NCBI RefSeq assembly: GCF_000367345.1
Contig: NZ_BARE01000012.1
Span: forward strand, 62,001 to 126,000
DNA: 64,000 bases
Source: Sphingobium xenophagum NBRC 107872
Lineage (GTDB): Bacteria; Pseudomonadota; Alphaproteobacteria; Sphingomonadales; Sphingomonadaceae
Direction: 5' to 3'
Made by a program: the position numbers and the translations under genes. Of the stretch, positions 1 through 64,000 are shown one piece after another. Position 1 is the stretch's first letter. The number at the start of each line of letters is the position of its first letter. Under the pieces are notes generated by a model, which was not told the origin of the DNA, did not search any database, and saw only the letters and a program-made list of their open reading frames with translations.

Positions 1-450
1 TGGACGAAGATCGGCGAAGTGATCGCCCAACTTCTTGCCGTCATATTCCTGCGGCGACAACAGGCGGCCATGATCAGCCGCGCCGGGGACTTCCGGATAC
101 CAGTCGCTGCTCGGCGGCGAGAGCAGGAAACGCACCTGGCTATTCTGTTCCAGCCATTCCACCATTTCCGGACCGGCATCGAGATAGGCGTCGATCAGCG
201 CGGGATCTGCCGTCGGTCCGATGACGTCCAGCACATATTGGCGCGCCACGGCGCGGCTGTCCTCGACACCGGCCGCTCTGGCCTGCGGACTGTCGGGAAT
301 CCAGATACCGCCGCCCGAAACCGATGTCGTGCCGCCGAAATGCGCGGCCTTTTCCAGCACGAGGACCGACAGCCCGGCAGACGCGGCCCTGATCGCGGCC
401 GTCATGCCGGCCGCGCCCGATCCTACCACAACAACATCATATTGGGCCAT
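1..450 (-). CDS. 3-ketosteroid dehydrogenase-like FAD flavoprotein (N-terminal part, cut by window start)
   Basis: The reading frame starts at the ATG complementary to 448-450 and is still open at base 1, so only the first 150 codons are present. It opens with a Rossmann FAD motif (G10-x-G12-x-x-G15) after a run of valines, then an EK acidic end near residue 34, followed by GGTTSVSGGGIWIP. That order is typical of the fumarate reductase/3-ketosteroid-1-dehydrogenase flavoprotein family, whose KstD members introduce the 1,2-double bond in ring A. It is the last visible gene of the F420 cluster, 73 bases after an LLM oxidoreductase. The catalytic C-terminal half lies outside the window, so KstD activity is likely but unproven. 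Confidence 0.8.
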   Translation of the reverse strand, partial: MAQYDVVVVGSGAAGMTAAIRAASAGLSVLVLEKAAHFGGTTSVSGGGIWIPDSPQARAAGVEDSRAVARQYVLDVIGPTADPALIDAYLDAGPEMVEWLEQNSQVRFLLSPPSSDWYPEVPGAADHGRLLSPQEYDGKKLGDHFADLRP

Positions 451-484
451 CAAGTCCTCCCGATCCTTCTTTCGATATCTCTGA

Positions 485-512
485 GGAAAGGCACGGCCTT
501 CCGCGCCTTTCC
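485..512 (-). other. Intergenic hairpin between LLM gene and KstD-like gene
   Basis: GGAAAGGC (485-492) and GCCTTTCC (505-512) form a perfect 8-base stem with a 12-base loop. It sits between two genes in the same direction and no T-run follows, so an RNA processing or partial attenuation site is as likely as a terminator. Confidence 0.4.
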
Positions 513-523
513 CCCGGCAGGTT

Positions 524-1444
524 TCAGATTTTGGGCATGATTTCCTCGGCGACCCACTGGAGCCGATCGAGATATTCGGTGAGCCCGGATATCCCCGGCG
601 GCAGAGGAACGATGGTTTCATTGACCCCCAATTCCTTCAACCAGCCCACCTGATCGATAACCTTTTGCGCATCCCGCGTTCCGGGCGCGCGCGGGTCGTC
701 CATGATTTCGTGATGGGCGCCGACGTTGAGCATTTCCAGTGCAAAGAACAGATCGATCGGCCGCCCGTCATATTCCGGCTGTGAACGTATGAAATCGAGG
801 CATTCGGGGAATTTTTCCGGCGGCGTGCGGAAGGGCGACCAGCCGTCGCCGAATTTCGCCACCCGCCTGAGCACCGGTTCGGCGTCGCCCCCGAGCCAGA
901 TCGGCAGCCGCGGCTGCTGCACAGGCTTGGGTGCGAAACCGACATTGTTGAAACGAACGAATTCGCCTTCAAATTCGGGCTTGTCCGACGTCCACAATTC
1001 GATGATCGCGGCGATATATTCATCGGCCATGCGTCCGCGCTGGTGGAAATCGACATTCAGCATGTCGAACTCTTCCTTCAGCCAGCCGACCCCGAACAGG
1101 GCTGTGGCTCGCCCGCCGCTCAGCCAATCGAGGGTCGACCAGGCCTTGGCCTGGACGATCGGACTCTGCAGCGGCAGGATCGACACCGAGGAGCTTAATT
1201 TCATCGTCTTGGTGCGGCCCGCCAGGAACGAGAGGGCGACCGTGCCATGGACATAATGGTCGCCTGACAGGCCAATATGCTCTTGCGGAATGATGAAATG
1301 TTCGCCCAACATGCACTTGTTGAAGCCCAGTCGATCGGCCGTCGCCATCGCCTGTCCGATGTCGTCCCCGGTCAGGCTATATTCCCAAGCTTGCGTCATT
1401 GCCGCAACATGCATGCTGTTGGGCACGCCCACGTTCAGTTTCAT
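524..1444 (-). CDS. LLM-class F420-dependent oxidoreductase
   Basis: A 306-residue luciferase-like TIM-barrel protein. The chosen ATG at 1444 follows a GGGAGG ribosome site; an open frame extends 28 codons further upstream but has no such site. The start MKLNVGVPNS, the GEHFIIPQEH segment, LDWLSGGRA-LFGVGW and the PRLPIWLGG strand match the F420-dependent branch of the luciferase-like family (the group with Rv2161c-like proteins) rather than FMN-dependent monooxygenases. Such enzymes use reduced F420 to reduce, or F420 to oxidise, organic substrates. It lies directly downstream of cofC and upstream of the KstD-like gene, which suggests a redox step on the same substrate. The substrate cannot be read from the sequence. 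Confidence 0.85.
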   Translation of the reverse strand: MKLNVGVPNSMHVAAMTQAWEYSLTGDDIGQAMATADRLGFNKCMLGEHFIIPQEHIGLSGDHYVHGTVALSFLAGRTKTMKLSSSVSILPLQSPIVQAKAWSTLDWLSGGRATALFGVGWLKEEFDMLNVDFHQRGRMADEYIAAIIELWTSDKPEFEGEFVRFNNVGFAPKPVQQPRLPIWLGGDAEPVLRRVAKFGDGWSPFRTPPEKFPECLDFIRSQPEYDGRPIDLFFALEMLNVGAHHEIMDDPRAPGTRDAQKVIDQVGWLKELGVNETIVPLPPGISGLTEYLDRLQWVAEEIMPKI

Positions 1445-1505
1445 CGACCGATCCTCCCTGATTTCCAGATAGGCGGGCAGAATGGCCGGGATCGGTTCGA
1501 CAACA

Positions 1506-1521
1506 CCTTCCCTTGGGAAGG
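1506..1521 (-). other. Perfect short hairpin between cofC and LLM gene
   Basis: CCTTCC-CTTG-GGAAGG is a 6-base stem with a CUUG tetraloop, within a 7-2-7 palindrome. It lies 10 bases beyond the cofC stop codon in the transcription direction. No T-tract follows, so this looks like an intercistronic mRNA structure rather than a strong terminator. Confidence 0.4.
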
Positions 1522-1531
1522 ATAGCACCAG

Positions 1532-2107
1532 TCAAGATTTCAGTCTTGCTGGGCCGATATCATGCAGTTCAGCCAAATCTGCGGGCGTGTCGATGTCGAA
1601 GCCGAGAGCGGCCCGATCCACAATCGCCGCTCTCGGGCGCTGCTGCCTGTGGAGCATAAGGCTATCCCGTCCGAAAGCGAAGCGGAACGGATTGGCGTCC
1701 CGGAGCGCCACCGCATTTGTGCCGCGGCCGTGCCGATCCGGCGCAAAGGCGCAGCCGCGATCGTCAGCGGCAGCCAGCAGGGTGTGGACGTCCTGCACCG
1801 TCAGATGCGGCAAATCGGCATGGATCACGAGCAAGGGACGATTGCCCAATTGCGCCCGCGCGCGCGCCAACTCTGGATTGAGGCCGCCACCATTGTCGGG
1901 CAACCAACGCGATGGCCATTCGGATACTTCTGTCGGCGCAAGAAGATATAGGGAACCGATCGCATTCACATTGGACAGGCAGGTCATAACCCGCGCGGCC
2001 ATCGCCGACGCCAGCGCCATGCGTTCGGCCGGTTCCAGCGCTTCCCGAAGTCGCGACTTACTGTCGACGCCCTGTTTCAAGGGGACAAGGGCGGCCCAGT
2101 CCGTCAC
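1532..2107 (-). CDS. cofC: CofC/FbiD-type guanylyltransferase of F420 biosynthesis
   Basis: A 191-residue nucleotidyltransferase that activates a three-carbon phospho-acid (2-phospholactate, phosphoenolpyruvate or 3-phosphoglycerate, depending on the organism) with GTP for coupling to the deazaflavin FO. Family marks are VPLK at residues 8-11, SKSRL at 16-20, a HADLPHLT metal-site segment and PDRHGRGTNAVAL. It starts at a GTG that overlaps the cofD stop codon (GTGA), so translation is coupled. The length is slightly below the usual 200-220 residues. Which phospho-acid is used cannot be told by eye. Confidence 0.93.
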   Translation of the reverse strand: MTDWAALVPLKQGVDSKSRLREALEPAERMALASAMAARVMTCLSNVNAIGSLYLLAPTEVSEWPSRWLPDNGGGLNPELARARAQLGNRPLLVIHADLPHLTVQDVHTLLAAADDRGCAFAPDRHGRGTNAVALRDANPFRFAFGRDSLMLHRQQRPRAAIVDRAALGFDIDTPADLAELHDIGPARLKS

Positions 2108-3030
2108 GAACGAAAGCTGATCGCAAGATCCAGCGCCGCCTGCGCCACGCGAATCTTGTCATCCAGAGTCGTCATCAGGGTCGCACAACGCCCAACGACG
2201 ACGTCCGGCGCATCGCAACGGTCTCCGTTATCGATCAAGATGGCGTCGATCAGCCCGGCATAATGCCGGGCGATGCTGTCATTATCGACCGCCATGCCCA
2301 ATTCCTGCATCAGCTTGGCGGTCGGACCCTTGACCGCCGTGCCGCCGACGAGCGGAGACACGGCGATGACGGGCGCCTTTGTCTGTTCGATCGCCGAGCC
2401 TATGCCGGGCACGGCCAGCAACGGATCGACACTGAGAAATGGATTGGATGGGGCGATCAACACCGCGTCGGCCGACTGGATCGCCTCGACGACGCCGGGG
2501 GCCGGGACGGCATGCGTCGCACCTTCGAACATGATGCGTCGCACGGCCGGCGCGCATCGCTGTTCGACGAAATAGCGTTGAAATTCCAGCCGCCCCTGGT
2601 CCGTATCCAATATCGTGGCTACCGCCTGGTCGCTCATGGGCAGTATCCGGGTGGCGATGCCCCACTGGTCGGCAAATCGCGCCGTGATCTGCGACAGGCT
2701 TCGCCCCTGCGCCAAGGCATGGGTCCGCGCCACATGAAGCGCCAAGTCGCCGTCGCCCAGCTGAAACCAGTCCTCCCCGCCCAATTCGCGAAGGGCCGCC
2801 ATGAAGCTCCAGCTTTCGCCTTCCCGACCCCATCCCTGCGCGCCGTTCGCCGTGCCGGACAGCGTATAGAGCAGTGTGTCGATGTCGGGCGATATATGCA
2901 GCCCCAGATGCCGGAAGTCATCCCCGGTATTGACGATCGCCGTCAACCCGTCGCCCGCCATGATGCGCGACAGACCCAGGACCAGCTTCGCGCCGCCCAC
3001 GCCGCCGGTCAGAACAACGACGCGCTTCAT
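2104..3030 (-). CDS. cofD: CofD/FbiA-type 2-phospho-L-lactate (or PEP) transferase
   Basis: A 308-residue transferase that moves the phospho-acid unit from its GDP carrier onto FO to give F420-0 or dehydro-F420-0. The N-terminal TGGVGGAKL (8-16), the NTGDDFRHLGLHISPD segment and the SNPFLSVDPLLAVPGI segment are diagnostic of CofD. The ATG overlaps the cofE stop codon (ATGA) and its own stop overlaps the GTG of cofC, so cofE, cofD and cofC form a tightly coupled unit. Confidence 0.96.
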   Translation of the reverse strand: MKRVVVLTGGVGGAKLVLGLSRIMAGDGLTAIVNTGDDFRHLGLHISPDIDTLLYTLSGTANGAQGWGREGESWSFMAALRELGGEDWFQLGDGDLALHVARTHALAQGRSLSQITARFADQWGIATRILPMSDQAVATILDTDQGRLEFQRYFVEQRCAPAVRRIMFEGATHAVPAPGVVEAIQSADAVLIAPSNPFLSVDPLLAVPGIGSAIEQTKAPVIAVSPLVGGTAVKGPTAKLMQELGMAVDNDSIARHYAGLIDAILIDNGDRCDAPDVVVGRCATLMTTLDDKIRVAQAALDLAISFRS

Positions 3031-3764
3031 GCGAACAGATCTTCATGAACGGGACGCACCAAATCGGCGGCTGGGCGAGCCGGGCCGGTCAGCGGGCAAC
3101 CCCGCACCAGAGCCGCTGGTATGCCTTCCGCGCCTTCCCCGGTGGCGAGGCAGGCGGCCGTCGCGACGATATCGGCCAAGGCGACCTGGGTGACTTCCAG
3201 CGTCCGACCGTCGCGATCCAGTTCGCCCCGGCGATCCTGCAACGCCGGCAATCCGGCAGCGCCGATGGCGACCGCCACCACGCCCATCCGCCAGGGTCGG
3301 CCAAAACTGTCCGAGATGACGACGGGCAGTCCCAGTCGGGCGTGCAGTTGCGATGCCGTTGCATCGGGATCGACCGGCAGGAGCAGGGCGCGATCGCCCT
3401 CCCCCGCCCCGATGTTGGAACGATCGATTCCGGCATTGGCCATCACATGGCCCAGCCGGTGCCGCGCGATCAGGACGTGGGGCACGGCGCGCAGGATGGC
3501 GCTGGATTCATCCAGCACCAGTTGCACCAGCCGCGCGTCCTTGCGCGTGACATCGGCCAGCCGCCGCGCCTCTTCCCCCGGCTCCACATCAGCCAGCGAC
3601 ACGAAACGCCCCTCGGCCTTGGACACGATCTTTTGCGTCACAACCAGAAGGTCGCCGGCGCGGAGTTCAATGCCGCACCGATCAAGCGCCACATGCAGAA
3701 TGTCCGCCAGATCATCGCCCGGTCTGACCTCCCCAATTCCGGTCAACGGTACGATTTCGATCAT
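3027..3764 (-). CDS. cofE: CofE-type F420-0:gamma-glutamyl ligase, single domain
   Basis: A 245-residue GTP-dependent ligase that adds gamma-linked glutamates to F420-0. Its start (MIEIVPLTGIGEVRPGDDL), the QKIVSKAEGR segment and the ISDSFGRPWRMG segment are hallmarks of the family. The length equals stand-alone archaeal CofE. Mycobacterial FbiB carries an additional C-terminal FMN reductase domain that converts dehydro-F420 to F420, and that domain is absent here. The ATG has a GAGGTG ribosome site and lies 10 bases after npdG. Confidence 0.95.
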   Translation of the reverse strand: MIEIVPLTGIGEVRPGDDLADILHVALDRCGIELRAGDLLVVTQKIVSKAEGRFVSLADVEPGEEARRLADVTRKDARLVQLVLDESSAILRAVPHVLIARHRLGHVMANAGIDRSNIGAGEGDRALLLPVDPDATASQLHARLGLPVVISDSFGRPWRMGVVAVAIGAAGLPALQDRRGELDRDGRTLEVTQVALADIVATAACLATGEGAEGIPAALVRGCPLTGPARPAADLVRPVHEDLFA

Positions 3765-3774
3765 CGACTACACC

Positions 3775-4431
3775 TCAAGCCTCGGGCGGGATCAAATCTC
3801 CTGTGATACGAATGCCCGCGCCGTCAACCTTATAGGTCTTGTTCATGAAAATGAGAATCGACGTGAGCGCTTCGGCGGCCGCCGAGTTGACCAGCGCGCC
3901 GCCGTGAAGCCCCCGCAATCCCATGGCATCAGCCAGCGCCACGATGCGACCACGCGCATCCTTGTCGTCGCCGAAGACCAGCACGTCGCAGCCGACATCG
4001 ATGTCCTTGGCCAGTTTATGCGCGGCGACATTGTGGAACGCGGACACGAGCGTCACGCCTTCTCCCAGAACCGCCTGCGCCTTTTGGGCTGCCGAGCCTT
4101 CATCGGGCAACTGGACCCGCATCACCTTGGGCGGGACGAGGGGAACGGTCGTATCCACGACCAACTTGCCAACGACATGCGGCGCGATGTCGCGAAGCGT
4201 CGCCTCCTGCGCGGCAAAGGGCACCGTTACGATGATGATGTCCGCATTCGCGACGACATCCACATTGGCGCCGGCACGCAGTCCATGGCCCAATTCCGCG
4301 GCGGCCTTTTCCGCACTTTCGGCGTTGCGCGATCCGATCGTCACGGGATAGCCGGCACGCGCCAGCCGCCAGGCGATCGCAGCGCCCAGATTACCGGTGC
4401 CGCCGACGACGGCAATGGCGGGAAGAGTCAT
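3775..4431 (-). CDS. npdG: NADPH-dependent F420 reductase
   Basis: A 218-residue Rossmann protein of the F420:NADP oxidoreductase (Fno) family, which exchanges hydride between NADP(H) and F420. The start MTLPAIAVVGGTGNLGAAIA carries the dinucleotide motif, followed by IGSRNAESAEKAAAEL, where the SR pair is the usual NADP 2'-phosphate contact, and by IIVTVPFAAQEATL. The ATG at 4431 has an AAGGACA ribosome site. The frame is open 68 codons further upstream, but that part is compositionally unlike the family and overlaps the upstream intergenic space. Its place inside the F420 operon suggests it charges F420 for the neighbouring LLM enzymes. Confidence 0.92.
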   Translation of the reverse strand: MTLPAIAVVGGTGNLGAAIAWRLARAGYPVTIGSRNAESAEKAAAELGHGLRAGANVDVVANADIIIVTVPFAAQEATLRDIAPHVVGKLVVDTTVPLVPPKVMRVQLPDEGSAAQKAQAVLGEGVTLVSAFHNVAAHKLAKDIDVGCDVLVFGDDKDARGRIVALADAMGLRGLHGGALVNSAAAEALTSILIFMNKTYKVDGAGIRITGDLIPPEA

Positions 4432-4474
4432 AGATTGTCCTTCAATTGAGCGGGCGATGGATGTTGCAGATCGT

Positions 4475-6814
4475 TCACGATGGTTCAGCCAAGACGACGC
4501 GACGCGGGCGCGCCGGCTCGTAAAGCGTGGTGCGTTGGCGCACAGGTCGACCGACGGATGCCGCCAGGGCATGCATCTCCCTGGGGCCAAATTCCTGCCC
4601 GTTGACGCCGCCGGCAGCCCTGGTGATCGATTCATCCATCAGCGTACCGCCCATGTCATTGGCGCCTGCCTTCAGAATTGCCGCGGCTCCCTCCGGCCCC
4701 ATCTTCACCCAGGACACCTGGATATTGGGGATCACCGGATGCAACGCGATGCGCGCCACGGCGTGCATCAACACCGCTTCTCGATAGCTGGGGCCTGATC
4801 GCGCCAGCCCTTTGCGCCATATCGGTGATTCCATATGGACGAAGGGCAGCGGGACGAATTCGGTGAAGCCGCCCGTCTCCTCCTGCAATCCGCGAATGCG
4901 CAGCAGATGGCGCGCCCAATGCTTATATTCCTCGACATGGCCGAACATGATCGTGGCCGTGCTGCGCAGGCCCACCCCGTGGGCCACGCGCATCACCTCG
5001 ATCCATTCGTCCGCGGTCACCTTGTCCGGGCAGATGATATCGCGAACCTCAGGGTCCAGTATCTCCGCCGCCGTCCCGGGCAGCGTGGACAGCCCCGCTT
5101 CCTTCAGCCGCGCCAGATAATCCTCCAGCGGCAGGCCGAGCGTGCGGGCGCCATGCGTCACTTCGAGCGGCGAAAAGGCATGGATATGGATATCCGGCGC
5201 GGCCTCGCGCACCGTCTTGAGGACATTGAGATAGGTATGCCCGTCATAATCGGGATGGATCCCGCCCTGCAGGCAGACTTCGGTCGCACCGCGATCCCAG
5301 GCTTCGGCCGCGCGGCGTCCGACCTCTTCCATGTCGAGCCTGTAGGCCGGGCCGCGCATGGCCTTAGTGCTCCCCTTGGAAAAGGCGCAGAAGCCGCATT
5401 TATAGAGGCAGATGTTGGTATAGTTGATGTTGCGGTTGACCGCATAGGTCAGCGTGTCGCCCACGGCCTGTCGTCGCAACCGGTCGGCCCGGTCGACGAT
5501 GGCGGCGAAATCATCCTGGTCGGCATCGAACAGGGTTACGATGTCCGCTTCGCTCAGCCGTTCACCCTCCTCCGCAGCGTCAAGGATGGACAGGATCGAT
5601 CGGGAGGCGAGAACCGGCTCCAACACCATGGTGTCGGGTGCTGGATCGCCATGTCCCGCGGACCATTCATCCACCTTGGGCAAGCCCCGGCCGTCGATGG
5701 CGCGCAGGATCTGGGCGGCGATGGCTGGCGCAGCCCAATCCCGCGCAGCAAGCGCATGACGCGGGCCGATCGCGAGCCGCTGCATCAATATGCGGCCTGC
5801 GGCTTTGGTGGCGTCCTCCAATATCTCCAGATGCGGCCAGGGCGCCTCCGGATTCACATGGTCGGGCGTCACGGGCGACACCCCGCCCCAGTCATTGACG
5901 CCGGCCCGGATCAGCGGCGCCAGATCGACCCGGTCGTGGAGATTGGGTGGCGCCTGGATCGTCATCTGCGGCCCCAAGATGATCCGGGCGGCGGCGATGG
6001 CCCAGAGATGATCGTCGAGCGACGGTTCGGCATGATCCGCCATGCGCGTCCCCGGCTTTGCCCGGAAATTCTGGATGATGACTTCCTGAATATGCCCGTA
6101 GCGGCGATGCAGATCGCGAATGGCGACCAGCGCCTCCACCTGTTCGTCGCGGGTTTCGCCGATGCCGATCAGCAGGCCCGTCGTGAACGGCACGCGCGCC
6201 CGTCCGGCCTCCTCAATGGCGGCCAGGCGCAGGGCGGGCGTCTTGTCGGGCGATCCGAAATGCGGGCCGCCGCGCGCGCACAGGCGATCAGAGCTGCTTT
6301 CCAGCATGATGCCCATGGAGGCGGCATGAGGCCGCAACCGCGCATAATCCTCGCCGTTCATCAGACCGGGATTGAGATGCGGCAGCAAGCCCGTCTCGCG
6401 GAACACCAGTTCTGCCATTTCGGCCAGATAGGACAGGGTCGAGTCATGCCCAAGCCCGCTGAGAGCCTCTCGCGCGGCGGCATAGCGGGCCTCAGGCCGA
6501 TCGCCGAGCGTGAAGAGGGCTTCCCGGCAACCGGCCGCCGCGCCGGCGCGGGCGATAGCCAGAACCTCTTCCCTGCCAAGATAGGCTTCGCCTGCGCGGG
6601 CCGGGGTGGTGGCGAAAGTGCAATAGTGGCACACGTCGCGGCACAATTTGGTCAGGGGAATGAAGACCTTGCGCGAATAGGTCACGCGACGGCCATGTGC
6701 CGCCACCGTCATCGCCTCCGCCGCCTCCATCATGTCGCCGAGCGACCGGGATCGCAGCACCGTCGCGATGCCCGCTGCTTCGTCTTCGCTGAGATGCAGT
6801 AGATCCAGTGTCAC
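4475..6814 (-). CDS. fbiC: Bifunctional FO synthase (fused CofG-CofH)
   Basis: A 779-residue two-domain radical SAM enzyme that makes the deazaflavin chromophore FO from tyrosine and 5-amino-6-ribitylaminouracil. The N-terminal CofG half has the 4Fe-4S triad C58-x3-C62-x2-C65 (CRDVCHYC) and the C-terminal CofH half has C469-x3-C473-x2-C476 (CLYKCGFC). Both are intact, so both half-reactions should work. The fusion is the bacterial FbiC form rather than separate archaeal CofG and CofH. It starts at a GTG overlapping the stop codon of the LLM gene upstream, which indicates translational coupling. Confidence 0.97.
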   Translation of the reverse strand: MTLDLLHLSEDEAAGIATVLRSRSLGDMMEAAEAMTVAAHGRRVTYSRKVFIPLTKLCRDVCHYCTFATTPARAGEAYLGREEVLAIARAGAAAGCREALFTLGDRPEARYAAAREALSGLGHDSTLSYLAEMAELVFRETGLLPHLNPGLMNGEDYARLRPHAASMGIMLESSSDRLCARGGPHFGSPDKTPALRLAAIEEAGRARVPFTTGLLIGIGETRDEQVEALVAIRDLHRRYGHIQEVIIQNFRAKPGTRMADHAEPSLDDHLWAIAAARIILGPQMTIQAPPNLHDRVDLAPLIRAGVNDWGGVSPVTPDHVNPEAPWPHLEILEDATKAAGRILMQRLAIGPRHALAARDWAAPAIAAQILRAIDGRGLPKVDEWSAGHGDPAPDTMVLEPVLASRSILSILDAAEEGERLSEADIVTLFDADQDDFAAIVDRADRLRRQAVGDTLTYAVNRNINYTNICLYKCGFCAFSKGSTKAMRGPAYRLDMEEVGRRAAEAWDRGATEVCLQGGIHPDYDGHTYLNVLKTVREAAPDIHIHAFSPLEVTHGARTLGLPLEDYLARLKEAGLSTLPGTAAEILDPEVRDIICPDKVTADEWIEVMRVAHGVGLRSTATIMFGHVEEYKHWARHLLRIRGLQEETGGFTEFVPLPFVHMESPIWRKGLARSGPSYREAVLMHAVARIALHPVIPNIQVSWVKMGPEGAAAILKAGANDMGGTLMDESITRAAGGVNGQEFGPREMHALAASVGRPVRQRTTLYEPARPRRVVLAEPS

Positions 6815-7818
6815 ATCATACTCCGCGCTTGGGCAAGCCCGCGAATGGTTTCTAGCGGCGCGGCGTGCCCAGGCAAGGCCGCGATGAAGGTGGAGACTCC
6901 CATCGCCTCCAGGCGCCGCAGCATGTCCACGGCCGCATCGACCGGTCCCGCCAGCGTATCGAAGTCCGCCAGAAACTCGGTCAAGCCCAATTCCTCCATC
7001 AGGGCCACATTCCTGCCGCCCACGACCACATGCTCGGTCGGATCATAGCGCGCGTGCAAGGCGTCGATCTTGCCGCGAAACTGCGTCGGGACAAGCGCCA
7101 AGGTTTCGGGCGTGCGGAAGGCCATGCCATTGACGACGATGAACGCCTTGAGATCGTCAACGGCCTCGGCCCGGGTGGGACGGATCGAGGCGTAGGAAAC
7201 GACCCAGATATCAATCGACAGGGGATCGCGGCCCGCCGCCTGCGCCGCGGCCCGGACGGCGTCGATCCGGTCCTTCAGTGCATCGAGATGGCGTTCGCCC
7301 GCGAACAATATGACGCCGTCGGCCTGCTCACCCGCCAGCGCCAGCGCTTTGGGACCGAAAGCGGAATAATAGATCGGAATCGGGCGCGCGAAACGGAGCG
7401 GTGTGATCTGCGCGCCGTTCATCTGCGTTGGCCGTCCGGCGAACAGGTCCCGCAGAACCGCCAGCTCGGCGCGGATTTCCCGCTGCGTGGCGGGCGGGCG
7501 GCCGATCGCCATGACCGTGCTCCCGCCCGTCGCCAGGCCCAGCGCCACGCGCCCGCCGGAGAGATCGTCGATGGTGCTGAGGGCGGAGGCCGTCACCAGC
7601 GGATGTCGCATGAAAGGCGAGGTGACCAGTGGCGTCAAAGTCGCTTTCGGCGCGTCAAGCGCGGCGAGGGTCAGCGACACGTAAAGTTCGTGCCAACCCG
7701 CCGGCGAATCGCCCACGCTGATAAGCTCAAAGCCAAGATCGGCGGCAAGACGGACCTCTTCGCGAAATCCGTCCAGCCGATCCCCCCACATGCTGCATAT
7801 GCCGAGCTTCATGGTCAT
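6811..7818 (-). CDS. LLM-class F420-dependent oxidoreductase
   Basis: A 335-residue luciferase-like protein, first gene of the F420 operon. Features include the MKLGICSMWGDR start, LVTSPFMRHPLVTASALSTI, the conserved LSGGRVALGLATGG turn and IYYSAFGPKALALAG, as in F420-dependent methylene-tetrahydromethanopterin-reductase-like enzymes. It is coupled to fbiC by a TGA/GTG overlap, so it is co-produced with the cofactor. Its substrate is unknown; the position makes it a strong candidate user of F420 in the pathway encoded here. It is only distantly similar to the LLM protein at 524-1444. Confidence 0.85.
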   Translation of the reverse strand: MTMKLGICSMWGDRLDGFREEVRLAADLGFELISVGDSPAGWHELYVSLTLAALDAPKATLTPLVTSPFMRHPLVTASALSTIDDLSGGRVALGLATGGSTVMAIGRPPATQREIRAELAVLRDLFAGRPTQMNGAQITPLRFARPIPIYYSAFGPKALALAGEQADGVILFAGERHLDALKDRIDAVRAAAQAAGRDPLSIDIWVVSYASIRPTRAEAVDDLKAFIVVNGMAFRTPETLALVPTQFRGKIDALHARYDPTEHVVVGGRNVALMEELGLTEFLADFDTLAGPVDAAVDMLRRLEAMGVSTFIAALPGHAAPLETIRGLAQARSMM

Positions 7819-7858
7819 CCTCTCCAGAACTACCTACGCCCTGCCGTCCCGCTGCAAA

Positions 7859-7874
7859 CCTGTCCTTGTAGAGG
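7859..7874. promoter_or_regulatory. Degenerate copy of the CCTAYC-N4-GRWAGG dyad before the F420 operon
   Basis: CCTGTC-CTTG-TAGAGG lies 41 bases before the ATG of the first F420-operon gene. The left half fits the repeated dyad well; the right half matches at only four of six positions. It also overlaps one arm of the putative terminator, so this is one of the weakest members of the set. Confidence 0.35.
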
Positions 7875-7908
7875 GGGGGAGGCGGGCAGGTCGCTCACCC
7901 CTCCCCTC
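7870..7908 (-). terminator. Imperfect G/C-rich hairpin after the TonB receptor gene
   Basis: The arms AGAGGGGGGAGG (7870-7881) and CCTCCCCTCT (7899-7908) pair with two extra bases bulged, 12 bases past the receptor stop codon. There is no clear T-tract. It plausibly separates the receptor transcript from the F420 operon. Confidence 0.45.
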
Positions 7909-7919
7909 TCACGGGTGCG

Positions 7920-10301
7920 TCAGAACGTATATTTGGCCGTGACGCCCCACGTCCGCGGATCGCCGGCATAGACCGAACTGGTGGGGAAGGACGGCAGAAG
8001 AACGCTGGAAGCCGAGAAATATTTCTCGTTGAAGAGGTTCTTCACATAAATGCCCAGATCTAGGCCCGTGCCGCCTATCCCGCGCCAATCCAGACGCGCG
8101 TTGGCCAGTTGGTAACCCGGCAGCTTTTCGCCATTCTGGCCGCCAAAATCGTCGGTCATGAACAGGTCGGCGTTGACCACCACATCGCCGTCAGCCGGGC
8201 GGACCGGCAGGGTCCAGCTCACGCTGGCCGTGCCGGAGAAACTGGGCGAATATTTGTTGATCTGGCCCTCGCCCAGCACGATGGTCGATGGCAGTCCCGC
8301 AGGAATGGTCAGGCTTTCCACCTTCACATTGGTATAGGCGGCATTGAAACCGACGGTGAGGCTGCGCACGGGGCTGATGGACGCCTCCAGTTCGACGCCC
8401 CAGATCCGCAGATCGGCGACGTTGGCGGCCAGGGAGCCGTTGGTCGGCGAATCCGGCGTGCCGTTCGGGACGGTCGTCTGCGTGTTCAGGAACTGAAGCG
8501 CATTCTTATATTTGCTGTAATAGGCGGCCAGATTGAGACGCCCGCGCGCGGACCCGACATGATAGTCATATTTGGAGCCGATCTCGACGTCCGTGATTGT
8601 TTCCTCCCCCGTCTTCTGGAAGGGACGAAGGTCTGCGCAGACGCCCCCGGTCGCCACGCAGGCCGGGTTCGTGCCGCCTGTGGTAAAGGGCGTTTCGAAG
8701 AGCGGCGTGTTCACATTGACGCCCCGATAGCCCCGTCGCGACACGATATAGAGCAGCCAGTCCGGGGTCGCCTTATAATCAAGGCCGATGGTCCAGCTCG
8801 GCTCCTCGCCCTTGTTGGATACGGTGCCGACGCCGTCGGCCAGACCCAGGGCTGCCGTGCTGAGGCAGGTGGATTCGTCGACATAGGCCGTGCCGATGGT
8901 GCCGCCGCAAGCCGACACTTTGTCCCAGCTGTAGCGCGCGCCGAGATTGAGCTTCAGCTTGTCGGTGAATTCATAACCGATCTGACCGTAGACCGCCCAG
9001 TTCTTGTTGCGGACATGGGCTGACACCGCAGGCGCCGGAACTCCGCCCAACGAAAATGCCGTGAACTGCGATCCACTGGGGCCGTGAGGCTTATCATTAT
9101 TATAGAAGGCGCCGACGATGAAGTTGAACGACCCAAAATCGCCCAGCAACTGGGTTTCATTTGTCAGATATTGCCGATCCAGCACGGAAGACGCCGTGAA
9201 AAGGGTAAACGGCACGGCCGAGGGCGCGGGAGACGGCAGACCCGTGGGGATTTGCAGTTGCGGCAGCCCGCCGGTGTTGATCAACTGATAGCTGTAATTC
9301 TTTCGATAGCCAAAAATGTTGCGTAGCGTCAGATCGCCGAAGCTGAAGGACGTGTCATTGGTGATCGCCGTGGTCTTGCGATAGGCCGCGCCGCCGTTGA
9401 TGCCGCCGTCGAACGACCCGCGACGATTGGCTTTCTGTGCCTGCAAAGCGGCCTGCACCTGTGGCTCGACAACCCCCAGGCCCAGCGCGGCAAAGGGGAA
9501 ATTCTCGCGCAGCAGATAGAGGCCGCCGGCGAGTTCGTCGCCTTTGAAATATTCATAGATGGTGGTGCTCTTGAGGCCCTCGAACGGCTCGACCAGCAGC
9601 GAGAGACGGTAGGCGTCCTGATGGATATTATCGAATCCCGGGCCGCCGTCAAAGGCGATCGTCCGGGGATCCTGACGGCGGATCTGGCCTGCAGCGCGGA
9701 AAGCGACCTTATCCTCGATAATCGGAATATTCACCGCGCCTTCCAGTTCGCGATAATCGAAGCGTCCATAGGTGCCCTCGACATAGCCTTCGAAGGCGTA
9801 GCTCGGCTTCTGGCTGCCGATCACGACCGCGCCGCCCAAAGTGTTGCGGCCGAACAGCGTCCCCTGCGGCCCCTTTAGCACCTGAATGCTGCCAATGTCA
9901 TAAGTCGGGACGTTCGATCCGACCGAGGGCAAAGGGGTGTCGTTGAGATAGATGACAACGCCGGGAGTCACCTCGCCCAGGGGCAACTGGCCAATGCCGC
10001 GCAGGGTCAGCGCGACATTGTCCTTGCCCCCTTCGGAGGAGAAGGTGAAGCCGGGGGCGATCGTTTTAACATCGCTTACCGTCTGGACGGTGCTGCGTTC
10101 CAGCGCCTCTGATGAAAAGGCGGAAATGGAAACCGAAACGTCCTGCAGTCGTTCTTCCCGGCGGCGAGCCGTGACAACTATGTCACCGGCATTCGCACTA
10201 TCCGCCTGCGGCGCGGCCGAAGCGACGAACTGCGCCCATGAGGGAAATGCCACCGCTGCGGCGCTCGCAACCAATGCCAGTTTCAGTGCGGCCAATCGCA
10301 T
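7920..10301 (-). CDS. TonB-dependent outer-membrane receptor
   Basis: A 793-residue outer-membrane transporter. Residues 1-23 form a signal peptide ending SWAQ. A TonB-box-like DIVVTARRREE follows, then a plug domain (QTVSDVKTIAPGF, LRGIG, and IQVLKGPQGTLFGRNTLGGAV) and a 22-strand-type barrel ending in aromatic F (TWGVTAKYTF). Sphingomonads use many such receptors for catabolic substrates as well as iron. The gene has its own leader with a hairpin and a clean copy of the repeated dyad, and it sits between the racemase/BKACE pair and the F420 operon. It probably imports the island's substrate; this is inference. Confidence 0.95.
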   Translation of the reverse strand: MRLAALKLALVASAAAVAFPSWAQFVASAAPQADSANAGDIVVTARRREERLQDVSVSISAFSSEALERSTVQTVSDVKTIAPGFTFSSEGGKDNVALTLRGIGQLPLGEVTPGVVIYLNDTPLPSVGSNVPTYDIGSIQVLKGPQGTLFGRNTLGGAVVIGSQKPSYAFEGYVEGTYGRFDYRELEGAVNIPIIEDKVAFRAAGQIRRQDPRTIAFDGGPGFDNIHQDAYRLSLLVEPFEGLKSTTIYEYFKGDELAGGLYLLRENFPFAALGLGVVEPQVQAALQAQKANRRGSFDGGINGGAAYRKTTAITNDTSFSFGDLTLRNIFGYRKNYSYQLINTGGLPQLQIPTGLPSPAPSAVPFTLFTASSVLDRQYLTNETQLLGDFGSFNFIVGAFYNNDKPHGPSGSQFTAFSLGGVPAPAVSAHVRNKNWAVYGQIGYEFTDKLKLNLGARYSWDKVSACGGTIGTAYVDESTCLSTAALGLADGVGTVSNKGEEPSWTIGLDYKATPDWLLYIVSRRGYRGVNVNTPLFETPFTTGGTNPACVATGGVCADLRPFQKTGEETITDVEIGSKYDYHVGSARGRLNLAAYYSKYKNALQFLNTQTTVPNGTPDSPTNGSLAANVADLRIWGVELEASISPVRSLTVGFNAAYTNVKVESLTIPAGLPSTIVLGEGQINKYSPSFSGTASVSWTLPVRPADGDVVVNADLFMTDDFGGQNGEKLPGYQLANARLDWRGIGGTGLDLGIYVKNLFNEKYFSASSVLLPSFPTSSVYAGDPRTWGVTAKYTF

Positions 10302-10336
10302 AAATATCCTCCCAGTTAATCAGTTTTTCCGTGTGA

Positions 10337-10353
10337 CCTGCGTGCGACGCAGG
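10337..10353 (-). other. Leader hairpin of the TonB receptor gene
   Basis: CCTGCGT-GCG-ACGCAGG is a perfect 7-base stem with a 3-base loop, 36 bases before the receptor ATG and outside its ribosome site. It may affect mRNA stability; no known riboswitch architecture is visible. Confidence 0.4.
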
Positions 10354-10396
10354 CCTGATCGCCTGTGGCAAAATCGACATTAGTCGCGATTTACCA

Positions 10397-10412
10397 CCTA
10401 TCGCTGGACAGG
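10397..10412. promoter_or_regulatory. CCTATC-GCTG-GACAGG dyad upstream of the TonB receptor
   Basis: A clean member of the repeated 16-base dyad, with 5 of 6 half-site pairs symmetric, 96 bases before the receptor ATG. It is the main feature of the 288-base gap 10302-10589, which otherwise holds only two hairpins. Confidence 0.7.
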
Positions 10413-10453
10413 ATTCATATCGACCAGAAATAATTGATCTCGATGTGGCATTT

Positions 10454-10468
10454 GCGCCGCAGCGGCGC
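10454..10468 (-). terminator. GC-rich palindrome downstream of the racemase gene
   Basis: GCGCCGC-A-GCGGCGC is a perfect 7-1-7 palindrome, 121 bases past the racemase stop codon. There is no T-tract, so terminator function is only possible. Confidence 0.3.
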
Positions 10469-10589
10469 GACAGGCTGCCGCGCTGCGGTCTTGCCGTTCG
10501 ATACAGCCAGCGTCCTGACGAACGCCCCGTCCTGATCCAAGCAAGTTTTCTACGAAGGTGAATGCCGCTGTCCTGGCGCGATCCGCGCC

Positions 10590-11684
10590 TTAAGACCAAG
10601 CCGCGATCAGGTCCGCCGCCGACGCGACGGACGGCTCGCCAATGGCGCCCGCATCGAGGGACAAGCGGGGTGCCGGCGATGGCTGGACCACTCCATGACG
10701 CTGTACGAAAGTCGCCCGCGCTTCATTATGCGCGTGCCGGGGCGCTTCCTCCATCGACAGAACCGGCGTCACGCAAGCATCGCTCGCAGCAAACAGAGCG
10801 GCCCACTCATCCCGGCTCTTGGTCAGAAATGCCGCGGCCAATTCAACCTGCATCGCAGGCCAGCCTTCACGATCATTCTGGTCATAACATCTGTCGGAGA
10901 GACCTAATCCGTCCACCATCTGGGCAAAGAATTTCGGTTCCAGACATCCCACCGCGACATGCCGACCGTCGGCGCATTCGTAACAGCGGTAGAAGGGCGC
11001 CGCACCGTCCAGCAGATTGGAGCCGGGCGCATCTTCCCACAAACCCTTGGGCTGCCATGCGTAGAATAGGCTCATCAACGACGCGACGCCGTCCGTGATA
11101 CAGGCGTCGACGACCTGCCCCCGGCCCGTCCGTTGCGCCGCCAGCAGTGCGCTCAACAGACCAAAGATCAAGAACATGGCGCCGCCGCCATAATCGCCTA
11201 CCAGATTGAGCGGCACTGGCGGCGTACCCTGTCGCTCTCCCATCGCGTGGAGCGCGCCGGTGATTGACAGATAATTGATGTCATGGCCCGCTCGCAGGGC
11301 AAGCGGCCCGGACTGGCCCCAGCCTGTCATTCGGCCGAACACGAACCGCGGATTGCGCGCGAGGCAGACATCGGGACCGACGCCGAGGCGTTCCATGACG
11401 CCGGGCCTGTATCCCTCAATCAGTCCGTCCGCCCGCTCGATCAACGCGAGCAACTGTTCGCGATCGGCGTCCTGCTTGAGATCGAGATGGGTCACGACCC
11501 GGCTGCGGTGCAGGATGTCGCCGCCGACGTCATCCCAGTCCCCCGCCGCGGCCGATGGCGGCCGGGCGATGCGGACGATCTCGGCGCCCATATCGGCGAG
11601 CAGCATCGCCGCGAGCGGTACGGGACCGATCGCGTCGATCTCCAGCAGGCGAATACCGGCCAGCGGCCCGCTTTTTTCCGTCAT
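10590..11684 (-). CDS. Alpha-methylacyl-CoA racemase (CaiB/BaiF family III fold)
   Basis: A 364-residue member of the type III CoA-transferase fold, closest by eye to 2-methylacyl-CoA racemases. It has the AGHDINY motif with the catalytic His (H134) and the LNLVGDYGGG motif with the catalytic Asp (D164), the pair known from mycobacterial MCR. It also has GQVVDA, NLLDG and SDACVTPVL segments as in MCR. Such enzymes epimerise 2R/2S-methylacyl-CoA so that beta-oxidation of sterol, bile acid or isoprenoid side chains can proceed. Its ATG overlaps the stop codon of the upstream BKACE gene by one base, so the two are coupled. A CoA-transferase role is the alternative. Confidence 0.85.
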   Translation of the reverse strand: MTEKSGPLAGIRLLEIDAIGPVPLAAMLLADMGAEIVRIARPPSAAAGDWDDVGGDILHRSRVVTHLDLKQDADREQLLALIERADGLIEGYRPGVMERLGVGPDVCLARNPRFVFGRMTGWGQSGPLALRAGHDINYLSITGALHAMGERQGTPPVPLNLVGDYGGGAMFLIFGLLSALLAAQRTGRGQVVDACITDGVASLMSLFYAWQPKGLWEDAPGSNLLDGAAPFYRCYECADGRHVAVGCLEPKFFAQMVDGLGLSDRCYDQNDREGWPAMQVELAAAFLTKSRDEWAALFAASDACVTPVLSMEEAPRHAHNEARATFVQRHGVVQPSPAPRLSLDAGAIGEPSVASAADLIAAWS

Positions 11685-12613
11685 CAGATATTCGTCCGGT
11701 CTGCGCCCTTGAGGTCCAGCATGGCGCGCGCCTCATCGGGCGTGGCGATTTCAAGACCCATGCCTTCGACGATCTGCCGCGCAGTCTTCACCTGCTCTGC
11801 ATTGGTCTCGGCGAGCCGGCCCGGGCCGCCCCACAGCGAATCCTCCAGACCGATACGGACATTGCCACCCATGGATGCCGCCATGGCGACGATGCTCATC
11901 TGACGCGCACCGGCCCCCAGCACGGACCATTCATATTGGTCGCCGAACAGCCGGTCGGCGGTCCGCTTCATATGCATGATATCGTCGGGGTGGCTGCCGA
12001 TGCCGCCCAATATGCCGAAGCAGGTCTGGATGAACAGCGGCGCCTTGACGAGGCCGCGATCGAGAAAATATTTCAGGTTATAGAGATGGCTGGTGTCATA
12101 GCATTCGAATTCGAAGCGCGTGCCCAGCGGCGACAAGGTCGTCAGTAGATGTTCGATGTCGGCATAGGTGTTCTTGAACACCAGGTCGCGCGATGCTTCG
12201 AGCGCGGCGGGTTCCCAGTCATGCTTGAACGACTTGTAGCGATCCAGCATCGGGAACAGACCAAAGCCCATGGTCCCCATATTGAGGCTGGCCACTTCCG
12301 GGGCGAAAGTCTGGGCGGGACGGATCCGTTCCTGCACCGTCATGGAGGGGTGCCCGCCCGTGGTCAGGTTCAAGACGGCGTCGCTGCGCTGCTTGATGAC
12401 CTTGAGGAAGGGTTCGAACAGCTCGGGATTCTGGTCCGGCCGCCCATCGACGGGATTGCGCGCATGCAGGTGGATGATGGCCGCGCCCGCCTCCGCCGCG
12501 CCGACCGCCGATTCCGCGATCTCCTCCGCCGTCACGGGCAGATAGGGCGACATGGAGGGCGTGTGGATTGCGCCAGTAATCGCGCAGCTGATGATGACCT
12601 TGCGTTTTGCCAT
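11684..12613 (-). CDS. Beta-keto acid cleavage enzyme (BKACE, DUF849 family)
   Basis: A 309-residue TIM-barrel, zinc-dependent enzyme. It carries the metal-binding IIHLHARNP motif (H48, H50), NLTTGG, and the C-terminal VRIGLEDSLW segment with the conserved Glu. The family condenses a beta-keto acid with acetyl-CoA and splits it into acetoacetate and a new acyl-CoA, as in lysine fermentation (Kce), with many orphan substrates. The start MAKRKVIISCAITGA has GGAAATATC before the ATG. With the racemase next to it, a role in trimming a keto acid intermediate of the degraded compound is plausible. Confidence 0.9.
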   Translation of the reverse strand: MAKRKVIISCAITGAIHTPSMSPYLPVTAEEIAESAVGAAEAGAAIIHLHARNPVDGRPDQNPELFEPFLKVIKQRSDAVLNLTTGGHPSMTVQERIRPAQTFAPEVASLNMGTMGFGLFPMLDRYKSFKHDWEPAALEASRDLVFKNTYADIEHLLTTLSPLGTRFEFECYDTSHLYNLKYFLDRGLVKAPLFIQTCFGILGGIGSHPDDIMHMKRTADRLFGDQYEWSVLGAGARQMSIVAMAASMGGNVRIGLEDSLWGGPGRLAETNAEQVKTARQIVEGMGLEIATPDEARAMLDLKGADRTNI

Positions 12614-12630
12614 GATATTTCCTTTCGCGC

Positions 12631-12669
12631 AGATTGCGCCGGTCGCAGGTTGCGCGAACCGCGCAATCT
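12631..12669 (-). other. Inverted repeat in the BKACE leader
   Basis: AGATTGCGC (12631-12639) and GCGCAATCT (12661-12669) form a perfect 9-base inverted repeat spaced by 21 bases, which itself contains GGTT/AACC arms. It lies between the dyad at 12667-12682 and the BKACE ribosome site, and its outer arm overlaps the left half of that dyad. Confidence 0.45.
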
Positions 12670-12682
12670 ATCCTTCGATAGG
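12667..12682. promoter_or_regulatory. TCTATC-CTTC-GATAGG dyad upstream of BKACE
   Basis: A strong member of the repeated dyad, with 5 of 6 half-site positions symmetric, 54 bases before the BKACE ATG and just beyond the LuxR gene stop codon. It is placed to control the BKACE-racemase pair. Confidence 0.7.
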
Positions 12683-12696
12683 AAGCGGCGGGCGCT

Positions 12697-15378
12697 TCAG
12701 GGCAGGATGCCGAGCTGCCGCGCCCGCAGAACCGCCTGTGGCCGACGGCGCACGCCCAGCTTGTCGTAGATTTGCTGCATATACCATTTGACGGTGCCTT
12801 CGGTCAGGCCGAGACGGTCGCCGATTTCCCTGTTGCGCAGTCCTCCGCTCACCATCGTTAAAATGTCCACTTCCCGGTTGGCGAGGCGCCCGGTCAGGCC
12901 GAAATCATCCTCCTCTTCTTCATCCGCTTCGATCTGCGGTCCCCGCCTCAACATCGACACAAGGCGGACGGCGAAGCGATCAGCCGGCGTTTCCAGTTCC
13001 GGCCCCTGCGAATAGGCTTCGATGATGAGAGACGCGATCACTTCTCCTTCATCGACGAAGACCCGCACCCAGCCGGCCGGTTCGGCCATCTCTACGGCAG
13101 CGCGAACGGCCCTGCGCGCCTCGGAGCGGTTGCCCTGAAGCACCGCGATTTCCGCCAGCAGCAATTCGAAGATTACGGCGGATCGGACCGCTCCCGCGCG
13201 CTTGACGAATTCCAGCCACCGATAGGCGACCTTGCGCGCTCGGCCCAGCCGATGACGCTGCATCTCGATCCTGAGCCAGGCGATCGCGATATTTTCATTG
13301 CGCCGCGTCGGGTGCAGGGTGGGAATGGGTTCGCCGTCCAGTTGCGGATCGCCCGCCAGGAAATGCTGCTCCGCCTCGTCGATCTGCCCCGCCTTGATCA
13401 AAAGCCGCACCTCTTCGGCCACGACGAAGGAGCGCAGACGATCAAGCCCGCATTCGATCGCCACGAGATGGGCATCGTTAAGCGTCGAAAGTGCGCTGGA
13501 CAGATCGCCCCTTGCCGCCCGCAGGCGCGCGCTGACCAGATAGCCCGACGCCATCTGATCGGAAAATCCCCATTGCCGCACCACTGGCAGATATTGGTCC
13601 GCCAGCTCCGCCGCCTGCTCCAGGTCGCCTGCATCATAGAGCAGTTCGGCCAACGGCAACGCAGGAAGCGCGGCCAGACCGGAACCTGCGCCATGGATTT
13701 CGACAGCTAACGCAAAGGCCTCTTCCAGAAAGCGTTGCGCCAAGGGAATCTTGCCCTGCGCCATCATGGTCGGCGCGACCGAGGCCTTCAGGGCGATGGA
13801 TGCGAAGGCCGAGCCGGGACGCGACAGAGCGCGGCTGGTTTCCGCCTCCAGCTTGAGCATGTCCTGAAAATGATAGAGTTCGCGCCGCGCCGACATGAGC
13901 TGCGCCAGCAAGGTGCAGCTGAGATAGGCATGGCTATCGGCCAGTTCGGCGAGCAGCGGCTCCGAATCAGCCTCGACCCTGACCATGTCGTCTCGCGCCG
14001 CCGCAAGCATGACGAAACGATGGCGGATCAACAGGTCCAGTTGCTCGATTTCGTGCGCGGGCAGGGACTGCGCCTCGCGCTTCGCTTCACAGGCCAGCCG
14101 CGCAGCGGAAATCAGCCTGTCGGCCGATGAAAAGGCCAGTTGGCGGATGCGTCTCCAGGCCAGAGCCAGGAGCAGGTTAGGCCGTTCGGCGAGGATCGGC
14201 CAGGGCAGTTCCGCGCCCAGTTCGTCGATGCGGTAGAGATAGCCCGAATAGGTCAGCCCCTCGGCCAAGCGATCCAACTGGTCGGCCAGAAACGCCTTGT
14301 CCCCGCTCAGCCGCGCATGTTCGATCGCCAGGGCAAGCTGGCCGGCTTCGGCAAAATATTCGCTCGCCCGTCGATGCATGACGGCAGCGCGGTCCGGCGC
14401 CCGATCGATCAGCCGGCCCAGCACCATTTCGCGGAACAGCCGGTGATAGGCATAGCGGCTATGTTCCTGATCAATCGCGTTCAGAAACAGGCCTTCACGA
14501 AAGACATGGTCCAGCATCGCGCGCGCATTTTCGTCGCCGGTGACCGCGGCGCAAGCGGAGGGCGTCAATTCATCAAGGATCGAGGTGTCGACGAGGAAGC
14601 GGCGGACGTCGTCGGGCTGCAAACTTAACACTTCATCATGGAAATATTCGGCAAATTCGGGACGCAGACCAGTCAGCCGGAGCTTGACCGCGCTGTCGCT
14701 GGTGCGGCGATAGAGATCGCAGGCAATAACGATGCCGGAAACCCAGCCCTGGGTATCGCCCACAATGTCCTGAAGGTCGCGCGAATCCACCGGCGACCCG
14801 ATTGACCGCGTGACCAGTTCCGTCGCTTCCGCCAAGGTGAAGGACAGATCGGCGACGCCCACTTCGACCAGGAATCCGAGCGCACGCATTCGCGCCAACG
14901 ACAGGCCGACAGTACCGCGCGCGGCGATGATGATGGTCAATGCGTCGCGCGCGCTCGACGATAGTTGCGCCAAAAATTCCAGAATGGGCTTGGCCAGAAA
15001 CTGCGCGTCATCCACGATGATGACCGGCTTTGCACTGCCCATCGTCGCGAGGGCGGATAGCCAGCTTTCGTCGGAGGCGTCACTGTCCAGTGCGTCCCAC
15101 GGCATGCCGGCCGCAATACCTGCGGCCTTGAGCGCCTGGAGAAAGGACCGCTTATTTTTTATGCCTGCCCTGGCCGCGAGCCACAAAACGGGGCGCCCCT
15201 GCGCTCTGAGTTCATCCGCCCAGAACAGCATTGCGGTCGTTTTTCCGCTCCCAGCTGGTGCAGACACTGCGGTCATGCGCGACTGCCCCACTCTCTCCGT
15301 CAGCGCTACCAATGCGGCCCGCCGGATCGGCATATGAGTCGAACGCGGTGGCAAGATAGCTGTGGGCACGACGGTCAT
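12697..15378 (-). CDS. MalT-like LuxR-family transcriptional regulator (LAL type)
   Basis: An 893-residue regulator. An N-terminal STAND-type ATPase has Walker A APAGSGKTT (residues 40-48) and Walker B PVIIVDDAQ, followed by a long helical TPR-like middle region from about 350 to 800. A C-terminal LuxR/GerE helix-turn-helix follows, with LANREVDILTMVSGG, NREIGDRLGLTEGTVKWYMQ and YDKLGVRRR. Proteins of this plan are usually activated by a small ligand and ATP. The ATG has an AGGAG ribosome site. The gene is divergent from the dehydrogenase at 15595, and a perfect CCTATC-N4-GATAGG dyad lies between them. It is the best candidate for the regulator that reads the repeated dyad. Confidence 0.93.
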   Translation of the reverse strand: MTVVPTAILPPRSTHMPIRRAALVALTERVGQSRMTAVSAPAGSGKTTAMLFWADELRAQGRPVLWLAARAGIKNKRSFLQALKAAGIAAGMPWDALDSDASDESWLSALATMGSAKPVIIVDDAQFLAKPILEFLAQLSSSARDALTIIIAARGTVGLSLARMRALGFLVEVGVADLSFTLAEATELVTRSIGSPVDSRDLQDIVGDTQGWVSGIVIACDLYRRTSDSAVKLRLTGLRPEFAEYFHDEVLSLQPDDVRRFLVDTSILDELTPSACAAVTGDENARAMLDHVFREGLFLNAIDQEHSRYAYHRLFREMVLGRLIDRAPDRAAVMHRRASEYFAEAGQLALAIEHARLSGDKAFLADQLDRLAEGLTYSGYLYRIDELGAELPWPILAERPNLLLALAWRRIRQLAFSSADRLISAARLACEAKREAQSLPAHEIEQLDLLIRHRFVMLAAARDDMVRVEADSEPLLAELADSHAYLSCTLLAQLMSARRELYHFQDMLKLEAETSRALSRPGSAFASIALKASVAPTMMAQGKIPLAQRFLEEAFALAVEIHGAGSGLAALPALPLAELLYDAGDLEQAAELADQYLPVVRQWGFSDQMASGYLVSARLRAARGDLSSALSTLNDAHLVAIECGLDRLRSFVVAEEVRLLIKAGQIDEAEQHFLAGDPQLDGEPIPTLHPTRRNENIAIAWLRIEMQRHRLGRARKVAYRWLEFVKRAGAVRSAVIFELLLAEIAVLQGNRSEARRAVRAAVEMAEPAGWVRVFVDEGEVIASLIIEAYSQGPELETPADRFAVRLVSMLRRGPQIEADEEEEDDFGLTGRLANREVDILTMVSGGLRNREIGDRLGLTEGTVKWYMQQIYDKLGVRRRPQAVLRARQLGILP

Positions 15379-15464
15379 GCTCTTCTCTCCTAACGCCCTT
15401 GGCGCGATTCGTTTGTTATGCGAAATATATTCTGCGCGATGAATCTATAACGCAATCCCTTTTT

Positions 15465-15480
15465 CCTATCGGCAGATAGG
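15465..15480. promoter_or_regulatory. Perfect CCTATC-GGCA-GATAGG dyad between regulator and dehydrogenase genes
   Basis: This copy is perfectly symmetric in both half-sites. It lies 87 bases before the LuxR-type regulator start and 115 bases before the start at 15595, so it could serve both divergent transcripts and give autoregulation. Confidence 0.75.
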
Positions 15481-15594
15481 TTCCCAATGACATGGAAAAA
15501 TGTCCAGCTTTCCGCCCAGGAAGCTGAGGTCGTTATGCAGCCGGTGTTGCCATACAGACCGCGGCGCCGAGCAGGATATTAGGAAAGGTTGACC

Positions 15595-16596
15595 ATGAAG
15601 GCCCTTTATCTCGAACGGATCGACGGCCCTGAATCCGTCGTGGTGGCGGAAGTCGTCACGCCAGTGCCCGGTCCGGGAGAGGTGCGTGTCGCGGTGCGGG
15701 CCGCATCCGTAAACCATCGTGAACTGTTCATCACCCACGGGCAATATCCCGGGATGACGGTTCCGATCACGCTGGGCTGTGATGGTGCGGGCGTGGTCGA
15801 CATGATCGGCGAAGGCGTCACCGGCGTCCGCGAGGGCGATGAGGTTGTGCTCTATCCTGCACGCAACTGGGGGCCGAACCGCCACGCGCCGGCCGCCGAT
15901 TTCGGCCTGCTCGGTATGCCCTTCGCTGGGACGATCGCCGAATATATCTGCGTTCCGGTCGACAATCTGGCGCCCAAGCCGGCCTTCATGAGTTTCGAGG
16001 AAGCCGGGGCCATGCCGCTGACGGCGCTGACCTCGTGGCGCGCGCTGATGTTCAAGGGACGGCTGGAAGCGGGAGAGACGCTGCTCATCAGCGGCGTAGG
16101 CGGCGGCGTGGCCACATTCGGCCTAGCCTTCGCCGTGGCCAAGGGCGCCAATGTCTATGTCACCGGCGAAAACCAGGACGTGATCGATCGTGCCGTGGCC
16201 ATGGGGGCGAAGGGCGGCCTGCTGTACACCGATCCCGACTGGCGCAAGCAGGTCGGCAAACTCACCGGCGGCATCGACGTGGTGCTGGACGGCGCGCCAT
16301 CGCCGAGCTTCGCCAATTATGTCCGCGCGATCAATCCGGGCGCGCGGATCGTCATCTACGGGTCCACCGCCGGCAATGAGATCAAGTTCAACGCCACCGA
16401 CATCTTCCTCAAGAGCGCCAGCATCGTCGGCAGCCAGGTCGGCGATCCTCAGGACTTCAAGGAAATGCTCGCTTTTGCCGAGCAACATGCCATCAAGCCG
16501 GTGATCGAGGCGACCTATCCGCTTGCCCAGGCCAAAGAGGCGCTTCTGCATCTGCGCGACCAGCACAAGTTCGGCAAAGTCGTGGTGACGATGTGA
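15595..16596 (+). CDS. Quinone oxidoreductase-type medium-chain dehydrogenase
   Basis: A 333-residue zinc-independent MDR protein. The ATG at 15595 follows AGGAAAGG; an in-frame TTG six bases earlier is less likely. It shows an N-terminal GroES-like fold with NHRELFITHGQYPG and GCDGAGVV, then a Rossmann NADPH site (ISGVGGGVATFGLAFA). It lacks the cysteine cluster for structural zinc. It probably reduces an alpha,beta-unsaturated ketone or oxidises an alcohol intermediate. A GTG start codon of the next SDR overlaps its end, so the two are coupled. Confidence 0.85.
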   Translation: MKALYLERIDGPESVVVAEVVTPVPGPGEVRVAVRAASVNHRELFITHGQYPGMTVPITLGCDGAGVVDMIGEGVTGVREGDEVVLYPARNWGPNRHAPAADFGLLGMPFAGTIAEYICVPVDNLAPKPAFMSFEEAGAMPLTALTSWRALMFKGRLEAGETLLISGVGGGVATFGLAFAVAKGANVYVTGENQDVIDRAVAMGAKGGLLYTDPDWRKQVGKLTGGIDVVLDGAPSPSFANYVRAINPGARIVIYGSTAGNEIKFNATDIFLKSASIVGSQVGDPQDFKEMLAFAEQHAIKPVIEATYPLAQAKEALLHLRDQHKFGKVVVTM

Positions 16597-17369
16597 GCGA
16601 TCTGTTCAGCCTGACTGGCAAAAAGGCGCTGGTTACCGGCGGCGCGCAAGGTCTGGGCCGCATGATCGCCGAAGGTCTGCTGCGGGCTGGCGCGACAGTG
16701 GCGATCACATCCCGCAAGGTCGACATCTGCCAAGAGGCGGCACGGGAAATGGCGGCGCTGGGATCGTGCATCCCCCTCCCCGCCGACCTGTCAACGCCCG
16801 AGGCGGCGGTCGACCTCGTCGCCCGTTATCGCGAAGCGGTCGGCGAATGCCATATATTGGTCAACAATGCGGGCAAGACCTGGGGCGGGCCGATCGACAG
16901 CTTCCCCGACAAGGCTTGGCCGGGCGTGATGGCCGTCAACGTCCAGACGCCGTTCACCATGGTCCGGGAACTCCTGCCCGAACTCGGCGCGTCCGGAAAG
17001 GCTGGCGATCCGGCGCGGGTGATCAACATCGGTTCGGTCGCGGGGATGAAGACAGAGCGGCTCAGCGCGTACAGCTATGCTGCGAGCAAGGCTGCGGTCC
17101 ATATGATGACGCGCGATCTGGCCGGCGATTTGGCGGCGCGCAACATCACCGTCAATGCGGTCATTCCCGGCTTCTTCCCAACCAAAATGACGGCGCATAT
17201 GCGGGATGAGGATCAGGTCGATCCTGCCCTGCTGGCGCATATTCCGCTCCAACGCCTGGGTTCACCGGACGATATCGCCGGCATCGTCATTTTCCTGTGC
17301 TCGCGCGCGGGCGCATATGTCACCGGCGCCCAGATTCCGGTCGACGGCGGGGTCGTTGGCTGCGGCTGA
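16593..17369 (+). CDS. SDR-family oxidoreductase, RhlG-like
   Basis: A 258-residue classical short-chain dehydrogenase starting at a GTG that overlaps the stop of the preceding gene. It has the cofactor motif TGGAQGLG (15-22), LVNNAGKTWGG, the catalytic Ser in NIGSVAGM, Y-x3-K in YSYAASKAAV, and the C-terminal VTGAQIPVDGGV. Its insert before the catalytic serine (ELGASGKAGDPARVIN) resembles RhlG-type ketoreductases and the SDR at 30334-31110, which has the same length. It probably oxidises or reduces a hydroxy group on the catabolic substrate. Confidence 0.85.
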   Translation: MSDLFSLTGKKALVTGGAQGLGRMIAEGLLRAGATVAITSRKVDICQEAAREMAALGSCIPLPADLSTPEAAVDLVARYREAVGECHILVNNAGKTWGGPIDSFPDKAWPGVMAVNVQTPFTMVRELLPELGASGKAGDPARVINIGSVAGMKTERLSAYSYAASKAAVHMMTRDLAGDLAARNITVNAVIPGFFPTKMTAHMRDEDQVDPALLAHIPLQRLGSPDDIAGIVIFLCSRAGAYVTGAQIPVDGGVVGCG

Positions 17370-17413
17370 AATAAGCCCCCCACGCTCACGTCAGGTAAAG
17401 AAAGCTATTCGCC

Positions 17414-17920
17414 ATGATGATCGACCTCGCCATGCTGGCGGACCGCCTCGCGATCGAGGAATGCCTCTATCGTTACGCCCATCTGGTAGATTCGATGCAG
17501 TTTCACCGTATTGCTGAGGAAGTATTCACGGAGGATGGATCGATCGACTTTGGCAGCGCGCGTTCCGTGGGACGGGAAGCCATCCATGCCCAGTGCATGG
17601 GTTATCAGGGCGCTCTAATGGGCTGTTCGCACAACATCACCAATGTGGTGATAGAGGTGAATGGCGACGAAGCGCGCGCAGCCAGCCGAGTCATGGCCTG
17701 GCAGTGGTTCGATATCCCCGGTGCCGATCCGCTGCGCCCGACGGACCTTCTGGCCGTGGGCGGCTATGAGGACAGGCTGCGGCGCACGGCCCAGGGATGG
17801 CGGATATATGAGCGGCGGGGGATCAATTTCGGCACTGGCATCGGCGCCGGATCCGTACCCGATCCCATGCGTGCCATCTTTCAGGCGATGCAGGGCCGCA
17901 CGCCTGGCTGGCCCGCCTGA
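17414..17920 (+). CDS. SnoaL-like/NTF2-fold protein
   Basis: A 168-residue alpha+beta-barrel protein with the pattern of the scytalone dehydratase/LinA-like SnoaL group. Helix one is RLAIEECLYRYAHLVDS, with the conserved Asp, and HNITNVVIEV carries a His in the position of the catalytic partner. Members are dehydratases, cyclases or isomerases of ring compounds, and many are uncharacterised. It follows the SDR by 44 bases with an AGGTAAAG ribosome site and probably forms one operon with it. The exact reaction is unknown. Confidence 0.75.
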   Translation: MMIDLAMLADRLAIEECLYRYAHLVDSMQFHRIAEEVFTEDGSIDFGSARSVGREAIHAQCMGYQGALMGCSHNITNVVIEVNGDEARAASRVMAWQWFDIPGADPLRPTDLLAVGGYEDRLRRTAQGWRIYERRGINFGTGIGAGSVPDPMRAIFQAMQGRTPGWPA

Positions 17921-17924
17921 CCGA

Positions 17925-17946
17925 GGGCGGGCGCCAAGGCCCGCCC
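17925..17946. terminator. Bidirectional terminator-like hairpin
   Basis: GGGCGGGC-GCCAAG-GCCCGCCC is a perfect 8-base stem between the converging genes ending at 17920 and 17956. No long T-run is present on either side. Confidence 0.6.
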
Positions 17947-17955
17947 ATCATATCG

Positions 17956-18783
17956 TCAGAGTTTCCAGCCCCCGCCCGCGACGATCACCTCGCCGGTGAT
18001 ATAATCGGCTTCGGGCAGGCAGAGCAGGTAGACGGCGCCGGCGGCTTCTTCCGGCGTGCCGGCACGGCCCAGCGGAATGCCCTTTTCCATGGCTTCCAAT
18101 ATTTCGTCGCTGACGCCGGCCTTGATGTCCCGACCCTTGACGCTGATGGTCGTGCTGCCCGCCTCGCCCGCGGTCATGCGCGTCATGATGGCGCCGAAAG
18201 CCACCGCGTTGACGGTGACATTATGTCGCCCCCATTCCTTCATCACCGTCTTGGTGAGACCGACGATCCCCGCCTTGCCCGCCGCATAGCCCGACTGACC
18301 GGCATTGCCGCCAAGACCCGCCACGGACGATATATTGATGACCGTGCGGCGTGTGGGACGACCATGTTCGGCGGCCTCCTTCTTCGCCGTGGCGGCGATT
18401 ACCGGTTGCGCGGCGCGCAATATACGGAAAGGGGCATTGAGATGAACGTCGAGCATGGCCATCCACTGCTCGTCGCTCGTCTTTTGAAGAACCGAGTCCC
18501 AGGCATAGCCCGCATTGTTCACGATGATGTCGATCGTGCCGAAATGCGCGACCGCCGCTCCTACAAATTTGTCGCCGAAATCGGCATCCGTCACGTCGCC
18601 CACGCACACCACGGCGCGGACGCCAAGGCTTTCGATTTCACTCGCCGTCGCCTTTGCCACATCCTCGTCCAGGTCGTTCACCACGACATGGGCGCCGGCG
18701 CTTGCCAGTTTCAGCGCGATAGCCTTCCCAATGCCCCGTCCGGAGCCGGACACCAGTGCGATCTTGCCATCCAATATATTCAC
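17956..18783 (-). CDS. SDR-family oxidoreductase (FabG/17-beta-HSD-like)
   Basis: A 275-residue short-chain dehydrogenase with SGSGRGIG (12-19), a VVNDLDED segment after beta-2 that suggests NAD preference, IIVNNAGYAWD, NISSVAGLGG and Y-x3-K in GYAAGKAG. The GTG start overlaps the stop codon of the MaoC gene (GTGA). Its layout is close to the dehydrogenase part of peroxisomal multifunctional enzyme type 2. With the adjoining MaoC hydratase it could oxidise a 3-hydroxyacyl-CoA with R stereochemistry. It is the last gene of the minus-strand beta-oxidation operon 24238 to 17956. Confidence 0.87.
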   Translation of the reverse strand: MNILDGKIALVSGSGRGIGKAIALKLASAGAHVVVNDLDEDVAKATASEIESLGVRAVVCVGDVTDADFGDKFVGAAVAHFGTIDIIVNNAGYAWDSVLQKTSDEQWMAMLDVHLNAPFRILRAAQPVIAATAKKEAAEHGRPTRRTVINISSVAGLGGNAGQSGYAAGKAGIVGLTKTVMKEWGRHNVTVNAVAFGAIMTRMTAGEAGSTTISVKGRDIKAGVSDEILEAMEKGIPLGRAGTPEEAAGAVYLLCLPEADYITGEVIVAGGGWKL

Positions 18784-19658
18784 TTCAATACGTCCCGTTC
18801 TTCCTTGAAACCACCGATGCGGGCCTCGCCGCCATCGATGACGATGCTATTCCTGTCAGGCACGCTAGCCCGAAACGATACGGCGTCGCCCCGGCGCCAG
18901 ATTTCCGTCCGAACCGTTTCACCCGGCCAGACCGGCGCGGTGAAACGCACCCGCATGTCGGTCAACAAACCCGGATCGCCGCCGCAGCACAGATGGATCA
19001 ACGCGCGCCCAACCAGACCCATGGTGGCAAGGCCATGCAGTATCGGCCGATCGAAACCCGCCGCCTGCGCCGTGCCTTGATCGATATGCAGGGGGTTGCG
19101 GTCGCCGGTCAGGCGATAGAGCATCGCCTGATTGGAAGCCGTCGGAAGGTCAAGACAGGCGTCCGCGGGCGCATCCGGCATGACGACCGGCGCCGGTCCG
19201 TCCAGATCACGCGGCCCGCCAAAACCACCCGCTCCTCGCAAGACCCACACTTCCTCCATCTCGGCGATCAGCCGGTCCGTCGGCGTGGTGATCACGCGTT
19301 TTGCCCGCACAAGGGCGGGCTTGCCTACCCCCTTATCGGCGAGACCGACAATCTCGATCCGGCCGTTCACCAGTTGACCCAGTTCGAGCGGCCGGAACAG
19401 TTTCAGCGTCTGTTCGCCATGCAGGATGCGCGGCCAGTCCCAGCCCAGTTCCGGCGCCATCGGCCAGAAGCCAGGTGTTCCCAGAACCAGCGCCATGGTC
19501 GGCAACACGGCCTGATCGCGTTCGAAGACCAGATGCCGTTCATCGATCGCGCCCAGCCCAGCGCCGACACCCAGCGCGTAGAGAATAGCGGATCGCGGAT
19601 CGCAAACATCCTGTGCTTCCGGCACCCGGAAGCCGCGCAATCGTTCGACATCAAGCAT
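18780..19658 (-). CDS. Double-hotdog MaoC-type enoyl-CoA hydratase
   Basis: About 292 residues, with two hotdog folds as in hydratase 2 of peroxisomal multifunctional enzyme type 2. The C-terminal half carries the hydratase signature YRLTGDRNPLHID (D-x4-H), followed by AGFDRPILHGLATMG. The ATG at 19658 has GGGGGTGGG before it; a GTG nine bases upstream (19667) is an alternative start. The family hydrates trans-2-enoyl-CoA to the 3R-hydroxyacyl-CoA and is common in bile acid and sterol side-chain degradation. It lies 23 bases after the acyl-CoA dehydrogenase and is coupled to the SDR downstream. Confidence 0.88.
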   Translation of the reverse strand: MLDVERLRGFRVPEAQDVCDPRSAILYALGVGAGLGAIDERHLVFERDQAVLPTMALVLGTPGFWPMAPELGWDWPRILHGEQTLKLFRPLELGQLVNGRIEIVGLADKGVGKPALVRAKRVITTPTDRLIAEMEEVWVLRGAGGFGGPRDLDGPAPVVMPDAPADACLDLPTASNQAMLYRLTGDRNPLHIDQGTAQAAGFDRPILHGLATMGLVGRALIHLCCGGDPGLLTDMRVRFTAPVWPGETVRTEIWRRGDAVSFRASVPDRNSIVIDGGEARIGGFKEERDVLK

Positions 19659-19681
19659 TCGACCCACCCCCGGTTTTGCGG

Positions 19682-20839
19682 TCAGGACAGCTTACGCTCG
19701 TCCAGGCCCAGTCCGCGACCGATGATTTCGCGCATGATTTCCGAGGTTCCGGCGAAGATGCGGCTGATGCGGGCGTCAGTATACATGCGGCTGATGCGAT
19801 ATTCTTCCATATAGCCCGCCCCGCCATGAAGCTGGACGCATTCGTCCATCACCCGGCCTTCCAGTTCGCTGGTCAGCAGTTTGGCCGCCGACGCGTCTTC
19901 TGCGGTCAACTCGCCCGCGTTGAGCAGCATCACGCACTGGTCGACATAGGTCTGAAGCGCGTCCAGTTCGGCCCGCATCGAAGCCATCTTGAACCGCGTA
20001 TTCTGGAACGCGCCAATCGGCTTTCCGAAGGCCCGGCGTTCCTTCACATAGTCGAGCGTGATGTCGAATGCGGTCTGCGCCGTCGCCATGAAGCCGATGG
20101 CCGCGACCAGCCGCTCCTGCGCCAGGAAGCGGGCGAGATATTTGAAGCCTTGGGCCGGATCGCCCAGCACATTCCCCTTCGGCACCCTGACATCGTTGAA
20201 GAAGAGCTCGGCCGTGTCCTGCGCCTTGAGCCCCATCTTCGCCAGCTTGCGCCCGCGTTCAAACCCTTCCATGCCGCGTTCGACGACCATAAGGCCCAGA
20301 CCGTGGCGGCTATTGGGGTCGGTCCGCGCGGCCACGACGACCAGATCGGCCAAAATGCCATTGGAAATATAGGTCTTGGCGCCGTTCAACAGCCAATGGT
20401 CGCCCTTGTCCACCGCGCTGGTGCGCATACCCGCCAGGTCGCTGCCGGTGGACGGTTCCGTCATCGCGACGGCCAGAATCTTCTCGCCGCTGACGATGCC
20501 TGGCATCCAGCGGTCCTTCTGTTCGTCGGTGCCGAGCTTGGCGATATAGGGCGCGACCAGATCATTATGCAGGTTGATGTAGAAGCCTATGTCGCCGTGG
20601 CGCATATTCTCCTCGATGATGATCTGCTCGAAGCGGAAATCGTCAATCCCCGCCCCGCCATATTTCTCGTCCGCCCAGGTGCACAGCAAGCCCTGCTCGC
20701 CCGCCTTCAGGAACAGCTCACGGTCGACCATGCCCTGCTCGCGAAAACGTTCGGCGTGAGCGCCCACCTCCGTCGTCATGAACTTGACGACGGAGTCGCG
20801 GAACTGCTCATGCTCCTGCTCGAAAATCAGGCGCTTCAT
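19682..20839 (-). CDS. Acyl-CoA dehydrogenase
   Basis: A 385-residue FAD enzyme with all usual segments: QIIIEENMRHGDIGF, AVAMTEPSTGSDLAG (FAD and substrate contact), YISNG, and the C-terminal QLHGGAGYMEEYRISRMYTDARI followed by IFAGTSEIM. The MCAD-type glutamate next to AGT is replaced by Ala, as in long-chain and isovaleryl-type enzymes, whose base sits elsewhere. The ATG overlaps the stop codon of the fadB-like gene (ATGA). It supplies the first oxidation step of the beta-oxidation operon; chain specificity is unknown. Confidence 0.93.
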   Translation of the reverse strand: MKRLIFEQEHEQFRDSVVKFMTTEVGAHAERFREQGMVDRELFLKAGEQGLLCTWADEKYGGAGIDDFRFEQIIIEENMRHGDIGFYINLHNDLVAPYIAKLGTDEQKDRWMPGIVSGEKILAVAMTEPSTGSDLAGMRTSAVDKGDHWLLNGAKTYISNGILADLVVVAARTDPNSRHGLGLMVVERGMEGFERGRKLAKMGLKAQDTAELFFNDVRVPKGNVLGDPAQGFKYLARFLAQERLVAAIGFMATAQTAFDITLDYVKERRAFGKPIGAFQNTRFKMASMRAELDALQTYVDQCVMLLNAGELTAEDASAAKLLTSELEGRVMDECVQLHGGAGYMEEYRISRMYTDARISRIFAGTSEIMREIIGRGLGLDERKLS

Positions 20840-23004
20840 GCCGGCATTGGCTCCTTGACCCTGGTTTCGCTCGCGGGCGTGTAGAAATCCTCACCCTTTG
20901 CCGCCTTGTCGCGCAGCCATGCGGACGGCAGGAAGCGCGGGCCATAAAGCTGGGCGAGCCTATCGGATTCCTCAACGAACTTCTTAATGCCGATCGTGTC
21001 AATGTAGCTGATCGTCCCGCCGGTCCAGGCCGGGAAACCCCAGCCGTAGATCGCACCCAGATCGGCGTCCTGCGGAGTTTCCAGCACATTTTCCTCCAGG
21101 CAGCGGGCGGTTTCCATCGCCTGCGCATAGAGATAGCGCTTCTTCAGTTCCTCGACATCCCAGTCCTGCTTGACCGGGAAATGATCGGCCAGGCCCTTCC
21201 ACAGATGCTTCTTGCCGCCTTCGGGATAATCATAGAACGCCCCGCCGGTCTTCCGGCCGGACCGGCCGATCTCGTCCTTCATCCGCCGCATGACGGCAGT
21301 GCCTGCGGGTGGCGTATATTTATCGCCTTCCTCGGCGATCGCCTGGTCGACGATCTTGAGCGGCAGGTCGAGCGTCAGTTCGTCCAGCAGCGCCAGCGGC
21401 CCGACCGGCATGCCGACGGCCTTGGCCGCGTTTTCGATCACCGCGGGGGGAACGCCCTCCGCCAGCATCGCCGCGCCTTCGTGGATCAGCATCTGGAACA
21501 CGCGGCTGGTGTAGAAGCCACGGCTGTCGTTGACGACGATCGGCGTCTTGCGCAACTGCGCGATGAAGTCGAGGCCCTTGGCCAGCGTCTCCTTGCTGGT
21601 CTGCTTGCCCATGATGACCTCGACCAGCCCCATGCGGTCGACCGGCGAAAAGAAGTGCAGGCCGATGAACTGGTCCGGGCTCCGCGACGCCTGGGCGAGC
21701 TGCGAGATCGGCAGGGTCGAGGTGTTGGACGCGAAAATGGCCTGTGCCGGCAGCACCGCTTCGGCCTTCTTCGTGGTTTCGGCCTTGATCGCCGTATCCT
21801 CGAACACCGCTTCGACCACCATGTCGCAGCCATCGAGCAGCGCAAAGTCGTCGGTCGGGGTGATGCGGGCGAGCACGGCGTCCGCCTTGTCCTGCGTCAG
21901 CTTGCCCTTTTCGACCAGCTTGCCCAGCACCTTGGCCGAATAGTCCTTGCCCTTCTGCGCGGTCGCGGTGTCGCGGTCGATCAGAACGACGTCGATACCC
22001 GCATTGGCGGACACGAACGCAATGCCCGCGCCCATCATGCCCGCGCCCAGCACGCCCACTTTCTTCGCTTCAAACTTCGGGAAGCCTTCGGGACGACGCG
22101 CGCCCTTTTCGGCCGCCTGCTTCGAAATGAAGGTGGTGCGGATGATGTTGCGCGCGACCGGATCGGTCAGCAGCTTGGCGAAATATTTCCCCTCCACCGC
22201 CAGCGCCTTGTCAAAGGGCAACTGCAAGCCGTGGAACACCGAGTTCAGGATCGCGGCGGGCGCAGGTTGATTGTAACCCCCCTTGGCCAGGCCACCTGTA
22301 TACATCATGTAGGCGGCCGAATCCTCAGGGACGGTCATGCCCTTCTTCTGCGGCGGCGTCCAACCCTTGACATCCCAGGGCTTGACCGGATCCGGCCCGG
22401 TCGCAAGCCACGCCTTGGCCGCGTCGATCAGCTTGTCCGCCGGGACGACCTCGTCCACGATCTTGAGCTTGAGCGCTTCCTGCGGCCCCACCGAGCGGCC
22501 CGACAGCAGCAGGTCCAGCGCGATCTTCATGCCTGCGATAATGCCCAACCGCACGGTGCCGCCCGATCCGGGCAGCAGACCGACATTGACTTCGGGCAAA
22601 CCGACCTGCGCCTTGGCATCATCCGCCAGGATGCGCCGGTGGCACGCCAGCGCCAGCTCGAAACCCCCGCCCAGCGCCAGGCCGTTGATCGCCGCCACCC
22701 AGGGCTTGCCCGATTGTTCGATGGCACGATGCATGTCGGTGGCGCGCTTCGAAAAGGCATAGGCTTCCTGCGGCGTCAGCGTGCCGAACCCGTTCACCAG
22801 CTGCTTGAGGTCCGCACCGGCCATGAACGTCTTCTTGGCCGACGTCAGGATGACGCCCTTGATGCTTTCGTCCGCGACAATCTGCTTCGTCGCCGCTTCC
22901 ATGTCGGCGATGAAAGCGTCGTTGACGACGTTCATCGAGCCTTCGGCGTCGAGGGTCAGGATCGCAAAGCCGTCCTCGGCCTTTTCCAGTCGCATAGTCT
23001 TCAT
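20836..23004 (-). CDS. FadB/FadJ-type multifunctional enoyl-CoA hydratase/3-hydroxyacyl-CoA dehydrogenase
   Basis: A 722-residue two-part enzyme. The N-terminal crotonase domain has both catalytic glutamates, E116 in LGGGFELALA and E138 in GLPEVNVGLLPG. The dehydrogenase domain from about residue 310 has the NAD motif VGVLGAGMMGAGIAF and the catalytic His in GLHFFSPVDRM, and is followed by the paired C-terminal helical repeats. It hydrates 2-enoyl-CoA to the 3S-hydroxyacyl-CoA and oxidises it. The stop overlaps the ATG of the acyl-CoA dehydrogenase. A second in-frame ATG three codons in is possible. Confidence 0.95.
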   Translation of the reverse strand: MKTMRLEKAEDGFAILTLDAEGSMNVVNDAFIADMEAATKQIVADESIKGVILTSAKKTFMAGADLKQLVNGFGTLTPQEAYAFSKRATDMHRAIEQSGKPWVAAINGLALGGGFELALACHRRILADDAKAQVGLPEVNVGLLPGSGGTVRLGIIAGMKIALDLLLSGRSVGPQEALKLKIVDEVVPADKLIDAAKAWLATGPDPVKPWDVKGWTPPQKKGMTVPEDSAAYMMYTGGLAKGGYNQPAPAAILNSVFHGLQLPFDKALAVEGKYFAKLLTDPVARNIIRTTFISKQAAEKGARRPEGFPKFEAKKVGVLGAGMMGAGIAFVSANAGIDVVLIDRDTATAQKGKDYSAKVLGKLVEKGKLTQDKADAVLARITPTDDFALLDGCDMVVEAVFEDTAIKAETTKKAEAVLPAQAIFASNTSTLPISQLAQASRSPDQFIGLHFFSPVDRMGLVEVIMGKQTSKETLAKGLDFIAQLRKTPIVVNDSRGFYTSRVFQMLIHEGAAMLAEGVPPAVIENAAKAVGMPVGPLALLDELTLDLPLKIVDQAIAEEGDKYTPPAGTAVMRRMKDEIGRSGRKTGGAFYDYPEGGKKHLWKGLADHFPVKQDWDVEELKKRYLYAQAMETARCLEENVLETPQDADLGAIYGWGFPAWTGGTISYIDTIGIKKFVEESDRLAQLYGPRFLPSAWLRDKAAKGEDFYTPASETRVKEPMPA

Positions 23005-23035
23005 GGGATGTCCCGCTCTAAAGTTCTGTGCGCGC

Positions 23036-24238
23036 TCAAACGCGCTCGATGATGGCAGCCGTGCCCAGGCCGTTGGCCGCGCACAGGGTGATAAGGCCGG
23101 TCTCCGCGTCGCGCCGCTCCAGCTCGTCCAGCACGGTGCCCAGGATCATCGCGCCGGTCGCGCCCAGCGGATGACCCATCGCGATCGCCCCGCCATTGAC
23201 GTTGATCTTGTCGTCGGGGACATTCAGCTCCCGCTGGAAGCGCATCACCACGCTGGCGAAGGCTTCGTTCAGTTCCCAGAGATCAATATCCTTCTCGGTC
23301 ATGCCGGCCGCCTTGAGCGCCTTGCGAGAGACCGCCGCCGGCGCCGTCAACATGATCGTCGGCTCAGACCCGATATTGGCGTAGGACCGGATGCGACCGC
23401 GCGGCTTGAGGCCTGCCTTTTCCCCAAATTCCTTCGACCCGACAAGAACCAGTCCGGCGCCGTCGACGATACCGGAGCTGTTGCCGCCATGATGGACATA
23501 GTTCAGCTCTTCAATTTCGGGATATTTAGCCTTCACCACTGCCTCGAACCCGGCCTTGCCGAACCCTTCGAAAGCGGGCTTGAGCTTGGCGAGGCTTTCC
23601 AGCGTGGTGCCGGGCCGCATATGCTCATCATGATCGAGCACCACGTCGCCCAGGACATCCTTGATCGGCACGATCGAGTTTTTGAAATAGCCGTTTTCCC
23701 AGGCATGGGCAGCCTTGCGCTGGCTCTCGACGGCGAAATTGTCGACATCCTCGCGCGTGTAGCCGTCCAGGGTAGCGATCAGGTCGGCGCCGATGCCCTG
23801 CGGGGCGTAATAATTGCTGAAGGCGACCGACGGATCCGACGTCCACGCGCCCGAGTCATACCCCATGACCGTGCGGCTCATCGACTCGACGCCACCGCCG
23901 ATGCCGGCCTGGATCATGCCCGAATGAACCTGCGCCGCGATCAGGCTGACGGCGTCCAGGCCGGTGGCGCAGAAGCGATGGATTTGCTGGCCCGCGACCG
24001 TCTGGGCATAGCCGGCCTGCAACACCGCCGCGCGCGCCAGCACGCCGCCCTGTTCACCGACGGGCTGGGCCATGCCGATGATCACATCGTCGAGCAGTCC
24101 AGTGTCGAGATCATTGCGGCTCTGGAGCGCCTTCAACAGCTGCGTCGCCATTTCGACAGAGGTGATCTCGTGCAGCGCGCCATCGGGGCGGCCCTTCCCG
24201 CGCGGCGTCCGGACATGATCGTAGACATAGGCTTCCAT
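23036..24238 (-). CDS. Acetyl-CoA acetyltransferase (thiolase)
   Basis: A 400-residue thiolase with the nucleophilic C90 in RFCATGLDAV, H356 in AIAMGHPLGATGA and C386 in TLCAANGLG. The last motif departs from the usual C-x-G-G-G. It completes beta-oxidation by cleaving 3-ketoacyl-CoA. The chosen ATG at 24238 starts the canonical MEAYVYDHVRTPRGK; the frame is open 25 codons upstream, but that part is not family-like and runs into the divergent promoter. It is first in the operon thiolase-fadB-acyl-CoA dehydrogenase-maoC-SDR. Confidence 0.94.
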   Translation of the reverse strand: MEAYVYDHVRTPRGKGRPDGALHEITSVEMATQLLKALQSRNDLDTGLLDDVIIGMAQPVGEQGGVLARAAVLQAGYAQTVAGQQIHRFCATGLDAVSLIAAQVHSGMIQAGIGGGVESMSRTVMGYDSGAWTSDPSVAFSNYYAPQGIGADLIATLDGYTREDVDNFAVESQRKAAHAWENGYFKNSIVPIKDVLGDVVLDHDEHMRPGTTLESLAKLKPAFEGFGKAGFEAVVKAKYPEIEELNYVHHGGNSSGIVDGAGLVLVGSKEFGEKAGLKPRGRIRSYANIGSEPTIMLTAPAAVSRKALKAAGMTEKDIDLWELNEAFASVVMRFQRELNVPDDKINVNGGAIAMGHPLGATGAMILGTVLDELERRDAETGLITLCAANGLGTAAIIERV

Positions 24239-24304
24239 CGTGAATTCCCGCACAGTGATACAAAATCTCTGCCCTTGCTCTTGGACCCGGAAGGCAAAGC
24301 TGCA

Positions 24305-24320
24305 CCTATCCAACGAAAGG
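24305..24320. promoter_or_regulatory. CCTATC-CAAC-GAAAGG dyad in the divergent beta-oxidation promoter
   Basis: A good member of the repeated dyad, with one mismatch from symmetry. It lies 66 bases before the thiolase ATG and 70 bases before the acyl-CoA synthetase GTG, nearly centred between the two operons. Confidence 0.65.
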
Positions 24321-24390
24321 CGCAGGCAGAGGCGATGGCTGCAATCTGATCATCATCGATAGCTGACCGGCATTTTAGGAGCGGACATCC

Positions 24391-26061
24391 GTGGTCACAC
24401 AAGGCGAAGATTGCGCCCCATTCCGTATTTCTGCAACCACTCTGGGCGATCTGCTTCTCAAAGGGTGGGACAAGGCATCCGACAAGGAAGCATTGGTATT
24501 TCCGGGAGAACGCAAGACATATGATGATGTCGTGCAGAGCGTCCTGAAGCGCGCACGCGGCCTGAAGGCGCTGGGCATCCGGCGCGGCGACCATGTCGGC
24601 ATCCTGTTGCCGTCCAGCATCGAATTTGTCGAAACCCTGTTCGCCAACGCGATGTGCGGCGCCGTGTCAGTGCTGATGAACGCACGGTACAAGGCGCCCG
24701 AGATGGCCTATGTCGCGCACAATGCCGATCTGGCGGCGATCATCACCAATGATATGATCAGCGAGCATATCGATTTCGGTCGGCGGCTGGTTGAGGCTTT
24801 CCCCGACCTGCCCGATGCCGCCGACTCCTCCTCACTCACGCTTGCGGGCGCGCCGCTGCTCAAGCGGATCGTGATGCTGGGTGGCCGTTCGGTCCCCGGT
24901 TTCGTCGATCAGGCAACCTTCGATTCGGCGGTGCAGGAAGTGGAGGAAGCAGAGGTACATGCATCCCGTCTGACCGTCAGAGTCCGCGACACCGCGATGA
25001 TCCTGTATACGTCAGGGACGTCGGCCAACCCGAAGGGGTGCCTGCTCAGCCATGAGGCCGTCACTCGGGAGGCATCGAATCTCGCTCGCTATCGCTGGTC
25101 CTTCCAGCCCGACGAGCGCGCCTGGTCGCCGCTGCCTTTATTCCATATCGCTGCGATGCTCTGCATGCTGGGCGCGATCGACGTGGGCGGCACCTTCATC
25201 GGCCAGCCGCATTTCGATGCCGGGGAGAGTCTGCGGCAGATCGAGGATGAACGGGTGACGATGATGTTCCTGCCCTTCGTCACTTTCCATCAGGCCATGA
25301 TCACCCATCCCGACTGGGCCAAGACCGACATGTCGTCGGTGCGCCTGCAAAATAGCTGCTTCGCCTTCATGCCTGATCGCGTAGGCCAGGCCTATCGGGA
25401 GAAAGCCCCAAACATGCTCCAAGTGGGCACCATGGGCATGACCGAGGCGACCGGCATCGTCACCACGGGCGGCTATGCGATGGACCCGGAAATGGGCTTC
25501 AAGAAACTCGGTTTCCCCCTTGCGGGCATAGAGATGAAGATCGTCGATCCCGAAACCGGCGAGGAAAAGGGCGTGGACGAACGCGGCGAAATCCTCATTC
25601 GCGGCTACAATCTGTTCGACGGCTATTACAAGGACCCGCAGAAGACCGCAGAGGCGCTCGATGCCGATGGCTGGTATCATAGCGCCGATATCGGCTCGAT
25701 CGACGAACATGGCCACGTCATGTTCCACGGCCGGTTCAAGGATATGCTGAAAGTGGGCGGGGAAAATGTCGCGGCGGCCGAGGTCGAAGCGGTGCTGGCC
25801 ACCCATCCGGCGGTTCGTCTCGCGCAGGTCGTCGGGCTGCCTGACGAGCGGCTGGCGGAAATCCCCGCGGCCTACATCGAACGCGAAGGCGATGTGGAGG
25901 TCAAGGCGGAGGAAATCATCGCCTATACCCGGCAGCGCCTCGCTTCCTTCAAGGTTCCGCGGCATATCCGCTTCATCGACGAATGGCCGATGTCGGCATC
26001 GAAAATCCAGAAGTTCAAGCTGCGCGGCGCGTTGATGGACGAACTGGGCCTGAAGGACTGA
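24391..26061 (+). CDS. AMP-forming acyl-CoA synthetase
   Basis: A 556-residue ANL-superfamily ligase starting at a GTG with GGAGCGG upstream. It shows the P-loop-like ILYTSGTSANPKGCLLSH, the GMTEATGI motif, YHSADIGSIDEHGHVMFHGRFKD and the C-terminal lysine region SKIQKFKLRGAL. It activates a carboxylic acid to the acyl-CoA that enters the divergently encoded beta-oxidation operon. It resembles FadD-type and steroid-acid CoA ligases in layout; the substrate is not readable. Confidence 0.92.
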   Translation: MVTQGEDCAPFRISATTLGDLLLKGWDKASDKEALVFPGERKTYDDVVQSVLKRARGLKALGIRRGDHVGILLPSSIEFVETLFANAMCGAVSVLMNARYKAPEMAYVAHNADLAAIITNDMISEHIDFGRRLVEAFPDLPDAADSSSLTLAGAPLLKRIVMLGGRSVPGFVDQATFDSAVQEVEEAEVHASRLTVRVRDTAMILYTSGTSANPKGCLLSHEAVTREASNLARYRWSFQPDERAWSPLPLFHIAAMLCMLGAIDVGGTFIGQPHFDAGESLRQIEDERVTMMFLPFVTFHQAMITHPDWAKTDMSSVRLQNSCFAFMPDRVGQAYREKAPNMLQVGTMGMTEATGIVTTGGYAMDPEMGFKKLGFPLAGIEMKIVDPETGEEKGVDERGEILIRGYNLFDGYYKDPQKTAEALDADGWYHSADIGSIDEHGHVMFHGRFKDMLKVGGENVAAAEVEAVLATHPAVRLAQVVGLPDERLAEIPAAYIEREGDVEVKAEEIIAYTRQRLASFKVPRHIRFIDEWPMSASKIQKFKLRGALMDELGLKD

Positions 26062-26102
26062 AACACGGCGCATCGACGCCATGAAAGTGTAGGGAGAGTG
26101 AC

Positions 26103-26885
26103 ATGCGGGTGATCATCACGGGTGCTGCAAGCGGCATCGGCAGAGCATGCGCCGAACTGCTGGCGGCCGGGTCGATGATTCCGGGTGAACACCGGATGCT
26201 GCTCGCGGATCGCGATGCCGCCAATCTGCAGGTGGTGGCCGATGCGGTCGGCCCCGCCGCCGCGACCTGCGTGGTTGATCTGGCCGAACCGGATTGCGGC
26301 GACCGGATTGTCGCGGCGGCGCTCGCGCATATGGATGGGATCGACGCCGTCATCAGCAATGCCGGCATCATCATGGGCGGCGCGCTGGTTGAACTGCCGA
26401 TCAGCGATTTCGATCGCATCTTCGCCATCAACACCCGCTCGTCCTGGCTGTTGGGCAAGGCGGCCCATCCTCACCTGAAAGAGAGCAAGGGCGCCTTCGT
26501 CGCGACCGCGTCCATGTCGGCCACCCAGCCTACGCCCGCGCTTGGCTTTTATTCCTCCAGCAAGGCCGCCTTGCTGATGATGATACGCCAGCTCAGCATC
26601 GAATGGGGTCCGGACGGTATCCGATGCAATACGGTGTCGCCCGGCCCCACCTACACGCCGATGACCGCTGCGGGATATGAAGATCTGTCGCGGCGCGACC
26701 AGCGGGAAGCCAATATTCCCCTGCGCAAACTCGGCGTGGCCGAGGATGTCGCGCAGGCGATCCTGTTTCTGATCGGCCCTCATGCAAGCCACATCAGCGG
26801 TGTCGACCTGCTGGTTGATGGCGGTATGAGCAACATGCTGATGCCCGCCAGCGGCGGTGGCACCGGTCAGAGCCGGCAGAGCTGA
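26103..26885 (+). CDS. SDR-family oxidoreductase
   Basis: A 260-residue short-chain dehydrogenase with TGAASGIG (6-13), AVISNAGIIMGG, a catalytic Ser in TASMSATQ and Y-x3-K in FYSSSKAAL, ending ISGVDLLVDGGMS. The ATG follows AGGGAGAG, 41 bases after the acyl-CoA synthetase, so co-transcription is likely. It resembles 3-alpha-hydroxysteroid and carbonyl reductases, but specificity is not assignable. It ends 7 bases from the converging GntR gene. Confidence 0.86.
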   Translation: MRVIITGAASGIGRACAELLAAGSMIPGEHRMLLADRDAANLQVVADAVGPAAATCVVDLAEPDCGDRIVAAALAHMDGIDAVISNAGIIMGGALVELPISDFDRIFAINTRSSWLLGKAAHPHLKESKGAFVATASMSATQPTPALGFYSSSKAALLMMIRQLSIEWGPDGIRCNTVSPGPTYTPMTAAGYEDLSRRDQREANIPLRKLGVAEDVAQAILFLIGPHASHISGVDLLVDGGMSNMLMPASGGGTGQSRQS

Positions 26886-26892
26886 TATGGGA

Positions 26893-27633
26893 TCAGAGGG
26901 CCCGATCCGCGCCAGCCGCCCATTCGATATCGGTCCCGCCCCGCGCATTCTGCGGGTCGATCAGCAGCCGCGCCGTCGCCATCAAATGGTCCGTCAGCAG
27001 CGCCTCGGCGCGGTCGGCGTCCCGCGCGAGCGCCGCGTCGACGATCTGCGCATGTTCATGAACCAAATCCCGGTCGCCATGGGCCAAAGGCACGGTGAGA
27101 TAGCGATAGCGTTCCGACTGGGCATAGAGCCAGTCGCGCATCTTGAGCAACCATGGACTGTCGCACGCGGCGACCAGGGCGTGGTGGAAGGCCGCATGGG
27201 CGTCGGCATAATCCTCGTTCAGACGGGCCGCCTCTCGCGGGTCGCGGGTCGGGGTCTTGCTCAACCTATGGGCTGCGCTGACGATCGAGGCTTCCCAGTC
27301 CAGGCTTCCCTTCTCGATGGCGCGCCGGAGGCATTGCCCCTCAATATCGCTGCGGACCCTGACCAGATCCGTCAGATCGCCGATCGATATCGGCGTCACC
27401 CGAAATCCCCGCGCATCGTCCTGCGTCACAAAGCCCTCGGACGTGAGCCGCGACAGGGCTTCGCGCACCGCCCCGAGACTGAAGCCCTGCGTTTCGGTGA
27501 TATCCTTGATGTTGATTTTGGCGCCGGGCACCAGCCGACAGGTCAGGAGATCGTCGCGCAATTGCCGGTAGGCGCGTTCGGTCAGGCTCAGCTTTTTGGT
27601 CATCGCAAGAGCTATATCAGCTTCGTCACCCAT
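26893..27633 (-). CDS. GntR-family regulator with FCD domain
   Basis: A 246-residue repressor. The N-terminal winged helix contains LTERAYRQLRDDLL and SLGAVREALSRLTSEGFV, and the C-terminal all-helical FCD domain has the metal-site pattern around DAHAAFHHALVAAC. FCD members bind carboxylates or acyl-CoAs. The start at 27633 has no clear ribosome site, and an ATG at 27603 (MTKKLSL) is an alternative. It is divergent from the fumarylacetoacetase-like gene, and a perfect 14-base palindrome lies between them. Confidence 0.88.
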   Translation of the reverse strand: MGDEADIALAMTKKLSLTERAYRQLRDDLLTCRLVPGAKINIKDITETQGFSLGAVREALSRLTSEGFVTQDDARGFRVTPISIGDLTDLVRVRSDIEGQCLRRAIEKGSLDWEASIVSAAHRLSKTPTRDPREAARLNEDYADAHAAFHHALVAACDSPWLLKMRDWLYAQSERYRYLTVPLAHGDRDLVHEHAQIVDAALARDADRAEALLTDHLMATARLLIDPQNARGGTDIEWAAGADRAL

Positions 27634-27662
27634 GGCAATTCGACAGGATGTATTTTATAGCT

Positions 27663-27676
27663 TGAAATATATTTCA
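27663..27676. promoter_or_regulatory. Palindrome TGAAATATATTTCA, likely GntR operator
   Basis: A perfect 14-base palindrome 30 bases upstream of the GntR start and 55 bases before the divergent gene at 27732. It is AT-rich in a GC-rich region, as expected of a promoter operator. The link to the adjacent GntR protein is by position only. Confidence 0.6.
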
Positions 27677-27731
27677 TTCAATTCCATGCCTGCGGTTCGG
27701 TGGGTTGGACAGATTCTCAGGAGGTTTGCAT

Positions 27732-28583
27732 ATGCGGTTGGCCAAGGTGACACAGAACGGCGCGGTCGGTCTGGCAGTGGACACGGGCGCGGGCGTCAAG
27801 GCGCTGTTCGGCGACGCTGCACTCTATGATCTGGATGCGCTGATCGCCAGCGGCGGCAGCGCCCTGACGGATGCCGGCGCGAAAGTCAGCGCAGAGGGCG
27901 AGGAAGTTCAGGTTGAAGACCTCACTTTCCTGCCGCCCCTCGTCAAGGCGCCCAAGATCCTTTGCCTGGGTCTCAACTACAAGGATCACGCGGCCGAAGG
28001 CGGATTCACCGTGCCCGAATTCCCGACGGTATTCGGCCGTTTCAATTCGAGCCTGATCGGCCATGGCGCACCGATCATCAAACCGCCCTGTTCCGATCAA
28101 CTCGATTATGAGGCGGAAATGGTCGCGGTCGTCGGCAAGGGCGGCAAGGATATCAGCAAGGACGACGCGCTGTCGCATATCGTCGCCTATTCGGTGTTCA
28201 ACGACGGTTCGATCCGCGACTATCAGCTCAAGACGCCGCAGTGGACGGTCGGCAAGAATTTCGACGATACCGGCGCCTTCGGTCCCTGGCTGGTAACGGC
28301 CGACGAGCTGCCTGCGGGCGGCGCCGGGCTCAAGATCGAAACCCGCCTCAACGGCCAGGTAGTGCAGAGCGCGAACACATCCGACATGGTGTTCGATGTC
28401 GTCGACACGGTCGCCCTCCTGTCCACCTGCTTCACGCTGGAAGCGGGCGACGTTCTGGTCATGGGAACCCCGTCGGGCATCGGCCTTGCCCGCAAGCCTC
28501 CGCTGTTCATGAAGGATGGCGATGTGTGCGAAGTGGAAATCGAAAAGATCGGCCTGTTGGTGAACCCCATCAAGGCAGCATGA
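27732..28583 (+). CDS. Fumarylacetoacetate hydrolase-family protein
   Basis: A 283-residue FAH-fold enzyme with the family core KILCLGLNYKDHAAEGG, the metal-binding DYEAEMVAVVG, an FNDGSIRDYQLKTPQWTVGKN-like segment and MGTPSGIG. Members hydrolyse or decarboxylate dienoic keto acids after meta-cleavage (HpcE, hydratases) or act as acylpyruvases. The ATG at 27732 follows CAGGAGG with ideal spacing; upstream codons in frame are unlikely. It is first in the run of closely spaced genes to 31666 that includes an extradiol dioxygenase. Confidence 0.9.
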   Translation: MRLAKVTQNGAVGLAVDTGAGVKALFGDAALYDLDALIASGGSALTDAGAKVSAEGEEVQVEDLTFLPPLVKAPKILCLGLNYKDHAAEGGFTVPEFPTVFGRFNSSLIGHGAPIIKPPCSDQLDYEAEMVAVVGKGGKDISKDDALSHIVAYSVFNDGSIRDYQLKTPQWTVGKNFDDTGAFGPWLVTADELPAGGAGLKIETRLNGQVVQSANTSDMVFDVVDTVALLSTCFTLEAGDVLVMGTPSGIGLARKPPLFMKDGDVCEVEIEKIGLLVNPIKAA

Positions 28584-28634
28584 TCGAAAGGCCGGCGCCG
28601 TCCTGTCGGCGCCCGGCCAGCCAAGGAGCGAAGG

Positions 28635-29591
28635 ATGAACCAGAACAGCCCGTCGGGACGCCGCGCCAATAGTTTGGGCGTCCATTCCATCGATCATTTC
28701 GCGGTCGAAGTGCCCGATCTGGAAGCCGCGCGGACATTCTACACGCTCTTCGGACTTGACGTCCGCGAGCGGGATGACACGCTGGAATTATATGCGTTCG
28801 GCAATCCGCATCGCTGGGCCGTGCTGAGCCAGGGCGGCGACGCCAAGCGGCTGCGCTATCTGAGCTTCGGCATCTATCCGGACGAAGCGGACGCCTTTGC
28901 CGCTCATCTCGACGGCTGCGGCGTCACACGGATCGATCCGCCCGAAGGCGCGGAAGCCGACGGCATCTGGTTCGCAGGCTTCGATGGCCTGCCGATCAAC
29001 GTCCGCGTCGCAGACAAGGCGACGCCATCGGAAAAGAGCCATTTCACTTTCGTCAGCGCGGCGCCGGGCCAATCCGGCGCGATCCCTAACAGCAAAGCGC
29101 CCAAGGTTCACCCCCGCCGCCTTTCGCATTTCGCCATCTTCGCGACCGACGTGAATGCCGCGATCGACTTCTATGAGAAGACGCTCGGCCTGCGCCTGTC
29201 CGACAAGAGCGAGCCGGCCGTCGCCTTCCTGCACGGCCCCCATGGCAGCGATCATCACCTGCTGGCCCTCGTCCTGTCCGATCGGCGGGGCATGCATCAC
29301 AATAGCTGGGACGTCGGGTCGGTGATGGAAGTGGGCCTGGGCGGCGCGACCATGGCCCGGGCCGGCTATGGCCCCAACTGGGGCGTGGGCCAGCACGTAT
29401 TGGGCGCCAATTATTTCTATTATGTGCGCGATCCTTGGGGCAGTTTCAGCGAATATTCGGCCGATATTGACTTCATCCCGCATGACGTCGACTGGCCGGC
29501 CGCCAACCATGCGCCAGAGGACAGCATGTTCCTGTGGGGACCCGATCCATTCCCCGAATTCATCCAGAACACTGAACCGGCGGAGGCCTGA
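28635..29591 (+). CDS. Type I extradiol (meta-cleavage) dioxygenase, VOC fold
   Basis: A 318-residue protein with two vicinal-oxygen-chelate modules. The C-terminal module keeps the iron ligands in order: H165 in RRLSHFAIF, H207 or H208 in SDHHLLALV and E273 in SFSEYSADIDF. Downstream residues (GQHVLGANYFYYVRDPWG) resemble the catalytic His/Tyr stretch of BphC-type enzymes. It should open a catecholic ring next to the diol with O2. It lies between the FAH-family gene and an alpha/beta hydrolase, the classic meta-pathway order. The natural catechol is unknown; a seco-steroid or polycyclic catechol is possible. Confidence 0.87.
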   Translation: MNQNSPSGRRANSLGVHSIDHFAVEVPDLEAARTFYTLFGLDVRERDDTLELYAFGNPHRWAVLSQGGDAKRLRYLSFGIYPDEADAFAAHLDGCGVTRIDPPEGAEADGIWFAGFDGLPINVRVADKATPSEKSHFTFVSAAPGQSGAIPNSKAPKVHPRRLSHFAIFATDVNAAIDFYEKTLGLRLSDKSEPAVAFLHGPHGSDHHLLALVLSDRRGMHHNSWDVGSVMEVGLGGATMARAGYGPNWGVGQHVLGANYFYYVRDPWGSFSEYSADIDFIPHDVDWPAANHAPEDSMFLWGPDPFPEFIQNTEPAEA

Positions 29592-29596
29592 TCGTC

Positions 29597-30337
29597 ATGA
29601 CCACATTCGTACTTCTTCACGGCGGCGGCATGGGCGGCTGGACATGGAAATATGTCCGTGAAATTCTGGAGGCCGGGGGCCACAAGGTCTACACGCCGAC
29701 CTTCACCGGCTTTGGCGAGCGCGAGCATCTGATCGGCCGCGATGTGGGCAATGCGACTCATGTGCGCGATATCGTGAATGTCTTCAAATATGAGGATCTG
29801 CGCGACGTCGTGCTGGTCGCGCACAGCTATGCGGGCACGGTCGCGCCCGGCGTGATCGCGGAGGTGGGCGACCGCATCGCATCCATAATCTATCTTGACG
29901 CCATCGTGCCCCGGTCGGGGGAACGGATCGGATCCCTCATGGGCTATGTCCCGGAAGACCAGCTCGCCGCGCTGGATGCGATGCTCGAAGCAGGCGAAGG
30001 CCCGGTAGGATCGGGCGTGCATGAAATGCAGCGGGCGGCGGCCAAGGAGCATCCCCATCTCATGGACCCGGCGCGGGAGAAATGGCTGCTCGACAATTTG
30101 TCGGACCAGCCGATGAAGGCGACCGCCTGCGTCATTCCCGTTGGCGCCGAGGCGATCGACCGGCCCGTCGACTATATCGCGGCGGCCGTCACGGTGATGA
30201 CGGCGATGCACGACCGGGCGCGCGAACTGGGCTGGACCATCCATGACCATCCGGGCGATCACGCCCTGCTGGTGGGCGATCCGGAGGGAACGACCGACCT
30301 CATTCTGAAGATTTCCGGCGCGGGAGCTCCGGCATGA
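29597..30337 (+). CDS. Alpha/beta-fold hydrolase
   Basis: A 246-residue hydrolase with the oxyanion-hole start LLHGGGMGGWTWK, the nucleophile elbow AHSYAG, the acid position in YLDAIVP and a C-terminal His in PGDHALLV. It resembles plant-type methylesterase/hydroxynitrile lyase proteins and salicylate esterases more than classical meta-cleavage-product hydrolases. It starts 5 bases after the dioxygenase and overlaps the following SDR (ATGA), so it is part of the operon. It may hydrolyse an ester or a C-C bond of the cleavage product. Confidence 0.82.
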   Translation: MTTFVLLHGGGMGGWTWKYVREILEAGGHKVYTPTFTGFGEREHLIGRDVGNATHVRDIVNVFKYEDLRDVVLVAHSYAGTVAPGVIAEVGDRIASIIYLDAIVPRSGERIGSLMGYVPEDQLAALDAMLEAGEGPVGSGVHEMQRAAAKEHPHLMDPAREKWLLDNLSDQPMKATACVIPVGAEAIDRPVDYIAAAVTVMTAMHDRARELGWTIHDHPGDHALLVGDPEGTTDLILKISGAGAPA

Positions 30338-31110
30338 ATGCCGCCGAGCTGTTCTCGGTACAGGACCGCGTCGCCGTCGTTACCGGCGGGTCGACCGGCA
30401 TCGGCCGCCATATCGCGACCGGCCTGGCTGCGGCGGGCGCCACAGTCTATATCTGTGCCCGGACGCAGGCCAAGGTGACGGCGGCCGCGGCGGAAATTTC
30501 CGCTACGACTGGCGGCCGCTGTACCGGCCTGGTCGCAGATCTTTCGACACTTGCTGGGATCGAGGCTCTGGTCGCGGCGGTGTCCACCCAAGAACAGGCC
30601 GTGCATGTCCTGGTGAACAACGCCGGGACCATGGCCGACGCGCCCATCGACGATTATGGCGAGGATGAATGGGATCCGGTGATCGACCTGAACCTGAAGG
30701 CTCCTTTCTTCACGCTTCGAAAATTCCTGCCCCTGCTTCGCGCAGGCGGCACGGCGGAGCGCCCTGCATCGATCATCAACATCGGGTCGGTCGGCGCGCT
30801 CAAGGTCGGCCCCAAGGAAAATTACGCCTATCAGGCTTCGAAGAGCGCCATCCACTGGATGGCGAAAGGCCTCGCCAAGCGGCTGGGCCGCGACAACATC
30901 ACCGTCAACGTCATCGCACCCGGATTCTTCGAATCGGAGATGACCGTCATTACCTCCAGCGAGATGCGCACGATGGTGGAATCGATGGTGCCCCGCGGCC
31001 GCGTCGGTACGCCAGAGGATCTGGCGGGCGCAGCCATCTATCTCGCCTCGCGGGCGGGCGCCTATGTCACCGGATCGGTCATCCCTGTCGAGGGAGGATT
31101 GTCGATCTGA
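30334..31110 (+). CDS. SDR-family oxidoreductase, RhlG-like
   Basis: A 258-residue short-chain dehydrogenase whose ATG overlaps the stop of the hydrolase. It has TGGSTGIG, LVNNAGTMADAPI, Ser in NIGSVGALK, Y-x3-K in YAYQASKSAI and ends VTGSVIPVEGGLSI. By eye it is a paralogue of the SDR at 16593-17369, with the same length, the same GLxxAGATV and NINIGSV-like blocks and the same NITVN(A/V)IxPGFF segment. NADP preference is suggested by CARTQ after beta-2. Confidence 0.86.
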   Translation: MNAAELFSVQDRVAVVTGGSTGIGRHIATGLAAAGATVYICARTQAKVTAAAAEISATTGGRCTGLVADLSTLAGIEALVAAVSTQEQAVHVLVNNAGTMADAPIDDYGEDEWDPVIDLNLKAPFFTLRKFLPLLRAGGTAERPASIINIGSVGALKVGPKENYAYQASKSAIHWMAKGLAKRLGRDNITVNVIAPGFFESEMTVITSSEMRTMVESMVPRGRVGTPEDLAGAAIYLASRAGAYVTGSVIPVEGGLSI

Positions 31111-31111
31111 T

Positions 31112-31666
31112 ATGACCCAACTTCATTTCGTCGCCGTTGGCGGCACAATGCGCGCCTATTCCTCCACCGAGCGGGCGCTTCGCAAGGCGCTCGCCATCGC
31201 GGAGGAACGCGGCGCACGCACGACGCTGCTTGCAGGAGCGGACATCGACTTCCCGTCTTACGCGCCCGAAAATCCGGATCGTCCGGATGCGGCACGACAC
31301 TATGTCGACATCCTGCGGTCGGCGGATGCCGTGATCATCGGCTCACCAGGCTATCATGGTGCGATCTCTGGCTTCGTGAAGAATGCGCTCGATTATGTCG
31401 AGGATATGAGCCGCGACGAGCGTTGCTATTTCGATGGTCTTCCCGTCGGCTGCGTGGCGACCGCGGCCGGCTGGCAGGCCGCGGTCGCCACGCTCCAGCA
31501 ACTGCGGGTGATCACCCACGCGCTGCGGGGATGGCCGACGCCGCTGGGCATCGCCATCAACACCATCGGCGGCGAAGGCGACCCGATCGAAAACGCGCCC
31601 ATCCCCGACCAGTTGGGGATGATGGTGGACCAATTGTTCAGTTTCTGCCGACGGCCTGCCCTATAG
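31112..31666 (+). CDS. NAD(P)H-dependent FMN reductase
   Basis: A 184-residue flavodoxin-fold reductase with the phosphate-binding loop GTMRAYSSTERAL, the flavin contact GSPGYHGAISGFVKNALDY and the C-terminal QLGMMVDQL. The start MTQLHF at 31112 lies one base after the preceding stop codon. Such proteins supply reduced FMN or FAD to two-component monooxygenases. It is a natural partner for the HsaA/HpaB-like oxygenases at 49145 and 57522, although neither is adjacent. The last codons overlap a copy of the repeated dyad. Confidence 0.85.
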   Translation: MTQLHFVAVGGTMRAYSSTERALRKALAIAEERGARTTLLAGADIDFPSYAPENPDRPDAARHYVDILRSADAVIIGSPGYHGAISGFVKNALDYVEDMSRDERCYFDGLPVGCVATAAGWQAAVATLQQLRVITHALRGWPTPLGIAINTIGGEGDPIENAPIPDQLGMMVDQLFSFCRRPAL

Positions 31667-31675
31667 TTGGATAGG
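31660..31675. promoter_or_regulatory. CCTATA-GTTG-GATAGG dyad before the second acyl-CoA dehydrogenase operon
   Basis: A member of the repeated dyad with a single departure in the left half. It lies 53 bases before the ATG at 31729 and overlaps the end of the preceding gene. Confidence 0.65.
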
Positions 31676-31728
31676 TTCGCAATGAACCTGTCGGGCGCTT
31701 AATCGCAGTACCACTAACGGGAACGACG

Positions 31729-32892
31729 ATGGATTTTTCACTCACCGAGGAACAGCAGGCGTTCAGGGACATTGTCCGCCGCTGGGTCGATGCGGAAGCG
31801 CCCAAGGACTGGATGCGCGCGCTGGAAGCCGACGAAGAAAATTATCCCTATGCGCTGTGGGACAAGATCGCCGAGCAGGGATTTTTCGGCATCGGGATTC
31901 CCGAGGAATATGACGGCCTGGGCGGCGACGTCATGATGCAAATGATCTTCGCCCGCGAATTCGCGCGGACGGCCGGCGGCCTGCTATGGGTCTGGGGCCT
32001 GACCTCCTTCGGCGGGGCGAAGACGATCGGCGCGGTCGGCACGGAGGAGCAGAAGAATCGCTGGCTGCGCCCCATGGCGCAGGGCAAGCTGCGCGTCTCG
32101 CTGTCGATGACCGAACCCGACGGCGGCACCGACGTTCTGGGCGCGATGAAGACCCATGCCGAAAAGGTCGACGGCGGTTGGAAGCTGAACGGCGCCAAGA
32201 TGTGGACCACGGGGGCAAAGGCGGCCGACAGGCTGCTCGTCCTCGCCCGCACCGATAAAAACGCCGAAAAGAAGCATCATGGCCTCACAATGTTCTTCGT
32301 CGATGCCAAATCGCCCGGGATCACCGCCTCGCTCCTGCCCAAGCTGGGCATGCGCGCCATGGGATCGTGCGAGGTTCACTATGAGGATGTCTTCGTTCCC
32401 GACGAGGACGTACTGGGTGAGCCTGGACAGGCCTGGTATGCGATGTTGCCCACGCTCAATAATGAGCGGATCATGGTGGGCGCCCAATGTCTGGGCGCGA
32501 TCGACGGGGTGCTGGAAGACGCGCTGGAATATATGCTGCAACGCAAGGCGTTCGGCGGCATTATCGGCCGCTTCCAGATTTTGCAGCATTATGTCGCGGA
32601 CATTGCGACCTCGCAGAAGCTGACCGAGCTGTTGCTTTACAATGTCGCTTGGATGCAGAGCAACGGCATGAAGTGCGGAACCGAGGCCAATATGCTCAAG
32701 ATGGTCGCCACGGAAAATGCCGTGAAAGCCGCAGACCTTGGCATCCAGATATTGGGGGGCATGGGCTATTCGGCGGAAACCGACATGCAGCGTTACTGGC
32801 GCGACCATCGCATCCTGCGGATGACGCCGATCAGCAACGAAATGGTGCGCAACACAATTGCCGAGAGCCTCGGCCTGCCGCGTTCTTTCTAA
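31729..32892 (+). CDS. Acyl-CoA dehydrogenase-family protein
   Basis: A 387-residue FAD protein beginning MDFSLTEEQQAFRDIVRRW. It shows LSMTEPDGGTDVLGAM, KMWTTGAKAAD and the C-terminal ILGGMGYSAETDMQRYWRD. The motif where MCAD has its catalytic Glu (YEGT) reads MTPIS here, so the base must lie elsewhere or the chemistry differs. It is a close paralogue of 53928-55091 and ends with the same residues, IAESLGLPRSF. It heads an operon with two small hotdog proteins, as in sterol side-chain loci. Confidence 0.9.
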   Translation: MDFSLTEEQQAFRDIVRRWVDAEAPKDWMRALEADEENYPYALWDKIAEQGFFGIGIPEEYDGLGGDVMMQMIFAREFARTAGGLLWVWGLTSFGGAKTIGAVGTEEQKNRWLRPMAQGKLRVSLSMTEPDGGTDVLGAMKTHAEKVDGGWKLNGAKMWTTGAKAADRLLVLARTDKNAEKKHHGLTMFFVDAKSPGITASLLPKLGMRAMGSCEVHYEDVFVPDEDVLGEPGQAWYAMLPTLNNERIMVGAQCLGAIDGVLEDALEYMLQRKAFGGIIGRFQILQHYVADIATSQKLTELLLYNVAWMQSNGMKCGTEANMLKMVATENAVKAADLGIQILGGMGYSAETDMQRYWRDHRILRMTPISNEMVRNTIAESLGLPRSF

Positions 32893-32901
32893 GGACAGAC
32901 C

Positions 32902-33360
32902 ATGAGCGATCTTGACGATCTCCCCCCTGCCCCCGACGCCGCCGGCACATCGCTCGATGGCGACAAGGTCTTCACCATCACGGCGGAAGAGAATGCCGCC
33001 CTGTGCCGGTCGACCGGCGTCGAACCAGCCGCCGACGGCAGCGCTCATCCCATCTATTATTATATCGCCACCCAGGTCGCGATGGGCAAGACGGTGGCGG
33101 GCGTCTGCGAAGCATGTGAATTCGATGTCGAGGATGGCCCGATGATGGGCAGCAGCGGCGTACGGTTGGACGCACCGCTGAGAGTCGGCGAAAGCTACAA
33201 GGTAACGGGCGAGATACTCAGCCTGGTCCGCAAACGCAGTCGTAAGCTGGGCGTCATGGACGTGCTGACCTACCGTCTGCGCCTGCACCTGCTCGACGGA
33301 ATGCAGGTGCTGGAAACAGACAATGTGTGGGTATTGCCCCGCAAGGAGTTCGCCGCATGA
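32902..33360 (+). CDS. Small hotdog protein, FAS1-like dehydratase domain
   Basis: A 152-residue single hotdog domain resembling the N-terminal, non-catalytic half of double-hotdog MaoC hydratases: HPIYYYIATQVAMGK, then DAPLRVGESYKVTGEI and LETDNVWVLPRKE. It lacks the D-x4-H catalytic pair. The next gene, which has that pair, overlaps it by ATGA, so the two probably form a heteromeric hydratase, like the ChsH2/ChsH1 arrangement in mycobacterial cholesterol side-chain degradation. Function as a pair is inference. Confidence 0.8.
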   Translation: MSDLDDLPPAPDAAGTSLDGDKVFTITAEENAALCRSTGVEPAADGSAHPIYYYIATQVAMGKTVAGVCEACEFDVEDGPMMGSSGVRLDAPLRVGESYKVTGEILSLVRKRSRKLGVMDVLTYRLRLHLLDGMQVLETDNVWVLPRKEFAA

Positions 33361-33746
33361 GCCATGCCATCGGAGACGCGCTGCCGCCTTTCACGATCGA
33401 GAGCGTCAGCCCGGAAGCTATGAAGCAGTGGGCGGTTTTCCTGGCTGACCCCAATCCCATCCATCTCGATGTCGAGGTGGTGAAGGCGAAAGGGCTGGGC
33501 GACCGGGTCATCAACCAGGGCCCAGTCAACGTTGCATATATGATGAACATGCTCATGCGCGCCTTTCCCGGCGGACGGATCAAGACGATGGATTCACGCT
33601 TTCTGGACAATGTCTATGGCGGGGACCGTGCGGTGGTGACGGGCAGGATCACCATGATCGAAGGCAATATCGTGACCTGCGAATTCTCGCTGGATGTCGA
33701 TGGCCGCGGCACGGTCAATTCCGGCACGGCGACGGTTGAAATCTAA
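33357..33746 (+). CDS. Small MaoC-type hydratase subunit
   Basis: A 129-residue hotdog protein with the catalytic hydratase-2 motif FLADPNPIHLD (D-x4-H) and the hotdog helix region GDRVINQGPVNVAYMMN. The ATG at 33357 overlaps the stop codon of the companion gene (ATGA), so both are translated together. It is expected to hydrate a 2-enoyl-CoA made by the acyl-CoA dehydrogenase at 31729. It is shorter than stand-alone MaoC proteins, in line with a heteromer. Confidence 0.85.
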   Translation: MSHAIGDALPPFTIESVSPEAMKQWAVFLADPNPIHLDVEVVKAKGLGDRVINQGPVNVAYMMNMLMRAFPGGRIKTMDSRFLDNVYGGDRAVVTGRITMIEGNIVTCEFSLDVDGRGTVNSGTATVEI

Positions 33747-33766
33747 AAGATCAGAGGAGAATATCA

Positions 33767-34321
33767 ATGCCGAGCGGACCTTTTGCCCATGTGTGCATGG
33801 TCGTACGCGATCTGGACAAGGCTATCGAGGATTGGACTCGGATTCTGCGTGTCCTTGATCCTGCATCGCTGGAAGAGCGTATCGTCAAATATGACGAATT
33901 TTCCAGCGGCGACGACGCCGGCATGAAGTGGGCAACCTTCGTCAACAATGGCGGCACGGAAATCCAGTTCATTCAACCAGCCCCTGGCACCCCCATGGGC
34001 GATCGCCTTGAGAAGGTGGGAGAGCATGTCCATCACCTCTGCTACGCGACCGACGATGTGCCGGGCGCGATGGAAAAGCTGCGGGCCGAAGGGCTGCACC
34101 TGCCCGGTGGCGGTCAGACCTTCAACGATCCGGACATGACCTGGCAGAAATGGAGCTGGGTCGGCCACAAGAGCACGCACGGCGCGCTGATCGAAGTCGC
34201 CTCGCCCTATGAGAGCCGTAACGATGGCAAGTGGCATCATGCGCCCGGCAAATTCGCCTATAAGGGGCCGGGCGAGCACCCGTCCTTCGCGGAAATGGTC
34301 CCGCCGGTCGCCGCCGAATAA
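33767..34321 (+). CDS. VOC-family protein (methylmalonyl-CoA epimerase/glyoxalase-like)
   Basis: A 184-residue vicinal-oxygen-chelate protein with FAHVCMVVRDLDKAIEDWTRIL, an acidic GGTEIQFIQP strand, HVHHLCYATDDVPGAMEKL and HGALIEVASPY. The paired His (H near residue 4 and the HHLCY His) and Glu positions fit a metal-binding epimerase or lyase of the methylmalonyl-CoA epimerase kind. The ATG follows AGAGGAGAATATC. It is the fourth gene of the 31729 operon. A role on a CoA-bound branched intermediate is plausible but not shown. Confidence 0.75.
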   Translation: MPSGPFAHVCMVVRDLDKAIEDWTRILRVLDPASLEERIVKYDEFSSGDDAGMKWATFVNNGGTEIQFIQPAPGTPMGDRLEKVGEHVHHLCYATDDVPGAMEKLRAEGLHLPGGGQTFNDPDMTWQKWSWVGHKSTHGALIEVASPYESRNDGKWHHAPGKFAYKGPGEHPSFAEMVPPVAAE

Positions 34322-35176
34322 ATGCAGGCTTCCGGCATCACTGCGCCCATGCGGATTAGCGTGCCGGGTGACGGGCTGGAGATGGTTGCGGACGCCTATG
34401 GCGATCCAGCCTCCCCGCCCGTCTGCTTCTTCCATGGCGGCGGCCAGAGCCGCCGATCCTGGGCCGGGTCTGCCAGGCGGGTGGCGCAGGCGGGCTATTA
34501 CGGGCTGACTTTCGATCTGCGCGGCCATGGCGACAGCGGATGGGCCGCCGACGGCGACTATCTGCTGGAAGCCTATGGTCGCGATGTCGAGTCCATCATC
34601 CAGGCATTCGACAGGCCGATCGCGCTGGTGGGAGCCTCGCGCGGCGGTCAATCCGCGCTGGTCGGCGGGTCGCGCCGTTCCGATCTGGTGCGCCTTATCA
34701 TGCTCGCCGACGTCGCGCCCTATATGGTGGATAACGGCGTTGATGACATTCGTGGCTTTTTCCGCGCCAGCGACTCCGGTTTCGCGTCGCTGGAGGAAGC
34801 TGCCGACGCCCTCCACGCCCATCTCGGGCAGCCCCGCCTGCTTGACGTGTCGGGCCTGGCCAAATCGATGCGCAAAACGGATGGGAGGCTGTTCTGGCAC
34901 TGGGATCCCCGCACGACCGCGCCGGAATTTCTGCATCCCCCGTCGGAAGGGGAAGCGCTCATCGCCGCAGCGCGCCGCGCGCAATCGCCTCTCGTGCTTG
35001 TGAAAGCAGAGCTGAGCGAGATCGTGTCGGATGAAAGCGTCCGGCAATTTCGGGCGCTCGCCCCGCAACTGGAGGTTGAGATCGCCCACGGCGTTGGCCA
35101 TATGTTCACCGGCGACCGCAATGACACCTTTGCCGATCGCCTGCTCCACCACCTCGCACGTCATCTGCCGTTATGA
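34322..35176 (+). CDS. Alpha/beta-fold hydrolase
   Basis: A 284-residue hydrolase beginning directly after the previous stop codon. It has FFHGGGQSRRSWAG (oxyanion hole), FDLRGHGDSGW, the nucleophile elbow GASRGGQ and a late AHGVGHMFTGD with the catalytic His. The lid region is DGRLFWHWDPR, as in haloperoxidase-like and C-C hydrolases. Its end overlaps the next SDR (ATGA). It may act as a thioesterase or C-C bond hydrolase within the acyl-CoA module. Confidence 0.83.
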   Translation: MQASGITAPMRISVPGDGLEMVADAYGDPASPPVCFFHGGGQSRRSWAGSARRVAQAGYYGLTFDLRGHGDSGWAADGDYLLEAYGRDVESIIQAFDRPIALVGASRGGQSALVGGSRRSDLVRLIMLADVAPYMVDNGVDDIRGFFRASDSGFASLEEAADALHAHLGQPRLLDVSGLAKSMRKTDGRLFWHWDPRTTAPEFLHPPSEGEALIAAARRAQSPLVLVKAELSEIVSDESVRQFRALAPQLEVEIAHGVGHMFTGDRNDTFADRLLHHLARHLPL

Positions 35177-35928
35177 CGAAAGGCGCGGCATTCGTCGTCG
35201 GCGGAACCGGCGGCCTTGGCAGCGCGATCTGCCGACGCCTGTCGACCGAATGGAATCAGCTCGCCATCGGCTATCGGTCCAGCCATGAAAAGGCCTCGGC
35301 GGTTGCGGCTTCCCTGCCCAACAGTTCATGCGAGACGCTGCCTGTCGCCTGCGATCTTTCCGATCGCGCCTCGATAGAGACCGGCATCCGCGAAACGGTC
35401 GAGCAATTCGGCGCCATCGGCACGATGGTCTTCGCCAGCGGGGTCGACATAGCCCAGCCCTTCGTCAGCCAGATCAGCGAGGAGCAATGGCGTGAAGTCA
35501 TCGAGATCGAACTGGTCGGCTTCACCCGTATCGTGTCCGCCACCCTGCCCTATTTCCGCGCCCAGGGCTTCGGCAATTTCGTCACCGTCGTGTCGGTCGC
35601 AAACTACTGCTTTCCCCCCGGCGACGCCCTGTCCTCCGTGCCCAAGGCCGGAATGGAAGCGCTGGGCCGCGCCATCGCCAAGGAGGAAGGCCGCTACGGC
35701 ATCAGGGCGAACATGGTCGCTCCGGGAATCATCGACGCCGGGCTTGGCGCAGAGTTCCTCACGTCGCTCTATTCGCCGGAAATCTGGGAAACGCAGCGCA
35801 AACGCATTGCCCTGCAACGCTTCGGCAGCGGCGAGGATATTGCCGAGGCCGTAGCCTTCCTGGCTTCGGCCAAGGCGCAATATATCACTGGCCAGACCCT
35901 GATCGTCGATGGCGGCTTCAGCCTCTGA
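35173..35928 (+). CDS. SDR-family protein with altered active site
   Basis: A 251-residue SDR fold with VGGTGGLG, ANMVAPGIIDAG and ITGQTLIVDGGFSL, so the cofactor fold and C-terminus are normal. Two core motifs are not: NNAG reads FASGVD, and the Y-x3-K site reads S-x3-K (SSVPKAG), so the catalytic Tyr is replaced by Ser. A nearby Tyr (VANYCF) might substitute. It may be an atypical reductase, an isomerase or a non-catalytic subunit. It is coupled to the hydrolase upstream by ATGA overlap and ends the 31729 operon. Confidence 0.8.
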   Translation: MTKGAAFVVGGTGGLGSAICRRLSTEWNQLAIGYRSSHEKASAVAASLPNSSCETLPVACDLSDRASIETGIRETVEQFGAIGTMVFASGVDIAQPFVSQISEEQWREVIEIELVGFTRIVSATLPYFRAQGFGNFVTVVSVANYCFPPGDALSSVPKAGMEALGRAIAKEEGRYGIRANMVAPGIIDAGLGAEFLTSLYSPEIWETQRKRIALQRFGSGEDIAEAVAFLASAKAQYITGQTLIVDGGFSL

Positions 35929-35943
35929 TATCGGCGGCCGCGC

Positions 35944-37014
35944 TCAACCCAGCCGCCGCTGCGCCGCGACGCCATCGCCCCAATTGTGAATGCGCTCCCA
36001 GAAGCGGACGCGGGTCGGTGCGAAATTATGCATGTGCGCCATTTGGGGGCATATGAAGAGCTGGATGTCTTCCGCGCTCTTATAGGCCCGGGGTTCGCCC
36101 AAGGGATCGGGGACAACGTCGCGCTCGCCCATCGCGATCAGCACGGGGACGCGTACGACCGCTGCTTCGAGCGCCACCGCGCCCGGCGCGACCATGTAGA
36201 CGCCACAAGGCGGCGTGGTCGCCGAACGCCATTCGGGCAACGGATCGACCAGCCCGGCGGACGCCATCATGTCGAGCGTGACGATGTCCGCAGGCTCATC
36301 ATTATGATGGAAGGACCATTGGAAGGGATGCTCGCCTGCCCTTGCCGCCGCCTGGAGCGCTTCGGCGTCGCCCAGCTTCACGCCCGGCGCTTGCGCCAGC
36401 GCGGCCGCGTTCAGGACATGCGGCGCATCGAGCGATGAACGGCGCGAAATCCACGGCCACGAGGCCGGCGGCTGGCCCGGCCGGGTCGGCACGACAGTAT
36501 GGACGCCGCTATAGCCCAGCACGCCGATGCCGTGGAATGTCTGGTGATTGCCCTGCGCGACAACCGTGAAGCATCCGCCCATCGACTGGCCGATGCCAAG
36601 GCATGTGGCGTCGACGATCGGGTCCAGTCCATCGACGAGCGTGCCCGCTTCCAGCCGGGCCATGACCTGGCGCACCATCGCGTCATTGGCCGCCGCCACA
36701 TTATCGAGATTGAGGGCATTGCCTTCCGGGATAGTGGACTCGCCAAATCCCAGATGATCGCAGGCGATGAAAATCCACCCGCGATCGCAATGGAAACCCG
36801 CCTCCCCGCCGCCCGATCCATCCGGCATGTCGAAGCTGTAATAGCGCCGGCAATAGCCACCGCCGGGGAAAGCGAAGCAGACGGTCGTGGGATTGGCCAG
36901 TGCCGTCATATCCGGAAGATGAACCGTGATCGCCACATGGGCGGTCATGCCCAGGGCTGCCGCCTCGCTGACATCGATCTTCAGTTCGACCGAGCGCTTC
37001 ATGCCCTTGCTCAT
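35944..37014 (-). CDS. Alpha/beta hydrolase-like protein
   Basis: About 356 residues with an alpha/beta-hydrolase outline: FAFPGGGYCRRYYSF near the oxyanion hole, ACDHLGFGES, and a nucleophile elbow GQSMGGCF. The middle (PTRPGQPPASWPWISRR) is a long lid. No close family is recognisable; it could be an esterase or lipase-like enzyme. The start at 37014 has little space for a ribosome site, and an in-frame ATG at 37002 preceded by AAGGGC is an alternative. It is 73 bases downstream of the NTF2-like gene at 37088, separated by a strong hairpin. Confidence 0.75.
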   Translation of the reverse strand: MSKGMKRSVELKIDVSEAAALGMTAHVAITVHLPDMTALANPTTVCFAFPGGGYCRRYYSFDMPDGSGGGEAGFHCDRGWIFIACDHLGFGESTIPEGNALNLDNVAAANDAMVRQVMARLEAGTLVDGLDPIVDATCLGIGQSMGGCFTVVAQGNHQTFHGIGVLGYSGVHTVVPTRPGQPPASWPWISRRSSLDAPHVLNAAALAQAPGVKLGDAEALQAAARAGEHPFQWSFHHNDEPADIVTLDMMASAGLVDPLPEWRSATTPPCGVYMVAPGAVALEAAVVRVPVLIAMGERDVVPDPLGEPRAYKSAEDIQLFICPQMAHMHNFAPTRVRFWERIHNWGDGVAAQRRLG

Positions 37015-37045
37015 CCTTGCATGCCAAACACCGACGTCCTCCTTT

Positions 37046-37080
37046 GCCGAACCGGCGCGCCCTCGCCGCGCCGGTTCGGC
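37046..37080 (-). terminator. Perfect 14-base-stem hairpin
   Basis: GCCGAACCGGCGCG (37046-37059) and CGCGCCGGTTCGGC (37067-37080) form a perfect stem with a 7-base loop, 7 bases past the stop codon of the gene at 37088. It is followed in that direction by AAAGGAGG, not a T-run, so it may be a transcript end-stabiliser or a factor-dependent stop. Confidence 0.6.
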
Positions 37081-37087
37081 CTGTCGA

Positions 37088-37612
37088 TCACTTATAGGGG
37101 TCGACGGGCTGGGGAACGTCGATGACTTCCAGATCCTTCAGCATCGTCAGCACGTCGGAGATCGAATAGATGTGATCGATCTTGTCGCCCCGGAAACGCA
37201 GCCACGAGAACCACAGGACGTTGAGGTCGTTCCCGGTGGGCTGGACGCCCATATAGGGGCCGCCGGTATGCTTGCCATGATGATGGCACAGCACGCAGAT
37301 CTCGTCCTCGCCGCGTCCCCACGCCTTCAGCGTGCGATAGATGCTGGGCGGGAAGGTCTTGTAGAGACCCTGCGGCGAGGTCTTCCACACATGATAGGTG
37401 CCAAGGTCGGGTCGGTTCGGGTTGTCGTAGGTCATCGTGTCGGTATTGAAAAATGCGTCCATTCCATCCCAATCGCCGCGATTGATGACCTCATGCAGGT
37501 CCATCCAGTGATTGACCATGAACGCCTGCCGCTCGGTCAGCCCGGCTGTGATGTCTGCCCGCTTCTCCTTGGACAGGACGAAATCGGCTTCCGTGAAGGG
37601 GGCGAGGCCCAT
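37088..37612 (-). CDS. SnoaL/ester cyclase-like NTF2-fold protein
   Basis: A 174-residue protein from the ATG at 37612, which has AAGGAG seven bases upstream; a start six codons earlier is possible but lacks a ribosome site. It shows the helix-one pattern VNHWMDLHEVINRGDWDGMDAFF and the SnoaL-type loop HHHGKHTGGPYMGVQPTGN. SnoaL proteins cyclise polyketides or catalyse aldol and isomerase steps. It is divergent from another NTF2-fold gene at 37775, with a shared promoter carrying two different dyads. Confidence 0.75.
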   Translation of the reverse strand: MGLAPFTEADFVLSKEKRADITAGLTERQAFMVNHWMDLHEVINRGDWDGMDAFFNTDTMTYDNPNRPDLGTYHVWKTSPQGLYKTFPPSIYRTLKAWGRGEDEICVLCHHHGKHTGGPYMGVQPTGNDLNVLWFSWLRFRGDKIDHIYSISDVLTMLKDLEVIDVPQPVDPYK

Positions 37613-37694
37613 AATAGTCTCCTTGATCAAAAAACGGTCCGCGGGATCGATCCCGAGGGCTGTGGTTTCTTCCCCTTAGCCACCGCACTCGGCA

Positions 37695-37710
37695 CCTACC
37701 TAATGGAAGG
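37695..37710. promoter_or_regulatory. CCTACC-TAAT-GGAAGG dyad between two NTF2-fold genes
   Basis: A variant of the repeated dyad with half-sites identical to the copy at 63711-63726. It lies 83 bases before the minus-strand ATG at 37612 and 64 bases before the plus-strand ATG at 37775. Confidence 0.55.
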
Positions 37711-37740
37711 CGGCGAACCTCCTCCCCTGTGCAAGCAGCG

Positions 37741-37752
37741 ATTCTATAGAAT
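37741..37752. promoter_or_regulatory. ATTCTATAGAAT palindrome, candidate GntR operator (copy 1)
   Basis: A perfect 12-base palindrome 22 bases before the ATG at 37775. The identical sequence occurs at 55838-55849, touching the start codon of a GntR gene. Shared use by that repressor is the simplest reading. Confidence 0.65.
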
Positions 37753-37774
37753 GACGTGAGACGGAGGAGAGGCC

Positions 37775-38230
37775 ATGACACTGACCCTGCAGGAGATGTC
37801 GGACCGGTTCGAAATTCAGGACCTGATCGTAGGCTATTGCTATGCGGTGGATACGCGCGACTGGGACACGCTGGACCGCTATTTTACCGATGACGCGGTG
37901 ATCGACTATTCCGAAATGGTGGGCGTCGTCGGAAGCCTTGCGGACATCAAGGCATTTCTCTCGGCAAGTCTGACGCCAATTCTCGCCTTTCAACATGCTG
38001 TGTCCACCACCCAATATCAAATCGCGGGCGACCGGGCGCAGACCAAAACCGCCTGCTACAATCCGATGACGGTCAGCAATGGCGAAACGACCGATACTTT
38101 AGTCTTCGGCCTTTGGTATCATCACGACTTCGTCCGCACCGCGCAGGGCTGGAAGATCAGCCGCCTCTACGAACAGAAATGCTATCGGATGAATGTGCCG
38201 GACTGGCTGGCGGCCCAATTGCCCGCCTGA
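37775..38230 (+). CDS. SnoaL-like/NTF2-fold protein
   Basis: A 151-residue protein of the scytalone-dehydratase-like SnoaL group. RFEIQDLIVGYCYAVDTRDW places the conserved Asp, FQHAVSTTQY gives the His partner and the last strand is GWKISRLYEQK. It is similar in plan to the proteins at 17414 and 40748. The ATG follows GACGGAGGAGAGG. The PQQ dehydrogenase begins 39 bases downstream, so they may be co-transcribed. The reaction is unknown; a dehydratase or isomerase of a ring intermediate is possible. Confidence 0.75.
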   Translation: MTLTLQEMSDRFEIQDLIVGYCYAVDTRDWDTLDRYFTDDAVIDYSEMVGVVGSLADIKAFLSASLTPILAFQHAVSTTQYQIAGDRAQTKTACYNPMTVSNGETTDTLVFGLWYHHDFVRTAQGWKISRLYEQKCYRMNVPDWLAAQLPA

Positions 38231-38269
38231 ATTCCTGCCACGCCTTTCCGGATTTCGAGGGGGAGCTCG

Positions 38270-40606
38270 ATGCGCCGCTTTCTGAACATGCTGTTCGTTC
38301 TGCTTCTGCTACTCGCAGGTCTGTCGCTGCTCTGGCTGGGCGGCCAGCTCGCGCTGCTCGGCGGGTCGATCTGGTATTGCGTGTCCGGCCTCGTCATGAC
38401 GGTCACCGCGTTTCTCGGCTGGCGCCGTTCGCCGCTCTCGATCACCCTCTATTGGGCCTTTCTCGTCGCCAATCTGGGTTGGTCGCTCTGGGAAGTCGGA
38501 CTGGACGGCTGGGCGCTGGCGCCTCGCTTGGCCATGCCCGTCGCCATGGGCCTGTACATGCTCACGCCCTTTTATCGGCAGCATGTCGGTCTTGGCCGCC
38601 CCCTGCCCGGCGGCCGCGTCCTGTGGCCGGCTCTTCTCCTGCTCTTCATGGGTGGGATCGGCAGCGCTTTCTGGGCGGATCGTTCGTCCCCAGCTGCCAG
38701 CGCGCGCTGGGGAGCGGGACCGGCAAGCCCGGCCGACGGCGACTGGGTCGCCTATGGCAACGACCGGGGCGGGTCGCGCTACTCGCCATTGGCCCAGATC
38801 ACGCCCGCGAATGTCGGCAATCTCGAAAGGGCATGGACCTACCACACCGGCAAGCTGACAGACGGCAAGCAGGGCACTGCCTTTCAGGTCAACCCCCTGA
38901 AGGTGGGCAACCGCCTTTTCCTGTGCGCGGGCAATAATGATGTGATCGCGCTCGATCCCGAAACGGGCCGGCAATTATGGCGGCACCAACCCAAGACCGA
39001 TCTCGCCGGCGTCTATGGTCTCGTCTGCCGCGGCGTCACCTATTACCGCGTCCCGCAAGCCCATGGCTATTGCGCTGAACGCATCTACACCGCGACGCTC
39101 GACGCGCGGCTGATCGCGCTCGACGCCGCCTCCGGCGGGCTATGCCCCAGCTTCGGTAAGAGCGGCCAGGTCGATCTGAAAGCGGGACTGGGCACGGTCG
39201 ACAAGGGCTATTATTTCGTGACCTCGCCCCCCACCCTCGTTCGCGGCCGCCTGGTTCTGGGCGGCTGGGTGATGGACGGTCAGAAAATCAGGGAGCCTTC
39301 CGGCGTGATCCGGGCGTTCGATGCCGTCACGGGTAAATTTTCCTGGGCCTTCGACATCGGTCGGCCCGACGATCACGGCCTGCCGCCGCCCGGCGGCGTC
39401 TTTACGCCGGGCACCCCCAATAGCTGGGCGCCGATGAGTTCGGACGACAGGCTGGGCCTCGTCTATGTGCCGACAGGAAACGCTACGCCGGATTATTTCG
39501 GCGGACATCGGACCGCGAACGACGATCGCTATTCCAGCGCCGTGCTGGCGCTCGATGCGGAGAACGGGTCGGTGCGCTGGTCCTTCCAGACGACCCATCA
39601 TGACCTGTGGGACTATGACGTGCCCGCCCAGCCCACGCTGGTCGACCTGCCCGGCGGCGTGCGCGGCCTGCTCCAGCCGACCAAGCGTGGAGAAATTTTC
39701 TTCCTCGACCGGGCGACTGGCAAGCCCATTCTGCCGGTGGAGGAACGCCCCGTCCCGCAGGGCGCCGTTCCGGGCGAACGCCTTTCCAAAACCCAGCCCT
39801 ATTCGGTTGGCATGCCCAGTTTCGGCGGTCCGCGCCCTACGGAAAAGGGAATGTGGGGCCTGACGCCGATCGACCAGGCGATGTGCCGCATCCGCTTCCG
39901 CCAGGCCCGTTTCGACGGGGACATGACCCCGCTGTCGACCGAACATCCAACCCTCACCTGGCCCGGCTATCTGGGCGGCATCGACTGGGGAGGCGTATCG
40001 GTCGATCCCGGGCGCGGCCTGATGATCGTCAACAACAATCAGGTCGGCAATTATAACCGCCTGATCCCTCGCGCCGTTGCGGACCGGCAGGGCATCAGGC
40101 CGATGACCGCCGCCCATATGAGCGATGTCGGCGGCCCCGTCGCCCAGATGGGCGTCGCCTATGCCGCCCATATCGCGCCGTTCCTCTCGCCGCTCGCCAT
40201 TCCGTGCCAGCAGCCCCCCTATGGCCGCATCAACGCGGTCGACCTGAAAACAGGGAAGCTGGTGTGGAGCCGACTGTTCGGCACCTCGCGCGACAGTGGC
40301 CCGCTGGCCCTGCCGACCTTCGTGCCCATCCCCATGGGCGTGCCCAATATCGGCGGATCGGTCGCGACCGCGAGCGGCCTCACCTTCATCGGCGCGACCC
40401 AGGAGCATATGTTCCGCGCCTATGAAACCACCACCGGGCGGCTGCTGTGGAAGGCGCGCTTGCCGGCGGGTGGCAACGCCTCCCCCACCACCTACTGGTC
40501 AAATGCCAGCGGGCGACAGTTCGTGGTCATCGCAGCGGGCGGACACGGCGCCATGCTGTCAGGTGCGAGCGACGCGTTGATCGCCTATGCCCTGCCTAAG
40601 CCATAG
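38270..40606 (+). CDS. Membrane-bound PQQ-dependent dehydrogenase (glucose/quinate type)
   Basis: A 778-residue quinoprotein. The first 150 residues hold about five hydrophobic membrane segments, as in glucose and quinate dehydrogenases. An eight-bladed propeller follows, with PADGDWVAYGNDRGGSRYSP, repeated W motifs such as NLERAWTYHTG and ETGRQLWRHQP, and WDYDVPAQPTLVDL. The active site faces the periplasm, binds PQQ and a metal ion, and passes electrons to ubiquinone. It starts at an ATG with GAGGGGGAG. It probably oxidises an alcohol or polyol outside the cytoplasm. No PQQ synthesis genes are in the window. Confidence 0.92.
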   Translation: MRRFLNMLFVLLLLLAGLSLLWLGGQLALLGGSIWYCVSGLVMTVTAFLGWRRSPLSITLYWAFLVANLGWSLWEVGLDGWALAPRLAMPVAMGLYMLTPFYRQHVGLGRPLPGGRVLWPALLLLFMGGIGSAFWADRSSPAASARWGAGPASPADGDWVAYGNDRGGSRYSPLAQITPANVGNLERAWTYHTGKLTDGKQGTAFQVNPLKVGNRLFLCAGNNDVIALDPETGRQLWRHQPKTDLAGVYGLVCRGVTYYRVPQAHGYCAERIYTATLDARLIALDAASGGLCPSFGKSGQVDLKAGLGTVDKGYYFVTSPPTLVRGRLVLGGWVMDGQKIREPSGVIRAFDAVTGKFSWAFDIGRPDDHGLPPPGGVFTPGTPNSWAPMSSDDRLGLVYVPTGNATPDYFGGHRTANDDRYSSAVLALDAENGSVRWSFQTTHHDLWDYDVPAQPTLVDLPGGVRGLLQPTKRGEIFFLDRATGKPILPVEERPVPQGAVPGERLSKTQPYSVGMPSFGGPRPTEKGMWGLTPIDQAMCRIRFRQARFDGDMTPLSTEHPTLTWPGYLGGIDWGGVSVDPGRGLMIVNNNQVGNYNRLIPRAVADRQGIRPMTAAHMSDVGGPVAQMGVAYAAHIAPFLSPLAIPCQQPPYGRINAVDLKTGKLVWSRLFGTSRDSGPLALPTFVPIPMGVPNIGGSVATASGLTFIGATQEHMFRAYETTTGRLLWKARLPAGGNASPTTYWSNASGRQFVVIAAGGHGAMLSGASDALIAYALPKP

Positions 40607-40678
40607 CGGGGAGCGAGAAACGGGCGCCCCGGCACCAGCCAAGCAAACGCGACGAGTCGCGGGTAGATGCCGCCCAAT

Positions 40679-40694
40679 CCTATCCTTTGGCGGG
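40679..40694. promoter_or_regulatory. CCTATC-CTTT-GGCGGG, partial copy of the repeated dyad
   Basis: The left half-site is perfect; the right half matches at three of six positions. It sits 53 bases before the ATG at 40748, the same distance as at 31660 and 12667, which is why it is kept despite the weak right half. Confidence 0.4.
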
Positions 40695-40747
40695 CAAGAT
40701 TGGCCAAGGGGGATTTATGTTTCTTCGAGAAACAAGGGGAGAAAAAC

Positions 40748-41191
40748 ATGTCTGCACATGGCAGTCTGGTGAGACGCTTGCCCGTCGGCGCCGACGATGA
40801 ACGCGCGATCAAACATGTGCTGCTGCGTTACGCCACCGGCATCGACACGCGGGACTGGCCGCTTTTCCGGACCTGCTTCGCCCAGGATTGCGAGACCGAT
40901 TACGGCAGCTTCGGACATTGGCGCGGGCCGCGCGAAATCGCCGAATATATGGCCGAAGCGCACCGCCACATGGGGCCGACGCTGCACCGCATCACCAATA
41001 TCGTGATAGAGAAGCGCGACGACCAGGTGCACGCGCGCAGCTATGTCGACGCAATCCTGCCGGAGGCGGCCCAAGGCGGCGTCACCCATCGCGCGGCCGG
41101 CTATTATGACGATTGCCTGGTCCGCACATCGGACGGCTGGAAGATTTCCCGTCGGAAATTCACCATGGTCAAGGCAGGGCTGGATGACTGA
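40748..41191 (+). CDS. SnoaL-like/NTF2-fold protein
   Basis: A 147-residue protein from the ATG at 40748, preceded by AAGGGGAG; the 27 codons before it in frame are not family-like. It shows RAIKHVLLRYATGIDTRDW with the conserved Asp, TLHRITNIVIEK with the His, and GWKISRRKFTM. It is close in plan to 37775-38230 (shared IDTRDW/VDTRDW) and to 17414-17920. Its end overlaps the next reductase by ATGA. It is probably a dehydratase or isomerase, with substrate unknown. Confidence 0.76.
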   Translation: MSAHGSLVRRLPVGADDERAIKHVLLRYATGIDTRDWPLFRTCFAQDCETDYGSFGHWRGPREIAEYMAEAHRHMGPTLHRITNIVIEKRDDQVHARSYVDAILPEAAQGGVTHRAAGYYDDCLVRTSDGWKISRRKFTMVKAGLDD

Positions 41192-42185
41192 ACTCAACCG
41201 TCAGGTTCTGCTGACGTCGCGTCCGGCGGGAATCGCGCAGGCCGAAAATTTCGCGATCGGGCATGCGCCGATCCAACAGCCCGCGCCGGGCCAGATCCTG
41301 GTGCGCAATCATTATCTCTCGATCGAACCCGCCATGCGCGGCTGGATCGCCGATGCAGGCAATTACGCCGCGCCCGTCGCCATCGGGTCGGTCATGCGCA
41401 GCCTCGCCTCGGGCGAGGTCGTGGCCTCCGCACATCCCGACTATACTGTCGGTGAGCATGTATCCGGCTGGTTCGGCTGGCAGGACTATGCCTGCGTCGC
41501 AGCCGATCAGGTCGTGCAGCGCACCACCGCGGCCGAGATGCGGGCATCGCTCGGCATTCTGGGCATCAACGGCATGACGGCCTATCTCGCGCTCACACTC
41601 GTCGGCCAGCCCCGCGCGGGCGAGACCATCGCGGTATCGACGGCGGCCGGCGCCGTCGGTTCGGCCGTCGGCCAGATCGCCCGCATCCTGGGTTGCCGCA
41701 CGATCGGAATCGCGGGCGGGCCGACCAAGGTGCGGCGCTGCGTGGAGGAATATGGCTATGACCACGCCGTCGATTATCATGCCGGGAATGTGGAGGCAGC
41801 GATCGCCGAGCACGCGCCGGAGGGCATCGACATCTATTTCGACAATGTCGCAGGGGCGATCAGCGATTCGGTTCTGCCGCATCTGGCCCAACGCGCGCGC
41901 GTCATAGTGTGCGGAACGGCATCGATCGACCGCTGGGATCCATGGCCGATGGGGCCGCGCGTCGAACGGCATCTGCTGGTCAAGCGCGCCCGCATGGAGG
42001 GCTTCGTCATCTTCGACCATCTCGATCGTTATGCCGAAGCGACGGCCCAATTGCGGACATGGATCTCGCAGGGCCGCCTCACATGGCGCGAGGACATATT
42101 GGAGGGGATCGAGGCCTGCCCGGCCGCGCTGGCCGGTCTTTATCGCGGCGAAAACGACGGCAAGCGGCTCGTCCGTCTCGTCTGA
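41184..42185 (+). CDS. NADP-dependent PTGR/CurA-type alkenal or enone reductase
   Basis: A 333-residue zinc-free MDR protein of the prostaglandin reductase/CurA group. Marks are RNHYLSIEPAMRGWI, GILGINGMTAYLAL, AAGAVGSAVGQIARILG and FDNVAGAISD. These enzymes reduce the C=C bond of alpha,beta-unsaturated ketones and aldehydes with NADPH. The ATG overlaps the stop of the NTF2-fold gene (ATGA) and an SDR follows 22 bases on, giving a small operon from 40748 to 42933. Confidence 0.87.
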   Translation: MTELNRQVLLTSRPAGIAQAENFAIGHAPIQQPAPGQILVRNHYLSIEPAMRGWIADAGNYAAPVAIGSVMRSLASGEVVASAHPDYTVGEHVSGWFGWQDYACVAADQVVQRTTAAEMRASLGILGINGMTAYLALTLVGQPRAGETIAVSTAAGAVGSAVGQIARILGCRTIGIAGGPTKVRRCVEEYGYDHAVDYHAGNVEAAIAEHAPEGIDIYFDNVAGAISDSVLPHLAQRARVIVCGTASIDRWDPWPMGPRVERHLLVKRARMEGFVIFDHLDRYAEATAQLRTWISQGRLTWREDILEGIEACPAALAGLYRGENDGKRLVRLV

Positions 42186-42207
42186 TCTGGGAAGAGGACA
42201 CCACGTC

Positions 42208-42933
42208 ATGGAGAATCTGGAAGGGCAAATCGCCATCGTCACCGGCGCATCGTCGGGCATCGGCGCGGCCAGCGCCCGTGCGCTTGCTGAAGCGGGCGCA
42301 ACCCTGGTGCTGGTCGCACGCCGCGCCGATCGCCTCACCGCACTGGCCGATGAACTGGGCCGTGGCAGCACGGCGTACGCAGCCGATATGGCGGATCCGG
42401 ACGCGCCGCAAAGGCTGCACGATTTCGTCTTGGGTCGATTCAGCCGGGCCGACATATTGGTCAACAATGCCGGTATGCTGCATGCCGCGCCGATCGACGC
42501 ATTCGACCTCGACCAGCTCCGCCCCATGATCGCGATCAACTATGAGGCAGTGGTGCGCGCCAGCACCCTTTTCGCGCGGACAATGAAGGCGGCCGGCAAA
42601 GGCCAGATCATCAACATATCCAGCATCGGGGCGAACATCACCGCACCCGGCGTGGGCGTCTATGGCGGCCTCAAGCGCGCGCTGGAGGCCTTTACCGACT
42701 GTCTTCGCGTCGAGCTTGCCGGATCGGGCGTCAAGGTAGGGATCGTCGCGCCGGGCACGACCAGCACCGAGATTTTCGAGGATATGAAGGCCAGGGGGCA
42801 GCCGTCCTGGGACAGCTTCATCCCGCCGATGCAACCCCGCGACATTGCCGAAGCCGTCGCCGTCATTGCGCAACAGTCCGAACGCACCAACATCGCGCGC
42901 ATTCAGGTCTATGCCGCAGCGGACAGCCATTGA
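42208..42933 (+). CDS. SDR-family oxidoreductase
   Basis: A 241-residue short-chain dehydrogenase from the ATG at 42208 (GAAGAGG upstream). It has TGASSGIG, NADP-type VARRADRL after beta-2, LVNNAGMLHAAPIDAF, NISSIGANI, Y-x3-K in GVYGGLKRAL, and lacks the usual C-terminal DGG, ending IQVYAAADSH. This is the pattern of YdfG/serine-dehydrogenase-like SDRs. Its partner reactions are unknown. It ends 30 bases from the converging Old Yellow Enzyme gene. Confidence 0.86.
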   Translation: MENLEGQIAIVTGASSGIGAASARALAEAGATLVLVARRADRLTALADELGRGSTAYAADMADPDAPQRLHDFVLGRFSRADILVNNAGMLHAAPIDAFDLDQLRPMIAINYEAVVRASTLFARTMKAAGKGQIINISSIGANITAPGVGVYGGLKRALEAFTDCLRVELAGSGVKVGIVAPGTTSTEIFEDMKARGQPSWDSFIPPMQPRDIAEAVAVIAQQSERTNIARIQVYAAADSH

Positions 42934-42937
42934 CGCC

Positions 42938-42951
42938 CCGGCCCGTGCCGG
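42938..42951. terminator. Short hairpin between converging genes
   Basis: CCGGC-CCGT-GCCGG, a 5-base GC stem in the 30-base gap between genes ending at 42933 and 42964. Small but well placed as a bidirectional stop. Confidence 0.4.
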
Positions 42952-42963
42952 AGCGTCCTGCCA

Positions 42964-44112
42964 TCAGTCAAGCGTGGCGTAGGCGTCCAGCCGGAACGGA
43001 TTGACCGCGCCGCCATCGCGCATTTTCGCCACCCATTGCGCGTCCATCAGGAGGGCGCGGCCGACCGCAATCAGGTCGAATTCGCCGCGCGCCATCCTGT
43101 CGGCCACCAGCGCCAGATTGTCGGTCATGACGGTCGGCTGCGCGAAGGAGGATTGAAGATCCTTGCTGAGGCCCACGCCGCCGACCGCGATAGTCGGCTT
43201 GCCAGTCAGCTTCCTGATCCAACCCGCCAGCCCCATGTCGGAACCCTCGAAGGCCGGCGCCGTTAAAATGCGGGTGCTGGCGTCGAAAATATCCACCCCC
43301 GCCTCGACGAGCGGGGCGAGCATCGCTTCCAGTTCCGCAGGCGTCTCAGCATTTCGGGCGTCATAATCCTGGAGCTTCCACTGGGAAAAGCGGAAGATGA
43401 CCGGAAAGTCCGGGGCGGTCACGGCCCGGATCGCCCGCACCAGTTCGACCGCAAAGCGCGCGCGCTCAGCGATCCCGCCGCCCCAGCGGTCTTCCCGCAC
43501 ATTGGTATGGCGCCACAGGAAACTGTCGATCAGATAGCCATGCGCGCCATGCAGGGCCGCGCCGTCGAAACCCACCGCCTTCGCGTTGGCCGCACTGCGG
43601 GCGAAGGCGGCGATCAGGTCGCCGATCTCGCTGTCGGTCAGCGGGGCGGTGGGCACGCGCACCTGTTCCAGATAGTCGGGAGAGACCATCGCCTTGTCGG
43701 TCGGCCCCCAAATACCCGAGGGGCGCGCCGAGGGCGCGTCGGGATGATAGCCTGTGCCCGGCACGCGTATGACGCCCTGATGCCACAACTGAGGGATGAT
43801 GAGGCCGCCCGCCGCATGCACGCCGTCCACGATGGTGCGCCAGCGCGCGAGCGCTTCGTCGCCATGCAGGACGGGCGAAGCGCCACCCCCCATGGTTTCA
43901 CGTCCCACGGCGGCGGGATGATCCACGCCCACCCCTTCGGTAATGATCAGGCCTACATCGGCTTCGGCCCGTCGTCGATAATAGCCCGCCACGCCGTCCG
44001 AGGGGATGCCGCCCGGCGAGAAATTGCGCGTCATCGGCGCCATCACGAACCGGTTGCGCAGGTGCAGCGAGCCCATCGTGAACGGTGTGTATAAAATCTC
44101 GGCCTGCCCCAT
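42964..44112 (-). CDS. Old Yellow Enzyme-family NADH:flavin oxidoreductase
   Basis: A 382-residue FMN TIM-barrel protein. The ATG at 44112 has GAGAGGA upstream, with an in-frame TTG one codon earlier. It shows NRFVMAPMTRNFSPGG, LWHQGV, DGAALHGAHGYLIDSFLW with the substrate-binding His pair, and NVREDRWGG. There is no C-terminal iron-sulfur or NADPH domain, unlike dienoyl-CoA reductase. Members reduce activated C=C bonds, including steroid enones. It is transcribed alone from a promoter with a clean copy of the repeated dyad. Confidence 0.9.
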   Translation of the reverse strand: MGQAEILYTPFTMGSLHLRNRFVMAPMTRNFSPGGIPSDGVAGYYRRRAEADVGLIITEGVGVDHPAAVGRETMGGGASPVLHGDEALARWRTIVDGVHAAGGLIIPQLWHQGVIRVPGTGYHPDAPSARPSGIWGPTDKAMVSPDYLEQVRVPTAPLTDSEIGDLIAAFARSAANAKAVGFDGAALHGAHGYLIDSFLWRHTNVREDRWGGGIAERARFAVELVRAIRAVTAPDFPVIFRFSQWKLQDYDARNAETPAELEAMLAPLVEAGVDIFDASTRILTAPAFEGSDMGLAGWIRKLTGKPTIAVGGVGLSKDLQSSFAQPTVMTDNLALVADRMARGEFDLIAVGRALLMDAQWVAKMRDGGAVNPFRLDAYATLD

Positions 44113-44172
44113 CAAAGCGATCCTCTCCTCTGCCTGTCAAAAGACCGTGCATCCGCGGATGGGCCCCGAAAA

Positions 44173-44188
44173 CCTATCCTCTGACAGG
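44173..44188. promoter_or_regulatory. CCTATC-CTCT-GACAGG dyad upstream of the Old Yellow Enzyme gene
   Basis: A clean member of the repeated dyad 61 bases before the ATG at 44112. The 12-base palindrome CATCCGCGGATG (44150-44161) lies between it and the start. Confidence 0.65.
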
Positions 44189-44203
44189 ACATCCGCGCCC
44201 AAT

Positions 44204-44221
44204 ACCCGAGCATGCTCGGGT
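44204..44221 (-). terminator. 18-base perfect palindrome after the ferredoxin gene
   Basis: ACCCGAGCATGCTCGGGT lies 5 bases past the ferredoxin stop codon. It can fold into a stem of at least seven pairs. There is no T-run, but the position fits a transcript end. Confidence 0.5.
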
Positions 44222-44225
44222 CGAC

Positions 44226-44432
44226 TCAGGCGGCTTTGACGGCAAGGGCGGACTGCGGACAGGCCTCGGCGCCTTCCCGGGCCTGCTCCTCTAGTCCTTC
44301 AGGAACGATTTCGTCGTCGACATACACGATGCCATTGGCGTCAAGCTTGTACACTTGGGGGCAAATTTCGGCGCACACGCCATAACCGCAGCATGCCGCC
44401 TTATCGATTACCACTTTCAGTTTCTGGCTCAT
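44226..44432 (-). CDS. Single-cluster [3Fe-4S]/[4Fe-4S] ferredoxin of the P450/dioxygenase type
   Basis: A 68-residue ferredoxin with C14-C-G-Y-G-V-C20, C24-P and a late C-P at residue 58. The spacing C-x2-Y-x2-C plus CP is that of small actinobacterial ferredoxins that serve cytochromes P450, in which the middle ligand position is replaced (here by Tyr), usually giving a [3Fe-4S] cluster. It is divergent from the dioxygenase genes, so it is probably their electron carrier together with the reductase at 46533. It could also serve the P450 at 52624. Confidence 0.9.
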   Translation of the reverse strand: MSQKLKVVIDKAACCGYGVCAEICPQVYKLDANGIVYVDDEIVPEGLEEQAREGAEACPQSALAVKAA

Positions 44433-44464
44433 CCTGCCTCTCCTTCTTGGCCGAACATTACACC

Positions 44465-44493
44465 TTGAACAGATTTAGTTCAATATGTATAAC
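44465..44493 (+). promoter_or_regulatory. Sigma-70-like promoter with overlapping dyad for the dioxygenase operon
   Basis: TTGAAC (44465-44470) and TATAAC (44488-44493) are spaced by 17 bases, the ideal -35/-10 distance, 36 bases before the dioxygenase ATG. The -35 box is also the left arm of a perfect inverted repeat TTGAAC-AGATTTA-GTTCAA (44465-44483). An operator in that place would block polymerase binding. The TetR gene in the same operon is the likely reader. Confidence 0.65.
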
Positions 44494-44528
44494 ACGACTC
44501 AATCAAGGAAATCCTCCAGGAGAGCAAC

Positions 44529-45914
44529 ATGCTGCACAATGCCGGGCTGACGCTGAGCGACGGAACAACGCTTGACGATCTCATCAACCGCGACATGAAC
44601 GAGGTGTCGCTAAGGGTGATGAATGACAAGGAGCTGTACGAGCTGGAGATGGAGCGGGTTTTCGCCCGCACCTGGCTGCTCCTTGGCCATGAGTCGGAAA
44701 TTCCCAAGGCCGGCGACTATGTCATGCGCGACATGGCCGAAGACAATGTGATCGTCTCGCGCGACCGCAGTGGCGAAATCCACGTCATGCTGAACGTCTG
44801 CCCCCATCGCGGCATGAAGGTCTGCACGGCCGAAGCGGGCAATGCCCACGCCCATCGCTGCATTTACCATGGCTGGGCCTTCCGCGCGGACGGCAGCTTC
44901 ATCGGCGCGCCGATCGAAAAGGAGCAGATGCACGGCAACAAGCGGTCCAAGGACGAACTGGGACTGAAGAAGGCCCGCGTCCATCTCTATGGCGGCCTGA
45001 TCTTCGCCACCTGGAACAAGGATCTGTCGTTCGAGGATTATCTGGGCGACGCCAAATTCTACCTTGATCAGCTTTTCTGCCGTACGGACAACGGCCTTGA
45101 GATGCTTGGCCCGCCGCAGCGTTTCGTGCTGCCGTGCAACTGGAAGATTCCCGGCGAACAGTCCGGATCGGACGGCTTCCATACCCTGACCCTGCATCGT
45201 TCGCTGATGGAAGGCGGCATCATGGGCGGCACGGCCGAGTCGATCTATGACACCGCGCCGGGCATGTATGGCGTCGACCTTTCGGTGCCGCAGGGCCATA
45301 CGCTGCGTTGCCTGGAGGCGGCCCAGACCTTCAAGATGTTCGCCGACGTCAGCTTCGAAGGCAAGTCGACCGAGGAGCGGCTCCACCTGCTGCCGCCGCC
45401 GGGCATCACCAAGGAATTGATCCCGCAGCTGTTCAAGAATCTGTCGGAGGATCAGGTCAAGCAGTTGGCCAACATCCCACCCCAGGTGGGCGGCATGTTC
45501 CCGAACATTCTGATCGCCTTCATCTTCGCCCCCCGCACGGATGGCGGCGCGTCGGGCGCCCTGTCGCTGCACACCTATGTGCCCAAGGGGCCGGACAAGG
45601 TGGAGTTCGTGAATTTCATCTTCGCGGAAAAGGACGCACCGGAAGACGTGAAGCGCGACATGCTCCAGAACGCCATCTGGTCGACCGGCACATCGGGCAC
45701 GATCGAGCAGGACGATGCCGACACCTGGCCGCAGATCATGCGCAACTCGCGTGGTCATATGAGCAAGACCGTCACGCTCAAATATCAGGCGTTGCACGGC
45801 CATGAGCGTCCCGAAGGCTGGGTCGGCGGCGGCGATCTCTATCCCGGCTTCACCAAGGACGACACGCAGTGGGCTTGGTGGATGGCCTATTATAATCTGA
45901 TGGCCGAAGCGTGA
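44529..45914 (+). CDS. Aromatic ring-hydroxylating dioxygenase, large (alpha) subunit
   Basis: A 461-residue Rieske oxygenase. The [2Fe-2S] cluster ligands are C91-x-H93 (CPHRGM) and C111-x2-H114 (CIYHGWAF), with the usual 17 residues between them. The mononuclear iron site shows D215 and H218-x4-H223 in GSDGFHTLTLHR and the C-terminal IEQDDADTW stretch with the third ligand. It should insert O2 into a ring as a cis-dihydrodiol. The ATG has CCAGGAGAG upstream. It forms an operon with the beta subunit, reductase, SDR, TetR and an HsaA-like flavoprotein. Confidence 0.95.
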   Translation: MLHNAGLTLSDGTTLDDLINRDMNEVSLRVMNDKELYELEMERVFARTWLLLGHESEIPKAGDYVMRDMAEDNVIVSRDRSGEIHVMLNVCPHRGMKVCTAEAGNAHAHRCIYHGWAFRADGSFIGAPIEKEQMHGNKRSKDELGLKKARVHLYGGLIFATWNKDLSFEDYLGDAKFYLDQLFCRTDNGLEMLGPPQRFVLPCNWKIPGEQSGSDGFHTLTLHRSLMEGGIMGGTAESIYDTAPGMYGVDLSVPQGHTLRCLEAAQTFKMFADVSFEGKSTEERLHLLPPPGITKELIPQLFKNLSEDQVKQLANIPPQVGGMFPNILIAFIFAPRTDGGASGALSLHTYVPKGPDKVEFVNFIFAEKDAPEDVKRDMLQNAIWSTGTSGTIEQDDADTWPQIMRNSRGHMSKTVTLKYQALHGHERPEGWVGGGDLYPGFTKDDTQWAWWMAYYNLMAEA

Positions 45915-45942
45915 GCCGTCGCGACGAGAGAGGACAGATATC

Positions 45943-46518
45943 ATGGTGAACTACGCGACCGCCGCCATCGACAAGACCAGCGTGCTGCGCGGTCTTGTCT
46001 CCACCAAGCGGGTGCCGCTCGGGTCGGAAGTCTATAACCGCCTGCTCGAAACCCTCTATGACGAAGCCGCCGCGCTCGACGAACGCCGGTTCGACGACTG
46101 GGTGGCGTATCTCGAGCAGGATCTGAGCTATACCGCGCCCCTTCGCCTCACCCGCAACGGCCCGAACAAGGACCGCGACGTGGTGCGCACGATGAAGCAT
46201 TTCGACGAGAATTACGGCTCCATCCTGATGCGGACCGGTCGCCTGGCGAAGAGCGCCTGGGCCGAAGATCCACCATCGCGCACGCGCCGCTTCGTCACCA
46301 ATGTCCGCGTCGCCGAGAGCGAAACGGCTGGCGAGTACGAGGTGGTGAGCTACCTCTATGTCGAGCGCAGCCGCCTGGACAATCCGGATAACGAGACGAT
46401 CAGCGCCGAACGCCGCGACATCTGGCGGCTGGTCGACGGTGCTTACAAGCTGGCCAGCCGTGAAATCATCGTCGACCAGTCGACGCTGGGCATGTCCAAC
46501 TTCGCCATCTTCCTTTGA
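45943..46518 (+). CDS. Aromatic ring-hydroxylating dioxygenase, small (beta) subunit
   Basis: A 191-residue NTF2-fold structural subunit of the alpha3-beta3 oxygenase. Typical stretches are LYDEAAALDERRFDDWVAYL, DLSYTAPLRLTRNG and RFVTNVRVAES, with SREIIVDQSTLG near the end. The ATG follows GAGAGGACAG, 28 bases after the alpha gene. The beta subunit mostly shapes the hexamer and sometimes the specificity. Confidence 0.93.
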   Translation: MVNYATAAIDKTSVLRGLVSTKRVPLGSEVYNRLLETLYDEAAALDERRFDDWVAYLEQDLSYTAPLRLTRNGPNKDRDVVRTMKHFDENYGSILMRTGRLAKSAWAEDPPSRTRRFVTNVRVAESETAGEYEVVSYLYVERSRLDNPDNETISAERRDIWRLVDGAYKLASREIIVDQSTLGMSNFAIFL

Positions 46519-46532
46519 CCGGAGCGGCTTAG

Positions 46533-47702
46533 GTGACGGGAACCCCGCATATCGTGGTCGTCGGCAGCGGCCTTGCCGGTTATGGCGTTCTGCGTGAGCT
46601 TCGTAAGCTCGCGCCGGACGCCCGGCTGACGCTGGTCACGCAGGATGACGGGCATTTCTACTCCAAGCCCGCTTTGTCGACCGCATTCGCCAAGTGCAAG
46701 GTCGCCGATACGCTGATCACCACGCCGGCGGAAAAGATGGTCGCGCAGTTGAAGCTCGACCTTCGGGCCGGCCGTATCGTTGAAGCGATCGACCGGCAGG
46801 ACAAGGCCGTCCTGACGACCGGCGGGCCGATCTTCTACGATCGGCTGGTGCTGGCGCTGGGCGCCGATCCGGTTCGCCCGCCGATCGACGGGGACGCCGC
46901 GCACCGCGCGCTTGCGGTCAACAATCTCGACAATTATCGCGAATTTCGCGAAAGATTGCCGGACGGCGCGCGCGTGCTGGTGATGGGCGGTGGCCTCGTC
47001 GGCACCGAATTTGCCAACGACCTTTCCGCGAGCGGCTATCAGCCGGTGGTCGTCGACATGCTCGGCCATCCTCTCGCCCAACTCGTGCCGCCGGGGGTTG
47101 GTCAGATGATCCGCGACGCCCTGTCCGAAAAGGGCGTGGAATGGCATCTGGGCCGCAAGGTTCTGGCCATCCACAAGGGCGAAAAGGGGATCAGGGCTGA
47201 ACTGGACGACGGCCTGGTGATCGAGGCGGCGGCGGTCCTGTCCGCCGTCGGGTTGCGCCCACATATCGCGCTTGCGCAGGAGGCCGGGCTGGAGGTCGCG
47301 CGCGGCATCAAGGTCGATCAGACCGGCCGCACCAGCGATCCTGCCATCTATGCCATCGGCGATTGCGCCGAATATCCGCAGGGACTGGCGGCCTATGTCA
47401 CCCCGATCATGGCGGCGGCCCGCGCCATCGCACCCAGTGCGTTGGGCACGCCGACGGAGATCCGCTTTCCGCCGCTGTCGGTCCAGGTCAAGACCACCGC
47501 CTATCCTGTCGTCCTGCTGCCCGCGCCTGTCGGCGTGGACGGGCAATGGCAGGAAGTCGCCAATGACGAGCGCGGGCTGAAATATCATTATATCGACGCG
47601 GAGGGAGCGATCCGCGGCTATGTTTTCACGAAAGATTATTGCCAGGACCGCATGGACATGGACCGTGCCCTGAGCGAGCAGATGACAGGAGCGGCAGCGT
47701 GA
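46533..47702 (+). CDS. FAD-dependent ferredoxin/rubredoxin-type NAD(P)H reductase
   Basis: A 389-residue glutathione-reductase-type flavoprotein starting at a GTG. FAD motif VVVGSGLAGYG at the N-terminus, NAD(P)H motif VLVMGGGLVGTEFA mid-chain and the FAD-ribityl motif YAIGDCAEY. It resembles rubredoxin and P450/dioxygenase ferredoxin reductases. With the ferredoxin at 44226 it completes a three-component dioxygenase. The stop codon overlaps the GTG of the next SDR. Confidence 0.9.
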   Translation: MTGTPHIVVVGSGLAGYGVLRELRKLAPDARLTLVTQDDGHFYSKPALSTAFAKCKVADTLITTPAEKMVAQLKLDLRAGRIVEAIDRQDKAVLTTGGPIFYDRLVLALGADPVRPPIDGDAAHRALAVNNLDNYREFRERLPDGARVLVMGGGLVGTEFANDLSASGYQPVVVDMLGHPLAQLVPPGVGQMIRDALSEKGVEWHLGRKVLAIHKGEKGIRAELDDGLVIEAAAVLSAVGLRPHIALAQEAGLEVARGIKVDQTGRTSDPAIYAIGDCAEYPQGLAAYVTPIMAAARAIAPSALGTPTEIRFPPLSVQVKTTAYPVVLLPAPVGVDGQWQEVANDERGLKYHYIDAEGAIRGYVFTKDYCQDRMDMDRALSEQMTGAAA

Positions 47703-48511
47703 CGGGATTGGTGAAGGACAAGGTCGCAATCGTCACGGGCGGCGCGAAGGGGCTGGGCTACGGGATTTCCCGCTGCCTTGCACAGGCGGGCGCGCATCTC
47801 CTGATCACCGGCCGGGATGGCGCCGCCGCTGAAACGGTCGCCGCGGACATCACGCAAAGCTTCGGCGTCCGCGCCGTCGGCATGTCCGCCGACATGGGCG
47901 TCAAGACCGAAGTAGAAGCGATGATCGAGCGCGCCGTCGGCGAATTTGGCGGGCTGGACATATTGGTCAACAATGCGTCGCAGCTTTCGCCGAACGTCCT
48001 CCTCGAACAGAAGACGGACGAGATGCTCCAGCGGACGCTGGAGATCGGCACCTGGGGCAGTTGGTGGGCCATGCGCGCCGCCTTCCCGCATATGAAAGCG
48101 CGCGGCGGCGGTTCAATCATCAACTTCTATTCGATCGACGCCCAGACCGGCGCCTGGCTCCACGCCGACTATAATATGAACAAGGGTGCGATCCTGGGGC
48201 TTACCCGGACCGCCGCGGTCGAATGGGGCCGCTTCAACATCCGCACCAACGCCATCGCGCCGACCGGCATGGGGCAGGTGTTCGCAGACCTGGCGCAAAA
48301 CGTCCCCGGCTTCCTTGAGATGGCGACCGCCAGCAACCCGCTCAAACGCGCGGGCGATCCCGAAAAGGACATCGGCCCCGTCGTCCTGTTCCTGGCGTCC
48401 GAGATGTCGCGCTTCGTCAATGGCGAGCTGATCAATGTGGATGGCGGCCAGCATCTGCCGGGCTATGTCAGCGTTCCGCACAACCTCGCCGAGATGGAAG
48501 CACAAACATGA
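47699..48511 (+). CDS. SDR-family dehydrogenase, candidate cis-dihydrodiol dehydrogenase
   Basis: A 270-residue short-chain dehydrogenase from a GTG overlapping the reductase stop codon. TGGAKGLG, ILVNNASQLSPN (NNAS in place of NNAG), a catalytic Ser in FYSID and Y-x3-K in DYNMNKGAI, ending LINVDGGQHLPG. Its position straight after the dioxygenase system suggests it rearomatises the dihydrodiol to a catechol or oxidises a nearby hydroxyl, but sequence alone does not fix this. It overlaps the TetR start by ATGA. Confidence 0.85.
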   Translation: MTGLVKDKVAIVTGGAKGLGYGISRCLAQAGAHLLITGRDGAAAETVAADITQSFGVRAVGMSADMGVKTEVEAMIERAVGEFGGLDILVNNASQLSPNVLLEQKTDEMLQRTLEIGTWGSWWAMRAAFPHMKARGGGSIINFYSIDAQTGAWLHADYNMNKGAILGLTRTAAVEWGRFNIRTNAIAPTGMGQVFADLAQNVPGFLEMATASNPLKRAGDPEKDIGPVVLFLASEMSRFVNGELINVDGGQHLPGYVSVPHNLAEMEAQT

Positions 48512-49140
48512 AATTGATGCCGCACAACGACTGGAGTGAAATCGTCGCGACGGATCAGTCCGGCAGCGTCCAGAAGATCATGGACGGCACGTTGCGCGCG
48601 ATCAACTCCATCGGCGCGCGGCGCCTGTCGATGAGCGACATCAGCGAAAGCAGCGGCGTTTCGCGCGGCACGCTCTACCGTTATTTCGCATCCAAGGAAG
48701 AAGTGCTGGCGGCCTTTAGCGAATATGTTTGCAGCAGCTTTGAAAAAGGCATTGTGGAATCGGGGGAAGGCATCGCCGAACCGATCGAGCGCTTTCGCGC
48801 GGTGATGCGCTTTTACGGCCGCTTTACGATCGAGCGTTCGCCCGAAGGCATTTTCGAGGTCGAACCTGCCTTCCATCTCAATTTCCTGCGCAGTCATTTC
48901 GGCCGCCACAAGGCCGCCGTCCAGCGTGCGCTAGCGCCCGTCTTCGACCATTTCGACAGCCTGATCGGCCAGCGGGTCAACCGGGACGCCTTCTGCGACA
49001 CCATGGTCCGCCTGCAACTGAGCACGCTCATCATTCCCGCCACCCCGGATTGGCTGGCCATCTGGAACAGCGCCCCCGATCGATTGTGCGACTGGGCATT
49101 GCAGATCGCCGGACACCATAGCGAACATGAGAAAGGATGA
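48508..49140 (+). CDS. TetR-family regulator of the dioxygenase operon
   Basis: A 210-residue regulator with the N-terminal helix-turn-helix SMSDISESSGVSRGTLYRYFASKEEVL and a variable helical ligand domain. Its ATG overlaps the SDR stop codon, so it is made from the operon it likely represses, a negative feedback layout. The candidate operator is the TTGAAC-N7-GTTCAA repeat at 44465-44483. The ligand is presumably a pathway metabolite. Confidence 0.88.
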   Translation: MKLMPHNDWSEIVATDQSGSVQKIMDGTLRAINSIGARRLSMSDISESSGVSRGTLYRYFASKEEVLAAFSEYVCSSFEKGIVESGEGIAEPIERFRAVMRFYGRFTIERSPEGIFEVEPAFHLNFLRSHFGRHKAAVQRALAPVFDHFDSLIGQRVNRDAFCDTMVRLQLSTLIIPATPDWLAIWNSAPDRLCDWALQIAGHHSEHEKG

Positions 49141-49144
49141 ACTG

Positions 49145-50371
49145 ATGGCTACTGCCCCCAAGGTGGATAATGAGATCCAGTGCGGTTTTGCCGAAAAGGC
49201 TGTCGCTGACGCGATGGTGGAAAAGGCGCGCAGCTTGCGCGCTTTCCTGCAGGGCGAAGCGCCCGAGGGCGAAAAGCGGCGCAGCCCCACGCCCGCCGTC
49301 GACAAGATGCTCAAGGAAGAGGGATTCCTGCGCATGCTGCTGCCGCAACGGCTGGGCGGCATGGGCCTTTCCCCGACAGATTTCTGCCGGGTGCAGATGG
49401 AAATCGCCAAGGGCGATCCGGCGATCAGCTGGGTGATCCAGATCATCAACGGCACAAGCTGGATCACCAGCCTTGCGCCCGACGGCGTGCAGGACGCTGT
49501 GTTCGGCGACGGTCCCCAGCCGGTCTGTGGCGCCTACAACCCGCCGGGCAAGGCCCGCAAGGTTGACGGCGGCTGGATCATCAACGGCTCATGGCCCTAT
49601 ATGTCCGGGTCGCGGCAGTCGAAATGGGCGCAGCAGGGCGTCGTGCTGGAGGGGTATGACGGCCCGGTCGTTCCGGGCATCAGCATGTGCTATCTGCCGA
49701 TGGACAGCATGACCATCCAGGACACATGGTTCGTTTCGGGCATGCAGGGGACCGGCTCCGACACGGCGGTCGCCAAGGATGTATTCATTCCCGAAGCCCA
49801 GATGGTGCTGATGGATGAACGCGCCGGCCAGATCGACCGGACCAAGCGCCATTTCGGCGCGCCCTCCGATCTGCTGCCCGCCGTCCCGGTCGTCCGCACC
49901 ACGGGCATCGCTCAGTTGATCGGCGCGGTCGAGGCCATGTTGGAGATCGTCACCGCCGAGGCTCCCAAAAAGCCGGTGCTGACGACGATTATCGGCCCGC
50001 GCACCAAGTCAGGTGCCTATATGCGCGATCTGGGCGAAGCGGCGGCGATGATCGACACCGCAAAGCTGATCCTGTTCGACCTGACTGCCAAGCTGGATCG
50101 CGTCGGTCTGGGCGAAGAATTCACTCTGGCGGAAAAGGCGAAACAGCGCGCAGGCGGCGCGCAGATGATCGAACTGGTTCATGGCGCCAGCGAGTCGCTG
50201 ATGTTCCAGGCCGGCTCCTCCGGCTTTGCGCTGGACAAGCCGATCAACCGCTACTGGCGGGACATTTCGATGGCGCTGCGGCACATCCAGAATATCCCGA
50301 CCATCGGCTATGAAATCTATGGCCGGAACCTGACCGGCGCCGATCCGATCTCTCCCCCGGGCGCCTATTGA
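49145..50371 (+). CDS. HsaA-like flavin-dependent monooxygenase (acyl-CoA dehydrogenase fold)
   Basis: A 408-residue protein from the ATG at 49145 with AAAGGA upstream; MRKDEL at 49127 would overlap the TetR gene and is less likely. It has the acyl-CoA dehydrogenase fold but the pattern of two-component oxygenases: LLPQRLGGMGLSPTDF, INGSWPYMSGSRQSKWA, GMQGTGSDTAVAKDVFIP and the type 2 C-terminal domain with YWRDISMALRH. HsaA hydroxylates a phenolic seco-steroid using reduced flavin from a partner. The FMN reductase at 31112 could serve. It is the last gene before a terminator. Confidence 0.83.
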   Translation: MATAPKVDNEIQCGFAEKAVADAMVEKARSLRAFLQGEAPEGEKRRSPTPAVDKMLKEEGFLRMLLPQRLGGMGLSPTDFCRVQMEIAKGDPAISWVIQIINGTSWITSLAPDGVQDAVFGDGPQPVCGAYNPPGKARKVDGGWIINGSWPYMSGSRQSKWAQQGVVLEGYDGPVVPGISMCYLPMDSMTIQDTWFVSGMQGTGSDTAVAKDVFIPEAQMVLMDERAGQIDRTKRHFGAPSDLLPAVPVVRTTGIAQLIGAVEAMLEIVTAEAPKKPVLTTIIGPRTKSGAYMRDLGEAAAMIDTAKLILFDLTAKLDRVGLGEEFTLAEKAKQRAGGAQMIELVHGASESLMFQAGSSGFALDKPINRYWRDISMALRHIQNIPTIGYEIYGRNLTGADPISPPGAY

Positions 50372-50378
50372 GGTCGAA

Positions 50379-50413
50379 AGAAGGGTCGCCCCTTTCCCAA
50401 CGGGCGACCTTCT
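50379..50413 (+). terminator. Terminator of the dioxygenase operon
   Basis: AGAAGGGTCGCCC (50379-50391) pairs with GGGCGACCTTCT (50402-50413) with one bulged base and a 10-base loop, followed by CTTCTCC. It starts 8 bases after the last stop codon of the operon. Confidence 0.65.
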
Positions 50414-50459
50414 CTTCTCCGCGGCCAGGCCGCATCCATCACTACCATAGGGGAATGCC

Positions 50460-51380
50460 ATGCGGGCCGCCCTGATCGACAGCGATGGCGGCTTCGCGCT
50501 GGCCGATCATCCCGAACCGACCGCGCAGCCCGGCCATCGCGTCATCGACGTTGCGGCCGCCGGAATCGGGCCCACGGACCTCATGCGCGCGAAGGGCTTT
50601 TTCGGTCCCGTCGATGCGCCCTATGTGCCCGGCGGCGAGGGTGTCGGGCATCTGGATGATGGAAGCCGCGTCTACTTCGGCCATAGCAGGCCGCCCTTCG
50701 GCGCGATCGCGGAACGCACGCTTGTGGCCGAGGAGGAAATCTGGCCTGCTCCAGACGGCCTTTCCGACGACCAGCTGATCGCCCTCGCCATCTCCGGCAC
50801 CGGCGCGCTGATCCCTCTGGAAGAGGCGCGGATCGCGAAGGGCGAGTCCGTCCTCATTCTCGGCGCGACCGGCCCTGTCGGGCAGATCGGCGCGCAGGTC
50901 GCCCGGCTGCTGGGCGCGGGCCGCGTCGTGGCGGCGGCGCGCGGCCGCGAACGGCTGGAGGCCATGCAGGCCGCCGGTCATGCCGATGCGATCGCCCTGT
51001 TGGGCGAGGGCGATGACGAGGCGGCGCTGAAAGCGGTCTCGGAAGGTGGCTATGACGTCGTGCTCGACATCATCTATGGTCCGCCGGCTGAAGCGGCGAT
51101 GCGCGCCACGCGGCCCGGCGCGCGCATGATGAGCATTGGCGTGCAGGCCGGACCGACGGTCACGCTGTCCCTACGCGATCTCGTCTTCCGCAGCCATATC
51201 GGCGTCGGCACCGGGCAACGCCCCGCCAGCGAGCGCCGCGCCGCCTATGACCGGCTGATCGCCATGGCGATGACGCGGAGCCTGACCGTCGACACAACCC
51301 GCTACGCCTTTGCCGATGCCGCCGAGGCCTGGGCGGCGCAGGCCGGCAGTCCCCATGGCAAGATCGTCATCACCCGCTGA
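50460..51380 (+). CDS. Quinone oxidoreductase-like medium-chain dehydrogenase
   Basis: A 306-residue MDR protein, short for the family. It has GIGPTDLMRAKGFFG, VPGGEGVGHL, the Rossmann motif LGATGPVGQIGAQVARLLGA and a NADP-type AARGRERL. The C-terminus ends SPHGKIVITR. The ATG has AGGGGAATGCC. It is followed 4 bases later by the carbonic anhydrase-like gene and then the nitroreductase, forming a short operon after the dioxygenase terminator. Confidence 0.84.
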   Translation: MRAALIDSDGGFALADHPEPTAQPGHRVIDVAAAGIGPTDLMRAKGFFGPVDAPYVPGGEGVGHLDDGSRVYFGHSRPPFGAIAERTLVAEEEIWPAPDGLSDDQLIALAISGTGALIPLEEARIAKGESVLILGATGPVGQIGAQVARLLGAGRVVAAARGRERLEAMQAAGHADAIALLGEGDDEAALKAVSEGGYDVVLDIIYGPPAEAAMRATRPGARMMSIGVQAGPTVTLSLRDLVFRSHIGVGTGQRPASERRAAYDRLIAMAMTRSLTVDTTRYAFADAAEAWAAQAGSPHGKIVITR

Positions 51381-51384
51381 TCCC

Positions 51385-51969
51385 ATGGACGCGCCTGCCT
51401 TTATCGACCCTACCGTCCGCATTTTCGGCGATGTGCGGCTGGGCGACGATTGCAGCCTCTGGCCCTATGCCGTCCTCCGGTCCGAACGGGCGCATGTCTC
51501 GATCGGGCGCTGCGCCAGCGTACAGGATCATGCGATGATCCATATCGGCTGGGACGATCCCACGATCATCGGCGATTATTGCACCATCGGCCATCGCGCG
51601 GTGGTCCATGGCTGCACCATAGAGCCTGCCTGCCTGATCGGTATCGGCGCGACCATCATGGAGCGCTGCGTCGTTGGGCACGGCTCGATCGTCGCCGGAC
51701 ACAGTTTCCTGCCGCCCGACAGCGTGATCCCACCCCATTCGCTTGTCATGGGCACGCCCGGCCGTGTTGTCCGCCGCATCGACAAGCTGCGCGCGAACGT
51801 CGTCGATGCCTTGCTCTATCGGGACAATGGGCGCGCTTATGCCACAGGCGCCCATCGCATCTGGGAGCATGCCGACATGGCGAAGCTGGGTGGCGAAGCC
51901 GATGCCATTCTTGCACGCGAAGCTGCAGGCTGGGATAACCGGGGCATCGGCGAAGCCACCACAGGATAA
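51385..51969 (+). CDS. Gamma-carbonic anhydrase-like hexapeptide-repeat protein
   Basis: A 194-residue left-handed beta-helix protein with repeated hexapeptide turns. The metal-site histidines are visible in SVQDHAMIHIGW and TIGHRAVVHGC, in the order used by gamma-class carbonic anhydrases and by PaaY-like thioesterases. The C-terminus carries the usual helix (MGTPGRVVRRIDKLR). The start at 51385 lies 4 bases after the MDR gene. In catabolic operons PaaY-type members clear dead-end CoA thioesters, so that role is possible here. Confidence 0.86.
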   Translation: MDAPAFIDPTVRIFGDVRLGDDCSLWPYAVLRSERAHVSIGRCASVQDHAMIHIGWDDPTIIGDYCTIGHRAVVHGCTIEPACLIGIGATIMERCVVGHGSIVAGHSFLPPDSVIPPHSLVMGTPGRVVRRIDKLRANVVDALLYRDNGRAYATGAHRIWEHADMAKLGGEADAILAREAAGWDNRGIGEATTG

Positions 51970-51979
51970 GAGAGCGATC

Positions 51980-52579
51980 ATGCCGGACACGACCGATATT
52001 GCCAGAGACGCCATGCTGGACCTGCTGTTCCGCGATGCTCGCACCCATAATCAATGGACCGCCCGGCCGGTTACGGACGAGACCGTCCGGCGCCTGTACA
52101 ATCTCGCCAAATGGGGGCCGACGACGGCAAACAGCAATCCGGGCCGTTTCGTGTTCGTCCGTTCCGCCGCCGCCAAAGAACGCCTCAAACCCCATCTAAG
52201 CGCGGGCAATGTGGACAAGGTGATGCAGGCGCCCTGCACCGTGATCGTCGCGGGCGACACCCGGTTCTACGAATTTTATGACAAACTTTTCCCCTCCCGC
52301 GACATGCGCAGCACGTTCGAGGGCAAGGCAGCGCTGATTGCGGATACGGTGGCGCGCTCCTCGACGCTCCAGGGCGCCTATCTGATCATGGCGGCGCGGG
52401 CGCTAGGCCTGGATTGCGGCCCGATGTCCGGCTTCGATCAGGTCGGCACCGACGCGGAATTTTTCCCGGACGGCCGGTGGAAGAGCAATTTCCTGTGCAA
52501 TATCGGCTATGGCAACCCGGACGGGCTCTTTCCCCGCAACCCCCGGCTGGATTTCGAAGAGGCCTGCCTGGACCTCTGA
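51980..52579 (+). CDS. Nitroreductase-family protein (RutE/HadB-like)
   Basis: A 199-residue FMN protein. AKWGPTTANSNPGRFVFV and LQGAYLIMAARALGLDCGPMSGFD match the malonic-semialdehyde reductase (RutE/HadB) branch of the nitroreductase superfamily, and NIGYGNPDGLFPRNPRLDFEE is typical of its C-terminus. It probably reduces an aldehyde or enone with NAD(P)H. It ends the operon 50460-52579, followed by a hairpin. It is not obviously the missing F420 reductase domain. Confidence 0.87.
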   Translation: MPDTTDIARDAMLDLLFRDARTHNQWTARPVTDETVRRLYNLAKWGPTTANSNPGRFVFVRSAAAKERLKPHLSAGNVDKVMQAPCTVIVAGDTRFYEFYDKLFPSRDMRSTFEGKAALIADTVARSSTLQGAYLIMAARALGLDCGPMSGFDQVGTDAEFFPDGRWKSNFLCNIGYGNPDGLFPRNPRLDFEEACLDL

Positions 52580-52587
52580 TGCCGAGC

Positions 52588-52615
52588 GAGGCGTCCGCCG
52601 CAAGGCGAACGCCTC
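52588..52615. terminator. Hairpin between converging nitroreductase and P450 genes
   Basis: GAGGCGT (52588-52594) and ACGCCTC (52609-52615) form a perfect 7-base stem around a 14-base loop that can pair further (CCGCC/GGCG). It lies in the 44-base gap between two converging genes. Confidence 0.55.
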
Positions 52616-52623
52616 CTCCCCGT

Positions 52624-53847
52624 TCAGCTTGCTGGCGTCCACACCAGCGGCAGCGCGACCGGCTGGATCATCCCCAGATGGCATTCCACCTGATGGCCGG
52701 GGGCGATGCGGAAGTCGGGAATGCGGGCGAGAAACTCCTCCATCGCGATCCGCAGCTCGCGCCGCGCCAGATGCATGCCAACGCAGGTATGGATGCCGAA
52801 GCCGAAACCGACATGCCGTGGCCGCCGGTCGAGCCGAACCTCGGCAGGCGCGTCGAACTCGGCCGGATCGCGGCCGGCGAGCGTGGTTGACATCGCCACC
52901 TTGTCGCCGGGCATGAAGCGGATGCCGGCCACTTCGGTTTCCTTCTTGCAGGTTCTGAAGGTGGTCACCGCGCCATAAGCCCGCATCAGCTCATCTATGG
53001 CGTGCGGGATTTCCGACGGATTGGCCCGCAGATGGGCCTGATCCTCCGGATGGCTGCCCAGATGCCGGAAGTGTAGGCCCATATTGGTCGAAACCGTGTC
53101 CAGCCCGCCAATGAACAGATTGAACATGAAGCCCAGCAGTTCGTCGTCGGTCAGCGCCCGACCATCGATCCGCCCCTGCACGCCGAAGCTGATGAGATCA
53201 TTGCGCGGATTGGCCCGCCTGTCCTCAATCTCTCCGCCCAGATAGGCAAGCACGCTACGCGTCGCCTCCGCGATCTTGGACAGGTCGTGATTGTGGAGCA
53301 GGTTCATTTCCCACTCCATGAACTCGCTCATCCGATCGTGCGGCAGGCCCATCAGTTCCATGAACACCTTGATGGGGAATTCAAAGGCAAAATCGCCCAT
53401 GAACTCGCACTGGCCGCGCGGGGCGAAGGCGTCGATATATTCCACCGCATAGTGCCGGATCTTGTCTTCCAGCGCCGCCATCGCCTTGGGCGTGAAGGCC
53501 GGGTTGACCATCTGGCGAAAAGGCCCGTGGGCAGGCGGATCAAGTTCCGCTGGCGAGTTGATCCAGTTCCCCCCCACCAGCTTCGAGTAAGGCGAAAAGT
53601 CGGTCGAGGAGAAATGATCGGTGTCGAGATATATCTCGCGCAAATGCGCCATGCGCCGCGGCACCCAGGCGGGCGTGCCCCCCGGATAGGCGTGGGCGGC
53701 ATAGATGATGTCGGGCCCCTCATGCACCTGCATCGCCAGATCGTCGAACGGATCCTCTGTCGTCGTCATGCCGAAGATGAAGGGGAAATCCCGGCTCACC
53801 AGTTCGGGCGGAACATGATCGGGGATCGGTTGCTCGGGAAACATCAT
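52624..53847 (-). CDS. Cytochrome P450, CYP101-like
   Basis: A 407-residue soluble P450 from ATG 53847 (AAGGAG upstream); the next codon is also ATG. The I-helix oxygen site is GGLDTV (247-252), the ExxR pair is E286/R289 and the heme Cys is C355 in GFGFGIHTCVGMHLARREL. The I-helix lacks the usual Ala-Gly before the acid and reads GGLDT, as in P450cam. The tail RIPDFRIAPG...ALPLVW is also strongly P450cam-like. CYP101 members hydroxylate terpenoids and other alicyclic compounds. No ferredoxin gene is adjacent; the one at 44226 may serve it. Confidence 0.94.
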   Translation of the reverse strand: MMFPEQPIPDHVPPELVSRDFPFIFGMTTTEDPFDDLAMQVHEGPDIIYAAHAYPGGTPAWVPRRMAHLREIYLDTDHFSSTDFSPYSKLVGGNWINSPAELDPPAHGPFRQMVNPAFTPKAMAALEDKIRHYAVEYIDAFAPRGQCEFMGDFAFEFPIKVFMELMGLPHDRMSEFMEWEMNLLHNHDLSKIAEATRSVLAYLGGEIEDRRANPRNDLISFGVQGRIDGRALTDDELLGFMFNLFIGGLDTVSTNMGLHFRHLGSHPEDQAHLRANPSEIPHAIDELMRAYGAVTTFRTCKKETEVAGIRFMPGDKVAMSTTLAGRDPAEFDAPAEVRLDRRPRHVGFGFGIHTCVGMHLARRELRIAMEEFLARIPDFRIAPGHQVECHLGMIQPVALPLVWTPAS

Positions 53848-53927
53848 CGCACTTGCTCTCCTTGTCGTCTTTGCCGGAAATTTCGGGCGGACATTGGGCC
53901 GCCCGCCACCCGCAAGGCACCTGTCCT

Positions 53928-55091
53928 TCAGAAGGATCGCGGCAGCCCCAGGCTTTCCGCGATGCCGTTGCGCACCATTTCGTTGGTGATGGGACCGATG
54001 CGCCACAGGCGGCTGTCTCGCCAGTAACGCTGCATGTCGGTCTCCGCCGAATAGCCCATGCCGCCCAATATCTGGATGCCCATGTCCGCTGCGGCATTGG
54101 CGTTTTCGGACGCCATGAGCTTCAGCATATTGGCCTCGACGCCGACATTCTCGCCCCGGCTCTGCTTGTCGGCGCAATAATGCAGCATCAGTTCGGTCGT
54201 CTTCTGCATGGTCGCGATGTCGGCGACATAATGTTGCAAGCTCTGGAACCGGCCGATGATCCCGCCAAAGGCCTTGCGCTGTTTCATATAGTCGAGCGCG
54301 TCTTCCAGCACGCCATCGATGACGCCCAGGCAGAAGGCGCCGACCATGATGCGCTCGTTGTTGAGCGTGGGCAGCAGCATGTACCAGGCCTTGTCGGGTT
54401 CACCCAGAACATGCTCTTCCGCGACAAACGCGTCCTCGAAGTGAACGGAGCAGCTGCCCATCGATCGCATACCCAGCTTGGCCAGCGGCGTGATCGTCAC
54501 GCCCGGCGTCTTCGTCGGCACCCAGAAGAGGGTCAACCCCTGATGCTTCTTCTCGACGCTCCTGCTGCTGCGCGCGATCACCAGTAGATAATCGGCGACG
54601 TGCGCGGAGGAGGACCAGATCTTCTCGCCATTGAGTTTCCACCCGCCATCGACCCGGTCCGCCGTGGTGGCCATCGCGCCGAGCAGGTCCGTGCCACCGC
54701 CCGGCTCGGTAAAGGCGATCGCGGCCTTCAGCTGGCCCGTCGCAATCAGCGGGAGATATTTCGCTTTCTGTTCGGCCGATCCGTAAAGCCCGATGGATTT
54801 GGACCCCGCAAAGCTGGTGATGCCCCATATCCACGCCAGCCCGCCGAGCGACCGGGCCAGTTCCCGCGCCAGCAGCATCTGCATGACGACATCGCCGCCC
54901 TGCCCGTCATAATCCTCCGCTATGCCGATGCCGTGGAAACCCGCTTCGGTGAACTTGTCCCACAGCGCGAAGGGATAATGATGCTCGTCCTTTTCTAGCG
55001 CGCGCGCCCAGTCCTTGGGCACTTCACTGTTCACCCATCGGCGCACCATGTCGCGGAAAGAGCGATATTCTTCGGGCAGTTCGAAATCCAT
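53928..55091 (-). CDS. Acyl-CoA dehydrogenase-family protein, paralogue of 31729-32892
   Basis: A 387-residue FAD protein from the ATG at 55091, preceded by AAGGATTG. It has the same length as 31729-32892 and long matching blocks: FRDMVRRWVNSEVPKDW, IAFTEPGGGTDLLGAM, GGMGYSAETDMQRYWRD and IAESLGLPRSF. As in that paralogue, the MCAD-type YEGT motif is absent (IGPIT). It is coupled in position to the GntR gene two bases upstream and to the P450 downstream, so the GntR protein probably controls acyl-CoA dehydrogenase and P450 together. Confidence 0.9.
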   Translation of the reverse strand: MDFELPEEYRSFRDMVRRWVNSEVPKDWARALEKDEHHYPFALWDKFTEAGFHGIGIAEDYDGQGGDVVMQMLLARELARSLGGLAWIWGITSFAGSKSIGLYGSAEQKAKYLPLIATGQLKAAIAFTEPGGGTDLLGAMATTADRVDGGWKLNGEKIWSSSAHVADYLLVIARSSRSVEKKHQGLTLFWVPTKTPGVTITPLAKLGMRSMGSCSVHFEDAFVAEEHVLGEPDKAWYMLLPTLNNERIMVGAFCLGVIDGVLEDALDYMKQRKAFGGIIGRFQSLQHYVADIATMQKTTELMLHYCADKQSRGENVGVEANMLKLMASENANAAADMGIQILGGMGYSAETDMQRYWRDSRLWRIGPITNEMVRNGIAESLGLPRSF

Positions 55092-55093
55092 TG

Positions 55094-55837
55094 TCAATCC
55101 TTTTGGAGTCGGTCCAGATCGGCGCCCGCCATGGCCTCGGCATCGCACAGGGCGATCAGGCGCGCCGCCATCCGGTCGAGGCAGGCCAGCACGGCATCCC
55201 GATCGCCCGCTAGAAACGCCTGTAGTATCGCCTCATGCTCGCGAAGGCCGCTTTCGCGTAGGGTCGTGATGCCATGCAGAAAAATGAAGCGAGCGATCAG
55301 CCCGCGCCGGTCCAGCGTCGACCGTAACAGTTCGCGGCTTTCCGAGGCCTTGATGAAGATCGTGTGGAAATCGAGCCCGGCCATGATCGCGGCCATATAT
55401 TCGCCGCTCGCCAATGCCGCGCTATAGCGCGCGATCGCCCTTTTCAGCGCCTTGATCTCCGCTGCGCCGATGCGGGGCATGCCCCAGCCATAACCCAGCC
55501 GCCACAGTTCGGCCTGCACACGGACCAGGTCGCGGGTCACGTCAGGGTCGATCGGCGTCGCCCGCTTCAACCGGTGGGTTTCGACTTCCACCAGCCCTTC
55601 GGACGCCAATGTGCCCAGCGCTTCCCTGACCGGCGTCGCGCTGACATTCAAATCCTGCGCCAGCGCCGTTTCCCGCAGCAGCGCGCCGGGCGGAATGACA
55701 CCCGCCACGATCCTTGATCGCAACACCGCCGCTACGGCCTGGCGCCGCGTCGCCGGGGATTGCAAAATCTCGGGCGACGCAAGCCGGTCAAGGGCCGATG
55801 CCCAATAGTCCATGGAGGCTGTATCCTGCGATTCCAT
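55094..55837 (-). CDS. GntR-family regulator with FCD domain
   Basis: A 247-residue repressor with a winged helix (GALLRETALAQDLNVSATPVREAL, LASEGLVEVE) and a C-terminal FCD helical domain (AAIMAGLDFHTIFI, LREHEAILQAFLAGD). The palindrome ATTCTATAGAAT directly abuts its start codon and is the likely autoregulatory operator; an identical copy lies at 37741-37752. It is first in the minus-strand operon GntR-acyl-CoA dehydrogenase-P450. Confidence 0.9.
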   Translation of the reverse strand: MESQDTASMDYWASALDRLASPEILQSPATRRQAVAAVLRSRIVAGVIPPGALLRETALAQDLNVSATPVREALGTLASEGLVEVETHRLKRATPIDPDVTRDLVRVQAELWRLGYGWGMPRIGAAEIKALKRAIARYSAALASGEYMAAIMAGLDFHTIFIKASESRELLRSTLDRRGLIARFIFLHGITTLRESGLREHEAILQAFLAGDRDAVLACLDRMAARLIALCDAEAMAGADLDRLQKD

Positions 55838-55849
55838 ATTCTATAGAAT
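55838..55849. promoter_or_regulatory. ATTCTATAGAAT palindrome, candidate GntR operator (copy 2)
   Basis: A perfect 12-base palindrome immediately before the GntR start codon, identical to the copy at 37741-37752. Any protein bound here would also cover the ribosome-site region, so the promoter must overlap it closely or the transcript is nearly leaderless. Confidence 0.7.
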
Positions 55850-55872
55850 GCAGCACGGGGACACGGTCCGTT

Positions 55873-55888
55873 CCTCTCCAAGGATAGG
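55873..55888. promoter_or_regulatory. CCTCTC-CAAG-GATAGG dyad upstream of the GntR operon
   Basis: A member of the repeated dyad with one change in the left half. It lies 36 bases before the GntR start and 34 bases before the divergent small gene at 55923, next to the GntR palindrome, so two regulators may act at one promoter. Confidence 0.55.
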
Positions 55889-55922
55889 GTGTCGGGACAG
55901 CGAACCGCTATAGGGCCACTGC

Positions 55923-56369
55923 ATGAAATGCCCGAAATGCAAAACGCCGCAGAACGGTTATGGCGGGTGGTGCCGCGCTTGCGGCCATGCTGGCGGCAAT
56001 GTTCGCCGGGCGATGCTGTGGACTTTGATACCCACATCGATGATCGCGGCCCTATTGCTCGCGCGGATCGGCTATGCCGAAATCACGCGGCAGGGCAGCA
56101 GCCGCAACAGCTACAGTAACGCCATCGAAACCCAGAATGCGAGCGGCCGCAGCGCTGCCTTTGCCAAGCTCATGCATGATGCAGGGCAGACATGTTCGCG
56201 CACGTCCAAATCCCTGTTCAGGGGAGATATCGGCCCTAACGCGGCCTGGGCGCTGCGCTGCGAAGATAGCGGCGACTGGCTGGTCCTGATCGCGTCCAAC
56301 GGCGCGACGCGCATCGCGAGCTGCGGTCCGCTGAACAAGGCCGGCACGCCCTGCTGGACCCAGCTCTAG
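55923..56369 (+). CDS. Small zinc-ribbon membrane protein of unknown function
   Basis: A 148-residue protein with an N-terminal zinc ribbon (CPKC at 3-6 and CRACG near 17-21), one membrane segment from about 31 to 48 (LWTLIPTSMIAALLLARIGY) and an extracytoplasmic domain with paired cysteines (QTCSRTSKSL, LRCED, IASCGPL, TPCWTQL). I do not recognise a characterised family. It is divergent from the GntR gene and looks unrelated to the catabolic genes around it, possibly a remnant of the older chromosomal context. Confidence 0.7.
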   Translation: MKCPKCKTPQNGYGGWCRACGHAGGNVRRAMLWTLIPTSMIAALLLARIGYAEITRQGSSRNSYSNAIETQNASGRSAAFAKLMHDAGQTCSRTSKSLFRGDIGPNAAWALRCEDSGDWLVLIASNGATRIASCGPLNKAGTPCWTQL

Positions 56370-56423
56370 CGCCTCGGCCTTTTCTGGAGTCGATGCTCTC
56401 TGGTTGCAGTCCGGGTCGGCCGG

Positions 56424-57131
56424 TCAGCCAAGCCCCTCCCCGCTCCGCCACCAGCCAAGGCCGGGCGCGGCCCGCATCATCATATCCCATGCCAGCACGC
56501 TCGCCGCTGCGATGGCGGCTGGTTCCGCTCCCAGACCGGCGAAGGTGCGTTCGACCATCTCGTCGATATAGGCGCGGGGCTCGACCGACCGGAGCATCAG
56601 GCGCCGCCGCGCCTCGATGGTCATGCCGACGATCAGGTCCACTGCCACGTCGATCGACCGGAACTGCATCCGCCCGCCATCCCGCGCGGCCTTCAGCGCA
56701 TCGCGCACCAGCAGGTCGAACATGCTCGCCCGCGCAAAATAATCGACATAGTCGACGCGGCAGGTAAAGCCGCCCCATCGCGGATCATGCCAGGCCCGCG
56801 CCATCGCCATCGCCGCGCCGCCGACCGCCCGGACCAGCGGGTCCGTCACATCGTCGAACAGCCTGCGGAAATCGGCGATCAGGTCCGCGGTCATCCGCTC
56901 GCCCAGTTCATTCACCGCAGCGTCGAGGGACTCGAAATATTTGTAGAAACTGCCGCGCGATACGTCCGCTGCGCGGATCACGTCTTCGATCACCAGACTA
57001 CCGCTGCCCTGCCCCGGCTGATACAGGTCGAGCACGGCGTCGAGCAGCCGCTCGCGCATCCGGGCGCGCCTGATCGCAGCCGCCGCCGTGCGCGGATCGA
57101 CATCAGCGGGTGCAGGCGCGGCGTCGGACAT
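56424..57131 (-). CDS. TetR-family regulator
   Basis: A 235-residue regulator from the ATG at 57131 (MSDAAPAPADVDPR). The frame runs 41 codons further upstream but there overlaps the preceding gene. The helix-turn-helix is VIEDVIRAADVSRGSFYKYFESLDAAV. The ligand domain is otherwise unremarkable. It is last of a three-gene minus-strand operon (58781 to 56424) whose promoter carries a 10-6-10 inverted repeat at 58802-58827, the likely operator. Confidence 0.86.
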   Translation of the reverse strand: MSDAAPAPADVDPRTAAAAIRRARMRERLLDAVLDLYQPGQGSGSLVIEDVIRAADVSRGSFYKYFESLDAAVNELGERMTADLIADFRRLFDDVTDPLVRAVGGAAMAMARAWHDPRWGGFTCRVDYVDYFARASMFDLLVRDALKAARDGGRMQFRSIDVAVDLIVGMTIEARRRLMLRSVEPRAYIDEMVERTFAGLGAEPAAIAAASVLAWDMMMRAAPGLGWWRSGEGLG

Positions 57132-57138
57132 CGCCGCC

Positions 57139-57504
57139 CTATTGCATCGGGTGGAAATAGCGCGCAAGCAGGCTGCCATCCTCCCCGAATATATAATGTT
57201 CGATGCTGTGCACGCAGACAGGATGCCCCTCATATTCGCCTTCGTTGCGGACATATATGACCGCCTCGTTGCCGCTCACCTTCACATCCTCGACGAACAG
57301 CTTCCATCCGACATATTGCGCGCACAGAGCCTCCAGCTTGTCCCATCCTTCCTGCACCGGGCCGGTGGCCGGGTCCTGCACCTTGAATCCGCCCGGCGCG
57401 ATCGCGCGGAAGGCCGCCATGAAATCGTCGATACGGCCCTCGCTGAACATCTCGGCCTGAGCCTTCAGGAATGTCGCGATTTCCTGTGCGGTCGGTTGTG
57501 TCAT
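57139..57504 (-). CDS. Small NTF2-fold protein
   Basis: A 121-residue single NTF2-like domain, the size of ketosteroid isomerase. It begins with AQEIATFLKAQAEMFSEGRIDDFMAAF and ends VCVHSIEHYIFGEDGSLLARYFHPMQ, as in limonene-epoxide-hydrolase-like and SnoaL-like proteins. The ATG at 57504 has AGGAG upstream; a start at 57525 overlapping the previous stop codon (ATGA) is also possible. A Tyr/Asp pair of true ketosteroid isomerase is not clear. It sits between an HpaB-like oxygenase and a TetR gene. Confidence 0.7.
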   Translation of the reverse strand: MTQPTAQEIATFLKAQAEMFSEGRIDDFMAAFRAIAPGGFKVQDPATGPVQEGWDKLEALCAQYVGWKLFVEDVKVSGNEAVIYVRNEGEYEGHPVCVHSIEHYIFGEDGSLLARYFHPMQ

Positions 57505-57521
57505 GATATGTGCTTCTCCTG

Positions 57522-58781
57522 TCATTTCGGTCTCGCCCAGGTCGGGGCCGGCGTGATATCGGGCAGCAGGGCGATATTGGATGGCAGACCGGTGATCGCC
57601 CGGCCATATAGCTCGATGGAAAGCTGTCCGTTCAACGCATTGTGACGGGTGCCGACGCTCAGGTCGCGCCAGATCCGCTGCAAGGGGTTGGAAAGGGCGA
57701 AGGCGCCCGGCCCGGCGACATCCATCAACCGGTTGCCCGCCGCGCGCAGCAATTCCATCGCATAGCCGCAATCGGCCTGGATCCGCGCCTTGTCGAAGCC
57801 GGTGAGCCCGCGGCATTGCGCCGCTTCGTCCAACATCCCGGCGGCACGGCGAACATGCAACCAGGCCGAATCGATCTCCATCGCCGCGCGGCCGGTCATG
57901 CCAACCAGAGCCTCCGAACCGCTCTGCCCGGCATAGGTCCAGCCCGCTATCTGCCGCCTGGGCATCGCCTGGGCTACGCCTTCGAGCAATGCCGTCGCCG
58001 CACCCAGCATCGGCGCGAGCACGCCCAGCGGGAATAGCGGCTCCATCGGCCATCGGTCGCGCGGCTCCAGCCCCTCCATCGCCAGGATCGCCTCGGCCGG
58101 CGGCGTGCGCGACGACCAGAGGATCAGGTTGTCCGGCACGAACAGATCCCGCGCGACGATCATGTTGCTGCCGGAACCGGCCATGCCCGCGACATGCCAA
58201 TTGTCCTCGATCGAACAGGCAGGGTCGCGCAGATCCAGAAATGCCAGAGCCGGTTCAACACCCGCATCCGTTTCGATCATGACGCCGTTCAGCGCCCAAT
58301 CGGCGTGCAGGCACCCCGATCCATAACCCCAGCGCCCCGACACGCGATAGCCGCCCGGCACCGCAACCGCTTTGCCCGAAGGCGCGGAGGCACTGCAAAA
58401 CAGTTCCTCGCCGGTCTGGAACAGCCGCTCCGTCATGGCCGGCGGCAGCGCGAACGCCGTTCCGGTAATTCCTGACAGCAGCCCATAGGACCAGGCAGTG
58501 CCGACGCAGCCTTTGGCCAGTTCGGCAACTGTCTCGATATGGGTGGTCAGCCTGTGGCCTGGCCCACCGGCGCGTTCAGGCGCCGTGATATGGAACAGGC
58601 CGGATGCGCGCAACGCCTCCATCACCGCCGGAACGATCCGCCGCTCGCGCTCGCAGGCGGCGGCATGGTTCTCCAGCAAGGGCCGCAGCGACGCGGCGAC
58701 GACTACAGGGTCCGCCACGAAGGCCACGGGCCGCACGTACGCCGGACGTTCTTCCACCGTTTCAGATCGCATCCGAATCAT
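57522..58781 (-). CDS. HsaA/HpaB-like flavoprotein oxygenase (acyl-CoA dehydrogenase fold)
   Basis: A 419-residue protein from the ATG at 58781 with GGAGA upstream. The 103 codons before it in frame cross the operator region and are not family-like. It shows VMEALRASGLFHITAPERAGGPG, the oxygenase-type strand YRVSGRWGYGSGCLHADWA, HVAGMAGSGSNMIVARDLFVP and a C-terminal IWRDLSVGTRH. These fit two-component flavin hydroxylases and desulfurisation-type enzymes rather than true acyl-CoA dehydrogenases. It is a distant homologue of 49145-50371. Its reduced-flavin supplier is not adjacent. Confidence 0.82.
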   Translation of the reverse strand: MIRMRSETVEERPAYVRPVAFVADPVVVAASLRPLLENHAAACERERRIVPAVMEALRASGLFHITAPERAGGPGHRLTTHIETVAELAKGCVGTAWSYGLLSGITGTAFALPPAMTERLFQTGEELFCSASAPSGKAVAVPGGYRVSGRWGYGSGCLHADWALNGVMIETDAGVEPALAFLDLRDPACSIEDNWHVAGMAGSGSNMIVARDLFVPDNLILWSSRTPPAEAILAMEGLEPRDRWPMEPLFPLGVLAPMLGAATALLEGVAQAMPRRQIAGWTYAGQSGSEALVGMTGRAAMEIDSAWLHVRRAAGMLDEAAQCRGLTGFDKARIQADCGYAMELLRAAGNRLMDVAGPGAFALSNPLQRIWRDLSVGTRHNALNGQLSIELYGRAITGLPSNIALLPDITPAPTWARPK

Positions 58782-58801
58782 CGCTCCTCTCCCGTTCCCC
58801 A

Positions 58802-58827
58802 GTATAATGACGTTATTGTCATTATAC
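58802..58827. promoter_or_regulatory. GTATAATGAC-N6-GTCATTATAC inverted repeat, candidate TetR operator
   Basis: A perfect 10-6-10 inverted repeat 21 bases upstream of the oxygenase ATG at 58781. Each arm contains TATAAT, so it can overlap a -10 box in either direction. The TetR gene at 56424 is the last gene of the operon that starts here. Confidence 0.72.
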
Positions 58828-58898
58828 CGCAAGCGCGGTCCGACTGGTCTTGGCCGTCCCGCCATCCTGCGGACCGTTGCCTTTTCGTTTCGACGCGC

Positions 58899-58914
58899 CC
58901 TGCCTCCCGATAGG
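58899..58914. promoter_or_regulatory. CCTGCC-TCCC-GATAGG, partial copy of the repeated dyad
   Basis: The right half-site is perfect and the left half matches at four of six positions. It lies 84 bases before the SDR start at 58999. Confidence 0.45.
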
Positions 58915-58998
58915 CTGTTGGCAGACGCTCCTCTTCTAGGGTCTGCGCAATCGCAAACCGCGCCGGTAAGGCCGGCACCAAGAGAGGACTTGCACCCG

Positions 58999-59835
58999 AT
59001 GCGCAAAATCGACCTTCCGCCCTTTGACCGCGCTGCTTTCGCCGACAAATATGGTCCCTGGGCCATCATCGCGGGCGCGTCCGAAGGCACCGGCGCCTGC
59101 TATGCGGAACAGCTGGCCGCCATGGGCATCCATCTGGTGCTGGTCTCGCGTCGGCAGGAAGCGCTCGATGCGCTGGGTCAGCGGCTGGCAACCGAGCATG
59201 GCGTCGAATATCGTGCCATCACCGCCAACCTCACCGAACAGGGCGCCGGAAGCCGACTGGTAGAGGCGACCGCCGATCTGGACATCGGCCTCTACATTTC
59301 CAATGCCGGCGCGGACGGCGCAGGCAACAGTTTCTTCGGCGAACCCGTCGATCGTTCGCTTCGGCTGCTCACCATGAACGCGGCCAATGTGCTGGAAGCG
59401 GTGCATGGCTTTGGCAATCGCTTCCTGAAGCGCGGCAAGGGTGGCGTCGTCGTCATGTCGTCCGGCGCCGGCCTTGGCGGGCAGCCCTGGCTGGTCATGT
59501 ATTCCGCGACCAAGGCGTTCGAGCTCAATTTCGTCGAATCGCTCTGGGCCGAACTGGAAGGGCAGAATGTCGATATCGTCGGCGTCGCCGCCCCGATCAT
59601 GGATACGCCGACCCTGCGCCGCGCGACCGAGGGGCTCGGGATGGATTATTCCATTGCCTATGATCCGGCCGATGTCTGCGCGCTCGCCCTAGCCAGCCTG
59701 GGCAAGGAACCGTTGGTGATCGTTCCCGATGGCCCGGACGAGGAGAAAATCCCACAGATCCAGGCCGATCGCAAGACCCGCCTCGTCGCGCTGGCCGAAT
59801 GGGGCAAGGCCTATACCGCCGCAGCGAATGGCTGA
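58999..59835 (+). CDS. SDR-family oxidoreductase
   Basis: A 278-residue short-chain dehydrogenase from the ATG at 58999 (GAGAGGAC upstream). AGASEGTG, NADP-type VSRRQEAL, ISNAGADGAG, a catalytic Ser in MSSGAGLGG and Y-x3-K in MYSATKAFE. It matches the DltE/KAR-type group that acts on 17-beta-hydroxysteroids and long acyl chains in other organisms. It is first in a plus-strand operon that continues with the desaturase-like and kinase-like genes. Confidence 0.85.
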   Translation: MRKIDLPPFDRAAFADKYGPWAIIAGASEGTGACYAEQLAAMGIHLVLVSRRQEALDALGQRLATEHGVEYRAITANLTEQGAGSRLVEATADLDIGLYISNAGADGAGNSFFGEPVDRSLRLLTMNAANVLEAVHGFGNRFLKRGKGGVVVMSSGAGLGGQPWLVMYSATKAFELNFVESLWAELEGQNVDIVGVAAPIMDTPTLRRATEGLGMDYSIAYDPADVCALALASLGKEPLVIVPDGPDEEKIPQIQADRKTRLVALAEWGKAYTAAANG

Positions 59836-59860
59836 CCGGGCAAAAAAAGGGGAAGAGATA

Positions 59861-61438
59861 ATGACGGATCAGGTCGACGTCGTCGTCATCGGCGCAGGAC
59901 ATAATGGCATGGCCGCCGCTGGATATCTGGCCAAGGCCGGCAAGAAGGTCGTCGTGGTCGAGCGTCTGGCCAAGGTCGGCGGCATGACCAGTTCGGGCTA
60001 TATGATCCCCGAAGCCCCCGACCATCTGGTGACGCCCTGCGCCGTCGAGCTGCTGTTCGCCCGTAAATCGGGCATCATCGAGGATTTCGACCTGCCCAAA
60101 TATGGGCTGCGCACGGTCGATCCCGATCCGACCTACGCCTATCTTCATCCCGACGGCAGCTCGATCGCGCTCTTCTACGACTATCACCGCACGGCGGAGG
60201 ATATTGCCCGCATCAACCGCAATGATGGCAAGGCCTATCTGGAGTTCATGAAGACGCTGAACGTCATGATGGACATCGGTTTTCCGCTAATGATGGCGGA
60301 GCCGGGGCGGCCGGACGTGAAGAACCTGTCGAAGATGATCGGCAGCGCGGTCCGCAATGTCCGCCTGAAGGACGAGCTGGTCGCCATGTCGAAGGCGACG
60401 GCGGACCAGATCGCCTGCGAACGGTTCGAGCATCCGGCGACGATCGCCCTGCTGCTGGGCATCGCGGCGGGGGCGGGTCCGGTCGATGACGACGGCAATG
60501 CCGCCGCCTACATGATCTTCGCCGTCACCCACAAATATGGCACCGGCAAGCCGATCGGCAGCCTGCAATCCTTCTCCGACGCGCTCGCGCGCAGCATCGA
60601 GGCGTCGGGCGCAACGATCGAGCTCAATGCGCCCGTCGCGGAGATCATCGTCGATGACGGCGCGGCGAAGGGTGTGCGGCTGGAGGACGGCCGGGTCATC
60701 CGCGCGAAGATGGTCATCGCCGCCTGCGATCCCCGGACCGCCATGCGGCTCACGACGCCCGGCGGCGTTCCGCGGGCGCTGACCCAGCGGATCGAACATG
60801 CCCCCGCGAACCGCTCGAACGCGGCGCCCTTCCTTGCCAATATCGCCATGTCCGGGCCGCTCCGCCTGAAGAAGCATCAGGATTTGCGGCATGACGACGC
60901 CGATCTCAACAAGGCGGTCGGCCTGATCGGCACGCCGGAAGAAGTGCGCGAGTCCTTCGCCACGGCGCGGCGCGGCGACATCCCTCACCGGCACGCCATG
61001 TCGCTGAGCCCATTGTCCAATTCCGATCCGACGCAGGCGCCTCCCGGCGGGTCGCTCGCCTATGTCTATCTGCCGGGCGTCGCCGTGGACGCGCGGGAGG
61101 GCTGGTCGCCCGCGCTCAAAGATCGGACCATGACATCTGTCATCAGTCATCTGGGTGAATTTTACGACGGCCTGGATACGGAAGTGGGCCGCTTCGTCGA
61201 GACCGCGCGGGAGCGGGAGAAGCGGCTCAACGTCACCAATGGCTGCGTGACCCATATCGATTTCGGCGCGCTGCGTTCGGGCGTCCATCGCCCGGCCACT
61301 GGTTTCGGCGGTCCCAAGCCGCCCTTCCCTGGCTTCCTGATCGGCGGCGCCGGCGCGCATCCGGGCGGGGGCGTATCCGGCATTGCCGGGCGGATCGCGG
61401 CCAACCGCGCGCTGCGCGAACTCAAGAAGATCAAATAA
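59861..61438 (+). CDS. Phytoene desaturase-like FAD-dependent oxidoreductase
   Basis: A 525-residue flavoprotein of the phytoene desaturase/PYROXD2 group. FAD motif VVVIGAGHNGMAAAGYLAKAG at the N-terminus, VVERLAKVGGM, a central GSLQSFSDALARSIEASGA and the C-terminal FAD-closing segment IGGAGAHPGGGVSGIAGR. Such enzymes desaturate or isomerise isoprenoid chains or amines. The ATG at 59861 has AGGGGAAGAG. It is between an SDR and the kinase-like gene, 3 bases from the latter. Substrate unknown; an alicyclic or isoprenoid intermediate is plausible. Confidence 0.87.
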   Translation: MTDQVDVVVIGAGHNGMAAAGYLAKAGKKVVVVERLAKVGGMTSSGYMIPEAPDHLVTPCAVELLFARKSGIIEDFDLPKYGLRTVDPDPTYAYLHPDGSSIALFYDYHRTAEDIARINRNDGKAYLEFMKTLNVMMDIGFPLMMAEPGRPDVKNLSKMIGSAVRNVRLKDELVAMSKATADQIACERFEHPATIALLLGIAAGAGPVDDDGNAAAYMIFAVTHKYGTGKPIGSLQSFSDALARSIEASGATIELNAPVAEIIVDDGAAKGVRLEDGRVIRAKMVIAACDPRTAMRLTTPGGVPRALTQRIEHAPANRSNAAPFLANIAMSGPLRLKKHQDLRHDDADLNKAVGLIGTPEEVRESFATARRGDIPHRHAMSLSPLSNSDPTQAPPGGSLAYVYLPGVAVDAREGWSPALKDRTMTSVISHLGEFYDGLDTEVGRFVETAREREKRLNVTNGCVTHIDFGALRSGVHRPATGFGGPKPPFPGFLIGGAGAHPGGGVSGIAGRIAANRALRELKKIK

Positions 61439-61441
61439 GCG

Positions 61442-62536
61442 ATGTCGAGCAAACCTAATCCTGTCGGCATCCCCGCCCATCTCGACGATGTGACGGCGCA
61501 ATGGCTGACCCAGATCATGCAACCGCGCTATCCCGGCATCGTGGTCGAGGGGATGGAGGAGGTATTCCTCCGCAACAGCCACACCACCAAATATCAGGTG
61601 AAACTGACCCTCAACGACGTCGGCAAGGCGGCCGGCATCCCCGGAAATGTCTGCCTCAAGGCTAATTGGGCGCAGTTCGACAGCCAGGGCATCTGCCGCC
61701 TCGAAGCACGTTTCTATGAGGATTTCCGCCGCCACGTCGCCTTCCCCGCCCCGCGCTCCTACTTCGAGGCATGGGATCCGCGCCCCGACAGCGGCCAGGG
61801 ACTGGTCGTGATGGAGGATCTGTCCATTGAGGGCGGTCATTTCGGCATCAGCACCGACCATATGGGCGTGGAGGAAGCCGCGCGCGGCGTCGCCAGCTTA
61901 GCGCGCATTCATGGCGCCTTCTGGGACAGTCCGGTCCTTCACGCGGCCGATTGGCTGCCTGTCTCCATGGCGACACCTGTGGACACGCAGCAGCTGACCA
62001 TGATGTACGGCTTTGCCGAGCAAAACCATGCCAAGCCGGACTATCAGGCTTTCCTGCCGGGCTGGATCAAGGGCGATCTCTCGCGCCTGCATGGCGTCTA
62101 CAACGCACTGATCGATTTCGCGCAGACCAAGGAACAGGGCCCATGGTGCCTGGTCCATGGCGACAGCCATCAGGGCAACAGCTATGTCCGCCCCGATGGC
62201 GAGCGCGTGTGGCTCGACTGGCAGCTGGTCCGCAAGGGACGGCCGATCCGCGACTTCACCTATTTCATTCTGGGAGCGCTCACGATCGAGGAGCGGCGCG
62301 CCCATGACCGCGAATTGCTGCGCCACTACCGGAACTGCCTGGTCGAAACGGGGGCGTTGGGCGTGCCGGATGACGACACGCTCTGGGAATATTATCGCCG
62401 CTGGCCGCCCTATGCGATGCAGGCGTGGATCGCGAACATGGACGAATGGGGGCAGAAGGGCATGCACATCGTCGAGCGCATCTTCGTGGCGGGCGAGGAT
62501 CTGGGCACCGTCGCCGCGCTCGGCGTGCAATTTTGA
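61442..62536 (+). CDS. Aminoglycoside/ecdysteroid-type small-molecule kinase
   Basis: A 364-residue protein kinase-like phosphotransferase. The nucleotide-binding half has VCLKANWA with the Lys, and LVVMEDLS as hinge. The catalytic loop is LVHGDSHQGNSYV (H239, D241, N246) and the metal-binding Asp is in VWLDWQ (D259). This is the APH/choline kinase fold, with overall layout like the ecdysteroid-kinase and ACAD10/11-kinase groups. It should phosphorylate a hydroxyl on a small molecule, perhaps a hydroxyacyl-CoA or a sterol-like alcohol. A second, related kinase begins at 63834. Confidence 0.85.
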   Translation: MSSKPNPVGIPAHLDDVTAQWLTQIMQPRYPGIVVEGMEEVFLRNSHTTKYQVKLTLNDVGKAAGIPGNVCLKANWAQFDSQGICRLEARFYEDFRRHVAFPAPRSYFEAWDPRPDSGQGLVVMEDLSIEGGHFGISTDHMGVEEAARGVASLARIHGAFWDSPVLHAADWLPVSMATPVDTQQLTMMYGFAEQNHAKPDYQAFLPGWIKGDLSRLHGVYNALIDFAQTKEQGPWCLVHGDSHQGNSYVRPDGERVWLDWQLVRKGRPIRDFTYFILGALTIEERRAHDRELLRHYRNCLVETGALGVPDDDTLWEYYRRWPPYAMQAWIANMDEWGQKGMHIVERIFVAGEDLGTVAALGVQF

Positions 62537-62551
62537 CGCAGGGATGACCGG

Positions 62552-63694
62552 ATGAGCGACGCCGTCACGGCTTTCCGCGCCGATGTTCCGCAGGCGGCAC
62601 TGGACGATCTGCGCCTCAGGTTGCGCCGTACGCGCTGGCCCGAGGCGGAGACGGTCAGCGACTGGGGTCAGGGCGTCCCGCTGGCGGCGCTGCGCGATCT
62701 GTGCGCCTATTGGGCGGACGGCTATGACTGGCGGCGGTGCGAAGGGGCGCTCAATGCCCTGCCCCAGTTCACCACCGCGATCGATGATCTTTCGATCCAT
62801 TTCATCCATGTACGCAGTCCCCGGCCGGACGCGCTGCCGTTGATCCTGACCCATGGCTGGCCGGGATCGGTGCTGGAGTTTCTGAAGGTGCTCGGCCCGC
62901 TAACCAATCCCGCCGCCCATGGCGCGCCGGACGCGCCAGCCTTCCATGTCGTCATCCCCTCGCTGCCAGGCTACGGCTTTTCGGACAAGCCAACGGCCGC
63001 AGGCTGGGGCGTCGAGAGGATCGCGCAAAGCTGGATCCAGCTCATGCGCCGCCTCGGTTATGACCGCTTCGCCGCGCAGGGCGGCGACTGGGGCGCGGCG
63101 ATCACAACCGCCATCGCCATGGCCGCGCCGCCCGAATGTATCGGTGTCCATCTCAACATGCCGCTGGTATTCCCGGAGGAAAGCGACTTTGCCGACCTGA
63201 CCCCGGCCGAGGCCAAAACGGTCGAGCGGATGCAATATTATCAGGAACATGATTCCGGCTACGCCAAGCTGCAGGGCACCCGACCGCAGACGATCGGCTA
63301 TGGGCTGGCGGACTCGCCCGTGGCGCAAGCCGCCTGGATTTATGAGAAGTTCCAGGCATGGACAGACAATCGCGGCGTGCCGGAGAATGCTCTGACACGG
63401 GACGAAATGCTGGACGTGATCAGCCTCTACTGGCTCACCAACAGCGGCGCGTCGTCCGCGCGGCTCTATTGGGAAAGCGCCAATGCGTTTCAGGCGCGTC
63501 AATTGGACCTGCCGGTCGGCGTCAGCATCTTCGCGCAGGAGATTTTCCGTCCATCACGGCGCTGGGCCGAACGCAGCTACCCGCGTCTCATTCACTGGAA
63601 TGAGCTGGATGTCGGCGGCCATTTCGCCGCCTTCGAGCAGCCGGCGCTGTTTGTCGCGGAATTGCGGGCCTGTTTTGGCGCGATGCGAAGATAG
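62552..63694 (+). CDS. Epoxide hydrolase with EHN domain
   Basis: A 380-residue enzyme with the N-terminal EHN region (residues 1 to about 95, WPEAETVSDWGQGVPL) and an alpha/beta hydrolase domain. Oxyanion motif HGWPGS (101-106), nucleophile D179 in QGGDWGA and a late GGHFAAFEQP with the catalytic His. It opens epoxides to diols through an ester intermediate, as in limonene- and juvenile-hormone-type substrates. It lies 15 bases after the kinase. An epoxide made by the P450 at 52624 could be its substrate. Confidence 0.93.
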   Translation: MSDAVTAFRADVPQAALDDLRLRLRRTRWPEAETVSDWGQGVPLAALRDLCAYWADGYDWRRCEGALNALPQFTTAIDDLSIHFIHVRSPRPDALPLILTHGWPGSVLEFLKVLGPLTNPAAHGAPDAPAFHVVIPSLPGYGFSDKPTAAGWGVERIAQSWIQLMRRLGYDRFAAQGGDWGAAITTAIAMAAPPECIGVHLNMPLVFPEESDFADLTPAEAKTVERMQYYQEHDSGYAKLQGTRPQTIGYGLADSPVAQAAWIYEKFQAWTDNRGVPENALTRDEMLDVISLYWLTNSGASSARLYWESANAFQARQLDLPVGVSIFAQEIFRPSRRWAERSYPRLIHWNELDVGGHFAAFEQPALFVAELRACFGAMRR

Positions 63695-63710
63695 CGCCTG
63701 CTGCAATCTC

Positions 63711-63726
63711 CCTACCACCCGGAAGG
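63711..63726. promoter_or_regulatory. CCTACC-ACCC-GGAAGG dyad upstream of the second kinase gene
   Basis: A variant of the repeated dyad with half-sites identical to those at 37695-37710. It lies 107 bases before the ATG at 63834, within the 139-base gap after the epoxide hydrolase gene, which holds nothing else recognisable. Confidence 0.55.
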
Positions 63727-63833
63727 CTCAACTCGTCTTCCGTCGATCAAAATTGCCTCCGCATCGGGATCGTGCCGGCTGACTGCACAGATGCAGAGCG
63801 GCGGCGCGGCCTAAAAGAGAGAGAGGATAATGC

Positions 63834-64000
63834 ATGAGCGAGCCTGCCATCGCCCCCCCTGCCGTCATCGATCGGCATCTTGTCCCCCGTCCCTATCCCG
63901 CCCGCACCGCGTCCCTGCCCCACGGCCGCTTCACGCCGGACGCCGCATGGCTGGGATCATTGTTGGCCAACAAATACCCGGGCGTCGTCGCGCAATCGAT
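63834..64000 (+). CDS. Second small-molecule kinase (N-terminal fragment, cut by window end)
   Basis: The frame from the ATG at 63834 (AGAGAGAGGA upstream) is open to the end and gives 55 codons. Its segment AAWLGSLLANKYPGVVAQ lines up with TAQWLTQIMQPRYPGIVVEG of the kinase at 61442, so it is very likely a paralogue. An overlapping ATG at 63830 in another frame gives no family-like sequence. The catalytic part lies outside the window. Confidence 0.7.
   Translation, partial: MSEPAIAPPAVIDRHLVPRPYPARTASLPHGRFTPDAAWLGSLLANKYPGVVAQS

Follow-up and report, generated by a model that had tools for sequence, protein, structure and literature searches.

The window, as we call the whole analysed stretch of 64,000 nucleotides from Sphingobium xenophagum NBRC 107872, carries part of a catabolic island whose genes and candidate operator sites are listed in Table 1. 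The content of the island, with F420 synthesis, CoA-ester oxidation, BKACE and KstD- and HsaA-like enzymes, suggests that it serves the degradation of a polycyclic compound. Further regulator genes of the GntR, AraC and TetR types are also present within it.

Table 1. Genes and dyads in the window; mismatches are to the symmetric core CCTATC-N4-GATAGG, and conservation refers to related Sphingobium clusters.
Feature	Position	Strand	Context or content	Mismatches	Conservation
CofC-like open reading frame	near 1532-2107		missed by the gene caller		
F420 genes	2104..6814	-	Pfam: CofD 2104-3030, F420 ligase 3027-3764, F420_oxidored 3775-4431, FbiC-type radical SAM 4475-6814		
Weaker dyad	7859..7874	-	46 bp before luciferase-like oxidoreductase 6811-7812, F420 genes behind	3	arms identical in 7 relatives; G007 has a different exact site there
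Dyad	10397..10412	-	95 bp before TonB receptor gene 7920-10301	1	at least 19 bits in 8/11; absent from G069 and G123; G035 without orthologue
Dyad	12667..12682	-	53 bp before BKACE 11684-12613, then CoA-transferase III 10590-11684	1	
MalT-like LuxR regulator, 893 aa	12697..15378	-	P-loop STAND NTPase, MalT TPR region, C-terminal GerE HTH		
Perfect dyad	15465..15480	.	86 bp to regulator start 15378; 114 bp to divergent Zn-dehydrogenase 15595	0	arms perfect in 11/11
Beta-oxidation operon	17956..24253	-	Pfam: SDR, MaoC, acyl-CoA dehydrogenase, FadB-like, thiolase		
Dyad	24305..24320	.	between thiolase/FadB/ACAD/MaoC operon (-) and AMP-ligase gene 24391 (+)	1	kept in 11/11
Dyad	31660..31675	+	53 bp before acyl-CoA dehydrogenase 31729; overlaps last 7 nt of FMN reductase gene	1	CCTATA and GATAGG arms in 11/11; spacer variable
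Variant dyad CCTACC-N4-GGAAGG	37695..37710	.	between two SnoaL-like genes	3	kept in 11 relatives; CCTACC-N4-GAAAGG, 12.4 bits, in four
Weak, half-conserved dyad	40679..40694	+	53 bp before SnoaL-like 40748	3	CCTATC arm in 10/11
Dyad	44173..44188	-	60 bp before Old Yellow Enzyme gene 42964-44112	1	19.2 bits in 7 relatives, spacers differing; 13.3 in G069 and G123; G126 without site
Dyad	55873..55888	.	between GntR-ACAD-P450 operon (-) and ORF 56040 (+)	1	seen in three relatives; weaker form in G123
Weaker dyad	58899..58914	.	between HsaA-like 57522-58772 (-) and SDR gene 58999 (+)	2	kept in 3 relatives; weaker form in G123
Weak, doubtful dyad	63711..63726	+	107 bp before gene 63834	3	orthologous stretch solely in close relatives G120, G127 and G071

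A first-pass annotation of this DNA had listed twelve positions of a 16-base dyad, CCTAYC-N4-GRWAGG, and each of the twelve holds the sequence described. When both strands of the window were searched for this pattern with at most one mismatch, 24 matches were found at 13 places, against a mean of 0.88 matches and a largest count of 5 in 100 dinucleotide-shuffled versions of the window. Ten of the twelve annotated sites are among these places, while sites 7859 and 40679 require more mismatches; the three additional places lie at 506, 1506 and 25391, the last of them within the AMP-ligase gene. The refined consensus is CCTRTC-N4-GAYAGG. Over 37-166 kb of contig C127 a spacer of four bases yielded 13 intergenic matches of at least 12 bits, and other spacers (0 to 12) just 0-4 each, so the constant 6-4-6 spacing that had been asserted holds. 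Of the 19 sites on the contig, 13 fell in intergenic DNA, which makes up 7.2% of the sequence according to a simple gene caller made for this analysis that also set the gene borders and missed some genes; none of 59 permuted palindromic matrices placed more than 3 sites there. Since the weight matrix was trained partly on C127 sites (13 training sites, with low information outside the arms), its counts on this contig are not independent, whereas the trans-species tests are. A chance palindrome was rejected on the shuffles, the permuted matrices and the spacer test. Across the whole genome, 13 places lie within one mismatch of CCTATCN4GATAGG, and nine are inside 126.5 kb of C127 (binomial P 7e-12, for an interval bounded by its outermost sites), and the pattern reaches outside the window, starting at C127:37946 and ending near 165 kb.

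The sites are also kept at orthologous promoters in 11 related Sphingobium clusters. For 14 sites, 30 of 1224 arm positions (2.5%) had changed, compared with 77 of 408 spacer positions (18.9%) and 779 of 2448 flanking positions (31.8%); this count leans toward conservation, because orthologues below 70% protein identity or with fewer than 28 of 56 ungapped identities (five rows) were dropped. In an unfiltered comparison, three of the five dropped rows had sites (G007 at 10397, and G069 and G123 at 44173), and none was present in G126 at 44173. A mobile repeat was rejected because the flanks diverge freely around arms that stay conserved. Site 63711 is the least certain, since its orthologous stretch was found in just three close relatives. 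Across genera, an upstream site of at least 12 bits was found for 34 of 38 BKACE homologues, and upstream sites accompany 19/19 thiolase and 15/16 AMP-ligase homologues. The acyl-CoA dehydrogenase paralogues gave a mixed picture: the gene at 53928 is siteless in the clade of the window and its orthologues elsewhere have a site, and homologues with a site numbered 38 of 54 and 39 of 54 in two tables that overlap and are not independent counts. Enrichment, intergenic placement, spacing and conservation thus bear out the dyad as a genuine recurrent element and support its proposed role as the operator that defines a regulon. The annotation had further proposed to unite the marked operons into one pathway, which co-location and co-inheritance only suggest.

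The gene just behind the perfect dyad encodes a protein with the architecture of the MalT-like LuxR (LAL) family, namely an N-terminal STAND NTPase (PF25199), a TPR region (PF17874 at 458-785) and a C-terminal GerE helix-turn-helix (PF00196 at 832-885) in about 900 amino acids. It matches the MalT structure 8bob with an E value of 2.8e-35, its P-loop reads APAGSGKT, and a P-loop of the form [AG]x4GK[ST] is present in the first 120 amino acids of 49 of 59 homologues. Its recognition helix-turn-helix is KWYMQQIYDKLGVRRR. MalT is a transcription activator that binds short boxes at maltose genes.

We searched the loci of homologues of this regulator for a dyad ahead of the regulator gene itself. 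A site of at least 12 bits was present within 500 bp in 47 of 52 loci, 44 of the 47 being at 83-108 bp, and a site of at least 16 bits in 43 of 52; of the 459 remaining large ORFs of these loci, 30 had a site at that threshold. The count covers 52 of 56 loci (L145, L151, L157 and L158, in which the match falls short of the gene start, were omitted), and because many homologues are close relatives, the loci are not independent. Perfect own-promoter sites were found in Burkholderia/Paraburkholderia loci L160, L162, L166 and L167, where the regulator is 30-31% identical and almost no island genes occur, and likewise in Caballeronia L168; Massilia L170 has a 17.1-bit site. The site also followed the recognition helix: 51 of 55 homologues with the signature KWY[ML]QQ..KLGVRRR had an own-promoter site of at least 13 bits, a threshold picked after the scores were known, versus one of eight signature-less homologues (L159, which is signature-less, yet has a 14.1-bit site). 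The four signature-bearing homologues without an own-promoter site (L144, L147, L153 and L163) each have a site of at least 12 bits elsewhere in the locus, some of which may be due to chance. Within the Burkholderiales, own-promoter sites were lacking in L163 (Hydrogenophaga, 32%) and in the signature-less Cupriavidus L171 (28.7%). The annotation had named no binding protein for the dyad; from these comparisons the MalT-like LuxR protein is the likely binder. The strongest evidence is the presence of own-promoter sites in most homologue loci, distant ones included, together with the tracking of the recognition helix by the site.

The distribution of the dyad across genomes was compared with that of the regulator, called present at E 1e-150. 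Among 94 Sphingobium genomes, exact sites averaged 5.35 in the 17 with the regulator versus 0.90 in the 77 without it (P 9e-11), and a reversed control pattern did not differ between the two groups; as counter-evidence, six of the 77 regulator-less genomes hold 3-4 exact matches. Because the 17 of 94 genomes that have the regulator are also those that have the island acyl-CoA dehydrogenase gene 31729, co-occurrence in the genus alone cannot separate the regulator from the island. Exact matches were used for these counts since, among 120 relatives, the control pattern with one mismatch gave a background of 14-71 matches per Sphingobium genome. At one mismatch the regulator-bearing G069 had no excess (45 versus 45 control matches), and the regulator-less G014, G047 and G052 showed excesses of 29-32.

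We consider it very probable that the dyad CCTRTC-N4-GAYAGG is the operator of the regulator at 12697-15378, which would activate its own gene and the surrounding catabolic operons. Binding, activation and an inducer are what we infer. On the model of MalT and AlkS, an inducer, perhaps the substrate or a CoA ester, would act with ATP to make the STAND NTPase oligomerise; the protein would bind the dyad through its C-terminal helix-turn-helix, and paired helix-turn-helices of the oligomer would occupy the two half-sites. At the enzyme promoters the dyad would stand where a -35 box is otherwise expected, as in an activator-dependent promoter; a conserved -10-like block starts about 20 bp past it. 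A fixed -35 element (TTG at index 25) was not found at the enzyme promoters: just two of the 42 oriented sites had it, and one of the two belongs to the regulator gene itself. This scarcity is consistent with dyad-dependent enzyme promoters, which look activator-dependent. At the regulator's own promoter the dyad is followed closely downstream by a TTGC -35 and a -10 element with 17-base spacing, so that gene would be expected to have a basal level of expression, raised by positive feedback.

It is also conceivable, though unlikely, that binding of the regulator to the dyad serves mainly for repression, or just for autoregulation, while other regulators of the island control the enzyme operons; the own-promoter site is the copy most widely conserved across taxa, and GntR, TetR and AraC genes are at hand. 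Against this, the BKACE, thiolase and AMP-ligase promoters keep their sites across genera, and MalT is an activator. AlkS is likewise described as an activator in the review PMC8784404. That the dyad acts as RNA, its arms pairing over 6 bp around a 4-base loop in leader transcripts (attenuator, terminator or protein-binding hairpin), is very improbable. The 6-4-6 geometry would make a good hairpin and most sites precede start codons, but mismatches that break the stem are conserved (CCTATA/GATAGG and CCTTTC/GATAGG, each in 11/11), several sites lie between divergent genes, and the dyad is upstream of both the conserved -10 block and the -35/-10 pair, and would thus lie outside the transcripts that start there.

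Short palindromes are typical sites of TetR-type repressors, and several such regulators lie inside the island, so the dyad might instead be the operator of one of these, for example TetR 48517-49140 or a GntR or AraC protein, acting as a repressor at a palindrome of the classical kind; we regard this as improbable. The TetR gene co-occurs in 15 of 17 regulator-bearing genomes, but the site does not track it: at E 1e-30 it is absent from G020 and G024, yet G020 heads the count of exact sites with 11. Among the 56 loci of the regulator, with flanks of up to 10 kb and many shorter, this TetR was found at 40% identity or more in three, GntR 55094 in one, AraC 37005 in one and the remaining three island regulators in none, yet 47 of 52 regulator promoters have the site; among GntR, AraC and the two TetR proteins, the genus-wide search covered this TetR. 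In Burkholderia/Paraburkholderia the site is retained although none of the island regulators is encoded close by.

The MalT-like regulator favored here shares with MalT of Escherichia coli the STAND NTPase, TPR and GerE domains, but at 245.7 bits it falls below the cut-off of 537 of the NCBIfam MalT equivalog NF003420 and is not assigned as a MalT orthologue. With the quorum regulators of the LuxR type it has the GerE-type helix-turn-helix in common, but a Pfam scan found no autoinducer-binding domain in it; the half-site form CCTGT resembles the lux box, which has about 20 bp compared with the 16 bp of the dyad. Among catabolic systems, the review PMC8784404 describes AlkS of Pseudomonas putida GPo1 and Alcanivorax as a LuxR/MalT activator with positive feedback, a 20-bp inverted-repeat operator and targets in alkane oxidation. 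By that description the two systems are alike in having a MalT-like LuxR regulator with one inverted-repeat operator at catabolic operons and at its own gene, which is found here at 15465, at 47 of 52 homologues and at the enzyme promoters. In contrast to the AlkS operator, just the 16-bp 6-4-6 form is enriched here, and in place of alkane targets there is an F420-linked CoA-ester island: no AlkB-type membrane monooxygenase domain was found by Pfam among the 60 window proteins scanned, and no CYP153 model among the NCBIfam matches of the island P450. In PMC6895838 and PMC8700777, EdcR and TeiR/TesR regulate steroid catabolism, TeiR being called LuxR-type, and the EdcR palindrome TnnCnnTACnAnTnGTAnnGnnA given there is unrelated to the dyad; for N. 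tardaugens, the paper on testosterone describes no regulator in the neighbourhood of the SD cluster. The regulon had been called undescribed, and in our literature searches, which covered mostly listings and the beginnings of abstracts and few subscription papers, no description of the operator or the regulator was found.

The regulator, its operator and the list of targets are usable at once. The operator shows which genes of the 130-kb island belong together and makes the regulon traceable in other genomes, and a promoter with the dyad might serve as a reporter for finding the inducer and hence the substrate. The system offers a clear case in which the DNA code of a regulator looks frozen while the content of its regulon was exchanged, and a lead on the role of F420 in sphingomonads. 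In a broader reading, to which we give slightly less than even chances, the pairing of KWYMQQIYDKLGVRRR with CCTATC-N4-GATAGG would be a helix-turn-helix and operator code fixed from the Sphingomonadales to the Burkholderiales with the regulated genes wholly replaced, and in sphingomonads it would govern a portable, inducer-gated regulon that couples F420 synthesis to the breakdown of a polycyclic compound.

The first-pass annotation had proposed a recurrent 6-4-6 dyad, and its pattern yielded 24 one-mismatch matches at 13 places in the window against 0.88 expected. From a matrix built on 13 sites within one mismatch, the refined consensus is CCTRTC-N4-GAYAGG, in which positions beyond the two 6-base arms carry little information, and the constant spacing originally described was borne out, enrichment being seen at a spacer of 4 only. 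The sites had also been placed at least partly between genes. With gene borders taken from a simple gene call over the whole of contig C127, of which the window covers 62001-126000, 13 of 19 sites scoring at least 12 bits between 37 and 166 kb were intergenic, while intergenic sequence makes up 7.2% of the DNA there; only one such site fell in the other 72 kb of the contig. Counted in the same way over the same interval, 59 permuted palindromic matrices gave a mean of 0.42 and a maximum of 3 intergenic matches. Since the matrix was trained partly on C127 sites, tests on other genomes carry the argument.

Across the 4.49 Mb draft genome, 13 places fell within one mismatch of CCTATCN4GATAGG, nine of them between C127:37946 and 164395 and the other four on contigs C68, C122, C128 and C133. 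Contig C68 has a second, weaker dyad at 3403-3418, flanked by a thiolase/AMP-ligase pair on one side and an MFS gene on the other. On C128 the dyad (10164-10179) lies 23 bp upstream of a TetR gene. These C68 and C128 sites may be further, distant members of the regulon; the other places outside the C127 interval may be due to chance.

A search of genome contigs produced 56 loci encoding relatives of the LuxR-type regulator, the putative reader of the dyad, of which 52 were usable. In 47 of the 52, the 500 bp preceding the regulator gene contained a site of at least 12 bits, located 83-108 bp from the start in 44 of those 47, and the perfect core was present in 36 of 52. Sites of at least 16 bits preceded 43 of 52 regulator genes versus 30 of 459 other large ORFs in the same loci, and some of these 30 are expected to be regulon members. 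Massilia (L170) has a 17.1-bit site, and no site was found upstream of the regulator in Hydrogenophaga (L163) or Cupriavidus (L171). Genome G020 encodes two regulator paralogues (50-53%), each with a tandem dyad pair exactly 26 bp apart (C31:14221-14262 and C124:9470-9511), an arrangement that suggests cooperative higher-order binding. A Nitratireductor MAG (L155), whose regulator is only 36% identical, has two perfect dyads, at 8327 and at 12692, the latter 51 bp upstream of an acyl-CoA dehydrogenase.

The C-terminal residues KWYMQQIYDKLGVRRR are near-invariant in sphingomonad homologues of the regulator, and the Burkholderia homologues read KWYMQQIYxKLGVRRR. Among 63 homologues, which are not 63 independent events because many are close relatives, an own-promoter site of at least 13 bits accompanied the signature KWY[ML]QQ..KLGVRRR in 51 of 55 cases and its absence in 1 of 8. 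The four loci with the signature and no own-promoter site (L144, L147, L153 and L163) each have a site of at least 12 bits at another position of the locus; L159 has a 14.1-bit own-promoter site without the signature.

The regulator is present in 17 of 94 Sphingobium genomes (E 1e-150), and these average 5.35 exact sites per genome versus 0.90 in the 77 others; a reversed control pattern averaged 0.76 and 1.22, respectively. The dyads might follow either the regulator or the surrounding catabolic island, and the genus cannot separate the two because the island's acyl-CoA dehydrogenase gene (ACAD 31729) occupies the same 17 genomes. Distant taxa can. Perfect sites occur at 30-31% regulator identity in two Burkholderia species, B. 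sp. SRS-46, Paraburkholderia solitsugae and Caballeronia SBC2. In all of these except Caballeronia, hardly any gene of the Sphingobium island has a counterpart at 40% identity; the Caballeronia neighbours are an LLM oxidoreductase, a flavin reductase, a maleylacetate reductase and a dioxygenase. In Sphingobium sp. Ant17 (C10:39461-42138) the regulator gene is broken into two overlapping frames and the upstream operator is intact.

Across 11 Sphingobium clusters, orthologous promoters preserve the arms of the dyad and differ in its spacer, as upstream of ACAD 31729, where CCTATA and GATAGG enclose GTTG, GTCC, GGAC, GAGC or GGAG. Pooled over 14 sites, changed positions numbered 30 of 1224 in arms, 77 of 408 in spacers and 779 of 2448 in flanks, a count that leans towards conservation, as orthologues below 70% protein identity or 28/56 ungapped identity were dropped. 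Among homologues of at least 60% identity with upstream DNA present, sites of at least 12 bits preceded 34 of 38 BKACE, 19 of 19 thiolase and 15 of 16 AMP-ligase genes.

In an alignment of 47 regulator promoters anchored on the dyad, TTGC follows the dyad at a distance of 9 bases (T 39, T 41, G 42 and C 38 of 47), and index 49-52 forms an AT-rich -10 block, compatible with 17-base spacing. This regulator-type -35 was looked for and found lacking in the enzyme promoters. In the pooled promoters, 13 of 14 of which belong to genes other than the regulator, index 35-41 is a further conserved block (substitution 0.20-0.28 versus 0.32-0.53 on either side); this would put the centre of the dyad near -40, where a bound activator would replace the -35 contact. 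From this layout and the examples of MalT and AlkS, we infer that the regulator is probably an activator. Its relationship to MalT comes from a structure match (8bob), yet it scores below the MalT equivalog cut-off.

A second perfect palindrome, ATTCTATAGAAT, has exactly two copies in the window (37741-37752 and 55838-55849; 0.02 expected at 1 mismatch) and no further copy elsewhere on C127. The copies lie between dyad and start codon at the SnoaL and GntR promoters, and are conserved in the relatives shown for both. This palindrome may serve the GntR protein as its operator, or may be a -10 element.

Regulator and selected island features
Feature	Position	Strand	Basis or remarks
Regulator, 893 aa	12697-15378	-	STAND NTPase, MalT TPR and GerE domains; perfect dyad at 15465, 86 bp upstream
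F420-dependent LLM oxidoreductase	524-1444		Curated model TIGR03619
FAD protein, 3-oxosteroid 1-dehydrogenase (KstD) homologue	C127:60795-62450 (window start to 450)	-	7p18, E 1.4e-82
XiaF and 3-HSA hydroxylase match	57522-58772		

The island also encodes F420 genes, which the KstD homologue directly adjoins, another luciferase-like oxidoreductase, CoA-ester beta-oxidation, BKACE, a meta-cleavage-like set by domain (dioxygenase, FAH, hydrolase), a Rieske oxygenase, a P450, a PQQ dehydrogenase and an epoxide hydrolase. Taken together with the two HsaA-like proteins (49145 and 57522), the KstD homologue hints at a substrate of steroid or terpenoid type, which is our guess.

No description of the operator was found in the literature searched, including passages of PMC6895838, PMC8700777 and PMC8784404, and no paper was found with any of six site strings sought. 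The core of the same island lies on plasmid pSA2 of Novosphingobium resinovorum (L173; 961 kb, typed conjugative), where it has five dyads of at least 18 bits; the regulon could therefore move as a unit.
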